DNA of 64,000 bases from Ulva prolifera (taxonomy: Eukaryota; Chlorophyta; Ulvophyceae; Ulvales; Ulvaceae). This document shows positions 1 through 64,000 of this stretch, piece after piece. Position 1 is the first letter of the stretch, and each line of letters starts with the position of its first letter. The notes beneath the pieces are model-generated. The model saw only the letters and a program-made list of their open reading frames with translations. It was not told where the DNA came from and did no database searches. The translations under genes were made by a program, and so were the position numbers. Where the stretch lies: contig CM041197.1 in the NCBI GenBank assembly GCA_023078555.1, forward strand, positions 434,001-498,000, read 5' to 3'.

Positions 1-619
1 AGGCGGAAGCCGCTTGGGCTGTGCCACATGAGGGGCTGACCACCTCCAATGCAGCTCGTACAGACGCAGCTCGCGTGCGGCGGGTGCAGTGAGCAGGGCC
101 ACGCAGAGGGGGGGTGTGCCATGCGCCTGCAGCAAGGCCACGAGTGGCTTTGCTGTTGGGCATGGCATACAGCCTGTTCTGGGTGGACTGCTGGCCACCA
201 AGCTGCAGCCTGCAGTCATGTACATGACGGTGCATACCCCCCACAATCAGGGGTACTGCCCGGGCAAGCACACTTACACAAATGCACATGGTGCTATTCA
301 AACTCGCACTGCTGGTGCCGAAAATACAAAAGTTGTACATCTCGTGAAAAACAAACTCGCTCATATCGAAAATTTTCCGCTCATATATATGCGGAAAATG
401 GGGGGGTAAATAAGAGCCTGCGTAAGCGATGGTGCATGAGCGTGGACGCTTGTAAATATGAGTGGCATATGAGCGACGACCTGTGTAGACGTATGCCTAC
501 AGTTGTTTATGTGCACGCTGTCAGACCGTAAAAGGCGATGCTCCCGCGCAGCCGTGATGCGTTGGCGGGCCCGATCATGTTCAACATGGTCAAGCTTCTA
601 GGCCCGGTTGCTGGATGGT
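1..619. other. Unassigned spacer at window start
   Basis: No convincing coding region is seen. The open frames here carry no family motif. No exon 1 or exon 2 like those of the array genes is found on either strand, although the A1 exon 3 copy starts just downstream. Confidence 0.5.
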
Positions 620-657
620 AACCCTGACAATGTGGCGTACGCCACATTGTCGGGGTT
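620..657. repeat. Near-perfect 19+19 bp palindrome with no spacer
   Basis: The left arm 620-638 and right arm 639-657 are reverse complements with one mismatch and meet at the centre without a loop. It lies 5 bp from a second, perfect palindrome. It could be a cruciform-forming site or a remnant of fold-back DNA. Confidence 0.85.
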
Positions 658-662
658 GGGTC

Positions 663-704
663 GGTGCGCATCAGGCTCGCGACGTCGCGAGCCTGATGCG
701 CACC
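663..704. repeat. Perfect 42-bp palindrome
   Basis: Positions 663-683 are exactly the reverse complement of 684-704. The centre reads GACGTC and the arms contain GGTGCGCATCAGG. Together with 620-657 it makes a tandem pair of unrelated palindromes about 140 bp upstream of the A1 exon 3 homology. Confidence 0.9.
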
Positions 705-845
705 GTCATGGGGCCAGGGCGGCCAACAGATGCTGTGTGAGAGCTCCCACATGGCGGACCAATGTGCATGGCCATCCTGGTCCGCCAACACTGCCACCGC
801 CCTGCTCCAGCACAGCACCCGCCGCAGAGCCGCCGCTGCCTGCAG

Positions 846-3285
846 GGGGAGCAGTCGTCTGCGCCGGCCCCGGCTTGTGCGGCTCCTTTCGCGGCTGTCT
901 CTTCAAGGACTGCAACCTCTACGCCGTGCATGGCGCTGCCGCCACGCTCCAACGCTGTGCCTTGTGGTGTGTGCAGAGGGCCCTCCAGCTGCCTGCCGCC
1001 CTGAGGGGTCCGGCGGTGCTGGCCAGCGGCACGGGCACCAACGTAGTGCTCACCGACTGCGTCGTTGTCGCCTTCACGCACGCTGCCATTGCGGACGCCG
1101 GCGCCACCGTCACCGCCGCCGCGACAAGCGCCGAGCACTGCACCTCCGGCTACATCGCAAATGGCACTGGTAGTCACGTCGCGCTCACAGGCTGCGCCCT
1201 GAAGGGAGCACAGGGAGGCATTCATGGGGTGAGGGTCGACGGGGGCTCCATGCTGCTGCGTGGCTGCTCGGTCCGCGGCATATGCCATGGCACTGCAGGC
1301 TGTGAGCAGAGGGTCCACCGTGGAGGTGCACGACAGCAGATTGTGGGCCACAGATTCCGTCGTCAGCATCACAGGCGGCTGTGTCCTGCTGCGTGACACT
1401 GCCGTCGACGGGCCCGGCAGTCCGCGCTGCCGGCACGGACGGCGATTCGGACTGCCTCTCCGCTGTCCGTGTGGGCAACGCAAGAACACCTGAAGGCGGA
1501 GCCACAGTGACAGACCCGTGCTGGGCGCAGCCGGAACGCTGCAGCATCTCATATCGGTCAAAGTCGTCTAGGTTGCACAGCAGCGTGGAGCCAGTTCACG
1601 CCTCTCTGTGTGCCGCGCACGGCGCCGTGGTGGCGATGCACCTGTGCCGCGTTGAAACGCTTGCAGTGCCAGAGGCCACGGGGTCTGATCCCAGCTTTGC
1701 TGTGGCTGCGATCGAGGGGGGCCGCTTGTGCATGGCACACTGCCACGTGGCCAGCAGCGGCAATTGCAACTGCACGGTGACGGAGGACTCAGTCCTGCGT
1801 GCGGCTGCGTGCCGCCTGGAGATGCTCAACACCTCGGCCAGCCTTCGCGTCTCTGCCAGCAGCGTGACACTCGTGGACACATGCATTGTGGAGAGCGGCG
1901 CCTTGCCGCGGGGGGGCCGGGGGATGATGGTGGCCACAGTCGGCGCGACGCTGCGACTGCTCCGCACCACCACCGCCTGCTCGCGCAATTTTGCATCAGT
2001 GATTGACAGCACCGTGACCGCTGTCGGCTGCTCTGCTTCGTGGCTGCAACGCCCCAACGAGGATCATCCCACCTCCAATAGCGGGCCGGGCACAAGCGCA
2101 CTGCAGCCCGCACTGATCTGCCACGACTCTGCGGTCGAGCTGCGGGGGGGTGCACGTGTCTTCAAGGGCTTCTCAGTTGGTGTCTCTTTCACGTGTGGCC
2201 AAGGCGCGGGCCGCCTCGGGATCATCGGGAGGGATGTTCTGTTTGATGGCTGTGAGTCGGGTGTTAAGATTTCAAGCGATCACGGCCGTGTTGGCCCTGT
2301 GGAGCTCGAGATGCTGCAGTGTTCACTGCGCTGCCAGCGTGGTGTGGGCGCAATGGCATTGGTGCTAGTGGCCCGGTGGTGGCGCACATATCTGGGTGCA
2401 GCGTGGAGCAGATGACCTCGGCCGGAGTGACGGTCTGTAGCGGCGCTGAGGCTGTGATTGAGCGCACTGAGATCATTTTGTGCTGTTTTGCCGTGTTAGC
2501 GTCGAGCGCCAGTGCACTACTCATGCATGACGTGCACGTCGTCTGCTGCAGTCATGACAGTGTGGGCGTGTGCCTCGGCGCGGGCATGAACGATGCGGAG
2601 AGCTGCGCCGTGTGTGACTGAGGTGGGGAAGAGGGCCGGTCGGTGGCACTCGCCGCGGCGCAGGCCTCTGGGTGGCAGGGGGCCTTGGGCGCGCGGTGTG
2701 TGCACGAGGGCGGATTGGCGACGGCTGCGATGGAGCGGGTGCTGATTGAGGGCGCGGCGTTCGCGGTTGTGGTTAATGTCTTCGGCCACATGACTGCGAT
2801 TGATGTGTGTGCTGCGTACTGCCGCAGCCTGTTCATGGCAGTGCCCGCGGCTGAGCCAGTTCATGGCAGTGCCCATGGCTGAGTCCGGTGAAGTGTGCGC
2901 AGAGGCGCAGCCTGTGGACTGGCTCGTTGTCAGCCGCCTGGGGGATGATGCAATTGCCATGCTTGCGCTGCAGCACCTGCGAGGGCTCGTGGAGTATGAG
3001 GGTCCTGTTGCACCACTCCACGATGGACAGGCGGCGGCACCGGTCCAGATGACGGCTGGGGCTCGTGATTGTCCTGCGGAGCATTGCGTACCTTCAAGTG
3101 CTGCAGGAGACGCATGCATGCCGGGCTGTCGTCCGGCGGAGCGGGTCCGCCAAGTTGACCGGGGAGTGTTTGACGGGGAGATGACGGGCGACTGGATTGC
3201 CGCGACTCTGTGTCTGCGGATAGCTGCGATAGTGGGCGAGGTCTTGTTGATGGCAATGCTAGCAGAGAGCAGCCACAGGGTGTGA
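846..3285 (+). pseudogene. A1: decayed beta-helix array gene, exon 3 only
   Basis: This stretch is homologous to exon 3 of A2-A6, starting after a usable acceptor (TGCAG at 841-845) with GGAVVCAGPGLCGSFRGC. Family landmarks follow in order: NGTGSHVAL, TVEVHDSRLW, AMHLCRVE, SVTLVDTC, ATLRLLRTT, GARCVHEGG, and the C-terminal TGDWIAATLC segment. The reading frame changes near 1300, 1400-1440, 2360 and 2860. An in-frame TGA (2619-2621) sits inside the CxxCG motif. The last shift is explained by a 28-bp tandem duplication at 2832. No exon 1 or exon 2 is found within 845 bp upstream. It is closest to A2, sharing for example CHVASSG and AAACRLEM. I infer a dead paralogue at the edge of the array. 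Confidence 0.85.
2832..2887 (+). repeat. 28-bp tandem duplication inside A1
   Basis: Unit 1 (2832-2859) and unit 2 (2860-2887) both begin TTCATGGCAGTGCCC. 28 is not a multiple of 3, so the duplication itself moves the downstream A1 frame. One unit alone would restore continuity with the SGEVCAEAQPVDW segment. Confidence 0.85.
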
Positions 3286-3957
3286 CCATCGTACAGCAAG
3301 GCTGTAGTGGCATGCATGGAAGTCAGGCTCAAGGTCTCACACTCCGAGATGTTGCATGTGAGAGACAGAAAGTGACCGTCTGCGCTGCTGCATTGCATAG
3401 TCATGCATCGAGCACAGCGCCTGTGGGTGCCACCAACTTCGCAGCCCCGATCGATGCATGAGTACATGGCAGTAAGATCTGCATGCCGCTCCCTGCAGCT
3501 GACAATCCTAAAATTGACTGCTTGCTCTCGGCGAGTAGGTGTGTTTTCGTCACACAGTACTGCACAAATTTCTCACTCTTTCGCCTGAAGGACTTTTTTT
3601 TAATTTCTTATTGGACTTGATCTGAGGTCGTCACGCGTCTCTCGACGCCTGTCAGCCTAGGGCTTCGTGCTGAAGCAGCTGCCAGATCGCTCGACGTCGA
3701 CACTCGCGGGAGCGCAGCGCTACAATGCGACGACCAACTCGTGCATGGCTGCACTCTCCACCATAACACGATGTCCAAGCAGCGACTCACATTGCAATGG
3801 GTTTACTTGCTATCATCACACGACCCATCGCCTTCGGTCAACGGTTTGGACGTGTGCAAGAGACTGTCGCTACCAAGACATGATGCTGACCCACGATAGC
3901 CTTTATGCATAATTCTCCATTGTATAGGCTTTAGGATACCTGCTGCGGTGTCCTGGA
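3286..3957. other. A1-A2 spacer
   Basis: No gene is seen. A T-rich run occurs near 3594-3612. The last 20 bp hold the short block shared with A3 and A4 upstream regions. Confidence 0.5.
3942..3955 (+). promoter_or_regulatory. Conserved 14-bp block upstream of A2 start
   Basis: CTGCGGTGTCCTGG lies 2 bp before the ATG of A2. Matching blocks occur before A3 (8723) and A4 (13915), giving the consensus CTGCRRTGWYCTGG. It may be 5' untranslated sequence or a translation/transcription signal, or only residual duplication similarity. Confidence 0.35.
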
Positions 3958-6900
3958 ATGTCCATGGAGGCATGGGCACCGTTCTCTGCCCTGAACCACC
4001 GCTGCGACGTGTGTAGCCACATCGTCAGCCCTGCTTCACCCGAGACGCGCCAGGATGCTCACTGCCAAATCTGTTATGATTTGTGTCTATGTTACGCCCC
4101 TCCCGTCATGCAAAGGATGGGCCGTCCATGCTTCCTTCCATCGCAGAGTCTGAAATGGGAGGGCCTGTCGTGCACAAAGGCGACGCACTGCCACCAGAGA
4201 CGTTACACACAGGTGAGATTCAGGCTGTTTTTGTACCACACTCCTTAACGCATTGCATGTGCGGTGCCAAGACGCACACTGCAGCTGTGAGCAGCAGAAG
4301 CCACTCTCAGACGCACAGTACATCAATTAGAAGTCATCTACGCTGGCTAGAATAATACAGTGACTTCACCGAAGTCTCGCTAGTGCCCTTCTGCGCCTCC
4401 AGGTATGGCCAGCAGCTGCAGAGCTAGCTCCAGCGGTGCGCAGATGTCCAGCCTCGCCCTGCGGAGCAAGAGCACGCCCCTGCTACGCCCCTGGGCCCAA
4501 TTGCCCAGCCGTTTACAACTTGTAGCAAGTCCACACCATAATATTCCACCCAACTATGACACAACATGCTGTGCGCAAAACATGTGCTGCCTTGCACCCG
4601 ACCGTAACATGTGTTGGCGCTTCACCTGCCCCCTCACGCTGCAGGCACCGTTGACATGGTTAGAAGAGCTCCTGGCTGAGCTGTCTGCTGGCCAGGGGCG
4701 CATTGACCTGCCTGGGAAGGCACTGGCTCCCAAGAAGTCCCGCCATCGTCGGGTAGACACCCTGGTGGTCTACCGGGCATCTCCCGTGGGGGCGCTCGTC
4801 ATGCGGGGGGCGGTTCAGCTGCCTGCCCAGTGCGTGCTGCTGCTGGACGGCCGCGGCGCCCACTTCGAGGACGTCACCTTCTCAGGTGCACCTTCTGCAT
4901 GCATGCACGTGCAACGCAAGCGGGTCGTGTCTGCTTAGTGCATTTATCTGGCTGCCGTCCGATACATGCTCTGAAAGATTTTGCTCAGCGTGCCTGGGAG
5001 CGATGACCCGACCGCTGCCATGCGAGATGCGGTCTTCTCCGCCCGGTACGTCAGCCAGCGTTGCAGCGACTGTAACATCAGCACACCCGAATCTTGGAGA
5101 CGTCAATGGCCCAACGGAGGTGGCTATGTCCTCATGCATGCAGACACCAGCACTCCAACGCGGCACAGACTCTGAATGCATGCACGTCCCGCTCTGTGCA
5201 TGCAGCACTGCCTCAGTAGGCAATGGACCTGCGCCGCTGCTGCGTTGCATCTCAGTGGTAGCTCTGGAAGCAGCTGACCTTGTGCAACTGATCAGCATGT
5301 GCATGCACCACCAGCGTGTGCATGACCCTGCACCACCATGGCCCCCCCCACACAGACCCCGCTGCATGCAGGAGGTGCGGTCATCTGCGCCGGCCCTGGC
5401 TACTGTGGTTCTTTCCGGGGTTGCACCTTCAAGGACTGCCAGCTGTACGCCGTGCACGGTGCTGCCGCCACGCTGCACTGCTGCGCGTGGTGCACTTCGA
5501 GTGCCGGACTCCGCAGGGCGTGTGGCGGCGCCGCCATCGTGGCTAGCGGCGCTGCCACCTGCGTGACGCTCTCTGACTGCATCGTGAGCGGCTACACTCA
5601 TGCTGCGTTTGTGGAGGGCGAGGCCACCGTGACCGCCTCGGCGATCACTGTCGCGCATTGTGCTTCAGGGTTCATCGCAAATGGCACCGGTAGCCACATT
5701 GCCCTCAGCAACTGCATCCTGTGCGGGCGGCTTGTTGGTGAGCAGGGGGTCAGGGTGCATGGGGCGACTGCACTGCTGCGGAGCTGCACGGTCAGCGGAT
5801 ACAGCACTGCACTGTCCATGTGCGGCATGGGGGCCACCGTGGAGGTGCATTCCAGCACCTTGTCGGCGGAGGACAACGTCGTCGAAATGGCAGGCTCCGG
5901 CTGCGCGCTGCTGCGGGACACTGCTCTGAAGGAGTCTACAGGACCGAAGGGCATGCCATGCATCTCTGCTGTCCGCGTCTTCCATGAACTCGGATCCAAA
6001 AGCCGCTCGTGTGCTGTCCTGCAGTCGTGCAATGTGCACCTTGAGCGCTGCTGCGTGTCACACCACTCAGCCTCGCATAGAGGTGACAGGAGCACACAGA
6101 AGGGGAAACGCTGCGTGTGCTATGCTGGGGGTGCCGCGGTGGTAATGCACCTGTGCCGCATTGAACATGCATGGCCGGTGAGGACCGTGGCAGATGCCCC
6201 ACAAACGGCGGACGTGTTTGACGGGGGCCGTTTGTCCTTAACGCATTGCCATGTTGCCAGCAGTGGCAGCTACGTCGTGCGCAACGCCTCTGTCTTGCGC
6301 GCGGCAGCATGCCGCCTCGAGATGGTCGGCGCAGCGGCCGGGGTGTCTGCCTCCGGCGGCATCGTGACGCTGGTGGACACGCGATTCGTGGAGGTTGGCT
6401 GCTGGCCGAAGCAGAAGCGGTCATGTCCAATGGTGACGGCTTGCTCGGGCTCGACGCTGCGGCTGCTCCGCACTGACTCGGCCAGCTCGCATGATCTCGC
6501 GCGCGTGATCGACAGCACCTTGACTGCAGTGGACTGCACAGTTCAGTGGCTACGGTGTCCGCATGAAGGGCACACCACCCCTGACGGCGCCGATGGCGCA
6601 CGCGCAACACCTGCGGTGCATGATGACGGCATCACAGACGGTGAGACTCACGGAGGCATAGTCATCACCTACTCGGGTGGCGCACCTGGTGCGGGCCGGG
6701 CAGCAGGCCGGCCCGTGGCGGTTCTTCGGGATGTGTCGTTTCGTGGCTGCCATGTGGCGCTTGAGGTCATGAACCAGCACACGCATGTAATGTCTGTTGG
6801 GGTCGAGGTGGTGCGGTGCTCGATGGACCGCGGCACATTTGGCGTGCAGGCCCGCGGCAAGGTCGTCATGCGCATAGCTGCATGCAGCATCATGCATGCC

Positions 6901-7812
6901 TTTATCGGGGTAGCTGTTCTAGGTGGTGCCGATGTCGTGATCGAGCGGACAAGGGCCAGCATGTGCGGCACGGCCGTGTTTGTGTCTGGCCCCAGTTCCG
7001 CATGCATGCGTGACATGCACGTCGCCTGCGGCGGAGTCTCCACCTTGGCTGTGACTGTCGGTCCTGCGGTGGATGATGTTGAGAGGGAATGCGTTGTGTG
7101 TGGACGGCGCGGTGAAGAGAGTTGGTCGGCAGCACACGCTGCGGCGGAGGCCTCTGGGTTACGGGGGGACGTGGGCGCGCGGTGCGTGCACGATGGCGGC
7201 TTTGGGGCGTTGGCGATGGAGCGGGTGCTGATCGAGGATGCGCGGGTCGCTCTTCTTGTCAATACCTTTGGCAACGTGACTGCGAGTCACGTGTTCCTGG
7301 CGTACAGCAGCAGCCCAGCGCCGGTGGTGCACACCGGCAAAGGTGTTGCATCTTGTGGCGAGCCGAGCCCTAGGACATACATGCTGCCTGAGGGTTGCTC
7401 CATGGTCACCCGGCTGGGGGATGTTCCGATCATCGTGCTTGCACTGCAGCGCCTGCGCAGGCACTTGCGTGGGGAAGACCCCACAGCAGCAGTCCACCAT
7501 GACGGGCGGTCGGGGCTGCCCAGGGGGGACACGGCGCAGGCCCTTGCCTGCGTTGCGGAGTGCGCTTGCACAAGTTCTGACGCCCTAGGGGTTGACTGCC
7601 AAGCAGGGAGGTGTCTAGGTATGAATCGCCGTACGCTTGCATGTGGAGTGGGTGACAGTGAGCTGGTGGGAGACTGGATTGCCGGCAGTCTGTGTCAGCA
7701 CATTGCTGTGGCAGTGGGCGAGGTGTTGTTGCTGGTGTTGCTAGCAGAGAGCGGCGAGGAGTTGGGACGGGATCATGGCGCGACGGTGGTCGCGTCCTTG
7801 AGGCCAGTCTGA
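3958..7812 (+). CDS. A2: three-exon beta-helix array protein, intact
   Basis: Exons are 3958-4212, 4645-4885 and 5372-7812. All introns are GT-AG (phases 0 and 1), and the spliced frame is open for 978 residues. Residues 1-85 carry a CDVC...CQIC cysteine module followed by LKWEGLSCTKA. Residues 86-165 form the exon 2 cap ending LLLDGRGAHFEDVTFSG. The rest is a repetitive glycine/serine/cysteine-rich chain with rungs such as GSHIALSNC and VTLVDTRF, typical of a right-handed parallel beta-helix. Around residues 735-770 is ECVVCGRRG...RCVHDGG, a possible metal-binding insert. The C-terminus (VGDWIAGSLC...VGEVLLLVLLAES) is hydrophobic. No signal peptide is evident. The start is the first Met of MSMEAW, aligned with MAFEAW in paralogues. 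Function is unknown; similarity to pectate-lyase-like folds is structural inference only. Confidence 0.85.
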
Positions 7813-8722
7813 CAGTGCGTGTCCTGCACACACGAGGTGGGTGTGGTGGCAGGTGAAGTACGTGCGCACGCATCGAGTCCAGCAACTGCATCGCCATGCC
7901 AACTTGAAGCAGCTCCGAGCTGACTCAGCTGACTCGGAGTCATGTGTGTTCTCCGTTTACACAGGTAGACCTCTTCATCGATCCCGACGAAAAGGTTCCC
8001 ATACCAATACCACAGTCTTGCAATGAACACGCAAAAGGCAACGTGGCAGCACGATGTGCCCCCAGGCCACTGTCTCCCTCAGGACTGCTTCAGTAGTCGA
8101 AAATTTGAAAGTCTTCGGGAGTCGAGAATGCAAATCAGCCCAGTCAAGCCATTTCGCGAGATTTTGAGGCATGTATGATGTAGGCATTATGTCTGAGTGT
8201 TCCGCACGGAAAACATACATGGCGCCTGTCCTTGTGACACGCGTGGAGGACCACCATTATTGCGAGCTCTCGACTTCTGCGACAAGTAGCCACACTGCCA
8301 CTGACTCGTGAACGTACGGCAGTACTAGTGCTCTGTGCTCAATGCTCTGGATTGCGAACTTACCATCTAGTGCTCGCGTTGGGCTTGAAGCTGATGTAGT
8401 CGCAACTCCGAGACGGACTGTCGTGCATGCTCATGAGTCTGGCGAGTGCATGCTCTGTCGTGAGTGCACTCACGACACGCGCGGGAGCTGCGGCTGCTCC
8501 GCGCAAAAGCCTGAAGAGCCCTCATCGAATCAGCGCTGGACTCTGGACTTCACTGCAACCAAAGTGTTGCACGCTGGTGCTGTCGGCACCTGCGTGCTCA
8601 CAGCTCGTACGTCACCTCGGTCAACGATGCATTCCTGGATCCTGAAAACCACATGACATTATCTGGATCATCGATCGCTTCAGCAGCGATTCCCATGGCA
8701 TTTCTAGTTTACTACGCACTCA
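7813..8722. other. A2-A3 spacer
   Basis: No gene or recognisable repeat is supported. Open frames here lack family motifs. Confidence 0.45.
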
Positions 8723-8736
8723 CTGCAATGACCTGG
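8723..8736 (+). promoter_or_regulatory. Conserved 14-bp block upstream of A3
   Basis: CTGCAATGACCTGG corresponds to the block before A2 and A4. It directly precedes the codon that aligns with the family start. Confidence 0.3.
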
Positions 8737-8737
8737 G

Positions 8738-11700
8738 ATATCTTTCGAGGCGTGGGCCCCGTTCTCTGCCCTGAACCGCCGCTGCATGGCGTGCAGTCAC
8801 ATCATCGGCCCTTCATCTACCGAAACGCGTCAAGCTGCTCGCTGTGAGGTCTGCTTCGGATCGGAATTCACAGATCTCCCTCCCGGCGTGCAATGGCCGG
8901 GCGGTCCATGCTTCCTTCCATCTCAGCTGAAATGGGAAGGCCTCGCGTGCACGTTGGCTGTGAAGTGCCAAGGGAGACGAAACAAAGTGGTATATTTCCA
9001 TCCGCGACTTTCTCACAATGTCTACAGCGATGAATGAGCTGTGCGGTGACGAGCCGCACACCAACGCAGTGAGCAGCAGTGAGCTGCGCCGTGCCTTCGC
9101 CATCGCCGTGTCTCGAGCCGCATCTGAACGTATTCTTAGTTTATTTCCTTTTGACAGCGTTGGGTCTAGTTTTTTTGGACTGTTGGGGCGTCCCTGCCCT
9201 TCTCTTGCACTCTCTACGCCACAGCTGCAGCAGTGGTATCTCGCGTATCTGAGATACGCGGATGTCCACCCACGTGGGTACCCCGCGGTACAGGAGCACG
9301 ACCCTGATTGATATCGGTTCGTCTCATTCAGCGCTGCCGGTGGCACCCGTGGCCTGATGACATGCTGATCCGCTGCCTAGCGCTGTCGCAGACACTGGAC
9401 TCGGAACATGCTGCGGCCAACACCTGCCTCCACACGGGCCCTGCCAATGCATGATCAGGCAAGTGGGCTGCTGTAGGCACCCTTCACGCGGCTGGAGGAG
9501 CCTCTGGCTGAGCTCCGTGCCAGCCAGGGGCGCATCGACCTGTGCGGCGAGACCCTGGCTCCGAAGAAGTCGCGCCACCCTCAGGACACCCTGGCAGTCT
9601 TCCATGCATCGCCGGCGGGCGCGTTCGTTGTGCATGGGGTGATCGAGCTTCCTGCGCGGAGCGTGCTGCTGCTCGATGGTCACGGGGCCCACTTTGAGGA
9701 CGTCACCTTCTCAGGTGCACCCTCTGCATGCATGTGCTGTGCAAGTGCGCGTGTTTCTGCCACGTGAGTCGTGGAAATTGTGGTAGCATTGCACTCATGC
9801 GGAGCGAACGTGAAAGGCATGCATTTACAGCAGCATGCATGCCTGAAAGCCTCTGAAGGCGATGGCCCTGTGGACGCTGGACAGCGTCCAAAGGCACGTG
9901 GCGCCGGGACGAAGCGTGTATGCGAATGATCACAACATGCTCCATCAACATGCTCCAGAAATGCACCATTTGCAGTGCCTCCGCTGTCTGCAGGAGGGGC
10001 AGTCATCTGTTCCGGCCTCGGCGCGTCGTTCAACGGCTGCACCTTCTTGGACTCCCAGCTCTACGCCACGGACGGCGCAATCGTCACGCTGCGCCGCTGC
10101 ACGTTCGCATGTGTGCTGAACAATCTGCGCAGCCACACGTCCAGCGGCGGCCCAGCTGTGGTGGCCAGCGGCGTCGCCGCATGCGTGACGCTCGATGATT
10201 GCGCTCTACATGGCCACCTGCATGCAGCCCTCGCCGAGGCCGGGGCCACGGTATCCGCCGCAGCCACCACCGTCCGGCGCTGCGCGTCCGGCTTCACATC
10301 GAATGGCACCTGTAGCCACGTCCTTCTGAGCGACTGCGTTCTGCACGGGTGCCCGGCCAGCCCGCACGGGGTCCGAGTCCAAGGGGGATCTGCGACGCTG
10401 CGATGCTGCTCGGTCAGCGGCTATGGCGCTGCGTTATGCCTGCTGGGAGAACACTCCATGGCGGAGGTGCATTCCAGCAGCTTCTGGGGCAAGGGAATCG
10501 CCGTGAACATCACAGGCAATGCCTGCGCCCTGCTGCGGGACACCTCCATCGAGGAGCCCGATGCTGGCACGACCTGTACTTCCGCTCTTCACGCCTCCCG
10601 CGAAAGCAGATCTGACCGAATCAGATCTCCCACCCTGAGGTCCTGCAGCGTGCAGCCAGAACGCTGCAGTGTTTCCCATCAAACAAGCTTGCGCAGAGAG
10701 CGCGGCGGCGCACTGGAGCGGCCCATCGCTGTTTCAGTTGTGCACGGCGCCGCAGTGGCAATGCACCTGTGCCGTATTCACCAGATTGATCAGCATGCAT
10801 GGCCGGAGGGAACGCATGAAAGCCTTCCGACCGCGGCGGCTATCACCGGAGGGGGCCGTGTGTGCATGACGCATAGTCACGTGTCCACCAGCGGCGCGTG
10901 TGCTATGTGCGACCACTCGACTCTGCGTGCGGCTGACTGCCGCCTGGTGATGGCCGGCGCAGCGGAAGGGGTTTGCGCGGGTGCCAGCAGCGTGGCACTG
11001 GTGGACACGCTCCTCGAGGAGAGCGACTCCTGGCCAAGGGCAGCTCTGCCGCAGGCGGTGGTCTGTGCTTCGCCTGGCACGACTCTGCGGCTGCTCCGCA
11101 CCAACTTCACCGGCTCTCGAGAGTTCGCGATTATGCAGAGCGGCTCTGTAACTGCAGTTGACTTCTCCTTCGAGTGGCTGGCGCGCGCCGACGACGACCA
11201 CGCCTCCTCCGACGGCAGATGTGGTGCGAGCTCATCGGGCGATGCTCTGCTCCTCACAGAGTCTTCTGTCGACCTGCGGGGGGGCCAAGTGATAGGCTTT
11301 GCGACCGGTCTTTTCATGTTGACGGAGGAGGGGCCGAGCTTGTGCCCCCTCAAGGCCGCGTGCATGGATATGATGTTTTGCGGCTGCCAGGTGGGGGTCA
11401 GGGTTGAGAGTGAGGACAGGAGTGAGGTCGGTGTGGACGTTGTGCGATGTACGATGGAGGGCGGAGAGCACGGGGTCCTTGCGCGGGGCCCGGTTACGGT
11501 GCGAGTTGCGGCATGCTTCCTGACTGACATGACCATGGCTGGGGTAGCTGCTGCGGATGGTGCGAATGTGACAGTTGAGCGAACTCGGTTCAGCATGTGC
11601 CACGTCGGCCTGTGGTCGTTCGGCGCGTGCTCCGCGTTCATGCGTGATGCGCATGTGGTGTCGTGCGGGGGCAGCAGTGTGGGGGTGCTAATCGGCGACG

Positions 11701-12386
11701 ACCTGAAGGACGAGGGCGAGGACTGTCGTGCCTGTGGCCGCCGCGGCGTGGCGGGCCGGACGGCGGCGCTCGTCGCGTTGCGGGCTTCGTGCGTGCAGGA
11801 CAAGTTTGGCGCGCGGTGCGTGCATGAGGGCGGCGTGGCGGAGGTGGTGATGGAGCGGGTGCTGGTTGAGGGCGCGCGCGCTGCGATTTCAGATGACCTG
11901 CTCGACGGGGGCGTGAGCGCGAGCGGCATGTGTGCGGCGTTCTGCGGCGCTGCGCACGTCGACGCAGAGGGACGCGAGCTGCCGCGGGCGGAGCTACAAA
12001 CGCGTGCGAGCCATGTGGAATGCTCCGTTGCCAGCCGTGGGGGGGATGTTGCTGTCACTGTGATTGCATTGCAGCACCTCTGCAGGCGCCGGGGCGGTGA
12101 GGGCGACACAGAGGCGAAGCGTGGGTGTGGGGGGTTGCCGGTGGATGATCTGGTGTGTGTTGGTGCTTCTGCTGTGAAGAGAAGTTGTGGAACTTCTGAC
12201 GATCAAGGGGAAAAGGATATAGCAACGCCATGTGTTGCTGAATATCACTGCAGACTACGGCGGGGAGTGTGTGACGGGGAGCTGACGGGGGCCTGGATTG
12301 CTGATGCTCTATGTCAGCACATTGCCGTGTCAGTTGGGAAGACTGTGTTGCTGGCATTGCTGATGGGGAGTAGCCAAACAATGTGA
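8738..12386 (+). CDS. A3: beta-helix array protein with altered start codon
   Basis: Exons are 8738-8986, 9477-9714 and 9994-12386, phases 0 and 1, open throughout (about 958 residues if counted from 8738). The codon aligned with the family ATG reads ATA (8738-8740), followed by SFEAWAPFSALNRR. An in-frame stop lies 3 codons upstream, so that start is lost. The next in-frame ATG is 8786 (MACSHIIG), which would keep the CxxC pair only partly, as it begins one residue before the second cysteine of CMAC. Exon 2 is 238 nt, as in A4. Exon 3 has GGAVICSGLG, NGTCSHVLL, CRACGRRG...RCVHEGG and a hydrophobic tail (VLLALLMGSS). The 5' exon donor is AAA|GTGGTA. Closest paralogue is A4. It may be a recent pseudogene or may use the internal ATG. 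Confidence 0.75.
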
Positions 12387-13914
12387 CTGTGCATTGCATT
12401 GTCTGTATTGGCATACGTCAAAGTCAGTCTGATTTCATATCATGTCTTCCAGGCATGCGATGTACCTGCAGTGTGGCCGGTGCAACGCTGTGCGTACAGA
12501 TACGCACGCATCACACCCAGCGGCCCTGGTAGCCACCTCCTACATTCGGGGTATATGTTGACACCGCCTTCTACTGGTCCCGCCCCGGCATGCGTTGAGG
12601 CCCCTCTGATGGCCCCTGCCCCAGTGCAGGGAGCATGATGTGACCGGTGTGGTGGTGACCGGGGAACTACATATTCCTGCATTGAGTCCACCCAAGCCAC
12701 AGGAATCGTGCATGGTTTCATGTATGTCCGTAATTTGAAATGAGTGTTCCGCAGTCTGTCTTTGTTTGCACATTCCACGCATGACAGGTACAGGTACACG
12801 TGCTTCAGACCGGATGTACATATGCAACGAACGGCCACGTCCAGTGCTCTACAGCCCGCCTCTGAAAGTGACGCTGAAATCAATGTTTTCCCCAGAGAGT
12901 CCGCCATCACTTGCAGAAATCAACGGTTGTCGCTGCTGGAAATGAGCTGCCAAGGACAATACTCTCTGTAGAGATAGCGAGCGCATCCCGCTGGCAGCTG
13001 TCCCTCAGCGGTGTAGCACCGTTCGAGTTTTGAAAAGCCCAGCCGGAATCCCTTTGGAAAGGAAGAGCTACTGTAAAGAACCGACCACGTCCCTGTCCAA
13101 GGCCACGTGCAATTGGTCAACTCCACAGATCGTCTCCACGATCTCGCAATATTATCATATGATGCAACCATATGGTTCATGCACAAACCTGCACACGTGA
13201 TACATCCTCCCACAGCGCATTTTGATCCTGTCTCTTTACAATCGAGTCAACGGGACAAGACACACATTTTGATGACGTCACTTCTTGCGAGCGAGGCTCA
13301 GGTACATGCATGCAGGGGGTACCATCCCCATGCTTGAAAATGCGTATGCATGGGGAACCTTCACCTTCGAGTGAAGTTGTCGACTTGCTGCACATGTTAA
13401 ACAAACGAAGCCCTAGGCAAGGGCAGCCATCGCTAGGGCTTCCCTGGACGCCTAAGCAGTGCCCTGCAGCTGCCTAGGTGTTGAAGCGTCCAACCACAGC
13501 TGCACTTGAAGCGTGGGCGCGGTTGTGATGTGACCGTGTGTATGGGGCTGTTGATTTGGATGAGATTCTTTTGTGGTGTGGATCTTTTCCCGTACTCTTT
13601 TGACAAGCTATTTTATCGTGATCGCGGAACAGCGGCTGCAGACTCTCGCCGTGCAGAGGTATCCAAGAAGCCCATTTTGCGACGATTTTGAACTCAACCG
13701 GCACACAACACTCAATTTCAACCAGCAGAGGTCTCGCCTGGTATCTCAATCGTCTCCTTTGCGCCTATTTCGTCGCTTGTGGAACCTCGAATTCGGTCAA
13801 CGCTGTGCAATGGCTAGACTCTAACAGTGCATAACATCATGAGCACACTACACGTCATTATGCGACTGTAGCTTCTGTATACTCCCGTGGCCGTTGATTG
13901 TCAGTAGGCACCCG
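12387..13914. other. A3-A4 spacer
   Basis: No gene is supported. About 12460-12580 resembles the DNA just after A4 (about 17780-17880), both with a GTGTGGCC...GCTACATGTTG-like layout. This indicates that the duplicated A3/A4 unit included 3' flank. Confidence 0.45.
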
Positions 13915-13928
13915 CTGCGGTGATCTGG
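13915..13928 (+). promoter_or_regulatory. Conserved 14-bp block upstream of A4 start
   Basis: CTGCGGTGATCTGG lies 7 bp before the A4 ATG and matches the blocks before A2 and A3. Confidence 0.35.
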
Positions 13929-13935
13929 ATCCAGC

Positions 13936-16900
13936 ATGGCCTTTGAGGCGTGGGCTCCGTTCTCTGCGCTGACCCGCCGCTGCATGGTGTGCGGTCACAT
14001 CGTCAACCCTTCGTTACCCGAGACGCGCCATGTAGCACGTTGTGATGTCTGCTTTGGATCAGAGCTCTTAGAACTGCCTCCTGGCGTGCAATGGACGGGC
14101 GCCCCGTCCTTCCTTCCGTCTCAGCTGAGATGGGAAGGCCTGGCGTGCACAAAGGCGGTCAAGTGCCAAGGGAGGCGCAGTAGAGAGGTTTATTTCCATC
14201 TGCGACTGTTTCACGCTTTCTAGAGCGTCGCATGAGCTGTGCGGTGCCGAGAGGCACACCAACGCAGTGAGCCGAAGTGCACTATGCCGTGCCTTGGTCA
14301 TCGCGGTGTATTGATTCGCAGCTGCATCTGTTGTCGATGTCGTTATGTACGACCGCATCGGGAATCCCGCTGGGGCGCCTTGTCCTGCTGCTCCATTCTG
14401 TACACCACAGCTGCTGCTGCAGTACCAACGCTGTCCCTCCAACCCGGGGGTGTGGGAGCTCGTCTCTGATCGAATCCGTTCTATCTGCTTCTGAGCTCCT
14501 GATAACTCCTGGGGCCGATGACATGCTGATGTGCCGCCCAGCACTGGCGCAAACACTAGGCAGCAGGTTGCTCGGATGCCTCTTTCGGGCCCGGACTTCG
14601 GAGTGTTCAATGCCTTAATGGATACGGCAATGTTATCATGCATACTACGTACACAATCTCATAGACACGGCACGATGCCCGGCCTCTGTCCTTTGTAACT
14701 ACATACACCATGCTCCGAGTAGACAGCGTCCAAACAGCCCCCGGATGAGCACTACCAAGGCATGATCAGTCCACTGCGATAATGCAGGCTCCTCTGTCGT
14801 GTCTGGACGAGCTCGTGGCTGAGCTGTCTGGCAACCCGGGGCGCATCGACCTGTGCTGCGAGACATTGGCTCCAAGGAAATCGCGCCACACACAGGACAC
14901 ACTGGCAGTCTTCCGGGCATTGCCGGCGGGAGCACTCGTCGTGCAGGGGGGGATCGAGCTGCCTGCACGGGGCGTGCTGCTGCTGGACGGCCGCGGCGCC
15001 CACTTCGAGGACGTCACCTTCTCAGGTGCAACCCCTCCCCCCTCCTCCCCCAAGCATACACACACAGATGTTCGCGGAAGAGGTTCACCCATCGCGTTTG
15101 TGTTCTCCCTTCTGTAACACTGATCTATGTCTGTGCATGCGCTGTGGATCTCCGCTTCTCGCTGTCAAGCGAGTGTACCTCCAGCATCAACAAACTCATG
15201 GCGAGGAAGCCTGCACTGCGGACATCGATATTCACATGCATGCTGCCTCACATGCACGCTGCCTCTGAAGGCGATGGTGCCGGGGTAGTGTATAGCATCG
15301 GCATGCGACTCCGCCGGTACATGCAGGAGGGGCCGTCATCTGCGCCGGCCTGGGTGGATCATTCCGCGGCTGCAACTTCAAGGACTCCCAGCTCTGTGCT
15401 GTGGATGGCGCAACCGTCACGCTGCGCCGCTGCACATTCTCTGCCGTGCTGACCATGCGGATCGGCGCGTTCCGCGGCGGCCTGGCCGTGGTGGCCAGTG
15501 GCGCTGGCGCATGCATGACGCTCACCGAGTGCACATTGGACGGCCACGTGCACGCCGGCGTCGCGGAGGCCGGGGCCGCGGTGTCCGTCGCAACCACCTC
15601 CGTCAGGCGCTGCACGTCCGGCTTCGCCGTACACGGCACTGGTAGCCACCTCGCGCTCAGCAGCTGCGACATGCGGGGCAGGAGGGCCAGCGCGCTTGGG
15701 GTCATGCTCCACGGGGGCTCCGCAACGCTGCGGTGCTGCACGGTCAGCGGGTACGGCTCTGCGCTCGGCCTCTTGGGAGAGGGGTCGACCGCGGAAGTGC
15801 ACTCCAGCCGCTTGTGGGGGGATGGAATCGCTGTGAACATCACAGGCACCGGCTGCACCTTGCTGCGGGACACTGCCATCGAGGAGCCCACTGCCGGCAC
15901 GGCCTGCACGTCCGCTGTTCATGCCTCCCGCGACAGCCATCTTGACCGCAGATCCACCGCCCTGAAGACATGCAGCGTGCAGTTGGAGCGCTGCAGCGCC
16001 TCACATCAGATCAAATGGTGTGGAGCACGCAGCGGCGATGCGGAGAAGCCCATTACGGTTTCAGTGGCGCGCTGGGCTAAGGTGGCGATGCACCTGTGCC
16101 GCGTGGAGCAGGTTGATCAACATGAATGGCGGCGGCGCCCGCATGCAGATGCTACGCCCGCGGTGGCTGTCACCGCGGGGAGCCGTGTGTGCATGACGCA
16201 TTCGTACGTGTCCACCAGTGGCGAGTGTGTTCTGTGCAACAACTCGATGCTCCGGGTGGCTGACTGCCGCCTGGTGATGGCCGGCGCCGCGGCAGCGGTC
16301 CTCGCGGCTGCCAGCGTCGTGACCCTGGTGGACACGCGCCTCGAGGAGTGTGGCTCCTGGCCGATGACAGAACAGCGGCTGCCAGCGGTGGATGCCAACA
16401 CTCGGGCAACGCTGAGGCTGGTCCGCGTCAACTTTGCCGGCCCACGAGGACTAGCGTCCGTGCAGGACAGCGCCGTCACTGCTGTGGGCTGCTGCATCGA
16501 GTGGCTGCTGCATCCCGCCAAAGACGATGTCAGCTCCGATAGCAGACAATGCGTATGTCCCCTGCGTGATGCACTGGCCTGCAGGGAATCTTCTGTCAAG
16601 CTTCGAGGGGGGTCTGTCACCGGATTCAGGACCGGTCTCCAGGTGTTCACAAGCGCGTGGCCCCTCGAGGCCGTGTGCACGGACGTTGTGTTTTCTGCCT
16701 GCGAGGTGGGAGTATGTCTTGAAAGTGAGAACATGGGCAAGGCGGCGGTCGATGTGGTGCGGTGCGGTGTACAGGGTGGCGAGCGGGGCATCATGGTGAG
16801 TAGCCCGATTGCGGTCCGCATCGCGGCGTGCACCCTGAGTGGAATGACTGTGGCCGGGGTGGCTGTTGCGGGCGGTGCGGAGGTGACCGTCGAGCGTTGC

Positions 16901-17713
16901 CGGTTCAGCCTGTGCGACATCGGCCTGTGGGCGTACGGCGTGTGCTCCGTGTCCATGCGTGATGCACATGTAGTGTCGTGCGTTGGCCGCGATGACACTG
17001 CGGGCATGCGAATCGGTGACACCGTCGACGGCGTGGGGAAGGATTGCGGGGCGTGTGGCCGATGCGGTGAGGCGGGCCGCCAGGCGGCGCTCACCGCGGT
17101 GCATGCCTCCGGAGCGTGGGGCGTGTTTGGTGCGCGGTGCGTGCACGAGGGCGGCCTCGCGGTGGTGGCGCTTGAGCGGGTGCTGGTGGAGGGAGTGTGG
17201 GCTGCGATCACAGTGTGCGTGTTTGGCCGCGTGACCGCGAGCGATGTGTGCGCGGCGTACTGTGATCTTCCACACGTTGACAGGGTTGCGCTCAACGCGG
17301 AGTATGCCGGGCTACGGACGGCGGCTAGGCGTGTGAAGTGCTCTGTCGTCAGCCGCCGGGGGATCGCTGTGCTCACTCTGCTAGCAGTTCAGCACCTGCG
17401 TAGCCGCTGGGATTGTGAGGGCTACACGGCAGTAAAGCGGGCTGTTTGTGGGGGTTGGCTTGTAGAGGAACCGGTAGGCGTAGCAGCTCCACGCGTTGCA
17501 GCTCGTGCTGTTGAGGCAGCTGGGGGGTGCGCACACATGAGCGGGGGAAAGGGCACGGCAACGCCATGTCGTCGTCGTGTGAGCTGCAGAGATCGACGGG
17601 GAGTGTCTGATGGGGAGCTCACGGGTGCCTGGATTTCCGAGACTCTGTGTCATAGCATCGTCACGTCGGTGGGAACGGTTGTGTTGCTAGCGTTGCTACC
17701 TAGCTGCACCTAG
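13936..17713 (+). CDS. A4: three-exon beta-helix array protein, intact
   Basis: Exons are 13936-14187, 14788-15025 and 15327-17713. The spliced frame is 958 residues ending in TAG. Exon 1 encodes MAFEAWAPFSALTRRC, then CMVCGH...CDVC and LRWEGLACTKA. Exon 2 ends LLLDGRGAHFEDVTFSG. Exon 3 begins GGAVICAGLG and continues through beta-helix-like rungs (GTGSHLALSSC, VVTLVDTRLEE, ATLRLVRVNF). The insert CGACGRCG...RCVHEGG and a final segment CHSIVTSVGTVVLLALLPSC follow. The first donor is GTTTAT, weaker than in other copies. It is closest to A3, and the exon 3 pair are alignable nearly end to end by eye. It is a good reference copy because no lesion is visible. Cellular role is unknown. Confidence 0.87.
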
Positions 17714-19068
17714 GTGAACTGACTGAAACTGCATCGTGTGTAATGGCACGTGTGAAGTAATCCGAGGGCATTCCATATCTCGCCGCCAGCAGTGTGGCCC
17801 GTGCGGCGTTGCCGGTATCGATATGCATGCATCATGTTCAGCCGCCGTGGTCGCTACATGTTGGAGGTGACAACATGTACACTTCACCTCAATTTGTTGC
17901 CGGCCTGCTGGGCGCTGCCAAGCATGGCGACGGCCGGCGACGTGCCCCTACTGCGGCACACTTGTACGGCTATGCTAGTGTTCTGGTTCGCTCCGGTCGC
18001 TGATGGCTTTCCGACCGCAAGAGAATGCAGTTGTCCTTCACAGATCACGTAGGCTGCTTGACTGACTCCTTAGCTGCGTCAAGTGCTTCGAATCCCGACC
18101 CCCAGCCCCCAGACACCTGCGCAACATGTCACCGCATATACACATGTCAGTACTGGGTGGTCCAGTGTGCATAGACATGTGCATAGACATACAGTACTGC
18201 CACCAGTATCACCGGTGATCGGTCAAGAAGCTGGTGGGCAGGGAGCCTGCTGCCGGGCTTCACAACGGTCGGGCAGGTCCGCGCAGGCAGGTAGAGCATG
18301 AGATCCCGGAATCACCTGAGCAGGTGGGTATGTGTCTCTGCAGATGTGTGCATGATGCAGGCTGGTGGACTGCATGGCATCGAGCTTGGACGCAGTGCTA
18401 CATGTTTGAGACGAGAAACGAGAAGTCTGTTTCTGAGTTCTGACCCGTTCACACCGGCACACAGCACACAGCACACAGCACACAGCACATGCAAAGCACA
18501 GATAATTCAAATCTGTCTAAGCCGCATCTTGAAACTTCTAGAGGACATTGGCAACTCCGAATGAACAGGACCACACGCCGACCACCACATGCCGAAGGAG
18601 TGCACCACCTGGAATTCCACCTGTGACTTCACTACAACAGCAAAGTGACTACCGGCAGGCAAGCTCTAGAACGTGATCAGACGTATTCATTCACCTCATA
18701 CTCCTCATGCGCTCTTCATCACAGCTGTGGGGCATCCCCACTTGCACCACATGTGGTGCGTGTCACCTGCACTGCAGTGCGTCTTCACTTGCATGGGCCG
18801 GAGAAGTGCAGCCCGAATCTGTCTATGATCAGCCCATATATGATCCACGCATATCTAAAAAGCGGCATATCTAAGAGGCATATATGGTCGGGAACTTAAC
18901 AATACCATAATGTCTATTTTGGTCTGCCTATTTTTAATTTGTCCAAAAACGTGAATAGTTTGACATACACAGCATGCACACAGATCATCTGAGCCACAAT
19001 TGTTTAAAGCTCAAGTAGCAGCTTCAGTAGGGGGCAAACCCGAACCCGATGGCAAACCCCAACCCTGT
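17714..19068. other. A4-A5 spacer, first part
   Basis: No gene is supported. The proximal part resembles the A3 3' flank. The AT-richer stretch 18820-18960 contains repeated CATAT(A/C)T words without a clear element boundary. Confidence 0.45.
18457..18489 (+). repeat. Microsatellite (GCACACA)n
   Basis: About four to five copies of a 7-bp unit (CACAGCA in another register) in tandem within the A4-A5 spacer. Confidence 0.8.
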
Positions 19069-19110
19069 GTGTTACAAGGACAAAGGCAGCAAGGCGAGAA
19101 AGTAGCAAGC
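19069..19110 (+). mobile_element. Fragment of inverted-repeat element ending GTGTTACAAGGACAAAG
   Basis: The terminus GTGTTACAAGGACAAAG followed by GCAGCAAGG matches the ends of the element at 34495-34806. A diverged partner end (GTGCTTTGTAAC) lies near 19611-19622, but the pairing is uncertain. Confidence 0.5.
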
Positions 19111-19139
19111 AGACAAAGCAAACCCAACCCTGTCTGCAA

Positions 19140-19211
19140 GCCGGGCCTGTCGCCAAGGGTTGTTTGACCCATCCTAGCCTGTGTCAAACAACCCTTCGCG
19201 ACAGGCCCGGC
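19140..19211. repeat. Long inverted repeat, 29-bp arms
   Basis: Arms 19140-19168 and 19183-19211 are complementary except for one position, with a 14-nt loop. The arm core AGGGTTGTTTGAC also occurs near 27297, so it belongs to a dispersed repeat. Confidence 0.85.
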
Positions 19212-19857
19212 TGGACACAGGCTGAGCTGTAGAGCCCTGCTGATGCAGCCATGATCACAGCCACAGCTAGCATTGCACTGCCCAGGTGGACTGGTCTGCC
19301 CAAATATGTTGCAGAAATTTTTGCTGAGTCACTGTCTGCCACCCCTCATACACCCATGGGCTGGTATGCACACATGCACGGCCACAGCCAGAATATCATG
19401 GCCAGCACTCAAGTGCAGAAATGCAGCTTGGATATATGTCACTCATGTGTGGCACTAACCCTACTGCACTCAGCAATGGCACAGACAGCACAGCATGGAC
19501 CGCACATTGCACCAATGCATGCAGTCCTTGTACCTGGCCTAGTGCCATGATCATCGAATGAATGAATAGATTTGCGAGTGGATTCCGAAAAACGGCTCGA
19601 TGCCCGGCCTCTGTGCTTTGTAACCGCATGTAGTCCGGCCAGAATTTGAGTGCAGCCACAGCACCATCCTGGCCACCAAAAGTCACAGAAGGTCGGAGAG
19701 GTCAAAGAGCCACAGAGAGCAACCTCTTCACTCCGCTTTAACAGCCTATCACAGGGTCTCTCGACACGAATCGGCAATGCATCGCACAACAGCCGGCCCA
19801 TCCTACGTGCCCGCGTGAGTGCATGACTCTGCAGCCATTGCACTACATCGGAATGTA

Positions 19858-20379
19858 CCTTTACAAAAGAGTGAACGGGAGAAAACAAACACTGAAACCG
19901 AATCTCATCCGAATCATCTGCATCGGAATCGTGTTCATGTGGCACGCGTTTCGAGGGCGTTCTATCACTCTCTGTCTTGGATCCCGTCGCCGCGCCGTCA
20001 CTCCCGCAGCCCGCGCGGCGGCGTCCACACACGTGACCGCCGGACCATGCGTGCATGTGACCCCGACTTTCACCGCCGCCACCCCGAGATAGCTCCACGC
20101 GGGTCATGTGACCACAGCTATGGTAAGCAGCCCCACTCGTCTCGAGATCTGACAGAAATGTGAACGGCTCGAAACACGCAGCACGTATCTCGAGATACGT
20201 GAGAGGTTTACAGCAGACGTGAAGGGAACAGGACAAAAGGTTCTCCTTCGAATCAACAATCGCAGCACGAGATATCTCGAAAGCCCCACAGACCTAGGCA
20301 CGTGAAGTGTATGTTGCAGTTGATTCGGGTGAGATTCGGTTTCAGTGTTTGTTTTCTCCCGTTCGCTCTTTTGTAAAGG
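19858..20379. mobile_element. 522-bp MITE with 59-bp terminal inverted repeats
   Basis: The left terminus 19858-19916 (starts CCTTTACAAAAGAGTGAAC) and right terminus 20321-20379 are inverted copies with two mismatches. No transposase frame is inside, so it is non-autonomous. Every related terminus in the window has TA next to CAAAAGAG, which would fit a TA target site, but no longer target duplication is evident. Related ends occur at 27950-28201, 28230 and 34215. Confidence 0.85.
20182..20201. repeat. Perfect 20-bp palindrome inside the 522-bp MITE
   Basis: CACGTATCTCGAGATACGTG is its own reverse complement. It may be a structural element of the transposon. Confidence 0.8.
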
Positions 20380-20700
20380 CACGTGAAGTGGCCATGGTTG
20401 CATATGCTCACTAGTGCTACAGCGCTGAAGGTGGGACGTCCTTGCGGCCCATCCCAATGCACAGAAACCAGCCACACTCTTCCAGTAATGCATATATCTC
20501 AACATGTCTTGTACAAAGCGTCTGCCTGTGATCCAGTGCACCTGCGTTCACGCCATTGCAACAGTTCGCCATGGCCGCAGCCGATGCTGCCCCTTCAGGC
20601 TGCGAACACGCCATGCAGGTCAGCGGCTGCCACAGATCAGCTTCAGGCAGTCATGATGCTTAGTGCGTTTGTGGTGCCACTGCGCAACCGTTGGTGAGGG
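20380..20700. other. Spacer before A5
   Basis: No gene is seen. The A2-A4 14-bp pre-start block is not recognisable before A5, whose ATG directly follows GGTGAGGG. Confidence 0.4.
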
Positions 20701-23700
20701 ATGGCGTTCGAGGCGTGGGCCCCGTTCTCGGCGATGACTCGCCGATGCCTCGGCTGCTGTCACGTGCACACGGTCGGCCCCTCGTCACCCCACACAGACC
20801 AACGAATACGTGCTTGGTGCGACGACTGTGAAGAGTTTGACAGCAATCCCGGCGCGCATTGGACGAGTGGGCCGTGCTTCCTACCGTCGCAGCGTGTCCA
20901 ATGGGACGGGCTCGCGTGCGTGAGAGCTGCCAAGTGCCACAGGCGAAGCAACGAAAAGGTGTGCAATGCAGAAATGTGCATAACAATGGCCATAGCGATG
21001 CATGTGCTGTGCCGTGAGGATATGAGTCTCTCGTGTATTAGGCAATCACTGGGGCGGAAGTACTACTGACCAACTTGAAGTTGACCAAGTTTGAACAGTT
21101 CTTTAAATTTACAGAGGCATGACCGTATGCACGTGCACGTTTGTCTGTGCACGTTTGTCTGTGCCGTGCCGTACCAATCTGCTATACCAATCTGCTATAG
21201 AACCAGCGCCTTCAGCAAATTACAGCCACCTGCATTTCAGGCTTGCATCCCTGGTGGTAACCCCGTCTGTGACAACCCTGGCTCACAGTCAGCTCACAGT
21301 CAGCAGTAACCCCGTCTCGTAGCTCACAGTCAGCTCTGAATAGGAACCATTGTCTGAGACAATGGGTTCTTTTCAGCTAGCAATGAAACGGCGTTGTCTA
21401 CCTGTTCCATATGTATATGCCTGAATCAATGCAATGCTGCCAAGCCCCCCACCCCCCCGATATCGGCCAGCGAGGTACAAATCTCACGATGAAACTACTG
21501 CAGGCGCCCTTCACGCGGCTGGAACAGCTGGTCGCCGAGCTGTCTGCCTGCCGGGGGCACATCGACCTCGGCGGCAGGATCCTGGCTCCCAAGAAGTCAC
21601 GCCGCCCACAGGCGGACACCCTGGCAGTCTTCCGGGCGAAGCCGGCGGGTGCACGCGTCGCGCATGGGGAGCTCGAGCTGCTCTCCCGAAGCGTGCTACT
21701 GCTGGACGGCCGCGGTGCCCAGTTCGAGGACATCACCTTCTCAGGTGCTTGTCACCTCATGCATGGACTACATGCGTCACGCCAGTTGCAGTGCGGCCAG
21801 CACCAAAGCTCTGCATCTACTGGATTGCTTTGCAGTGGCACAGTTGTGCACCTGGACACTACATTGGATGTATTTTCATCCATATGTCCGCAATTTGCAT
21901 GGCTTGCGGACAGATGCCGCAGTCGAGGCGCCGGGCCCGAGCCGCACAGCTCCACCACGACTAAAGGAATGGACCACTGCAAGTTTACACATGTGCCCTC
22001 CAAGCACACTCCAAGCTTTATCTGCCAACACTGCTGCTTCCCTGGCCCAATGTGCATGTCACACACTCCCGCCACTGCTTGCAGGAGGAGCAGTCATCTG
22101 CGCCGGCCTCGACAGCGCTAGCTCCTTCCGCGGCTGCACCTTCAGGGACTGCCAGCTGTACGCCGTGCACGGCGCGGCCGCCACGCTGCACTGCTGCACC
22201 TTTGTGTCCACGCAGACCACTCACCGGCTTCATACATACCGTGGAGGCCCGGCCGTCGTGGCCAGCGGCGCCGCCGCCTACGTGGCGCTGAGCGGCTGCG
22301 TCCTCGAGGGCTACACACACGCTGCCCTCGCAGAGGCTGGGGCCACCTTCTCTGTTGTGAGCACGGCCGTCAGCCACTGCAAGTACGGCTTCATGGTAAA
22401 CGGGACCGGAAGCCACGTTGCGCTCTGCAGCTGCGCGCTGCATGGACAGACGACAGGCGCGCAAGGAGTGAGGGTCGACGGGGGCTCTGTGCTGCTGCGG
22501 TGCTGCACGGTCCACGGATTCGTCGCGGCGCTGTGCGCTGAGGGTGAGGGGTCTGCCGTGGAGGTACATGCATGCAGTCTGTGGGCGGATTTCATCGGAG
22601 TCAGCATCACAGACAGCACCTGTGCGCTGCTGCGGGAGACCGCCATCGCGGGGCCGACAGGGCACGCCAGCCCACCCTGCCGCAACGCTGTCAGCGCCTC
22701 CGGCAGGCTCAGATGTACATGTGCCCAATGCGGGCGCGGATGTGCCCAATGCGGAACCCCTGCCCCGGGGTCATGTATCATGCAACTGGAGCGCTGCAGC
22801 GTCGCCCAGGAGTCGAACTTGCGCGCACAATGCAGCGATAAGCAGCAGCGGACCACCTCGGTTTCGGCTTCGGGAGCCGCCACGGTGGTGATGCACCTGT
22901 GCCGCATTGACGTGCATGCAGGACCAGAGGGCACAGGCGCGGGCAGCTCGCGCGCATTGTCGGTGACCGAGGGGGGGCGCATGTGCATATCGCGCTGCCA
23001 TGTGTCCACCACTGGCGAGTCTATTGTGGAAGACGGCTCGATTCTGCGTGTTGCCGCGTGTTACGTGGAGATGGTCAGCGCACTCTCCGGGGTGCGTGTA
23101 GATTCCAGCACGGTGACACTTGTGGACACTCACATCGAGGGCATCAAAGCGGACTGGACAGTTGCAATCGTGACCGCTCGCACCGGCTCGGCACTGTGGC
23201 TGCTTCGCGCCTTCTTCACCGGATCACGGGCTTTTCTGTCCGTGCATGATAGCTGCGTGAATGCGGTCGACTGCAGCATACACAGGCCATGGGCGCCACA
23301 GCGGTCTGACGACTGCGTCACGGCCACAGCGCTAGGCTGCAGTAGCAAGGATGGCGCCAGCATATCACGCGCAGCGTTGTGCTGCATTGATTCGTCTGTT
23401 ACGGTGCGCGGGGGTGTCGTGATCGGGTATGACACCGGCCTCTTTGTTTTGACCGAAGGGGGCTCGAGCCTAGAGCGCGTCGCGGCCAGCTGCAGTGGCG
23501 TTACGATCTGCAACTGCCAAGTGGGGATTGCTGCTGTCAGCGAGAACAGGAGTCAGTCCGCTGTGGACGTGCTGGGGTGTGCGATCTTACGCGGGGATAA
23601 GGCCATCCTTGCTTGCGGTGACGTCACAGCACGCATAGCTGCGTGTAGTTTGAGTGAAATGACAGCGGCAGGGGTGGCCGTTGGTCATGGTGCAAATGTG

Positions 23701-24516
23701 ACGATTGAGCGGTGCCGTGTTGGCAATTGCCGCGTCGGCCTGTGTTTGTCCAGCCTGAGCTATGCGCGGCTGTGTGATGCACACATAGAGGCCTGCGGTG
23801 GTCTGGACGTGGCTTTGCGTATTGGGGATACCCTTGATGACGCGAGCAAGGTCTGCCGTGTGTGTGGCCGCCACGGCGTAGCAGGGAGGGGGGCCGTGCT
23901 CACCGCGTTGCAGGCGTCCAGAACCCGAACCGCGTCAGGTGTGCGGTGCGTGCATGAGGGCGGTTTCTCCGCGGTGCATATGATTCGGGTTCTAGTTGTT
24001 GGTGCGCAGGCTGCAGTATCGGTGGGAGTTTTGGGCAGAGTGAGCGCGAGCGATGTGTGTGTGGCATACTGCAGCGTTCTATATGTTGATGATGCGGAAC
24101 ACGAGCCGGAGTGCGCCGGGTTGCGGACGGGGAGGGCGCGCTTAGAATGCTCTGTTGTCAGCCGTGCGGTGTACTCGGCAATCACCTTGCTCGCATTGCG
24201 GCACATTCAAAGAATTCTTAGGAATCGAGGTCGAGCATGCTGTGCGGTATCGCACCGGCACAGGCTTGGGGGGGTCTCAATGCAGAAGAAGGGGAGCTCC
24301 AGTATGTCTTTTCTTGCTGCCGATGATCCCGGATTGAGGGCAAGCGGAGAAAGCACGGCAGGCGTGTGGCCGTTTTCTAAGATGGACAAGTATAAACGGG
24401 GAGTGCGCGAGGGGGAGCTGGTGGGCGACTGGATTACCGGAACTCTGTGCCAGAACGTTTCTGGATCCGCGGGTGAGGTGATGGTGCTAGCAATGCTGAT
24501 CAGAAGTGCCCAGTGA
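20701..24516 (+). CDS. A5: three-exon beta-helix array protein, intact
   Basis: Exons are 20701-20958, 21504-21744 and 22085-24516, giving 976 residues. Exon 1 encodes MAFEAWAPFSAMTRRC, CLGCCH and CDDC, then VQWDGLACVRAAKC. Exon 2 begins APFTRLEQLVAEL and ends GRGAQFEDITFSG. Exon 3 begins GGAVICAGLDSASSFRGC and shows the helix rungs (NGTGSHVAL, STVTLVDTHI, SALWLLRAFF), CRVCGRHG...RCVHEGG and C-terminal VGDWITGTLC plus MVLAMLIRSAQ. Its 3' flank shares CCGGCTGT...CATGCATTG with the flank of A6, so the A5 and A6 units are sisters. Intron 1 holds a short tandem-repeat cluster. No broken motif is seen. Role is unknown. Confidence 0.87.
21282..21333 (+). repeat. Direct-repeat cluster in A5 intron 1
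   Basis: CTCACAGTCAG occurs three times, interleaved with two copies of GTAACCCCGTCT counting the one just upstream. Confidence 0.7.
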
Positions 24517-25828
24517 GCATGACTGTTCGTAGAGCCGGCTGTGAATTCATGCATTGGCGTGAATCTGACGATCTAGGTGTCATGAAAAGGGACGGCGCCC
24601 GTGCCCTCTGCCATTGATATTCGTAAATCATTCTGGTGTGCCTGCTTGCCGCCGTTGAGTCACCACTACACCTCTACGCACCAGCAGCTCAGTGTCAACT
24701 GTGCGCACAGTTCCGCATGCGGATCCTCTTGCAGTCCAGTTTGATCACTGGGCTGCACAATACACAGGCGTGGGGACGCTTTACAGCGCAGCAAGGAGTG
24801 TACCAAGGCACGTAAAGAGCTGCTTGTAGCCTGTCACTCATCCATTTTGGGGAGAATATTGATTCAGAATGAGGTTTTCACTTCCTGCACTCAAGCAGCC
24901 ATCACAAATTTTGATGCTTATCGTAGATCACAAAGACGAGGGACCTTGTGCGCTCTGGAATTGGTGCCAATGCGAGCCGCTGTGCTTTGCAGGTGCACAT
25001 GTGATCCATGGCATACTGCTTCTTGCGCTTGTCGGGGTCCCTTTCAATTGACGTTGTGGCGAGCCATTACACGTGATTTGACCGTGTGATGTATACTACT
25101 GCTGGCTGAGTGTCGCCCCCAGCCGGGGCCATCTGTGCTGGCCTTGAGGTATGCACACATGCAGACGCCGCACTTTAAATGTTGACGTCCCGGTCACCTT
25201 CTCGCCTTGCGAATGCGCTGCACGAGATTCCTCTACAGAATATTACACGGGGCATATATGCCCAGGGCTGTTGCTGAAGCCTCACGCAATGTGCATGGCA
25301 GCGCTGCTGATGAAAGTTGAAGGAGATATCCTATTCTGGAATGCTGACAGAGCAGACCTGTCTTCAGCAGTGCCGTGCATATCCAGATGCCCGGGGCCAT
25401 CATGCGGGGGGAGGTGTAAGGATTTGTCGCGTATGCCACACTGTATTCCGCCAGCACCCATTCCATAACTGACTGGCAGTTATGGAGTGGGTGCTATTGA
25501 AACGTAGCTGTCAGGGTGTGAACAATGTCGAACCGTTTCAAACCGTTGCCTGCAACGTTGGCGGCTGGACGCACGGGTACTAGGAGTATTGCGGCCTGTG
25601 TGGAGATGGCTGTGGCCAGGGGAGGTGCTGACGTGTGCGGTTGCATAGGTATGTTGGTCTTTGATGCGTGTTGCGGGTTGTGTGGATGTGCGGTTCCCCT
25701 GGTTGTTGCCTTGATGACTTAAGCTTGATCCATTTTACACAGGTACTGATAGTAGATGCCGGGAAACTCAGCTGCTGCATCAATTGAGCTCTAAACAAGC
25801 AGCGGACTATGCTGCTGCAGTACCGAAA
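24517..25828. other. A5-A6 spacer, first part
   Basis: No gene is supported. It contains the 25453-25495 inverted repeat. Confidence 0.45.
25453..25495. repeat. Inverted repeat, 19-bp arms, 5-nt loop
   Basis: Arms 25453-25471 and 25477-25495 pair with one mismatch around ACTGG. Confidence 0.85.
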
Positions 25829-26716
25829 TATAGGGCTGCACATTACAAGTTAAGCCTGTCAAAAGCTTAATTTGGAGTTAATTAAGCCCTTTTAATTAAC
25901 CCTTAATTGTGTTTTGGACGATTAACTTGGCCCAGTTAATATGTAACTTGCTTCAAGTTAAACGCTAAACTTGTAACTTGAAAATCTGATTTGCGGGCTG
26001 TTTAAACCACATAACTTGGCGTGCTGCCCTCGTCGCTGCCCAGGCACGCCTCATGAAAGCAAATCTATGAACGGTTGCTTAAGCAATTGATGCAGCATGG
26101 GTACATGAGTTTGCGTGTTCAGCGTGGCAACTAGATTTAGGCTGTCTCAGTCACTTCTTTGGCTCACTACCTCCAAGACTCTGCCACCAGGCACCTCCCG
26201 CCTGCGCATCATAATAATTCCGATGCCTAATTATATATTATAAGCGTGCTAGGAAGCCGGCTGCGTGTAACGAGTGTTGTGAGGAAGGTGTATATGTACG
26301 AACGGCTGTGATGTAACTGCTGTTCACGTGCATGTCTCAATTGTGTTATAATGTAATTACCCATCTAGGCAAGCATATCGTATGGGTGTGGTATCCAAGT
26401 TGCATGCACTAACACAAAACTGCATTGAAGATGTACATGTGTTGCACACTGTCAGCATCATCTTGACAGCCTTGGCTGCCTTTGCAAGGCAGCCAAGGCT
26501 GCAGCTAGACACACGTGCACATGTCCCGCAAGTCAAAATTGATCTGTAAAAAACCCTTGATATTAAGCAATGCCAGGAACACAGGTTAAGGCCCTTAAGA
26601 AACCCTGAATTTGACGGTTTTGCACTCGAGTAAGTTACACGAAAAATGACCTTTAATAAAGCGTTCTTAATTAACCCTTAATTGCAACTTCGGGCGCCTT
26701 AATTTGCAGCCCTATA
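25829..26716. mobile_element. AT-rich ~0.89-kb non-autonomous DNA transposon
   Basis: Perfect 12-bp terminal inverted repeats TATAGGGCTGCA (25829-25840) and its complement (26705-26716) bound a block much richer in A and T than its surroundings. Subterminal TTAATTAA..CCTTAATTG motifs occur near both ends. TACCGA occurs next to both termini and may derive from a target duplication. No protein-coding frame is inside. The termini resemble hAT-type ends (TAGGG...); the superfamily is an inference. Confidence 0.7.
26467..26501. repeat. Perfect hairpin, 16-bp arms, 3-nt loop
   Basis: Arms 26467-26482 (CAGCCTTGGCTGCCTT) and 26486-26501 are exact complements around TGC, inside the AT-rich element. 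The GC-rich hairpin in an AT-rich element may be a nested insertion. Confidence 0.85.
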
Positions 26717-27949
26717 CCGACCTTTCATGAGCACGTCATTTCACCCTTCATCAATAGCATACATAGGACACGCAGTTAGTGCCGCGCCCCTTTTGAGGAC
26801 CCCTTTGGACATGGCCACATCTCTACGCATCAAGCCCCTTGTGCCTTAAGTGGCCTGTAGCAAATCCTACTCAGAGCAAGCGGAACTAGAGTTACCGGCA
26901 GGTTCTGCCTCATCACAATCGTGATGCACCCGCTACTAGCAAGGCGACGCGTGCCGCCATTCAGTCGTCCACCATGCCTCCGTCTCATATCCCTGGCCCA
27001 TGCTAGTACATACACCCTTCACCACCCAAGAATGCATTGTTCTCATATACATCCGGACACTACTAGTGCACCAGCAAATGCATCCGGATCCCGCTGACCA
27101 CAGAGCTGTCTCCTATGAACATCATAATCAGAATATGCGTTAGTGCACGAGCAAATGCAGCTGTGTGTCAACCTGCTGCATCAGTGCCACCGAAAACTTG
27201 AAGCACCTTGCAAGTGCCTGCATTGGTCAGCAGCACAGTCATGTTATCGCATTGTAGTGTAGCAACCCTATTTGCAGTGCTAGCTGTCCAACCAGGGTTG
27301 TTTGACACATCCCAGCCTCAAAGTTTGAACTAAAGCAGCTACCAGCAAGGCCTCAGCATTGCAATGGGTGAAAGCTTCAGATCTTTCAGATCTAGAAGCG
27401 TTCACCCATCTGAAGCGGATGTTTGGGTATGTGCATGTTGTGTAGGAACCCTGGTTTGGAAGAGGTCCGTCTGCTGCATAAAAGTTGCACTCGTCAGTAC
27501 TGATACCGTGGCTGGCCCATGCACTATCAATCCTACACAATCAGTGCAGGACAAAGTTTGGTGATCGGGCACGCGTTTCGGGCGGAGTTCCGCTCGTTCC
27601 GGGAGCGGGACCCCCCCCCCCCCCCCCCCCCCCGCCCGCTAGCGCTGTGCTGTCACGCCCGCTGCCGGCGCGGCGGCATGCGCGAACACGACGAATACAA
27701 GGCAGCACTTACCAGCTGCTGGGCGCAGCGCCTGCTAAGGTAGCATGACTACAGGTGCGGTTAGTGACTCGTAGGTTTTCGCAGAAGGTCGAAAGATGTA
27801 TCGGAAGTCTGGGCTTGTCATCTCTCGGGAGCAGGGGTTGCGGTATGATGCGGGCCTGGAGGATGCGATCCTGCCGGACTGAGTTGTGCGTGCGGTTGTT
27901 GTGTTCGTGTGTGTGTGAGTGTAGGTTGATGTTGATGCGGATGAGATTC
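26717..27949. other. A5-A6 spacer, middle part
   Basis: No gene is supported. Near 27297 is a diverged half of the 19140 inverted repeat. Near 27375-27415 GTGAAAGCTTCAGATC and a reverse counterpart form a weak inverted repeat. Confidence 0.4.
27611..27633 (+). repeat. Poly-C run (23)
   Basis: Uninterrupted C tract in the A5-A6 spacer. The length may be uncertain in the assembly. Confidence 0.85.
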
Positions 27950-28201
27950 GGTTTCAGTGTTTGTTTTCTCCCGTTCACTCTTTTGTAAAAACCTTTTGAA
28001 AAAACAAAAGAGTGAACGGGAGAAAACAAACACTGAGACCGCAAAGGCTGGGAAACCGCAGGGTGCTGGCCATGGTTCACGACACTCACAATCACAACGT
28101 GTGTGAGTGTGTGTTGAAGTTGATTCGGATATCCATATCACATGATGGGATTCGGTTTCAGTGTCTGTTTTCTCCCGTTAACTCTTTTGTAACACTCTTT
28201 T
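27950..28201. mobile_element. Nested MITE termini (CAAAAGAGTGAACGGG family)
   Basis: Arms 27950-27986 and 28004-28040 are 37-bp inverted copies separated by 17 bp. A further inverted end lies at about 28151-28192, so 28004-28193 reads as a ~190-bp element beside a truncated one. Sequence matches the ends of 19858-20379. A diverged end follows at 28236. Confidence 0.75.
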
Positions 28202-28570
28202 GTACCACAGCCCTCTGCTGAACCCTAGAATCTTTACAAAAGACCGAACGAGAGAAGAACAAACACCAAAACCGAATCTCACGACGACCGGACAGCCCTC
28301 TCCTGAACCCTGGAACTGTCATGCCGGCTTACGGACAGCAATCAGCGCCACTCTTCTGGAACACATCTTCAAAGATGAATGGTCTGCCAGCCATCATGTG
28401 CACCTGCCCTCAACAGCTGTCAATTAGTCCGCTGTCGTTTAATACATCGAAACTGAACAAGTAGCGCTACTCCAGACTGCCAGGACGGTATGCAAGTCCG
28501 CGGCTGCTACCGGCCAAATGCGAAGAGCAGTAGTGCTCAACGCTTTGCAGTGGCAATGTGTTGATGGGCC
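28202..28570. other. Spacer before A6
   Basis: It contains a diverged MITE terminus (about 28236-28283, starting TTACAAAAGACCGAACG) and no gene. Confidence 0.45.
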
Positions 28571-31500
28571 ATGGCGTTCGAGGCGTGGGCCCCGTTCTCG
28601 GAGATGACCCGCCGATGCCTCGTCTGCTGCCACATCGCCAGCCCGTCGTCACCCGAGCTGCAGCAATGTGCCCACTGCAGGTTCAGCGACGAGACAGACC
28701 GCGCTGCTGGCGTGCGTCGGGTGAGCAGTCCCTGCTGCCTCCCGTCACAGCGTCTGCAGTGGGACAGGCTTACGTGCGTGAAAGCTGCGAAGTGCAATGG
28801 GCGAAGCAGCGCACAGGTGTGACGCAAAAGATATGACTGCGCATGGTTGGCGACGACAGCGGTGCTTCATCATCAGCTGCGCCGCGAGGTGCACTCGTGT
28901 TTCGGACAAACGCTGGGGCAGTGGTAATGGTCGACCAGCGTTGTACGGCGCGGTGCCTTTGCCTTCTCTTTCCACCTGCTTCCTCCTAGACGACTGCAAT
29001 GCACACATCATTGCTTCACTGTTGCATAAGGAAGTTTCAACCTTCAATTTTTTCTTCGGTAGTGCGACTTGCCCGGATCATCATGTCACCACTGGTGACA
29101 TGGCATGCTTTGTCTGCAGACCTAAGAATGTCATACCGCCCATCCGCATGGGCTCCAAGGGAGGGCATGCAGGTGGCACCCCCTGTGGGACGCCAGTCGA
29201 CCATGATCACTCAAGAACTCTACTGCAGGTGCCCCTCACACGGCTGGAACAGCTTATCGCGGAGCTACCCGCGAGCCGAGGGCGCAACGACCTGTGCGGC
29301 AGGACCCTGGCTCCCAAGAAGTCCCGCCGCCCACAAGCGGACACCCTGGCCGTCTTCCGAGCCTCGCCGGCGGGAGCATTCGTTGTGCGGGGGGTAATTG
29401 AGCTGCCCACCCGCAGCGTGCTGCTGCTGGACGGCCGCGGCGCCCACTTTGAGGAAGTCACCTTCTCAGGTACTTCTCCCTGCTTGCATGGTCTGCACAA
29501 GCTACGCCAGCCTAAGAGAGGCCAAGAGGTTTGCGACTGCTGCATTGCCAGCACAGTCGTTGCAGACTGCAACTGCAATGCATGCATATGCAGTCATCTG
29601 TTATCCTTGAGGCTGCGAGCTCGCAGCCTCTGAATGTGTAGTCTGAGCTGCTTGCCTCTGGATGCTGGCCAGGAAAGAGTACATGAGAGAGCACGCGCAA
29701 ATGTGTGTACTCGTCAAGCAGACTCGTCAAGCAGACGAGCATGGTGTGCCAACCAGCATTGTGTCGCCAGGCCTGATCGCAAAGAACAATTGTATACACC
29801 ATTGTCCATGTGGCAAAATGAATGGTAATCTAGGTTGAGTTTAACTAGCAGGATTTGAACAGTGGTGTACGTTACTGGAACACTATCCCTGCATCGTATT
29901 TCAACACTTCGGCCGCTGCTTGCAGGAGGCGCAGTCATCTGCGCCGGCCCTGGCTACTGTGGTTCTTTCCGGGGCTGCACCTTCAAGGACTGCCAGCTCT
30001 ACACTGTGCACGGCGCTGCCGCCACGCTCTGCAGCTGCACCTTCTCGTCCACACAGACCACTCACCGGCTTCACGCGTTCCGTGGCGGCCCTGCCGTTGT
30101 GGCCAGCGGTGCCGCCGCTCACGTGACGCTGATCGACTGCGCCCTGAAAGCCTACCCGCACGCTGCCGTCGCAGAGGCCGGGGCCACCGTCGCCGCCACA
30201 GCGACGACCGTCACGCGATGCATCTCCGGCGTCACTGCTAATGGCACCGGTAGCCACATCACAATGCACAGCTGCATCCTGCAGGGGCACCCGGCAAGCG
30301 TACAATGTGTGAAGATTGACGGGGGCTCTGCGCTACTGCGGTGCTGCAAGGTCAGGGGGTTCCCGGCTGCGCTGTGCTCTGAGGGTGAGGGGTCCACCAT
30401 GGAGCTGCATGCATGCAGCGTGTCCGCCGAAGGGACTGCAGTCGACATCACAGGCAGCGGCTGCGCTCTGCTACGCAACACCACCATCAAGGAGCCGAGA
30501 CACCAGGTTGGCACCTTCTGCCGCACCGCCGTCCGTGCCTCTCGCAGGCCCAGAAGTGATCGATGTGGGCATGCTACCCTGGAAGCATGCAGCGTCCAGA
30601 TGGAGCGCTGCAGCGTTGCACAGGATTCAAACTGGGGCAGACCACACAGCAACCAGCAGCTGCCGGCCACCTCGGTTTCGGCTGATCACGGCGCCGCAGC
30701 GGCGCTGCACCTGTGCCTGATCGAGGAGCATGCATGGCCGGAGGATGCAGAGGCTGGTATCTCGCGCCCGCTGGCGGCCACCGAGGGGGGGTTCATATGC
30801 ATGACGCACTGCCACGTGTACACCAGTGGCGAGAGTGTTGTGTCCGACGGCTCAACTCTGCGTGCGGCAGCGTGTCATGTGGAGATGATCGGCGAGATGG
30901 CCGGGGTGCGCGTCGCTTCCAGCACCGTGACCCTTGTGGACACGCACCTGGAGGAGAGCAGCTCGTGTCCGACGTCGGACCGGCCCAACCCGGTGATGAC
31001 GGCCACCCCCGGCTCAACACTGTGGCTACTCCGCACCAGGTTTTCTGGCTCGCGCGCGTTTGCGTCCACTCATGACTGCTGTGTAGTTGCTGTGGGCTGC
31101 TCTATCCGGTGGTCGCCGCAGAAATTTGACAGGTACAGCGTGCCTGCCGCCGCGGTCGGTGACAGCAGAGACGGTGCCAGCACAGCGCGCTCAGGGTGGT
31201 ACTGCAGTGAGTCTTCTGTTCAGCTCCGCGGGGGTTTTATGAGCGGCTTTGAGACCGCCCTCCTGGTGTTGTTACAAGGGACCTCGAAGCGGGGCCGCAT
31301 CATGGCCACCTGCAATGATGTGACATTCTGCGACTGCCAGGTGGGGGTCGCTGTTACAAGCGAGATCAGGAGTGACTCAACTGTAGACGTGCTCGGATGT
31401 GCGATTATGCGAGGGGGAAAGGCGGTCCTTGCGCGCGGGCCGATCGCAGTTCGCGTAGTGGCGTGCAGCATGAACAAAATGTCCGTAGCAGGAATAGCTG

Positions 31501-32333
31501 CTGCAAATGGTGCGGACGTGACAGTGGAGAGATGCCTGGTGGCCGATTGCAGCGTCGGCCTATGGGTGTTTGGCCTGAGCTCCGCGCTGTTGCGTGATTC
31601 TCACCTAGAGACGTGTGGTGCCCGTGCCGCGGCTGTGCGGATCGGGGACACCCTAGCCGACGCGAGTGATGTCTGCCGTGTGGGTGGCAGCTACGAGGAG
31701 GAGGGAAGGGGGGCTGCTCTGGCCGCAGTGTGTACCTCCGGCACGCGGATCAAGTCTGGCGCGCGGTGTGCGCATGATATCGGCGTCTCGGCGGTGGCAA
31801 TTGAGAGGGTGGTGATTGAGGGTGCGCAGGCTGCAGTATTGGTGGAAGGTTTTGGCCGCGTGACTGCGAGCGGCATGTGTGCGGCGTACTGCGGCGCTCC
31901 GCACGTTGACGCGGCGACACTCGAGCCGGCGTGTACCTGGCTGCGGAAGGCAGGGGCGGCCCCGGAGTGCTCTGTTGTCAGCCGTCGCGAGGATGCTGCA
32001 ATCACCATGTTTGCATTGCAGCACATGCTCATGCATAGCCGGCGAGAGGTTTGCACAGCCGCGCACCGGCAAAAGTTTGGGGTAGTCTCGATGAAGGAGA
32101 AGGTCAATATTTCTGAAACGTATGTCCAGGGTCGTGGTATGCGTGTAGACGGAGGACTAGACTGCATTGAAGCTACGCATTGGTATATGAAACTGAACAA
32201 GTATCAGCGGGGAGTGTGTGAGGGGGAGCTCGTGGGCGATTGGATCACCGAGACTCTGTGTCAGCTCATCTCTAGGTCTGTGGGCGAAGTTCTGTTGCTA
32301 GCACTGCTTACCGGGAGCAGCAAGTGGGCATGA
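28571..32333 (+). CDS. A6: three-exon beta-helix array protein
   Basis: Exons are 28571-28816, 29229-29469 and 29926-32333, with 964 residues open through both junctions. Exon 1 encodes MAFEAWAPFSEMTRRC, CLVCCH, CAHC and LQWDRLTCVKAAKC. Exon 2 starts VPLTRLEQLIAELP and ends GAHFEEVTFSG. Exon 3 starts GGAVICAGPGYCGSFRGC. The otherwise invariant insert is altered here: CRVGGS replaces CxxCGR (second cysteine lost) and RCAHDIG replaces RCVHEGG. A metal site at this point would therefore probably be lost although the frame is intact. The C-terminal VGDWITETLC...VGEVLLLALLTGSS is conserved. Sister to A5 by sequence and 3' flank. Role is unknown. Confidence 0.86.
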
Positions 32334-32978
32334 ATGTTCCAAAAACCGGCTGTACACACATGCATTGTTATCAATCTCATGCTCCTACTATGCCAAAATT
32401 TTCTGAACAAGAAGCTGAGTGTGCTATAGCTACATTAAAATAGCATCAATCTTCGAACAAGAATCTGATTCTACTGCTACAGATTCAGAGAGCTGGTGAT
32501 AACTCCGTTGCTTCATGCATGACTGTGTCCACGGCATCCACAGGGGGGCCCCCTCTCGGCCATGCATTTGACCACGTGCCCACTAATCACACCGTCTTGC
32601 TACTCAAAAGAGAGCGTAACACCAACAGGAACTGTTTGTCCTCATGACATACTGTCCGCGGCAGTGCCGCCATCCAGCAGACCAATAAGCTTGTGTGCTA
32701 GCCACACACCCTGTCTACGTGGGGGGGTTGGTGCCAGCTTCTGCTCGCGGCCGTTGTCCTATGGTTCACAAGGATAAAGCTAGCTACGCAGGTGGCACCG
32801 CAGGCCCCAATCAAAGGGAACTCACATCCATGCAACCATGCAACACGTGTTGCTTTCACCATGCATCAACCGCATGCACAGGGCACACAGTCAGGCCCGC
32901 GCTAATCAGTGGCATGAGTCCCGACCAGGTTGCCCTTGACAGTGCCACCCATAACCTTACCGGCAGATTCATTGCAGC
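32334..32978. other. Spacer after A6
   Basis: The first ~30 bp share the A5 3' flank block. A diverged transposon end (TTCACAAGGATAAAGC...GGTGGCACCGCAGG) lies near 32764-32800. No gene is seen. Confidence 0.45.
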
Positions 32979-33344
32979 TCACGCTACTTCAACCCGGGAG
33001 TCTGGTGCGAAAGCGGAGCGGTCCGTAGGACTTGCCATGTGGGAGCGGTGCAGCCTGTAGCCCGCAGCGCACCAGTCCACGGCCGTCGGGGAGGCTGGCA
33101 CGGCACAGGAAAAGCACCTGGAGGCTGAGCAGCTGGCCACCATGGTGCGGAGGAGGCGCAGCGCAATACCTGTGCGCGTTTTTCGGCTCTCACAGCCGCT
33201 GAGCCGCTTGATACCAGTGCTGTCGGCAGTGAACCCGCAGCCATAATGCGTGTTGCTGGTCGCTGCCACATTTACATCGGCCCCGGCTTCCGCGAGGGGG
33301 GCGTACATGTATACGTAGCCGCTACGTAGCCGGCTGCCATGCAT
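32979..33344 (-). pseudogene. Inverted relic of array exon 3
   Basis: On the - strand an open frame reads APLAEAGADVNVAATS, then CGFTADSTG, then ALRLLRTMVAS and PTAVDWC. These match, in family order, AEAGATVxAAAT, GFxxNGTGS, LRLLRTxFxGS and VTAVDxS of A exons 3. The long segment normally between GTGSH and LRLLR is missing. It is the only family sequence in the window pointing the other way, and it marks the end of the A block. Confidence 0.65.
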
Positions 33345-34494
33345 TCAGTCAGCTCCAAGTGGGGATCAGCGCCGGTGGCCACGTCAGAAGGACCGCCATG
33401 CTCTCAGTGGCGGCCCGACTGGCATGTACTCCACATAATATTGAGGTTGACAGCAAATACATGTAATTTTGGATCTGATAACAGAGTCAATTGGTACGCA
33501 CAACCAAGTACACGCGACTTCTTCGCATCAGTCTGAATCTAGGTCTGCTCAGTCTGAATCTAGGTCTGCTCCATGCATCTAGCTACAGCTGAGTAGCTTT
33601 GAAGAGGTGCAAACCTCAAGTGCCGGGTGTGCACGTGGGTGGCACTGTTTAATGCTTGACCTTAAGCTTGACCTTAAGCTTGTCCGCTGGCATGACTGTA
33701 CGGATCCCTGTTTCCCGCAACCGCAAGCTTAAGCCCTGAAGTGACTCCCAGTGGTTCGGCCGAGCAGCTTCGAATTTTGAGGCAAGCCATGCCGCCCTGC
33801 ATGTGCATGTTCCAGGTGGCTGCAGCATGCTATATGGCTGAGATCTTCAAACGTCGTGACAGTCACTGACAATCATTGTGATTGCAGCTTTTTCAAGCAA
33901 CAAACCCGGTGCTGCAGACAATGGCCGTCTAGCTGGCGCTGGAGGGTTTGCTGCTCCAGGGGATTGTTGCTTCGAGAGCAGCCCCGCCACAGGTAGCTCC
34001 AATGCATGCTCGGCTGGTCGATGCAGGTTTTGACTCAGGGTCGGACCTGAGAACCCTCGTAACGGCCCTCGTGATCAGCGATCAACAGCCACACGCGCCG
34101 GCTCGAGGTTCACATATGTATGCGTTACACCGGTCGCAGAAGCAGGCAGCGCAGCTTCGTCAACGAACAGGAAGAGACATGGGCGCACCAACGCCACCCA
34201 AATCAGAGCGTGTTATTACAAAAGAGTAAGCGGGAGAAGGCACCAAAAACAGAGGGTGGTATGCGAGCACTTACGCTCCGCTAGCTTACGCGCAGCTGCT
34301 GAAGTTCGAAATGATTATGCGTTTGCCAGACCATCATGGTCTGATTGACCAATGATTGGTGACGTGGACAGCAGTGACAAGACTGGAACTACTTCGAGTG
34401 CACACTTGTGTGTCCGGATCAAGTGCCGCTTGCGCCGCAAACGTCGCAGAATGCAGTACTCCGCAGCCTCTGGAGCCGCAGCAGGAGCGCTGCT
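33345..34494. other. Spacer between relic and MITE
   Basis: It has short direct repeats (GTCTGAATCTAGGTCTGCTC twice near 33531-33571, and TTGACCTTAAGC twice near 33655-33680). A MITE-type end TTACAAAAGAGTAAGCGGG lies at about 34215. No gene is supported. Confidence 0.45.
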
Positions 34495-34806
34495 GTGTTA
34501 CAAGGACAAAGTAAGGCAGGTAGCACCGCGAGCAACAACCAGGCCTAGGGGAACCGCACACCACGCACTCGCCACACGCAGCACACACCACCACACATCG
34601 CTGCTGTTGGGCGGGGTTCGGGTGGGGATGGGCGTGTGGGCATGGGCGTGTGTGTGGTTGTGTGGCCGTGTCGCTGTGTCCGGCGCGGGTGCTGCCGTTG
34701 CGTGGGTGTTTTGGTGTGCGCTTCGTGTGGCTTGCTGCGTGGTGTGCGTTTCCACTGCTTCTTGCTTGCGGTGCTACCTGCCTCGCTTGCTTTGTCCTTG
34801 TAACAC
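34495..34806. mobile_element. 312-bp MITE, ends GTGTTACAAGGACAAAG
   Basis: Terminal inverted repeats of roughly 40 bp (34495-34535 and 34762-34806) share GTGTTACAAGGACAAAG and GGCAGGTAGCACCGC, differing mainly by a short gap. The interior is GT-rich without a coding frame. CGCTGCT lies at or close to both ends and may be part of a target duplication. Related fragments are at 19069, 32764 and 38751. Confidence 0.82.
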
Positions 34807-35657
34807 ATCGCTGCTGTGCAAGGGCAGTCTCAGCACGCAACGGAGGCTGCTGACAGTGTCCAGAGGTGTGCAAGGTGGACGCCATGCCTTTGCCTTCCAG
34901 TCCCTGAGAGTGGTGATCAGATGTGACAGACCCACAGATCTAGACTGTTGTCTGCACACCGACGCTGCATTGGTTGTGTTGTAAGAACACACCCACACCG
35001 TCCAAAAGCTCCTCTCACAGACTTAATCAACAAGGCCACAAAATAGAACCAAACCGGCCGACCTGTGGAAGTTTTTTTTTGCAGACGTCTTGATTATCCA
35101 ATATACATGCGATTGCACAACACGCCCGAGGCAAAGAAACTGACCAGACTGTGAACTGCCGCCGCGCTTCTGATGTAACATTAAGACAGTGCCAGGCCAT
35201 TTCAAAAAGCCACAAAGACTGTCATTGCTCACTTCGAGACTCGCCCCTCGAGGGACAGGCCTAGGTTGACTGGTAGGAGGTGTGTCCCAGTTGTACAGAT
35301 TCGGCCCAGACAGCAGGTCAACAAAATATTTCCGTCAGTGGGCGTAGGCAGCATGTGCTTTGAATACTCAACCACATCTGGCAGACCAGCTGCAGATGGC
35401 CGGTGCAGCCACATGCAAGGACAGCGGTTGTCAGGCCGGCATCTGCAGTTGGCTGGTTTGGCCAAATGCGCCGCCCTCACCACAGCAAGCCGGTTCTCAG
35501 AAGAAAAACTTATACAGACCCGATGGCGTCATATTTACATCACCAATACACCACCATGCAATAAAAAGAGGTAAATCTGTCTGATCATGCTTCTGTACAC
35601 TGCTGTGTGTGCGGCCGACGCGTCGTGGGGTGGAGATCTCTCTAGACGCCCGAACTG
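34807..35657. other. Spacer upstream (3') of the exonuclease gene end
   Basis: No gene is supported on either strand. Confidence 0.4.
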
Positions 35658-38580
35658 TCATGTCATCGTGAACAGGGGCCGGAGCCTTGACAGCGGGACT
35701 TGTCTCGCCCGCGGTCGTCGCACCGCTGTGGGGCCCGTTAATGCAGTGCGCCATGCATTGCGGCACGTAGACACTTCCGACATGCGCTCGCTCTGTGACC
35801 CCACTCCCCACCTCCGACCCTGCCCTTGCGAGCCAGCAGTCGCCACACCCATGCAGCTCTGCACAGTGTGAACTGTCTTACCAGTATGCTCTACACACAG
35901 GCCGATGTCAATAGAATTGAATGGCGCATCGCATGCTGGACATACGGCGCCGCGGACGCCGCAACGCTGCCACATTGCTGAATGCAGCACGACCAAATGC
36001 ACATGCATGCGCAGCACCGCTGAAGCAGCGGCGAGCAGCAGGTGTGCAAGGGTGGCCGTGGGCTGCGGTGTCCGGCACGTAAGCGACGCAGCGATGCCGA
36101 GTGCTGATCTCGAGGGCTCACCACCACCACGTTCATCACACAGTGGCACATGCCTGCACAGCATATGCCACAGCCAGCGATGTGTAAAACTCGGCCCCTG
36201 CTTGACAGCACTGCTACGGTGCACTGTCGCTTCCGAGTCGGCTGCGCGGCCAGTACATGCCGTGTGCATGATTATCCCAGCAGCACGGCTGTGCCTGCCG
36301 TGGCCTCCAGTGGTGCGCTCCCCGACAGCGACAACGCCACAGCCCAGCTTAGCAGCGCCGCCCTTGCCGGCGCCGCGGTTGCTGATGCTGCGCTCACCTC
36401 CACTGCTGCCACTGCCGCTTGGACCGTCGTCACTGTCGCGATCGGCCCCGCCGCTGCTGGCGTTGCCACTACGCGACGCACCTTGGCGGTCACCTTTGCG
36501 GTCACCTTTGCGGTCACGTTTGCGACCATGTCTGCGATTGGGAGTTGGCTCGGATTTGCCATCGTTTTCACGACTGCGAACGCGCTTGGCCCTCCAGTTC
36601 CGGCACAGTGATTTCAGCTCTCCCTGGCTGATGGCCGCGCCCCGGCACATTGCCGTGAGGAGATGCACCTGTACCGCGGCGTCGAGGGAGGCGTAGCGGA
36701 GCTGCTGTGGGGTCAGCGGCCGAGCGCTCCAGTCCGACAGCTACACACACATGCCTGCACTGTCAACAGCCACGAACGGCCTTCAGCAGGATGTAACACA
36801 AAGCCAGGACCAATGTTTTGAGATTCCCCAAAACTCAGTGTCCAATGCATCCTATGACAAAGCAGCACAACGCTGAAGTATTCATCACCCCGTCCGGAAC
36901 TCCAGCCATGCCTTCAGCACAAATGTGTATTTAGGTCGAAACAAGGTTATTGCGGAGTCTAAGTGGGTGTTGCTGTATTGATGTGAAGCAGCCACAGGTC
37001 ACAGGGAGCTGGGAACATGCACACGGCCTCTGCTGTTGACCCGACAAGGCGGCGTCATGCACACGATCATGTCATGCCCACCCCCTTGAGCGCACTGCCG
37101 CCGCCAGATCCCAGAAGACCGTCCATATAATCAAGCACAACAGAGACGCCAGCATTGAACGCATGCGCATGCTGAACGCATGCACACACACATGCACTGT
37201 TCTGTGGTGATGGCATCAACTCGATGCTGTGCCATGCAAGCCCCAGAGGTATACGTACTGTCTGCGTGGCGCACGCACGTGAGGCGCACACCTGCACCGA
37301 CTTGTCCACGGGCCTTCCAAGCGGAACCTCTGCCAGGCCAGAAAGGCCCTTGCTGTTGTTGCTTCCGCGAGCCGCGACACAGGTGCGCTCCGCATACACC
37401 TCCCACAGGCTGTGTAGGTCCAGCGTGCACAGCACGCGTTGGCACGAGGTGGCGGTGGGGTAGCTGCCGGAGAGCTTGTCCAGATCCGAGGCGATCTCAA
37501 GGCCGACGACTGGAACTTCCGGGGACAGGAGCACCGGGGACAGAGCATCATAGAGGTGTGACTGTTTCTGCATATGTACATATGCGTGCAATGCGCGGCC
37601 CCGACATTCTGAAATCAATGACTGCGCCATGGGCGACCCCGGTTCACAAGCAACAGTACATGCGGCGTGAACATTTACGGAAATCAGACGTCAGGTGGCA
37701 GAAGGCGGCTGAGAGCACACCGCGAACTGCAGGAGGTCGATCACAAAGGTCTTGACAGGCCGAAGCATCTGTAGGCCCAGAGCCTCCTGTACTGCCTGCG
37801 TCTTCGCTGAATTTGCTCCTGAGGAAACCGCACCCCCCTGCCCCGTGACAGAGTCGCCTAGAGCACCCTGTACAGGCGCTGACCCAGATTGATGTTCTGT
37901 CGCTGAGGCGTATATCTCTTCGTTGACCACCGAGATCTGGAGCAGCGCGCGCGGCCGGACCCTCGCCTAGTCCCGCGCGTCCCTTCCACCCCCCCGGCTG
38001 CCACTCCACATCAAGCGCAATGCAAGCAGCTTCTGCCAGCTCAGCGCGCAGTTCCGGTAGCTGGTCGACTGAGCGCACAAGCGTCACATGCGTGCTGCAG
38101 TCGAAGAACTGCTCCCGCTTCCTGCACCCCCAAGAGCTGAAACGCCGAAGAACAGCACTGATGCGCAGGTGCGACATGTATGGCAGCGCCCTGCTGCTGG
38201 GAGACTTGTCCGAGTATGCAAGATGGGCACAGGCGAAACTGCGTGCCAAGTGTTGTGCACGCACGGCACATGAAGTCAACTCAGATACGTGCCACGCATG
38301 TGCAGGCACACCCACTGCCGAAACATCGGAGGGGCACAACAGCTTCATGTTCTACCGTCAGCGGACAACACCGGCGCAGCTCTTCCTGTAGAGCCTTGTC
38401 GGTGGCATCAGCCTGAAGGGCATTTTCTGGCATGCCAAACGCCTGCAGGCACTTTTTCGCCCTGGCCACCTCCCCGTTCGCGATCATGGCATGGAGTACC
38501 TGAACCGAAGACCTCACTCCTCCGCTGATATGATTGCCACAAGCGCACGCAGCCGCGATGGCAGCCACCGGAGAATGCAT
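35658..38580 (-). CDS. DEDDy 3'-5' exonuclease domain protein (EXD/Mut-7-like)
   Basis: Probable exons on the - strand are 38580-38372, 38121-37721, 37567-37292 and 36740 to about 35658. Exon 1 gives MHSPVAAIAAACACG then a helical HAMIANGEVARAKKCL segment. Exon 2 has ExoI CIALDVEWQP, followed after a gap by ALLQISVVNEEIY and TFVIDLLQFA. Exon 3 has ExoII VVGLEIASDLDKLSGSYP and GLSGLAEVPLGRPVDKS. Exon 4 has LSDWSARPLTPQQL and ExoIII YASLDAAVQVHLL. That order is the DEDDy signature. The tail is Arg/Lys/Gly/Ser-rich and later contains a CPAC pair. All junctions are GT-AG, but exon 2 changes frame between the WQPGG segment and ALLQ (about 37930-37985), so there is either a one-base lesion/assembly error or an unrecognised intron. 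The family degrades nucleic acid from 3' ends, and Mut-7 relatives act in small-RNA pathways; the substrate here is unknown. Start and 3' end are uncertain. Confidence 0.75.
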
Positions 38581-38750
38581 GCAGTTACAAATTAAACCAG
38601 CACCTCTCGCTTGCCTGGGTTGGTGCATACATTACGTAATATTAGCCCGAGGCTGCAGACCTTCGAGCGATTGCAAAGACATGCCCGGTCACCACGGTGC
38701 TGCAACACTGGCAGTGCCATGCAGCTGAACCTACACATGGTAATCGTCTG

Positions 38751-38801
38751 CTTGCTCCTTTCGCGGTGCTGTCCGACTTGCTGCCTTTGTCCTTGTAACA
38801 C
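38751..38801 (-). mobile_element. MITE end fragment
   Basis: GCGGTGCTGTCCGACTTGC followed by CTTTGTCCTTGTAACAC matches the right end of 34495-34806. The partner end is not seen. Confidence 0.6.
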
Positions 38802-38900
38802 ATGGTAATGTACCCCGTGCCGAAACGAACTCTGGAAACCACTAGCCTGCGGCTATGCATGCCTGATGGTGAAAACCCCGCACACAGGCAGCTGACTTCG

Positions 38901-38927
38901 CACACACGCACGCACGCACGCACACAG
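38901..38927 (+). repeat. CACA/CGCA microsatellite
   Basis: Short tandem CACACACGCACGCACGCACG-type tract. Confidence 0.75.
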
Positions 38928-39169
38928 AGTCTGTCGCGCCTAGCTGTTCATGCGGTGCCACATGCCTTCTCGTCATGGTCCTTGTGGCACATGCCAGCTC
39001 ACATGGGCCCTCCAAGCTCCAGACCGAGACCCACGCGTATGTCTCTATGCATGCATGCTGCATGAGTGTCCACAGGTGCATGGCACATCGGCAGAGTCGT
39101 GAGGCAAGGTCTCTGAGGAACGAAGGGGTCGAAGCAAAAGCTCCACAGCTGCACATGATACAATGCTGC

Positions 39170-40480
39170 TGTGATGTTTTTCCGCCTGCTTTGGACAAAT
39201 ACGGTGGAGCAGAATGGAAGGGCACAAGCCAAAGGACTGCATCAGTGTCTGGTGAAGCGGCTTCTGCACTCACCTTTCCGGGACTCAGCGCTGCGGAGTT
39301 CCAGGTTCGTGCGCTGGCGTGGCCATTGGCCATCCAGCTTAGTCAAACTGTTCCCAGTGCTCACGTCGGTGCCGCTAGTCCTGGTTCAAACGTTGCCAGC
39401 GTTTACACTTTTGTGTATTACATTGTTCCGTGAGTGCGAGGGGCTATTCGCTTCTGCGGAACAACGTGACACCGGTCCCGATCGCAGCACTGGAGACTGA
39501 GGGTCGAGACACCTCTCGACAGAACACAACAAGCATCGTACAGCTGCTTTCAAGCGATGAAGCGGCAGCAGCCTGCTGCGCGACAGGCAGCGACGGCAGC
39601 GCACGGCGCGATGAACATCAGCCCGCTTGATCACGAAAGTGATCGATCACGAAAGTGATTGCAAAGTTGCGTTTATCTGTAACATTTTCCGTATTTCCCC
39701 ATGGCGAATGGCAGGCACACACCAGCTCGCCTGAGCTCAGGCTGGATTCAACTGAATAGGGCTGTGCGCCTGGCTGCTGCGCTGCTCCACATCGCCTTGC
39801 GTCCAAGAGGAGCATTACGTCACGATCAATGAGGGCCATGTGAAAAGTAAGAATGTTCGGTAATCGGCCCGGGAATCCACTCGAGGGGGACTCAACCGAC
39901 CAATGTGGGTGAAGGCCATGGGATGCGCATCACGGGAGGCAAATTCAACGTAGCCATCGATTTAATCATACGTATCACAATCTACAAGCAGCTTGACAGA
40001 GTGAACTCAATTAGCGTCGGGAATGCCATGTCAGCAGTAAGGCATTGCAATTCTTATGCCGGTGAGAGAAACCTGCATCTACTGAAAGATTCAGCATGTG
40101 CACGTGTGCTTCATCATATGTCTTCAAGCTGTTCATTCCAAGACAATGTGCATCGACAGGTGGTCTACCGTCCCCATGGGATCGCACTCCTATGCTGGCA
40201 GGCTCCCTGTAGCCATACATGTCCGGACGCGGCTTCAAATATAAACCACACCAGCTGCACGTTGTTGGGTCCGTGACTACCAGTGCACCTTCAATTCAGC
40301 CCGTGGGAGCCTGCAGATGGTGTAGTCTTTATTATGCCAGTCGGTACTGAGCGGATTCGCCTGCGCGAAGCGACCTTCAGTCTTGTACGATAGCCTACAG
40401 TGCCGCACACCCATCCTTGTTCCGGAGTCTGCATTTCGAGCATTCTTATGACGTTATGGCATACCATCTGAGCTCTCCAG
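39170..40480 (+). repeat. Segmental duplication, copy 1 (B1 upstream)
   Basis: Ordered blocks match 45780-47090. Examples are CCTTTCCGGG near 39280 and 45885, CAATGTGGG(T/C)GAAGGCCA at 39901 and 46494, and TCCCCATGGGATCGCACTCC at 40172 and 46760. Divergence is visible but order and spacing are kept, so the B1 and B2 units were duplicated with at least 1.3 kb of 5' flank. Regulatory sequence is likely included. Confidence 0.8.
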
Positions 40481-40523
40481 TGTATTACCGTTAGGTTGCT
40501 CACGCGTCACGCAAAGCGAGCTC

Positions 40524-43500
40524 ATGTCCTCCCAGGTCTGGAGCGCTCGCTGCGAGGAGCCCGTCCGCGGCCATGCCTGCGGCCACTTGTCAAAGGTAGC
40601 AATATCTGCTATTAAGACCTCAGATTCTAGCAGATGCGTCAAGTGTGGGTGTGGCAGTGCTGGTGCATCCGTCATTGACCGTACGCCAACGTCCGATCTA
40701 AAGTGGAGTCTAGCAACGTGCGCCAAATAACTGAATGCCAAACCTGAAAAAGATAGGAAGGTGAGATTTCAACAGATATGGAACATCAATGCAGTCACAC
40801 GTGCAACGTTCGATGTGCGTGGCGTGAGGGTGTTTCGTGCAGCGGCCGCGACTTCTGATGATGTACCGATCGAATTTTGTATGATGGTGGATGAATAGGA
40901 AGGTGTCGTCGAATTGTTGGTCCTGCCAGGTGGAGCTATCAGCATATCAGCCCCAGTTGGTCTTCCGAGGACGTCATGGCTCGTGGCTGTGCACCAGCGC
41001 GGCAAGCACCCTTTGTGCCAGAATGTCACATAGCAAAGATATATGGTAACCCGGCATACGAATGCAGGGGGCTGGGACGTCACTCGAGGACCTGGTCGCG
41101 GAGATCACAGAGCGCAAGTTCCATGTGACGCTGCCACCGGAAGTGCGCCACGAGAAGCATGTCAAAGGCGCGCCGGCGCACGGCTTCATCGTCTGGAGAT
41201 GCTCAACTTTCGGTGGCGTCGTCCTTGGGTGCAACATCACAATTGTGCCAGATGGCGTCTTCTTGCTGGCTGGCACAGGAGCTCACTTCAGAGGCACTGC
41301 CTTCACTGGTGCGTGCATCCTGGTCTGGTCTGCAGACCATGCACACATGGCAGTAGGCCCTACTCTGCAATACGGCAATGTACTGTCTCAGTGCATACGA
41401 AGCATTCAGCCCTTCCACGGCACAAACGCTTGCCTGCAGTCATGTCTGTGCATCTTTCGACCATGCGACGAGCCATCCCGCATGCATACGTCGACTCTGT
41501 TGCATCGCCAGCCGACTGCCGGCGTGTTGCCATCACATTGTGTTACGAGCCAGCTCACGCCCCTGTGAGGGTGCAGACCATGGTTTGACTGCACGATCTG
41601 GGCCAACATTTCACTGCAGCCACAACCTAGGGAAACCTCGTCACTGCAGTGAACTACGGGGCAATCAGCATCCACTGCATCTGGCCCAAGTCGCGCTGCT
41701 TCAAACCCACCACACATGGCACAGTCCCAGCCCTTGCATTCTACAGTCATGATTCTGAGACCTCTGTGCTTCACCGTCTGCCCTAGTGATGCCTGCCCAC
41801 AGCTGGCACAGCTTCAGTAGCTACATGTAGCCAGTGCCTCCCTCACAAAGAGATGCAGCCTGCGAGCATCACGTCACTGCTCCACAGGAGTGTAAGCGAA
41901 TGTGATGCCACATGCAGCTGCGAGCTCGTCGCCCCTGAGATCGCTCCCACTGCGAACAGCTTGTTGGTTACGTCATTCTGTGCCATTTCTCCATGCAGCG
42001 CTCAGTCAGCTTCTCCACCAGGCGTAGGCCCACCACGCGTGTGCACGCGCAAAAGAAACACCCAAATTTGTCACTGCATGGCATCACCAACCGCCCTCGT
42101 GCAGGTGGCTCCATCATATGTGCCGGAGCGGACTTCTTCGGATCCTTCCAGAAGTGCACCTTCCATGCCTGCGCCCTATACATCGTGCACGGCGCCACCG
42201 CCGCCCTGGCCGACTGCACCTGGTGTGACTGCCCCACAGCCCTCATCGCCCACAACACAGCCACCGCTGTCACCCTGACCGGCTGCGCCTTCACCACTTG
42301 CCGCTTCTGCGTCATCGCCGAAGCTGGGGCCTCCGTCGCGGCGCAGTCCTCCACGCTCCACGGCGTAGCCGCCACCGCCTTCGCCGTGAACGACCCCGGT
42401 AGCCACGTCTCTGCAGATGACTGTACCCTCACAGGCTCCAGCGGCGCAACGATGGAGGGTACATGGCTGCGCATGCATGGCGGCACGGCGCGTCTGCGCC
42501 GCTGCCACATTGCAGACTTCCCGACGAACGCTGCCGCGGGCGCCTCGGCAACTCTGGAGGTAAGTGAGGCGTACATCTGCGGCAGCCATGCGATCATGCT
42601 GGCGGACGGAGCACGGGCGGCGATCACGGACGTCCACTTCCGTGGCCAGGGGCTGCCCGGGGCAGTCGCAGTGAAGCTGGACTGCACGCCACGAGGGGGG
42701 TCCAGTGGAGCAGCGCGGCTGCAGTTGGCACGCTGCGACATGCAGATCTCGTCCGGCACTGCGGTCGGGGTCCACAGGGGTGGATCCGCTGCGCTGCTGC
42801 TGTGCCGGCTGCGATGCGACCGCTGTGTGGCAGTGGAGGGCGCCGGCAGCCGCGCGGTCCTGTCAAGCTGTGACAGTCGCGGCGGGGGCGTTTGCTGCGG
42901 CGTGCGCTCCGCGGGCGCAGCTCTTCGGATCGACAGCGGGCAGACGGCGGCTGCGGGGGCCGCATGCAGCGTGAGCCAAGCGGCCGTATTTGCGGCGGCT
43001 GGCGCGTGTTTCCGGAGCAACGTGCTGCCGCCGCCGGGTGTGCATCAGCTCCGGGCAGCCGTGATGGTGGAGGACGGCGCGTGCGGCCGCTTCCTGCGCT
43101 GCAGGTTTCCCGAGGGCTTCGTGGGCATAGATGCAAGCTGCAGCCGGGTGCGGGTGAAGGACTCACACGCGGAGAACATGGCTGCGGCGATCTCCGGAGC
43201 CCCCCAACACATTGTCGTGATACACCCACGGCTGGTCTCCTCCGTACCGGCAGCGTACGTCTGTGCTGGTGGGCACATGGATGTTGAGGGTGGGTCTGTG
43301 GAGAACTGCATGATCGGCGTGGCCATGCTGGCGACACCGGAGGGTAAGTGGTCTGCGGGCCAAATGCGGGTGCATGGAGTGGTCTTTAAGCAGTACAGCG
43401 GGGCGGCTCAGGCCTTTGAGGGGGTTAGCGCTGACATTGTGGGCTGCCGGTTTGAGGGTCATGCCGACATCAGTGCTGCGTGCCATGCATCTCTCCTGGC

Positions 43501-44674
43501 GCTGCGAATGAATCCGGATGAGGGGTGTCTGGAGGCAGGAAGCACTCTGCATGGTGCGCACGCTGCAGTAGTGCGGGACTGTTCTTTCCGTGGCAACCAG
43601 GTAGACGTGATTGTGAACGATGGCGCGTGCGCGAACATTGAGGACTGCGTAATTGAAGGGGGCATTGCGGGGGGGGGAGAGGGCTGCGTGAAAACCCTCG
43701 CCAAGGCATCCGTAAACAGGTGCCACTTTGCGGACTCGCACACGGCTGTCATCGCACAGGGCCCTGTGGCGTCATGTGCACTGAGGAAGTGCACGGTCGG
43801 GGCGGGTGTGGTGGAAGCCTTCTCCTCGAGCGGCGGTGCGAGCTTGTCGGCCGTTGAGTGCGAGGTCCGCGCCACCCGCACACTCGTTGTGTCGGATGGT
43901 GGGAACCTCGCGGCACAGGACTGCACGTGCAATGCCGAGTCGGTGGCACTGATGGTCGGTCGTGGAGGTGGCGTTCTCAGCGCGAAGCGCGTAAGAGCCC
44001 ATGGCGACATGGCTTCAGCCTATGTGTCTGCACCGGGCAGCGCTGATGTAAAGCTTGTCTCGTGTGATCTGACGAGCGGGGACAGGGGGGTGCAGGTGCA
44101 TGGTGTGCAGAAGCAGGTGTCGCTTCTGCGCTGCACATTGTCTGCAGAGCAGGTAGGAGTGGCTGCGGGTGACGGAGCCGTCGTGAAGGTGCGACAGACG
44201 CAGATATCAGGGTGCACCCAGGGCTTGAGCGTAGGGGAGTCTCCGCGCGAGCTGACGGCGTTGTGCGCCGTCTGTGGGCGGGCCGGGCCGGCGGTGGTGC
44301 AGCATGCATGGGCGGCACTGCTGGCGGGCGGTGCGACGCGGGGCCGGGGCGCCGGGTGCGTGCATGAGGGTGCCGGGACGCGTGTGACGCTCGATGCGGT
44401 GCAGCTGCGGGGTTGCAGTGAAACGGCGGTGGTGGTGGCAAGGCACGCGGTGCTGACGGCGCGGCGAGTTCACGTGGCCGAGTGCGCGAGGGGGTTCTGG
44501 GTAGACAGGGCGGCGGCGGCCGAGCCGAGCAGGTTCAGTCTATGCATGATCGAGATGGCCCCCGGGGGTTTTGCTGCACTCGGGGCCCTGTGGGGCGGGC
44601 CAAATGAGGGCGACTCATGTCAGCAGTTCGAGGGATTGCAGGGAGTGGAGGTGGTGAGGGACGGGGGGTTGTGA
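40524..44674 (+). CDS. B1: beta-helix array protein, subfamily B, in-frame stop in exon 1
   Basis: Exons are 40524-40760, 41068-41308 and 42105-44674. Phases (0 and 1) and exon 2 length (241) equal those of subfamily A. Exon 1 encodes MSSQVWSARC, ACGHLS, CVKCGCG and LKWSLATCAK, then TAA (40728-40730). B2 continues here with NLKN in the same frame, so the stop is a specific change. Past it the joined frame stays open (1015 codons if the stop is ignored). Exon 2 has TSLEDLVAEI and ends GAHFRGTAFTG. Exon 3 starts GGSIICAGADFFGSFQKC, with helix rungs like AVNDPGSHVSADDC, then CAVCGRAG...GCVHEG near the end. It lacks the hydrophobic C-terminus of A. It may be a very young pseudogene, or may be translated from another start. 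Confidence 0.75.
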
Positions 44675-45018
44675 CGATGGGGTGATGTGCACACTTGCGG
44701 GGATTTCCCATTTGCAGTAAATATCGTGCCATTCTTCTACTTTGACTGATGAATGCCGGCGTTGGTGACATGTTCTGCAGAGGCTAGGCGTGGCTGTGAG
44801 GCTGGCGTCCCTTGTGGTACAAGGCTTCTGTGCATGTTGTATTCACAAGATGTGAGTGTTGTGATGCGTGGGTAATGTTGATGTCATGTTAGGCGCCACT
44901 GGTGATGTGAAGCAGCATTGTGCATGTGGACGCACAAGAAGGTTGCTATGTGCGATCATGGTCGATGCGATGCTTGATGGCAATTAGTGTAAGCCGACAG
45001 GCCACCAGGTCACCTGGG

Positions 45019-45364
45019 CATCGAGGTCATCAAAGTTGGAACTGCAGACTGCGCCCTCGGCGCCCTCGCAGAAGGCCTGCAGCGTGCCGTAGATGTAGCC
45101 GTTGACGTCCACGCTCGACTCCGTCGAGCCAGCACGAGAAGGGCGTGCCATGCAGGCTCCCTGTACACTGCAGCCTACTGTGGGGGGGGGGGGGGGGGGG
45201 GGGGGCTTTCGCACGGCCTTTGAGATCCTGAGAAAGAGGACCTGATCACAGTAGCCGCATCCAGGGCCTCGTCCCTCTCCGCAGACAGCACAGGCCTGAG
45301 ACCTGTTGCATGCAGCTGCTCTGTCGTACTCCTCTCGTCGCTTTTGGTGGAACCAAATTGTCAC
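45019..45364 (-). CDS. Possible exons of an unrecognised gene
   Basis: Two exon-like pieces are visible on the - strand. The first (about 45364-45245) encodes RREEYDRAAAC then CAVCGEGRGPGCGYCDQ, a cysteine cluster. The second (about 45163-45019) follows an AG and encodes VDVNGYIYGTLQAFCEG and NFDDLDAQ before a GTGACC donor. The long C tract of the - strand lies between them. Neighbouring exons were not found and no family is recognised, so this could be a gene fragment or chance. Low confidence. Confidence 0.3.
45182..45205 (+). repeat. Poly-G run (24)
   Basis: Uninterrupted G tract between B1 and B2. The true length may differ because such runs are hard to sequence. Confidence 0.85.
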
Positions 45365-45779
45365 AGGTCTGGCAATGCCCTCACATCACTTCTAGGACTG
45401 ATGCCAGGTGGCAATGCCAGGTGTGTGAGACTGGGTTGGTGACCTCGAGAGGTGGATCCAGAGATCGGAGTGGCTGGGGTGCCACCGCAGCTGCGTACCG
45501 AAAAATGGTGGTCCATCCTGCCGATGCGAGGTGTGAGATCAGCGTGGATTGGGATGACCAGACGGCCAACATGTGAGTGGCACACACACTGCTTCATGTT
45601 TCGTGGGCGATGGCCGGTGGCATGGCATGCATTGTCCCACTGCGACCGCGGATGTCTGCTGCTGTTCAGTCGCACTCGCCTGCTCACGCTGCTGCTAGCG
45701 CGACACAGCAAGACTGGAAGGCAGGGTCTTGTGGACGCGTTTGCCACAGGACGAACGGTTGAAGCAAAAACCGCACAGC

Positions 45780-47090
45780 AGCACATCGTACATGCCTGCT
45801 TTGGGTAAATGCGGTACAGTCGGATGGAAGGGATTCAGCCAAAGCACTGCAGCAGTGTGCCATGAACCAGTTTCTGCATTCACCTTTCCGGGTATCAGCG
45901 CTGCAGAGTTTCCAGGATCGTGTGCTGGCGTGGCCATGGGCCAGCCTGCTTTGTGAAACAGTTCCCAGTGCCCACGTCGATCCCACTACTCCTGGGTCAA
46001 AACATACCGTCGGTTGCAGCTATGAGGATGGCATTTCTTCGTGACAGGGAGGGACCATTCGCTTCTGCTGAACAACGCGACAGTGGACCCGTTCGTATCA
46101 CAGGAGACTGAATAAATCGGGACAGCCCCCGACATAACAGAAAATCTTTGTATAACTGCTTCCAGACAATGGAGCGGCGGCAGCGTGCCGCGCAGCAGGT
46201 AGCGACGGCAGCGCATGGCGCAATGAACAGCAGCGCGCCTGACCGATCACGAAGGAAGATTTCAAGGTTGCCGTCTACCTGTTTATTCTTCTGTAAGCCC
46301 GCATCGCGAACGGCAGACACACACCAGCTCGCCGAAGCTTTCAGGGCGACGTGCTGTGCGCCCGGCTGCTACGCTGCTCCACATCGCCTTAAGTCCAGGA
46401 GGAGCACTACTGTCATGATAAATAGAGGCCATGTGATAAGTAAGTAACTTCATTCATTGGCCCAGGGATCCACGCGAGTGGGATTTAACAGGCCAATGTG
46501 GGCGAAGGCCACGGAATGGGCATAACGGGGAGGTTAATGTTGCGCAGCCGTCGATTTGAGCATATGTATTACGTTCTACACGCAGCCTGGCAGAGTAAAT
46601 TCAAGTGGCGCCAGGAATGCCATGAAGCAGTAAAGCATTGTGCGGCAGGTGAGAGATACTTGCATCTTCTGAAGGATTCATCATGTAAACGTGTGCGTCA
46701 TGCTGTGTCTTCACGCTGTACAGTCCAAGACAGTTTACATCGACTGGTGGTCAACCGTCCCCATGGGATCGCACTCCAATGCTGGCAGGCTCCCTGTAGC
46801 CATACACGTCTGGAGGTAGCTTAAAATATAAATCACACCAGCTGCAGGTTGCTGGGTCCGTGACTACCAGTGCACCTTCACTTTAAACCTCAGGATTCTA
46901 ATGGAGTCTCTGCAGATGCCGAAACCTTGTTCTTGACATACGAGGAGATATTGATTCGGATTCGCCTGCGCCAAGAGACCTGTAGACTTATGTGAAAGCC
47001 TACAGTGCCGCAAACTCACGCTTGTTTGCGAGCCTGCATTCCGAGCAATTTTATGACGTTGTGCCATATGATCTGAGCCCTCCAGTGTAT
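45780..47090 (+). repeat. Segmental duplication, copy 2 (B2 upstream)
   Basis: Counterpart of 39170-40480. The matching blocks keep order and spacing, and the homology continues through the genes, so the B1/B2 repeat unit is about 6.6 kb. Confidence 0.8.
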
Positions 47091-47128
47091 CAGTTCTAGT
47101 TTATCCACACCTGACGCAGCGCAAGGCC

Positions 47129-50100
47129 ATGTCCACCCAGGTCTGGAGCGCTCGTTGCGAGGAGTCTGTCCGCGCCCATGTCTGCGGCCACTTGTCAAAG
47201 GTAGCATTATCTGCTGGGAAGATCTCAGATGCCAGCAGCTGCGCCAAGTGTGGGTGTGGCAGTTCTGGTGCATCCGTCATTGACCGTACGCCAACGTCCG
47301 ATCTCAAATGGAGTCTAGCAACGTGCGCCAACTTGAAGAATACAAAGTCTCGAAAAGGTATCAAGGTGAGATCGCAACAGATGCTGTGCCTCAATGCAGT
47401 CACATGCGCAACCTTCGATGTTCCTGGCGTGCGAGTGTTTCGCGGAGCGACCGAGACTTCTGATGAAGTACCAATCGAACAACAGACCATGGTGGCTCAG
47501 TATTAAGATGTAGGTTAATTACGGGTCCTTCCGGTTGGAGCTATCAGCATGTCAGCCCCAGTTGGTATTCCGAAAACGTCGTGATACGCCGTGGCTGTGC
47601 CCCGACGCTGCAAGCACCCTTTGTGCCTGAATGTTTACATACGAAACTGTTTGTTAACTGTGCATATGAGTGCAGGGGGCTGCTAGGTCACTCAAGGACC
47701 TGGTCGCAGAGATCACAGAGCGCAATTTCCATGTGACGCTGCCACCGGAAGTGCGCCACGAGAAGCATGTCAAAGGCGCGCCTGCGCACGGCTTCATCGT
47801 CTGGCGTTGCTCAACTTTCGGTGGCGTCGTCCTCGGGGGCAACATCACAATTGTGCCCGATGGCGTCTTCTTGCTGGCTGGCAAAGGAGCTCACTTCAGA
47901 GGCACTGCCTTCACTGGTGCGTGCATCCTGGTCCGGTCTGCACACAATGCACACATGGCAGTGGCTCCTGTTCTGCAACCCACCAATTGCAGTCTCAGTG
48001 TACACGAAGCAGTCAGCTCTTCCGCGCTATACCAGCTCGCCTGCAGTCTTGTCGGTGCATCCTTCAAGAATGCAACGAGCCATCCCGCCTCTGTCGCATC
48101 GCCAGCCCGCTGCCCGCGTCTTGCCACCACATTCTGTCACAATCCAGCACTCATCCCTGTGATAGTGGTCTGACTGCGTGATGTGGGCCAACACTTCACT
48201 GCAGTCACAGTTTGGGGCAACCTCGTGAAGAGCTGATGGGACCTTCAGCTTCCGCTGCAACCGCAACCGCCACAAGTCACGGGGCTTCAAACCCACTGCA
48301 CATGGCACAGCACCAGGCCCTACTTCCTGCAATAGCTAGTCTGAGACCGCTGTGCTTCACCGGCTGCCTGAGTGATGCCTGCCCACAGCCGGTGCCGGTT
48401 CAGAAGCCACATGTAGCCATTGCCTCCCTCAAAACGAGCTGCAGCCGGCAATCATCACATGGCTGCTCTACAACAGTGTGAGCGAGTGTGAGGTCACACG
48501 ACGCTGCGAGCTCCTCCTCCTTGAGATCGTTCCCACTGCAAACAGATCATGTAGTTCATCGCTTTATGGCATTACCAACTGCCCTGTTGCAGGTGGCTCC
48601 ATCATATGTGCCGGTGAGGACTTCTTCGGAACCTTCCAGAAGTGTAGTTTCAGTGCCTGCACGGTCTACATCGTTCACGGCGCCTCCGCCGCCCTGTCCG
48701 ACTGCTTGTGGAACAACTGCCCCGCCGCCCTCGTCGCCCACGGCCCCGGCACCGCCGCCGCCCTCACCAGCTGCATCCTCACCACCTGCCGCTTCTGCGT
48801 CATCGCCGAAGCCGGGGCCTCCGTCTCGGCGCAGTCCTCCACGCTCCACGGTGTAGCCGCCACCGCCTTCGCCGTGAACGACCCCGGTAGCCACGTTTTC
48901 GCCCAGGACTGCACCCTCACCGGCACTGGTGGTCCCCGCGCTCCCGCCCCTGGCTACACTATCGAAGGCAGCTGGCTGCGCATGCATGGCGGCACGGCGC
49001 GGCTGCGCCGCTGCCACATTGCGGACTTCCCTGCGAGCGCCGTCGCCGCGGGCGCCTCGGCATCGCTCGAAGTGCAGACGACTTACATCCGCTGCGACCA
49101 CGCAGTCACGCTTGCGGACGGCGCGCGGGGTGCCGTCACGGACGTCCACTTTCGCGGCGAGGGGCTGCCGGGGTCGATCGTCATGAAGCTGGACCGCACA
49201 TCAGGGAGGGGGTCCCAGGGAGGAGCGCGGCTGCAGCTCAGCCGCTGCAACATGCGGGCCCCGGCTGCGACGGCGATCACGGTCCACGAGGGCGGCGCTG
49301 CCGCGCTCCGCCTGTGCCGCCTGCGGGGCGAGCACTGTGTCACAGTGGAGGGCCCCGGTAGCCACGCGGTGTCGTCGGGCTGTGACAGTTGCGGCACGCG
49401 CGTGTGCTACCACGTGCAGCATGCGGGCTCGGCGCTGCGCATTGAGGGTGGGAAGGCGGTCGCTCCAGGGGCTGCATGCATTGCGAGCCACGATGCCGTT
49501 GTAGGGGCGGCCGATGTCTGCTTCCGGGGTGGACCGCGGCCACGCCTGCGGCCCAACACGCCCAACGCCACCGTCGTGGTGGAGGCCGGGGCGAGCGGGC
49601 GCTTCTTGCGTTGCAGCGTCCCAGAGGGCCACATCGGCATGCATGTGGACTCCGCCCGGGTGCGCGTGAAAGACTCGAGCGTGGGCGACTCGGGCACGGC
49701 GGCGGACAGCACATCCCCGCCCACCATCCCCATGACGCGTCCGCTCCTTGCCGGCATGCCTGCAGCGTATGTTTGCAGCGGAGGCGACTGCGACATCGAG
49801 GGCGGGGTCCTGGGGGACTGCATGGTCGGCATCCTCACCTCGCCGGCCCCGGAAGGGCCGCGGGGCACGGCTGTCCTGCGCATGCATGGAGTGGTGCTGA
49901 AGCGGTACGGCCAAGGAGTGCATGTGCAGGATGCGGCACGGGTGGATGTTGCGGGGTGCGAGTTTGAGGGCCACGCAAGCCTCGCCCTGTGCCTGGGGGC
50001 TCTGTCCGCACTGGGTTTGGACGTGGATGGAGGGATGCTAGAGGGGGGGATCGCACTGAGAGGGGCCCGGGCTGCGACCGTGCGGGACTGCTCGTTCCGC

Positions 50101-51228
50101 GGGAATCTGCAAGACGTGTTTGTAGACAAGGACTCGTCCGTTGATGTTGCGGACTGCGTGTTTGCGGGAGTGGCTGCGGGGTCCACGGCGGACGATGTAT
50201 GTAGCGTGAAAACACTGGCCAAGACGTCGGTACAGGGGTGCAGTTTCTCCAATGTGGGGAGCGCAGTTGTCGCGGACGGCGTGGAGGCTACGTGCGCAGT
50301 GAGAAAGTGCACGGCGGGGCGCGGAGTGGAGGAGGCCTTCTCCGCGAGCGGCGGCGCGAGCATGTCGGTGCTCGACTGCGAGGTGCGCGCCACCCTCAAC
50401 GGGCTGGTCGCGAGCGGCGGCGCAAGCCTTGCGGCGCAGGACTGCGAATGCACCGCCGCCTCAGCGGCCCTGATCGTGGGGCATGGCGGCGGCATGCTCA
50501 GTGCAAAGCGCGTCAAAGCTCACGGTGAGAATGTGGCTGCCTGCATGTCCGCGGGCGCCGACAGCGCACACCTCAAGCTTGCCGATTGTCAATTGTCGAG
50601 CTTGAAATCGGGGCTCCAGGTGCTGGGGGTGCATAGCAAGGTTTCGCTCCTGCGCTGCACGGTGTCCGCAAATCAGCTGGGATTGACCGTGGGTAACGGC
50701 GGAACCGTAAAGATGCGAGAGACGCAGATCTCGCGGTGTGAACTCGGCTTGAATCTTGGGGAGTTTGCGCCCGATGTGGAATCGCCGTGCGAAATCTGTG
50801 GGCGGGCCGGAGAAGTGGCGCTCCAACATGCATGGGACGCTCTGCTCGCGCGCGGCACGGCACACTGGCCGGACGCCCGGTGCGTGCACGAGGGGGCGCA
50901 GGTGCGTGTGACGCTGGAGGACGTGCGAGTGCGGGACTGCAGCGACACGGCGGTAGTGGTGTCGCGGAACGCGGTGGTGTCGGCGCGGCGGGTTGACGTC
51001 GCCGATTGCGCGGTGGGTGTTCATGTGGAGAGGGCGGCAGGCTCGGAGAAGAGCAGCTTCAGGCAGTGCACGGTGTCGGGGGGGTATGCCTGTGGTGTGT
51101 GGAGGGGCGGCACGGCTTCACGGACGCTGCTGTGCGTGGGCCCCCTTGCGGGTGACTTGGAGCTGAGTGGGGCGGTGGAAGGCGTGGCTGCGGTTGGCCC
51201 GCCTTCGCTAGGGGGTGTACATGCGTAG
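47129..51228 (+). CDS. B2: three-exon beta-helix array protein, subfamily B, intact
   Basis: Exons are 47129-47365, 47676-47916 and 48593-51228. The spliced frame is 1037 residues, the longest intact copy. Exon 1 encodes MSTQVWSARC, VCGHLS, CAKCGCG and LKWSLATCANL. Exon 2 encodes SLKDLVAEI...FLLAGKGAHFRGTAFTG. Exon 3 begins GGSIICAGEDFFGTFQKC and continues with many Ala/Gly/Cys rungs (AVNDPGSHVFAQDC, GASASLEVQ, VRVKDSSVGDSG). CEICGRAG...RCVHEG lies at about residues 890-922, then a polar C-terminus ending GGVHA without the hydrophobic tail of A. No signal peptide is apparent. Function is unknown. It is the best reference for subfamily B. Confidence 0.86.
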
Positions 51229-52572
51229 TACGGTAGGTTTTTTTTTTTTTTTTGCGATTGTTTTTTGCACGCATGAAATCCATGCATACGCAGCCTAAGC
51301 CAGCTGCCACCCGACAGACAAAACCTTGGAACACGTGCATTTTGCTGTGAATTCTGATACACCTTGCGCGCCGAGCACGGAAATGCAGGCTGGCGATACT
51401 GTGGCGCTGTGGCTGTCGGTCACACCTGCAGCAGGTTCTTTGGTGTACACATGAAAGTGGCACTCCGGTGCACCGCTGTGGTTGACATCTACACGCCGCT
51501 TGATCTCCATCATGGCGATTGCGGTGATGGTGATGTCCATGTCTCAGCGCATGGCCCGTGCGACGTTTCCTGCCTCACCGGCTTGGTTTTTGCAACTCTT
51601 GCACGTGCTGGCGCGACTCGCTGCTCGTAACGGTGCTGCCGGCCTCCCCAGGATCGTCCTTGCCACACATGCAGTTCCGTGAGGGCCCTCCGAGCTCCAC
51701 GACAGGACCCCTGGCCACAGACGAATTCATCAGGGTATGCGTGCTGCTGGAGTTGCCAAGGACGAGGGCGCCGAACTATTTGCTGGGAATCGGGCATGCG
51801 GCTGCTGGAGTTCGGTGGATTGGGCCTTCCGACACCTGCATGCATGCCTGACATGCATGAGTCAGGGCTGCCTCATCAGTACCTACCTTGGAATCAGTGC
51901 ATCCGCAGCACTCAGCTTCTGCCATAGCTTGTGCCTTAGCTTGTGCTATTATAACTGATGATGTTGTCATGTTATTACAGCGGTCCACAAGCTGTGCAAG
52001 TTCCGGGTACATGAACCAGACTGACTCGACTCCGATGAACCAGTGCATATGAACTCTGCACCGTCGCGCGGGGAGAGAGATCTGATTCTAGCCACGCTTT
52101 CAGCATGAACAATCACTCTTCAAGATGCCAGCAAGTGCTTGCGATGAACACGGGCATCATGTATGTCAGATGTTTTGTTATCTGTGTTTGGCAGGCTCCA
52201 TATAGCCACCTATCTCTCTGAGATACTTTGGTGTCGCGGACATGGCTTCATGTTGCAACTGCGAAGTGCGCCAGCTGCAATCGCGAGGGCCCACGACCGG
52301 GATGTCAACGTCACACCTGCTTTACACCCTTTTCAAGTATCTGTACATTTTCGGAATGCATGGTCTTTTGTTTGTCCGGAGGCAACCATATGCATCCTGC
52401 GCGCGAATAATCAGTATTCAGTCCCCATGTACGCACCCACGGCCTGAATCCAACGCACGCTCGAGCTTGGGGGCGAACTCCCTTGCTAAGTCAAATCTCA
52501 TCACTTGGACTCTGCTTTGTGCCGGCGTTCGTTTGATCTCGGCTCAGCGACAGACTGCCCGCGGCCGGGCTG
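51229..52572. other. B2-B3 spacer
   Basis: A short T run lies at 51238-51253. No gene is supported. The duplicated 5' flank seen before B1 and B2 is not recognisable here except for a short GGCAGGCTCC block near 52190. Confidence 0.45.
51238..51253 (+). repeat. Poly-T run (16)
   Basis: Homopolymer just after the B2 stop codon. Confidence 0.85.
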
Positions 52573-55500
52573 ATGTCCGCCCACGTCTGGCGAGCTCGCC
52601 TCGAGTATGCTGCCCGCGCCCATTCCTGTGGCCACATTTCGAACGTATCTCTATCTGTTGGTACTACTAGAGCTCTTGATACCTGCACCAAGTGTGGGTG
52701 TGGCAGCGCGGGGGCATCCGTGCTTGACCGTGTGCCAACACCGGATATGACCTGGAGTGGCGCAGTCTGCTCCAAATCGCTGCAGCTCAAACCTCGAACA
52801 GGTGGAAAGGTAAGCCGTCGACATGGACAATCTCTTGATGCTGTCAGATGTGCAACGCCTGGCCATGGCGTGAAAACTCTAGAAACACTAGTGTACTGCC
52901 TTGGTACAGCTCTTGGTACACTGCTGCTGAGATATCGATCACTTGCCGAACGAATGGACCGCTCGTCTACGAATGATGGTATACGTTACCGAGTCGCCGA
53001 TTTGGTCATCCTGTATATCAGTGCGACATTCCGAAGCTGAGTGCTGCGGAGGAGATCGAGATATGTTCGCTGAGGCAGAGCAAGGGCGACGCAAGCAGCC
53101 CTTCAATAAGGTATCTTACATCACATACATCCACAAAGGCATGTAAACATTGCGTGTATGCTTTCAGGGTGCTGTGACGTCCCTCGAGGACCTCGTGTCG
53201 GAGATCACAGCTGGAAACTTCCACGTGGTACCACCACCTAAGCTGCGCCGTGTGAAGCATTCCAAGAGGCCGCTGGTGCATGGCTTCATCGTGTGGCAGT
53301 GCCCGACTTTCGGTGGCGCCGTTGTGGGGAGCACCATCACGATTGCCACGGACGGCGTCTTTCTGCTGGCCGGCAAGGGGGCGCATTTCAGAGGCACCAC
53401 GTTCAATGGTACGTCCACCGGCCAACAGAGCACCTGTGGGGTAGGGGTGCGCATGTTACCCATAGCGCCTGTAGCTACATAGGCCCTGGGCTATGCGCAC
53501 CCGGAGGCATGCGTGATCGATTCACGTACGTGATCATATGCATGATCACGAGTCGACTTGCCATGCACTGTATTTGCAATTGTATCGGACGGCAAGGGCC
53601 TGAGCTCAGGGCACCCGGATGCATCCATGCCGTAGATTGCCATACCTGGGCCTGAGCACAGGGCACCAATCTGTCAACACCCACTCCAGACGGGTTTTCG
53701 GCAGCGGTGTTGCTGCATCGATATCCTTCGTGGGTGCAGGGAGCCTGGTGTGCAACGAGCCATCGACATTTCTTTGTTTCACCTCTGCGGATGCACTGCA
53801 TCATCAGGCTGCTGCCCGTGTGCAGTGTTGGGTCATCGGACCCGATCACATAGAACAATTCCGAATATCCAGGTCAATTTCTTGGGTAGCAGCCCTGAAA
53901 ATGCTGTAGAGCGACCCAACACTGTACCCATCAGGGCGTGGCACGTGCACCCTTCCCGTCCCTGTGCGTGCCTGTCACCACCTGTTGCCCTCAGGCAGAT
54001 CATCCTCTGGGTCCCTGTCGCTGCGGCTGCATACAGTGTGTCAGGATTCTTCTGGGCTCAGAAGCATCCTGCAGCGCGCCATCTGCTTCCTGATGCGGCC
54101 ATGTGCAACGCACTGCCCACCGCGTGCCAACACAAGCGCTCCCGGTGCAGGCGGCGCAGTCATCTGTGCCGGCTCGGATTTCTGCGGAACCTTCCAGAAG
54201 TGCACATTCAACGCCTGCACCCTGTACGTTGTGCACGGCGCGTCCACCACCCTGTCGATGTGCGGCTGGCGTGACTGCGCCTCTGCACTCGTCGCCCACG
54301 GCCCCGCCACCGCCGCCACCCTGACCGGCTGCGCCTTCACCACCTGCCGCTTCTGTGTCATCGCCGAAGCCGGGGCCTCCGTCGCGGCGCAGACCTCTTC
54401 GCTCCACGGCGTTGCAGCCACAGCCTTCGCCGTGAACGACCCCGGTAGCCACCTTTCCGCAGAAGATTGTTCCCTCAGCGGGGCCAGTGGGCTGAATGCT
54501 TCCACTGCAAACAAGTGCACCTGGTTGCGCATGCATGGCGGCATGGCGCGCATGCGCCGTTGCCATATCACCGACTTCCCTTTGCCTGCCGTCGCCGCTG
54601 GCGCCTCGGCATCGCTTGAAGTGAGTTCGACGTACATCCACTGCGCTGAGGCATGCATGCTGACAGATGGTGCGCGGGGGACGTTGACGGACGTCCAGTT
54701 CCGGGGGCAACGGCGAATGGGCGAAATTGCTGTGCGGCTTGACTGCGGGCCATCTCGGGGGTCCTTGGGGAACGCGCGGCTGCAGCTCACCCGCTGCGAC
54801 ATGCAGAGCCCGCCTGTGATGGCGGTGAGGGTGCGCGAGGGCGGAGCTGCCGCGCTGCGGCTGTGCCGCCTGCGCTGCTGCCGGTGTGTGACGGTGCAGG
54901 GCGCCGGCAGCCGTGCGGTGATGGCGCACTGCGACGGTCTCGGCCAGGACGTGTGCTACCAAGCGCGGGGCGCCGGCGCGGTCCTGCGGATTGAGGGTGG
55001 GGAGGTATCTGCCAAGGAGACCGCGTGCATCACGAGCGGGGAGGCCAGTATCGCGGCTGAGGATGTGTGTTTCCGCGGCGGTGTGGTGCCGTGGCTGGGG
55101 GGGCTCCAGCCAAACGCGGTCGTCGTCGTTGAGGACGGGGCGCGGGGCCGGTTCCTACGCTGCAGCATCCCAAAGGGCTTCATGGGCATGACTGTTAACT
55201 GCAGCCGGGTCCGGGTGAAAGACTCACTCGTCGCCAATATGGCCCCGACGACAGACGGGACAGATCATCTGTCTTTCGCCGGCCTGCGTTCGGCATACGC
55301 CTGCGTGGGCGGGGAGATCGACGTTGAGGGTGGGTCGGTGCAGAACTGCGTGTTGGGCGTCCTCACCTCGGGGATGCTGCACAAGACGCGGGAGCCAGTC
55401 AACCTGCGTATGCATGGGGTGGTCCTGAAACAGTACAGCCGGGGGGTACAGGTGAATGATGCGGACCGGGCTGAGATCAGCGGGTGCTTCTTTGACGGCC

Positions 55501-56666
55501 AGGCATCTGCGGCTGTGATGACCGTGAACGCGGATGGCGACTCCATGGAGGGGGCGGTCGTTCTGTGCGGGGTGAAGGCGGCGTCTGTGCGGGACTGTTC
55601 CTTCCGAGGCAACCTGTACGGGGTTGCCGTTGAGGACGATGTGGCGGTGAAAATCGAGGACTGCACGTTTGACGGGGCTGTTGAGGGCGGCGGGCCCGCC
55701 GCGGGGTGCAGCGTGCGGACGTCCTCACACGCGATGGTGGCCCGGTGCCGCTTTTCTGACTCGGAGTCCGCAGTAAGTGCGCATGGCCCGGCGGCGGCGT
55801 GCAAGGTGAGGAAGTGTGTGGTGGGGGCCGGAGTGCGAGACCCCTTCCCCTCGAGCGGCGGCGCGAACATGTCGGTCGTCGACTGCGAGGTGACGCGTTC
55901 GTTGTCCACGATGATGGGATTGTAGCAGCAGCACAGACATGCAACTGCACTGCAAACGTGGTGGCTGTGAGGGGCGTAGCCGGTGGCCTCACTGAAAAGC
56001 GGGTTCCCTGCGAGAGGTCGCGGCGTATCCGCGTCCTGCAGCGCTGACGTGACGTATCGGCGTGTGAGGTATTGATAAAAGTCCGCTGTTGCCCGGGGTG
56101 TCCGGGGTGTAGAGCAAGGGGCGTTGGCGTCTGCAGTGCACTGCGGGTTCCAGGTTGCCTCAGGGGCCATGAGCACCGGAGCGGTTGTGACAGGCAGAGA
56201 GGGGTGGACCTCGCATAGCGCAATGGGAATCTTGGGGAGTTTTCGAGAAATGTAATGGCGCCGTGCGGCACCTGTGCCATGGGCTTGGCCGGCGGAAAAT
56301 GGGCGGCACTGGTACTGCTCGTGTGTGATGTGGTGCAGGGGCGTGGGGGCCTGGTGCGTGCATGAGGGGGTGATGGAGAGGGCGAAGCGGGTGGCGGTGG
56401 TGCCGCGCGACCGCAGCGACACGATGCTGATGGTGGTGTTGAGGCACGCAGTTAGTGGGCATGGCCGGGTTGCCGATGCTTTATCGTGCCACATGATTCA
56501 TGTCTCGAGGCCGGCACAGGTGGAGAGTCGCCGCATCAGCCAGTGCACAGATGAGGGGGGGCCTGCCGCCGCGTGGGCTATGCTGTGCAAAGTGCCCATG
56601 CTTGGCGAACACTTGATGTGCGAGGGGCGGCAGGGCGTGGACGTGGTTGCGGATAGGGGCGTGTGA
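52573..56666 (+). pseudogene. B3: subfamily B beta-helix gene with decayed 3' end
   Basis: Exon 1 (52573-52809), exon 2 (53168-53408) and the first 1.77 kb of exon 3 (54151-55925) are open with correct phases. Motifs are CGHISN, CTKCGCG, SLEDLVSEI, GAHFRGTTFNG, GGAVICAGSDFCGTFQKC and AVNDPGSHLSAEDC. After CEVTRSLST the frame shifts and meets TAG at 55923-55925. Family sequence continues in another frame (CNCTANVVAV, GGLTEKRV), then degenerates with stops and a likely deletion. It is recognisable again at 56274-56666 (GAWCVHEG, RRISQCT) up to a TGA aligned near the B1 end. The product would be about 750 residues, lacking the CxxCGR...CVHEG insert. B3 is more diverged from B1 and B2 than they are from each other. 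Confidence 0.82.
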
Positions 56667-58107
56667 ATATAGGGTGGTCGCCGCGCCCATGTGATGCTCT
56701 TTGCTTTGTCGATGTCAGATGCGGACCAGCCAGAGTACGTGGCGAGCACGTTCATTGAAAATTGTCTGTGACGGGTTTAATTCGCGATGAATCAGAGCGG
56801 CTGAGGGTTGTTTACGATTGTGCAGACACAATGAAGGTGAGTACATGCATGTGTGCACACTGTACCTGGGCTGGGTGTGCCGTGACGCTTGGAGAACACT
56901 ATTCACTTCACACCCTGCCTACTCTGGGGAACTGTACTGACGTTTCATCTGATTTATGGGAGCACGGTCGCTGCATTGCTGTGTTGACACCCGGTTGCAC
57001 GTACATGTACACCTGTGGCCACCACGCCTGGCTTCCCTACCCTTGCTCATGAGCTACAAAACAGGCAAACATGCAGATACGTTGACCTCGCTACACATGC
57101 AATTGCATTCAACATGTCCGGTACACAAGAGTAGCGGTGTGGCGATGGACGCGACACACGCCATGGGCGACACGTACAGAGTACTCTGTTGCTGAGAAAG
57201 TCCATGTCGGTGTTACTCAAGTTACACATATCGGGCCATTGTATGGCAAAGCAAACAAAAATACATCAAGCCAAAGAGCGACCGGCTTCCACCATAGCAA
57301 CAACAAAATCTCACCACAGCAAAAGACTTAGACAACATCTAAACACAATCGCATAAAACGGTGTCGGTGTGGGGCCATCCAAGTTCCAGAGACGCTGAGG
57401 TTGCCCAGACATGCACCTGCTGGTCGATGCATGATTCCCCAGAAAGGACTACAGGGCGAGATTGCAGATGGCATGATACGGCGATGGTGGCAGTTAGTCA
57501 GGGCTACGCTAGCACGGGGGCGATCTGGGAGCTCATGCCTGAACACTGAACAAGTGAGCTCTGGCCATCTTTCAGGCTCAGTCCCCGCTGTTTAGGTAAA
57601 TTTAGCAGCTAGACCTCTAGCTCGCGTGATTCTCATGGACAGAAGGAGCTGTGGCTTTGGCAGTCACGACTCGCGAGTGGTGAGCGCGCGACAGGATAAT
57701 GGCAAGGCCCGGTGCAAACGGCCAGTACGGCTCCATTGAAGGGCGGTCGTAAAAGGAGCTGATGAAGAGACTCGCAGGAAATACACCATACCACAAAGTC
57801 TCGAGATATCATGATCGACGCGGGTTTAAAGGCAATTGGTGAAGCGACATGCAGTTGCTGCGTTCCTTCACACCAGGCACGCCAAGTCGCCCAACTTGCG
57901 TATCAACTCCCAATGAACTCAAACCTGATATTCATATTTTCAAGCCGAAATACTTCAATGTATGCTCACGGCGTTCAGCACGTGCCCCCAGTATCTGGAT
58001 TCAACCCACTCTTAAAGCCCAGATCCAGAGCAACCTGCAGTCGCTAGAATCTGCCAACATGTAGTTCCTGGGGGAGGTACTGCTGCAAGGCGCTCCGGTG
58101 TCTGCAG
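56667..58107. other. B3-A7 spacer
   Basis: No gene or clear element is supported on either strand. Confidence 0.45.
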
Positions 58108-59323
58108 ATGTCCATCGAGGCGTGGGGCCCGGTCTCTGCGTTGACGCGACTCTGCCTGGCGTGTTGTCACGTCGCCAGTCCGGCAGACCCAGCTTCAGGT
58201 CATGCATTCCAATGCAGTTTCTGTGAACAGTTCTTCACTGGCTCCGAAGATGCCGGCCCACAGTTGGTGCTTTCGTACTGCTACGTTCCAACACAACTGA
58301 CAGAATGGGACGGACTCGCCTGCACAAACGTCGCACAGGCTCAAGGAAGGACACATTCGCAGGTTCATTGTTGATCACTTTCTGGTTCGCATCTGTTGAG
58401 AAGATTAGGCTGTGTTTCGCCTGGATGCGCACAGCCAACCTTGCAAGTTGTGGACGGCATTGCTGCTTCAGCGACGCGCCGAATACGATGGCACTTGGTA
58501 CATTTTCGTGACAGTGATGGTTTAGCAGTGCTCAGTGCTTCTTTTCACTTGCGCCGTGGTAGTCCTGGAATCGCAGTCCACCACCAGTCTACACATGCAC
58601 CTGAGCCTGTTCCCTCGCCCTACTGGGCCCCAGCAACACTGTTTCTTTCATGCCGCCCCTTGCCTGAACCGCCACGCCATTCCTGAGAGCGTCACTCTGT
58701 TGTCCCGTGTGCTTGTTTAGTAAAGTCCGCCGTAACGTCCCTTGCGAGCGGGCACAGGTAGGACGATGACCCGCATACTGACCAGTGAGCTGGAGTTCCC
58801 CCTCAAGACAAGGCCACGACACAACTGAACTGTATTATGACGCCCATGCCATTTGAGCTTGGCCTGTGTTCAAAACCACCAGTGCTCTCGTGGAATGTCT
58901 GTGCAGCACATGTCTCCCATGCATGGTGGTGCAGCTCTGCTGCCGTACGCGTGTGCCCCCCCCCACTGCCCCCACTGCAAACACGCGTTTGCTGTCTCTC
59001 TGACAACGCTGAGCAAGCCTGGGGTCGATCCAAAGCACTGGCTTTCTATTCCGCACGCATGACCTGGCCCCTCCTGCTGCGGGCGCCCTTCATGCTGCTG
59101 GAGGAGCTTCTCGCGGAGCTGCCTGGCATCCGGGGGCGCATCAACCTGTGCGGCAAGACCCTGGCTCCGAAGAAGTCCCGCCGCCAGGAGGGGGATACCC
59201 TGACAGTCTTCCGGGCATCACCGGTGGGAGGACTCATCGAGCAGGGGGGGGGTCATCTGCCATCCCGCAGCGTGCTGCTGCTGGACGGCCGCGGCGCCCA
59301 CTTCGAGGATGTCACCTTCTCAG
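58108..59323 (+). pseudogene. A7: fragment with exons 1 and 2 only
   Basis: Exon 1 (58108-58362) encodes MSIEAWGPVSALTRLC, CLACCH, CSFC and TEWDGLACTNVAQ before a GTTCAT donor. Exon 2 homology (59083-59323) encodes APFMLLEELLAELP through LLLDGRGAHFEDVTFSG with a normal donor. The acceptor before exon 2, CTGCAG in A5, A6 and others, reads CTGCGG here, so the AG is lost; an upstream in-frame AG (near 59010) might substitute. No exon 3 (GGAVIC...) is found in the following 1.8 kb before the transposase gene. It is an A-type copy beyond the B block, so A and B are not strictly segregated. It is probably a truncated duplicate. Confidence 0.8.
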
Positions 59324-61150
59324 GTGCTTCCTCCTACATGCACGTGCAAGTGAGAGTGCGCTCAAGGCCCTGCGGGGCTGGATTGCAAGCCGCGGTGACT
59401 CATGCCAGGATACTCCCAACCTGTCATCACCCTTTCCATGGCCATAGTATCACGTTCTAGGTATTGCTGTCAACACGCCAGTTTCTGCATCCCAAGTTGC
59501 GGTCTGCTGCGGCACGTATCCCCCCATGCCGATCTGCAAGGGCCGTGAAGGTGTCAGGCTTCATCATTCCAGCTCATGAAGCAGTACTACAAGAAACACG
59601 GCAGCCCCAAGGTTCAACAAGGTGCCCCATATGGATTAGGGGCTGTTGGAATGAGAGGTGAACAGCCCCAGTCTTCATTTGGGGCTGTTTCGCTGGCTGG
59701 CGTCCACGGGCGCTTTGATCAGATGCCGCACCAAGGCAATAAGGTAGACATTTGGCACACCACAGCTACGGGGCCTTTAAACGGCGACCACCCAAGGGGG
59801 ACATATGGGGCACATTCGTGAACGCTGCAAGGGGTGCTTTGGTCAACTCGCAACGTCCTCTCAGCTGCGCACATCTAATGTAACAGCGTACATCACTGCT
59901 GTTACGGTCTCCATATTAGTTGACTGGCATGCGCGTGCTGCAAAGCGTGGTCCTTAGAACTGCTGGCTCGTTTTCACGCACTTGTATGGACAGACCAGCC
60001 CCCACGCTGGGCGGGCGCTCCATTTCCCAACTATATCTGGAATTATAAGTATGCCTCTGAGTGTCGTGCGACTTGATCGCTGTTCCAGTGGCTGTCCTCG
60101 AGAGTGGGGTGGAAGGAGGCATGCCTGCATGCGCACTCGTCATCACTTACGATGTCGACGTCGGGTGAAGGGTCTCGGTCCCGCAGCTGAGTTGGTTCAG
60201 CAGACACACGCGGTTTACAACGCCTCTAGCTCCCTCAGATACATTGTATCAACTTCAATAGCCTTCTAAAGTAGATGCTATTCCGCGACGGTGGCCTGTA
60301 CACTATCTCGTGAGTGGCTATAACGCTCGCTAGCCGATCACTTCAGGGCGTCGACAGTAAGCTTCGCAGTATTAGACTCTATTGTAGATACGGCGTCCGT
60401 ATCATCAGGTTTTGATATTGCTCGGCTCTGGTGTAGACTTACCACAGCAGCACCGCTGTTGCCGGCAGCTAGGCTAGGCCGTATCGCCACATCGATCATG
60501 ACATTCCTGATTTTTGGGATCATGGTGTATGGTGTGTCCTGCTGGCCTGCGACCGCTTCACAACGTCAAGAGGTTGTTTCAACGCCCATTGCAGGCACTA
60601 GATTTGCATGCCCTGCTACCAATGTTGGCATGATGTCCCGATTACTGTAGTGATGCGGGAATTCCCCGTGGAGGTACCATCAAGCAGAGTGCAAATATGT
60701 GCAAGTTCTGTGCAGGGATGCTGGAAGTCAGCCTGTGGACCTGACCAGCATCAGCCCGGGGACCTTCTCAATGATGGCATCTCAGCTTAACACACCCAGT
60801 TCGTTTGATTTTGTATATGGTGCAAAATCTACCTTGGAGAGGTAGATTTTGCTGGTCTTACACTAGATCTGGTCGGGCTGGCCCGCTCGAATGATGATGT
60901 TGACGTGCTTTGTGCTGACCATTTGCCCTTGCTAAATGGTTGCTCCTTTGGTAACGTGTAACATGCCTTCGTCATATGTGCCTTCATGGTCCGCAGACTC
61001 GCACTATAATATCAGTTAATGCTGCGGTGCAGCCCGCCGTGTGAATGAGATCGTTCATTACATGCAACAAATGACAAACTCGTAGTGTGGTGGCATTAGA
61101 AATCCCTTTTGGTGTTGATTTTTACATCGCCTCTGATGTGCACATGATGT
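59324..61150. other. Spacer between A7 and the CACTA gene
   Basis: No gene is supported. GGGGCTGTT recurs near 59639 and 59683. The A7 exon 3 expected here is absent. Part of it probably belongs to the transposon 3' end, but no CACTA terminus could be fixed. Confidence 0.45.
60822..60852. repeat. Perfect hairpin, 12-bp arms
   Basis: GCAAAATCTACC (60822-60833) and GGTAGATTTTGC (60841-60852) flank TTGGAGA. It lies about 300 bp past the transposase stop codon. It could be a subterminal repeat or a 3'-end hairpin. Confidence 0.8.
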
Positions 61151-64000
61151 CTACCCGAACGTTGACATCTTGAGAGTCGGGATGAAAAACTGCTCGTCTC
61201 GAGTAGATACTAAAGTACATTCAATCTGATCAAGACGCACTCCGTATGTGTACGCCCCCCCTCCCTGTGCTCCGGGCAGCCGCTGCAACAATGAGGGTTT
61301 TGCTGCTCTGCCCCCGCCTGAGCTGTCTGTGTACTGGATTTGATAGCCATGTTGCGGATCACCTACCGGTTGAAGCTCGTGCATGTCCCCCAATGCGAAC
61401 CTCGTGACCTCCACATCCCCTCCCTCCGCTGGCGTCTGATGCCACGTAAAGATGTCCTTGATCTTCATGACGGTGTTGATCGCACCCGGCCAGTCGTCCA
61501 TGTTGCCTTCTTCCTCTTGTCCAGCTGCATCTAACACGTATGGTACATATGCCAAGTACTCCACCTTGGATGTGTTGGAGTTGGTGGTCCGCACAAGAAA
61601 CTGTCCACCTTTGCATGATGCAATTTCGCTGCGGAACAGCTTCACTCGAGGCTGCCCACCATCGCCATTGCTCCCCAATAGCTCGGGGTCCAGCGGACCC
61701 CCATGTTCTGCCAGCAGAGCTTGAGTATCCCCAGCAGCTCTTGCGCTGGTAGCCTGAAGCGCAGCCTTGACACGAGTCACCTGCACCCGGAAGGTCTAGT
61801 GCCACTAAGTGCTGGTTTTATGAATATCTATTGCATGACGTCCGCATCACGGAGCACGTATAAACAGCCACAGCATTGTTTGTCATAGTATAAGGCAGCA
61901 TACTGTCAAATGGTGATTGCTGACATCTTCAATGGGCCCCGCCAGCCACTCATCTCCCGAGCTGTCATCTCTTGCGGCCTTTGTGGGCCCCGCAGGCTCA
62001 ATTTTGTCCATGAGGACAGTGGCCTGTGGGTGGCAATGAGCGAGCTTGTCCAACGCTTGGACCGAGAGGAAGTGGTTTGTCCCAACGCACTCTGGGTGGC
62101 GGGTGGATCGGTACTTGGTGATGCGTTTGAACACTTGCATGCACCTCTCCAGCCACCACTCTGCCGCAAACGCAGTTGGTCCGCAGTGACGTGCCTGCTC
62201 GGCAACATGTGCCATGCAGGTGTGCAGTTGGAAGGTCATCAGCTCGTTCGTACCGAAATGCTGTTGTATCAGGACACTGTACTGAAACAATGCCTCCTGT
62301 GCTGCATCGATGTGCTCCGGTTGATGCTGTCCGTCCTGGTAGCGCATGAAGTATACTGTTGCTGTGCGCAGGTGACCCCACATCTCCATGATCCTCTCGT
62401 CAACGCCTGCTTCGTGGAGAGCATACGACGCAACAGTGTCTGCCCATGTGAGTATGTCTTCCATTGTGAGGTTGGATCCGCTGCAAAAATCAGAGTGTGT
62501 CAGCAGTGCTTATGCTGGCGTATTGCTGGGCTGCATCTCAGATTGCATATCATGCAACGGCTCGATCAAGCAGGAACCCCCACAGACACACGCATTGTCG
62601 ATTGCTGCCCTCGACGCGGTCAGGTGAGCTGGCATCGCACTGTATGATGTCAGGGAGCGCTGCTGTGAAGCAGGTGGTTCCCCGCAGCTCCTGAACTTTT
62701 CGTTTTATGACCGCGCGTGCCTCTTTCGACAAGATGATGTCGTCGCCCCACCGCAATACTCTCTTGCCACTGCGCGCCATGAGCGCCCAAAATCCTTTGA
62801 TCAGTCCGTTGCAAAATGCATGTGCGAGCGGGATGCGGTGCATCGCTGCCGGCCTGCATAGGAGACATCGCCATATGTTGGGTGCAGCGAGTTTGGAAGG
62901 CTTCTGCATAGATGCACTGTCTACCCAGTCACTGAATTGTCACGTCTCAGGCAATATCTGCTGATCGCATGGCTCCTCCTTTCGACTCTAGCCAGGCCTG
63001 GGCTAGGTGCGAACATTTCGGACACAGATGAGGCTGTAAGCTCACCTGTAATAGGGGAGACAGCTGAACACGCATTTCCCGGTGCGTCCTATGTCCAGGT
63101 GCTTCTTATTGAATTGTTCCATGAATGCCTTCAGGGCGCTTTCGTAGACTGCAAGTGTCCACCTTGTGAGATTGCGGTGTGCTGTCGTACGGTGCACAAC
63201 GAGCGTGCTTGCCTGTGGTGACAATCTGTTGTTCGGAGACTGGCACATATCTTGTGTGGAAGGTCAGTAGTACATACCCTGTGCTCTGGCTTGCACTGTG
63301 GCATTCGGTCCGAGTTCTGCCAGACCTTCATTGAGCCCCTGCATGTACTTCTCTCTTTCTGCTTCGGTCGCCAATAAAGCTGTATCTGAAAGGATGTCGT
63401 CGAGCTCATCATCTATGAAGAGCAGGGCAGCAGCCTCTTTGTCGAATGTCCCGTCATCAGCGCTGTACTGAAAGTTATCATGTTTCTCCAATGTGCAACC
63501 AATTGGCAACATGCGGGGATGGTGCCTCTGCGCTTTGCAGGATGCAGCGCCATACGCAGTGGCTTTCAGCTTGATGTCTCCGGGCGAGCCGTCTTCATTG
63601 GGCTTCTTTTTGGACGCCATGAGCATGCAGCGCGGGCACCCGGTCCTCGCCGCCGCTCCCACACTGCGGCGCATCTTGGCGGCGAAGGGGGTGTCCCCAT
63701 GCAGCCCAATGAGGACTGGAAACCAGTGCTCCAACTGAATAGGTGGGACTCCCTGGGCTGCCTCGGCGGCCAGCTTCATAGCATCTTCTGCAGCTGAAAG
63801 CTGTGTCTTCGCAAGTGCTTCAGCAGCAGCCTTTGCTGCACTCTGAGGGTGATCCTCTTTGTCTTGGAGGGTCGCACCATGGCGCACTTTCGCTTCCTCA
63901 ACAGCTGCAGCGGCTTCATCTGCTGCTGCGTGTAGGGGGTGACGTGTGCTCCACACCACAGGGACCCCGTCAATGACTGCATGGACCAAACCGTTACTTT
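61151..64000 (-). CDS. CACTA/EnSpm (Tnp2-like) transposase, 5' end outside window
   Basis: Exons on the - strand are 63278 to beyond the window, 63148-63046, 62931-62590, 62480-61904 and 61780-61151 (TAG). The joined frame is open through all four junctions (the 62590 donor is the least certain). The visible part starts inside the Tnp2 region: HWFPVLIGLHGDTPFAAK, then CPRCML. It continues SDWVDSASMQKPSKLAAP, MHRIPLAHAFCNGLIKGFW and LSKEARAVIKRKV. Next is a DUF4218-like block with LHTCMAHVAEQARHCGP and WWLERCMQVFKRITKYR. The last exon carries the C-terminal domain with FLVRTTNSNTSKVEYLAYVP and DIFTWHQTPAEGG. The Tnp2 order is well kept and no stop is seen, so the copy may be young. It would excise and insert DNA in the nucleus. 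Element termini and target duplication were not found. Confidence 0.8.

Follow-up and report, generated by a model that had tools for sequence, protein, structure and literature searches.

Among described proteins, FBXO11 (F-box, CASH beta-helix and UBR zinc finger) joins a beta-helix to a zinc module in a combination that resembles the gene family of Ulva prolifera analysed here; according to PMC8825234, its beta-helix domains are important in substrate recognition and are accompanied by a zinc-binding module. However, the putative zinc-site motifs of the Ulva family are different, and the family is arranged in tandem in dozens of copies. The PF13229/pectate-lyase superfamily, of which PL6 is nearest by PDB fold, has the beta-helix in common with the Ulva products, which pass its curated cut-off, but these lack a secretion stretch and conserved Asp or Lys, carry Cys/His clusters and are encoded by three-exon genes. 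PL6 and other polysaccharide lyases, as well as epimerases, have conserved catalytic Lys/Arg, Ca-binding acids and a secretion signal. Adenovirus E1B-55K (PF01696) and LH3 share a beta-helix coil pattern with the Ulva family, giving partial profile matches, whereas the Ulva family is eukaryotic, intron-bearing and tandem, and the profile is covered only in part. Finally, the C-x-H...C-x2-C order of exon 1 is common to SP-RING (Siz/PIAS) and further RING-like folds with a single zinc; according to PMC10873205, SP-RING retains the distal zinc site only and UBR4 is a single-zinc hemiRING.

Results

The window, by which we mean the whole stretch of 64,000 nucleotides that was analysed, contains genes built on one plan, in which a CxH...CxxC module is followed by a first-coil cap and then by one exon of ~800-900 codons (Table 1). 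Eight copies were spliced, and five of these are intact (A1, A3, A4, A5 and B2), each of which has an ATG, is free of internal stops and carries GT...AG introns in phase 0 and then phase 1; the other window copies are three damaged genes, one fragment and two relics. B1 is probably a pseudogene, given the TAA in its exon 1, whose end was set one codon late, at 40763, in the splicing analysis. No exon 3 was found for the A6 relic. The initial annotation of this stretch had listed spliced frames of 978, 958, 976, 964 and 1037 residues, which we reproduce exactly for the five intact copies in the order just given, together with the intron phases that it assigned to intact copies. Its view that these three-exon copies are real genes is supported by the five clean spliced frames, while its count of at least ten copies and a relic is right when damaged copies are included but not otherwise.

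Table 1. Members of the family in the window, with positions numbered from its first letter
Feature	Position	Strand	Evidence
A0 exon 3 fragment, pseudogene; frame breaks and stop	845..3276	+	tblastn pieces 845-1282, 1293-1478, 1519-2217, 2346-2858 (one stop), 2926-3276
A1 exon 1, Cys/His module	3958..4212	+	splicing
A1 exon 2, 241 nt	4645..4885	+	splicing
A1 exon 3 (beta-helix); 978 aa spliced	5372..7812	+	splicing
A2 exon 1; conserved ATG is ATA, start lost or elsewhere	8738..8989	+	splicing
A2 exon 2, 238 nt	9477..9714	+	splicing
A2 exon 3, frame open; 960 aa spliced, without ATG	9994..12386	+	splicing
A3 exon 1	13936..14187	+	splicing
A3 exon 2, 238 nt	14788..15025	+	splicing
A3 exon 3; 958 aa spliced	15327..17713	+	splicing
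A4 exon 1	20701..20958	+	splicing
A4 exon 2, 241 nt	21504..21744	+	splicing
A4 exon 3; 976 aa spliced	22085..24516	+	splicing; PF13229 E 1.6e-14
A5 exon 1; CxxC without second Cys (CRFS)	28571..28816	+	splicing, exon-1 alignment
A5 exon 2, 241 nt	29229..29469	+	splicing
A5 exon 3; 964 aa spliced; inner CxxC without second Cys (CRVG)	29926..32333	+	splicing, motif sequences
Exon 3 relic, small, inverted, one stop	33213..33409	-	tblastn E 2.8e-5
B1 exon 1, in-frame TAA	40524..40760	+	tblastn
B1 exon 2, 241 nt	41068..41308	+	splicing
B1 exon 3, frame open	42105..44674	+	splicing, Pfam scan
B2 exon 1, CGH...CxxC module	47129..47365	+	splicing
B2 exon 2, 241 nt	47676..47916	+	splicing
B2 exon 3; 1037 aa spliced	48593..51228	+	splicing; PF13229 E 2.1e-21; AlphaFold2 beta-helix
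B2 inner motif CxxCGR...CVH, inside low-confidence helical insertion of the beta-helix	50788..50889	+	motif sequences, AlphaFold2
B3 exon 1	52573..52809	+	splicing
B3 exon 2, 241 nt	53168..53408	+	splicing
B3 exon 3, premature end (750 aa spliced); similarity to 56648 across stops	54151..55925	+	tblastn, splicing
A6 relic exon 1	58108..58362	+	tblastn
A6 relic exon 2; acceptor CGG, not CAG	59083..59323	+	tblastn

The family is not confined to the window. The genome contains at least 43 long copies of exon 3 that are uninterrupted, a count that is made on exon 3 alone and takes in A2 and B1; 35 of them lie at 133-563 kb of contig C2, placing most of the family in one region of 0.43 Mb. The plastocyanin encoded in this genome agrees with PDB 7pcy at 98 of 98 residues, by which the host is very probably U. 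prolifera or a close relative. At 23 further loci, a sample of the genome's exon-3 loci (L046 was excluded from the exon scans), exon 1 was found in 22 and exon 2, with its phase-1 donor kept, in all 23. The conserved ATG stands in the expected place in 18 of the 22 non-window exon 1s, the exceptions being L032, L035, L038 and L039. By nearest acceptor, exon 2 measures 241-262 nt in 22 of these 23 loci, several of which offer more than one candidate acceptor, and none was found for L024. Because the lengths outside run over this range, the value of 238 or 241 nt given by the initial annotation, which holds in 8 of 8 spliced window copies, is a trait of the window copies.

The family gains and loses members through tandem duplication. 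For 19 of the 23 sampled C2 copies the nearest C2 relative is at most 50 kb away, and physical distance and tree distance show a rank correlation of 0.22, which was matched by 12 of 2000 permutations. These distances support the birth-and-death tandem cluster proposed earlier.

Exon 3 is confidently predicted to adopt a beta-helix fold, as had been proposed. PF13229 (Beta_helix) is matched by 30 of 30 aligned exon-3 copies at E <=1, the best at 3.4e-42, and the four window exon-3 products that were scanned reach 44-77 bits against a curated cut-off of 25.9. For B2 exon 3, AlphaFold2 gives a model of repeated short strands (mean pLDDT 78.4, with 391 of 878 residues at or above 90), and a fold search with this model returned mostly beta-helices among both PDB and viral entries, the best PDB fold matches being carbohydrate enzymes, adhesins and tail spikes. 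No named family with the whole architecture appears in Pfam, NCBIfam, PHROGs, PADLOC or, by sequence, the PDB, in agreement with the earlier impression of an unnamed family; the PHROGs and PADLOC searches returned no matches of any kind. We found no paper on such a family in Ulva or other algae among the open-licence papers listed, though it may nonetheless have been published. A long beta-helix with two conserved Cys/His clusters is apparently an undescribed type of protein.

Could the members be carbohydrate-active enzymes, or lectins, acting on ulvan or other wall polymers? Foldseek ranks PL6 alginate lyases first (E 4.4e-6 at best), the closest PDB entry by sequence profile is a fucoidan lyase (E 0.0048, 53 positions), and 17 of the 30 copies match PF12708, a profile of pectate-lyase type, weakly (best 4.6e-6). 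However, the first 12 Foldseek matches, all of them PL6, have TM-scores to the query of 0.14-0.22 and rmsd of 28-33 A, and therefore fold class alone is common to PL6 and exon 3. The residues expected of a PL6-type enzyme are also missing: in the 30-copy alignment no Asp or Lys is conserved at 90% or more, and besides the Cys/His motif the columns at that level are Gly, Cys, Phe, Ala, Tyr and aliphatic, the only polar or charged ones being H29, E73, E160, Q215 and R218, that is, one Arg and two Glu. Nor do 22 exon-1 products from outside the window show a hydrophobic stretch among their first 60 residues (Kyte-Doolittle maximum over 15 residues <=1.36), which agrees with the earlier report of no signal peptide. 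The conserved columns, without Asp or Lys and with few polar residues, would argue for a non-enzyme, and the Cys/His motifs and high Cys content (~6% in exon 3) suggest a reducing compartment. A carbohydrate role thus seems to us unlikely.

The fold search also bears on a viral origin, in which the family would descend from a beta-helix gene that was captured from a virus or mobile element and retained for some role. Giant-virus and poxvirus beta-helix proteins stand high in the viral fold search, and hits to Adeno_E1B_55K (PF01696) occur in 10 of 30 members at E <=1 (best 7.4e-7) and in 0 of 14 prokaryote control genomes, 8 of which are matched by PF13229; LH3 of snake adenovirus comes 34th in the PDB fold search. 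A scan of the genome with PF01696 gave 12 places, of which 3 exceed the cut-off, one of these only when its neighbours are counted in, all covering the profile partially. But a common coil pattern suffices to explain E1B matches that span part of the profile, and the introns are widespread; since exons 1 and 2 and the phase-1 donor recur at the further loci, we argue for a long residence in the nuclear genome. No relatives were seen in IMG/VR by two short-peptide pattern scans, or in bacterial and archaeal genomes by one such scan, a method by which divergent relatives are missed. We consider descent from such a capture highly unlikely.

Two conserved motifs resembling zinc sites, one in exon 1 and one inserted in the helix, are new here; the initial annotation was right about the cysteine module of exon 1 but missed the second Cys/His motif, inside exon 3. 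In the exon-1 motif, CxH...CxxC, C21 and C37 are invariant and H23 and C40 are conserved at 90% or more (28 copies, L041 numbering), while in the exon-3 motif, CxxC...CxH, C725, C756 and H758 are invariant and C728 is conserved at 90% or more (30 copies, L024 numbering). The alignments comprise 28 of 31 exon-1 matches, leaving out L035, A2 and B1, and 30 of 31 exon-3 frames, leaving out the truncated B3. Single ligands are lost in A5, by one Cys in each cluster, and in L038, where Gln replaces the exon-1 His. Because the three-exon plan recurs and both clusters are near-invariant, the family is definable and its zinc sites are testable.

The ligand order of exon 1, the CPxC found in 9 of 28 copies and an Arg placed four residues ahead of the first Cys (conserved at 90% or more) would suit a single-zinc RING with the distal site only, C-x-H...C-x2-C, that recruits an E2 in an E3-like ligase whose substrate receptor is the beta-helix. 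Weak profile matches point the same way, namely the E3 ubiquitin ligase 6f98 (E 0.23), PIAS3 (0.69), HRD1 (1.2) and TRIM32 (1.7) in the PDB, and IBR (best 0.022, 3 of 28 copies), zf-RING_5 (best 0.06, 2 members) and zf-MIZ (0.14, 1 of 28) in Pfam; B3 scores 12.5 bits with zf-MIZ, the cut-off being 33.5. Yet other zinc modules match equally well or better (the FmdE treble clef at 1.2e-4 in 2 of 28 copies, a lysine biosynthesis zinc protein at 0.013 and RNA polymerase subunit P at 0.029), and exon 1 has no SP-RING match above the Pfam cut-off among the 25 commonest families listed. Comparison of the exon-1 profile with the genome's best zf-MIZ match gave an hhalign probability of 0.1, a negative result that is weak because this partner falls below the Pfam cut-off and itself has no C-x-H pair, and the AlphaFold2 model of exon 1 attains a pLDDT of only 39 (nine sequences, the B2 row with one extra intron codon). 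Pfam scans of the window products, exon-3 members and the 25 commonest exon-1 families yielded no F-box at E 1 and no zf-UBR. To a ligase of this kind we assign a low probability.

Finally, among 465 pairs of exon-3 frames (n = 31), the 30 closest have dN/dS values (Nei-Gojobori) of 0.37-0.55, by which measure the coding sequence is under constraint and protein evolution is moderately fast. This pace, taken with the tandem cluster, the pseudogenes and the local clades, would be in keeping with an innate-immunity or self-recognition repertoire, the idea of recognition or defence with which the initial annotation closed. However, pN/pS lies at 0.33-0.96 across all 24-codon windows of six clade-B members, a single clade, with no window above 1, and no model of the prokaryotic defence library matches. 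Because no segment in the clade tested exceeds 1, fast-changing specificity is not demonstrated; the idea is left without direct support and we think it improbable.

Discussion

Our preferred reading, which we hold tentatively, is that these genes of an Ulva-type green alga may encode a large set of binding proteins or scaffolds that act inside the cell and that tandem duplication has diversified. How would such proteins work? Each Cys/His cluster would hold one zinc, fixing one knuckle at the N-terminus and another protruding close to the helix's C-terminal end. The ligand-binding face would be the long helix itself, and the knuckles would grip the target or dock a partner, while paralogues would come to differ in binding as helix residues diverge after duplication. 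A connection to ubiquitin or SUMO would be a guess.

Compared with FBXO11, the Ulva family may have reached the division of labour reported there, a beta-helix receptor with zinc and adaptor modules, by means of different modules. Taken further, Ulva would possess dozens of so far unrecognised intracellular receptor-type proteins, a tandemly evolving recognition system of new architecture in which the beta-helix recognises and the single-zinc module serves as effector or as the end that docks an E2. We regard this extension as distinctly unlikely, but if it is true then a beta-helix would stand in the place of leucine-rich or other repeats.

At least 43 uninterrupted long exons in a genome of 89 Mb represent a large investment for a seaweed, to which the profile libraries searched give no other name than 'Beta_helix'. 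If the binding role that we favour is true, green algae would be an example of beta-helices put to use as an intracellular repertoire that can be expanded.

Gene structure and genomic distribution

Our analysis of the window indicates that the family copies fall into two groups, group A (845-32333, together with the relic at 58-59 kb) and group B (40.5-56.6 kb), with exon 3, the long beta-helix exon, at nine places (see the table). Five copies give clean spliced genes, namely A1, A3, A4, A5 and B2, of 978, 958, 976, 964 and 1037 residues; these lengths agree exactly with those of the initial annotation, and the GT...AG introns of the clean copies have phase 0 and then phase 1, as it had also proposed. 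The other copies are damaged in different ways: A2 has ATA where the start ATG is expected, B1 has a TAA inside exon 1, B3 has an early stop, A0 has several breaks, and in A6 the acceptor reads CGG and exon 3 was not found.

Coordinates of family and neighboring features (window positions unless a contig is named)
Feature	Position	Strand
Exon 3, nine places (starts)	845, 5371, 9993, 15326, 22084, 29925, 42104, 48592, 54150	+
Relic with exons 1 and 2 only	58108, 59083	+
Small inverted relic	33213-33409	-
Probable gene of 3'-5' exonuclease type	35658-38351	-
PF01612, weak match (E 0.0021, below cut-off)	35658-36737	-
DUF4218, weak match (E 0.03, below cut-off)	61883-62509	-
L046, long beta-helix frame (969 aa) adjoining a family member	C8:5593994-5599970	
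Further beta-helix frame (1052 aa)	C8:5572973-5575951	

The three-exon plan is conserved beyond the window. In 23 further loci, sampled from the rows of a search with B2 exon 3 and scanned with a profile seeded with the window exons, exon 2 (the cap) and a phase-1 GT donor 3' of it are always present, an in-frame CAG acceptor is found in 22, and exon 1, the Cys/His module, lies upstream on the same strand in 22, the exception being the locus L044. For 16 of these 22, a script chose GTGCG or GTACG as the exon-1 donor; the window copies have other GT donors. L046, which lacks the usual exon-3 start, was excluded from the exon scans.

How large is the family? In the 88.9 Mb eukaryotic genome, B2 exon 3 as query returned at least 56 rows, of which at least 42 cover 90% or more of the query and at least 38 of those have no internal stop; with five A-group rows from a second search, the genome holds at least 43 uninterrupted exon 3s. 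All these figures are minimum values (the B2 search scored 52 of its 120 first-look candidates), and an uninterrupted exon 3 does not prove an intact gene. Among the 43, 36 lie on C2, the contig on which the window occupies 434001-498000, five on C1, and one each on C4 and C8; 35 of the 36 fall within 132.6-563.0 kb, and the remaining one is at 975 kb. Exon-1 queries (E up to 1) matched C2 only in one search and C1, C2, C4 and C35 in another, at places that seem largely to coincide with the exon-3 regions. The regions C1:9.427-9.446 Mb and C1:9.471-9.490 Mb, about 43.55 kb apart, have identical family-match scores, and one exon-1 score at C35:14-18 kb equals that of the C1 pair; such matches would reflect either a segmental duplication of very recent date or a haplotype that was assembled twice. 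At the start of C2 (C2:1-1500) the first 400 bases are a degenerate, GGCACTATGTCG...-like satellite rather than a telomere repeat.

As for the host, one of its light-harvesting proteins has its matches among chlorophyll a-b binding proteins, mostly LHCII-type, and its plastocyanin, joined from two exons, equals PDB 7pcy, which we take to be that of Enteromorpha (Ulva) prolifera, at 98 of 98 residues, and is less close to 1iuz, presumably from Ulva pertusa, and to 2plt. The first result places the host in the green lineage, and the second makes Ulva prolifera or a close relative very probable. The exonuclease-type gene in the window, probably of the RNase D or Werner exonuclease kind and unrelated to the family, contains LTPQQLRYASLDAAV, which we take to be a typical C-terminal motif of 3'-5' exonucleases; DUF4218 is often found in plant transposons.

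Fold and Cys/His clusters

The profile PF13229 matches all 30 aligned exon-3 products, and an AlphaFold2 model of B2 exon 3, built with eight window sequences, has repeating beta-helix strands (mean pLDDT 78.4, pTM 0.70, with 391 of 878 residues at pLDDT 90 or above). Could these proteins be enzymes? PL6 alginate lyases top the Foldseek matches in the PDB, ahead of further enzymes with a beta-helix, of adhesins and of tail spikes; none of the 50 matches listed has a TM-score to the query above 0.25, so the likeness is limited to fold class. Viral capture is another rival reading. Among predicted viral structures, beta-helices of giant viruses, poxviruses and phages rank first, at TM-scores to the query of 0.08-0.41 among 50 listed. 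The profile Adeno_E1B_55K (PF01696), at E 0.01, has 12 matches genome-wide, all in long frames of 785-1027 aa and 10 of them within family rows, and it matches none of 14 prokaryote control genomes, though eight of these contain Beta_helix proteins.

Exon 1 has a W near its start, C-x-H, 12-20 residues, C-x2-C, and then P and W; in 28 copies C21, C37, P57 and W63 are invariant, with R17, H23 and C40 at 90% or more (numbered as in the sampled locus L041). The exon-3 cluster runs C-x2-C-G, 24-33 residues, C-x-H, and in 30 copies C725, C756 and H758 are invariant, with C728, G729 and G732 at 90% or more (numbered as in locus L024). In B2 it comprises C733, C736, C764 and H766 of exon 3, within a low-confidence helical insertion of the AlphaFold2 model (residues 726-768); A5 lacks one Cys from each cluster. 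We infer that both clusters bind zinc. Many small modules that bind zinc show similarity to exon 1, among them the FmdE treble clef (2 of 28 members, best 1.2e-4) and zinc ribbons. With regard to a rival reading as E3 ligases, RING types match exon 1 more weakly than these, and an SP-RING was unsupported in one weak profile comparison, whose partner was the genome's best, though below-cut-off, zf-MIZ match, itself without the C-x-H pair.

The initial annotation saw no signal peptide, and the 22 exon-1 products from outside the window likewise have no hydrophobic stretch in their first 60 residues (15-residue Kyte-Doolittle maximum 1.36). Together with a Cys content of about 6% in exon 3, this would fit a location in the cytosol or nucleus. 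By eye, 15 of 25 tails outside group A carry G-[VI]-x-[VL], close to G-V-E-V-V, near the C-terminus (for example loci L024, L029, L033 and L039), eight of these 15 in the form G-[VI]-E-V-[VL]; group A exon 3s end instead in a GELxGxWIxxxLC...LLLALL-like tail, also by eye.

Evolution and proposed role

The family genes are constrained and moderately fast-evolving. Among the 30 closest of 465 pairs dN/dS is 0.37-0.55, and six clade-B members give an overall pN/pS of 0.58, with strands (0.52) below loops (0.65). Because pN/pS in 24-codon windows ranges from 0.33 to 0.96 in these six, no segment of clear positive selection appears among them, a point against reading the family as immunity genes. 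For the 23 sampled C2 copies, tree distance increases with physical distance (rank correlation 0.22, reached by 12 of 2000 permutations), and the nearest C2 relative is at most 50 kb away for 19 of them, as in A2-A3, A4-A5 and B1-B2-B3. The cluster thus evolves by tandem birth and death, as first suggested from the window.

While the beta-helix fold itself is already known, the architecture, the zinc-site motifs and the expansion in Ulva prolifera had no counterpart in the profile libraries or literature searched. The nearest functional likeness is FBXO11, whose CASH domains form right-handed beta-helices with an important part in substrate recognition and which also carries a zinc-finger UBR domain (PMC8825234). 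Since neither an F-box nor a UBR was found among the Pfam matches listed for the Ulva family, it is not an FBXO11-type member. Set against the enzyme, E3, immunity and viral-capture readings, the best supported, which we put forward tentatively, is that these tandem-duplicated genes may encode intracellular binding scaffolds in which an extended beta-helix surface is combined with two zinc knuckles.
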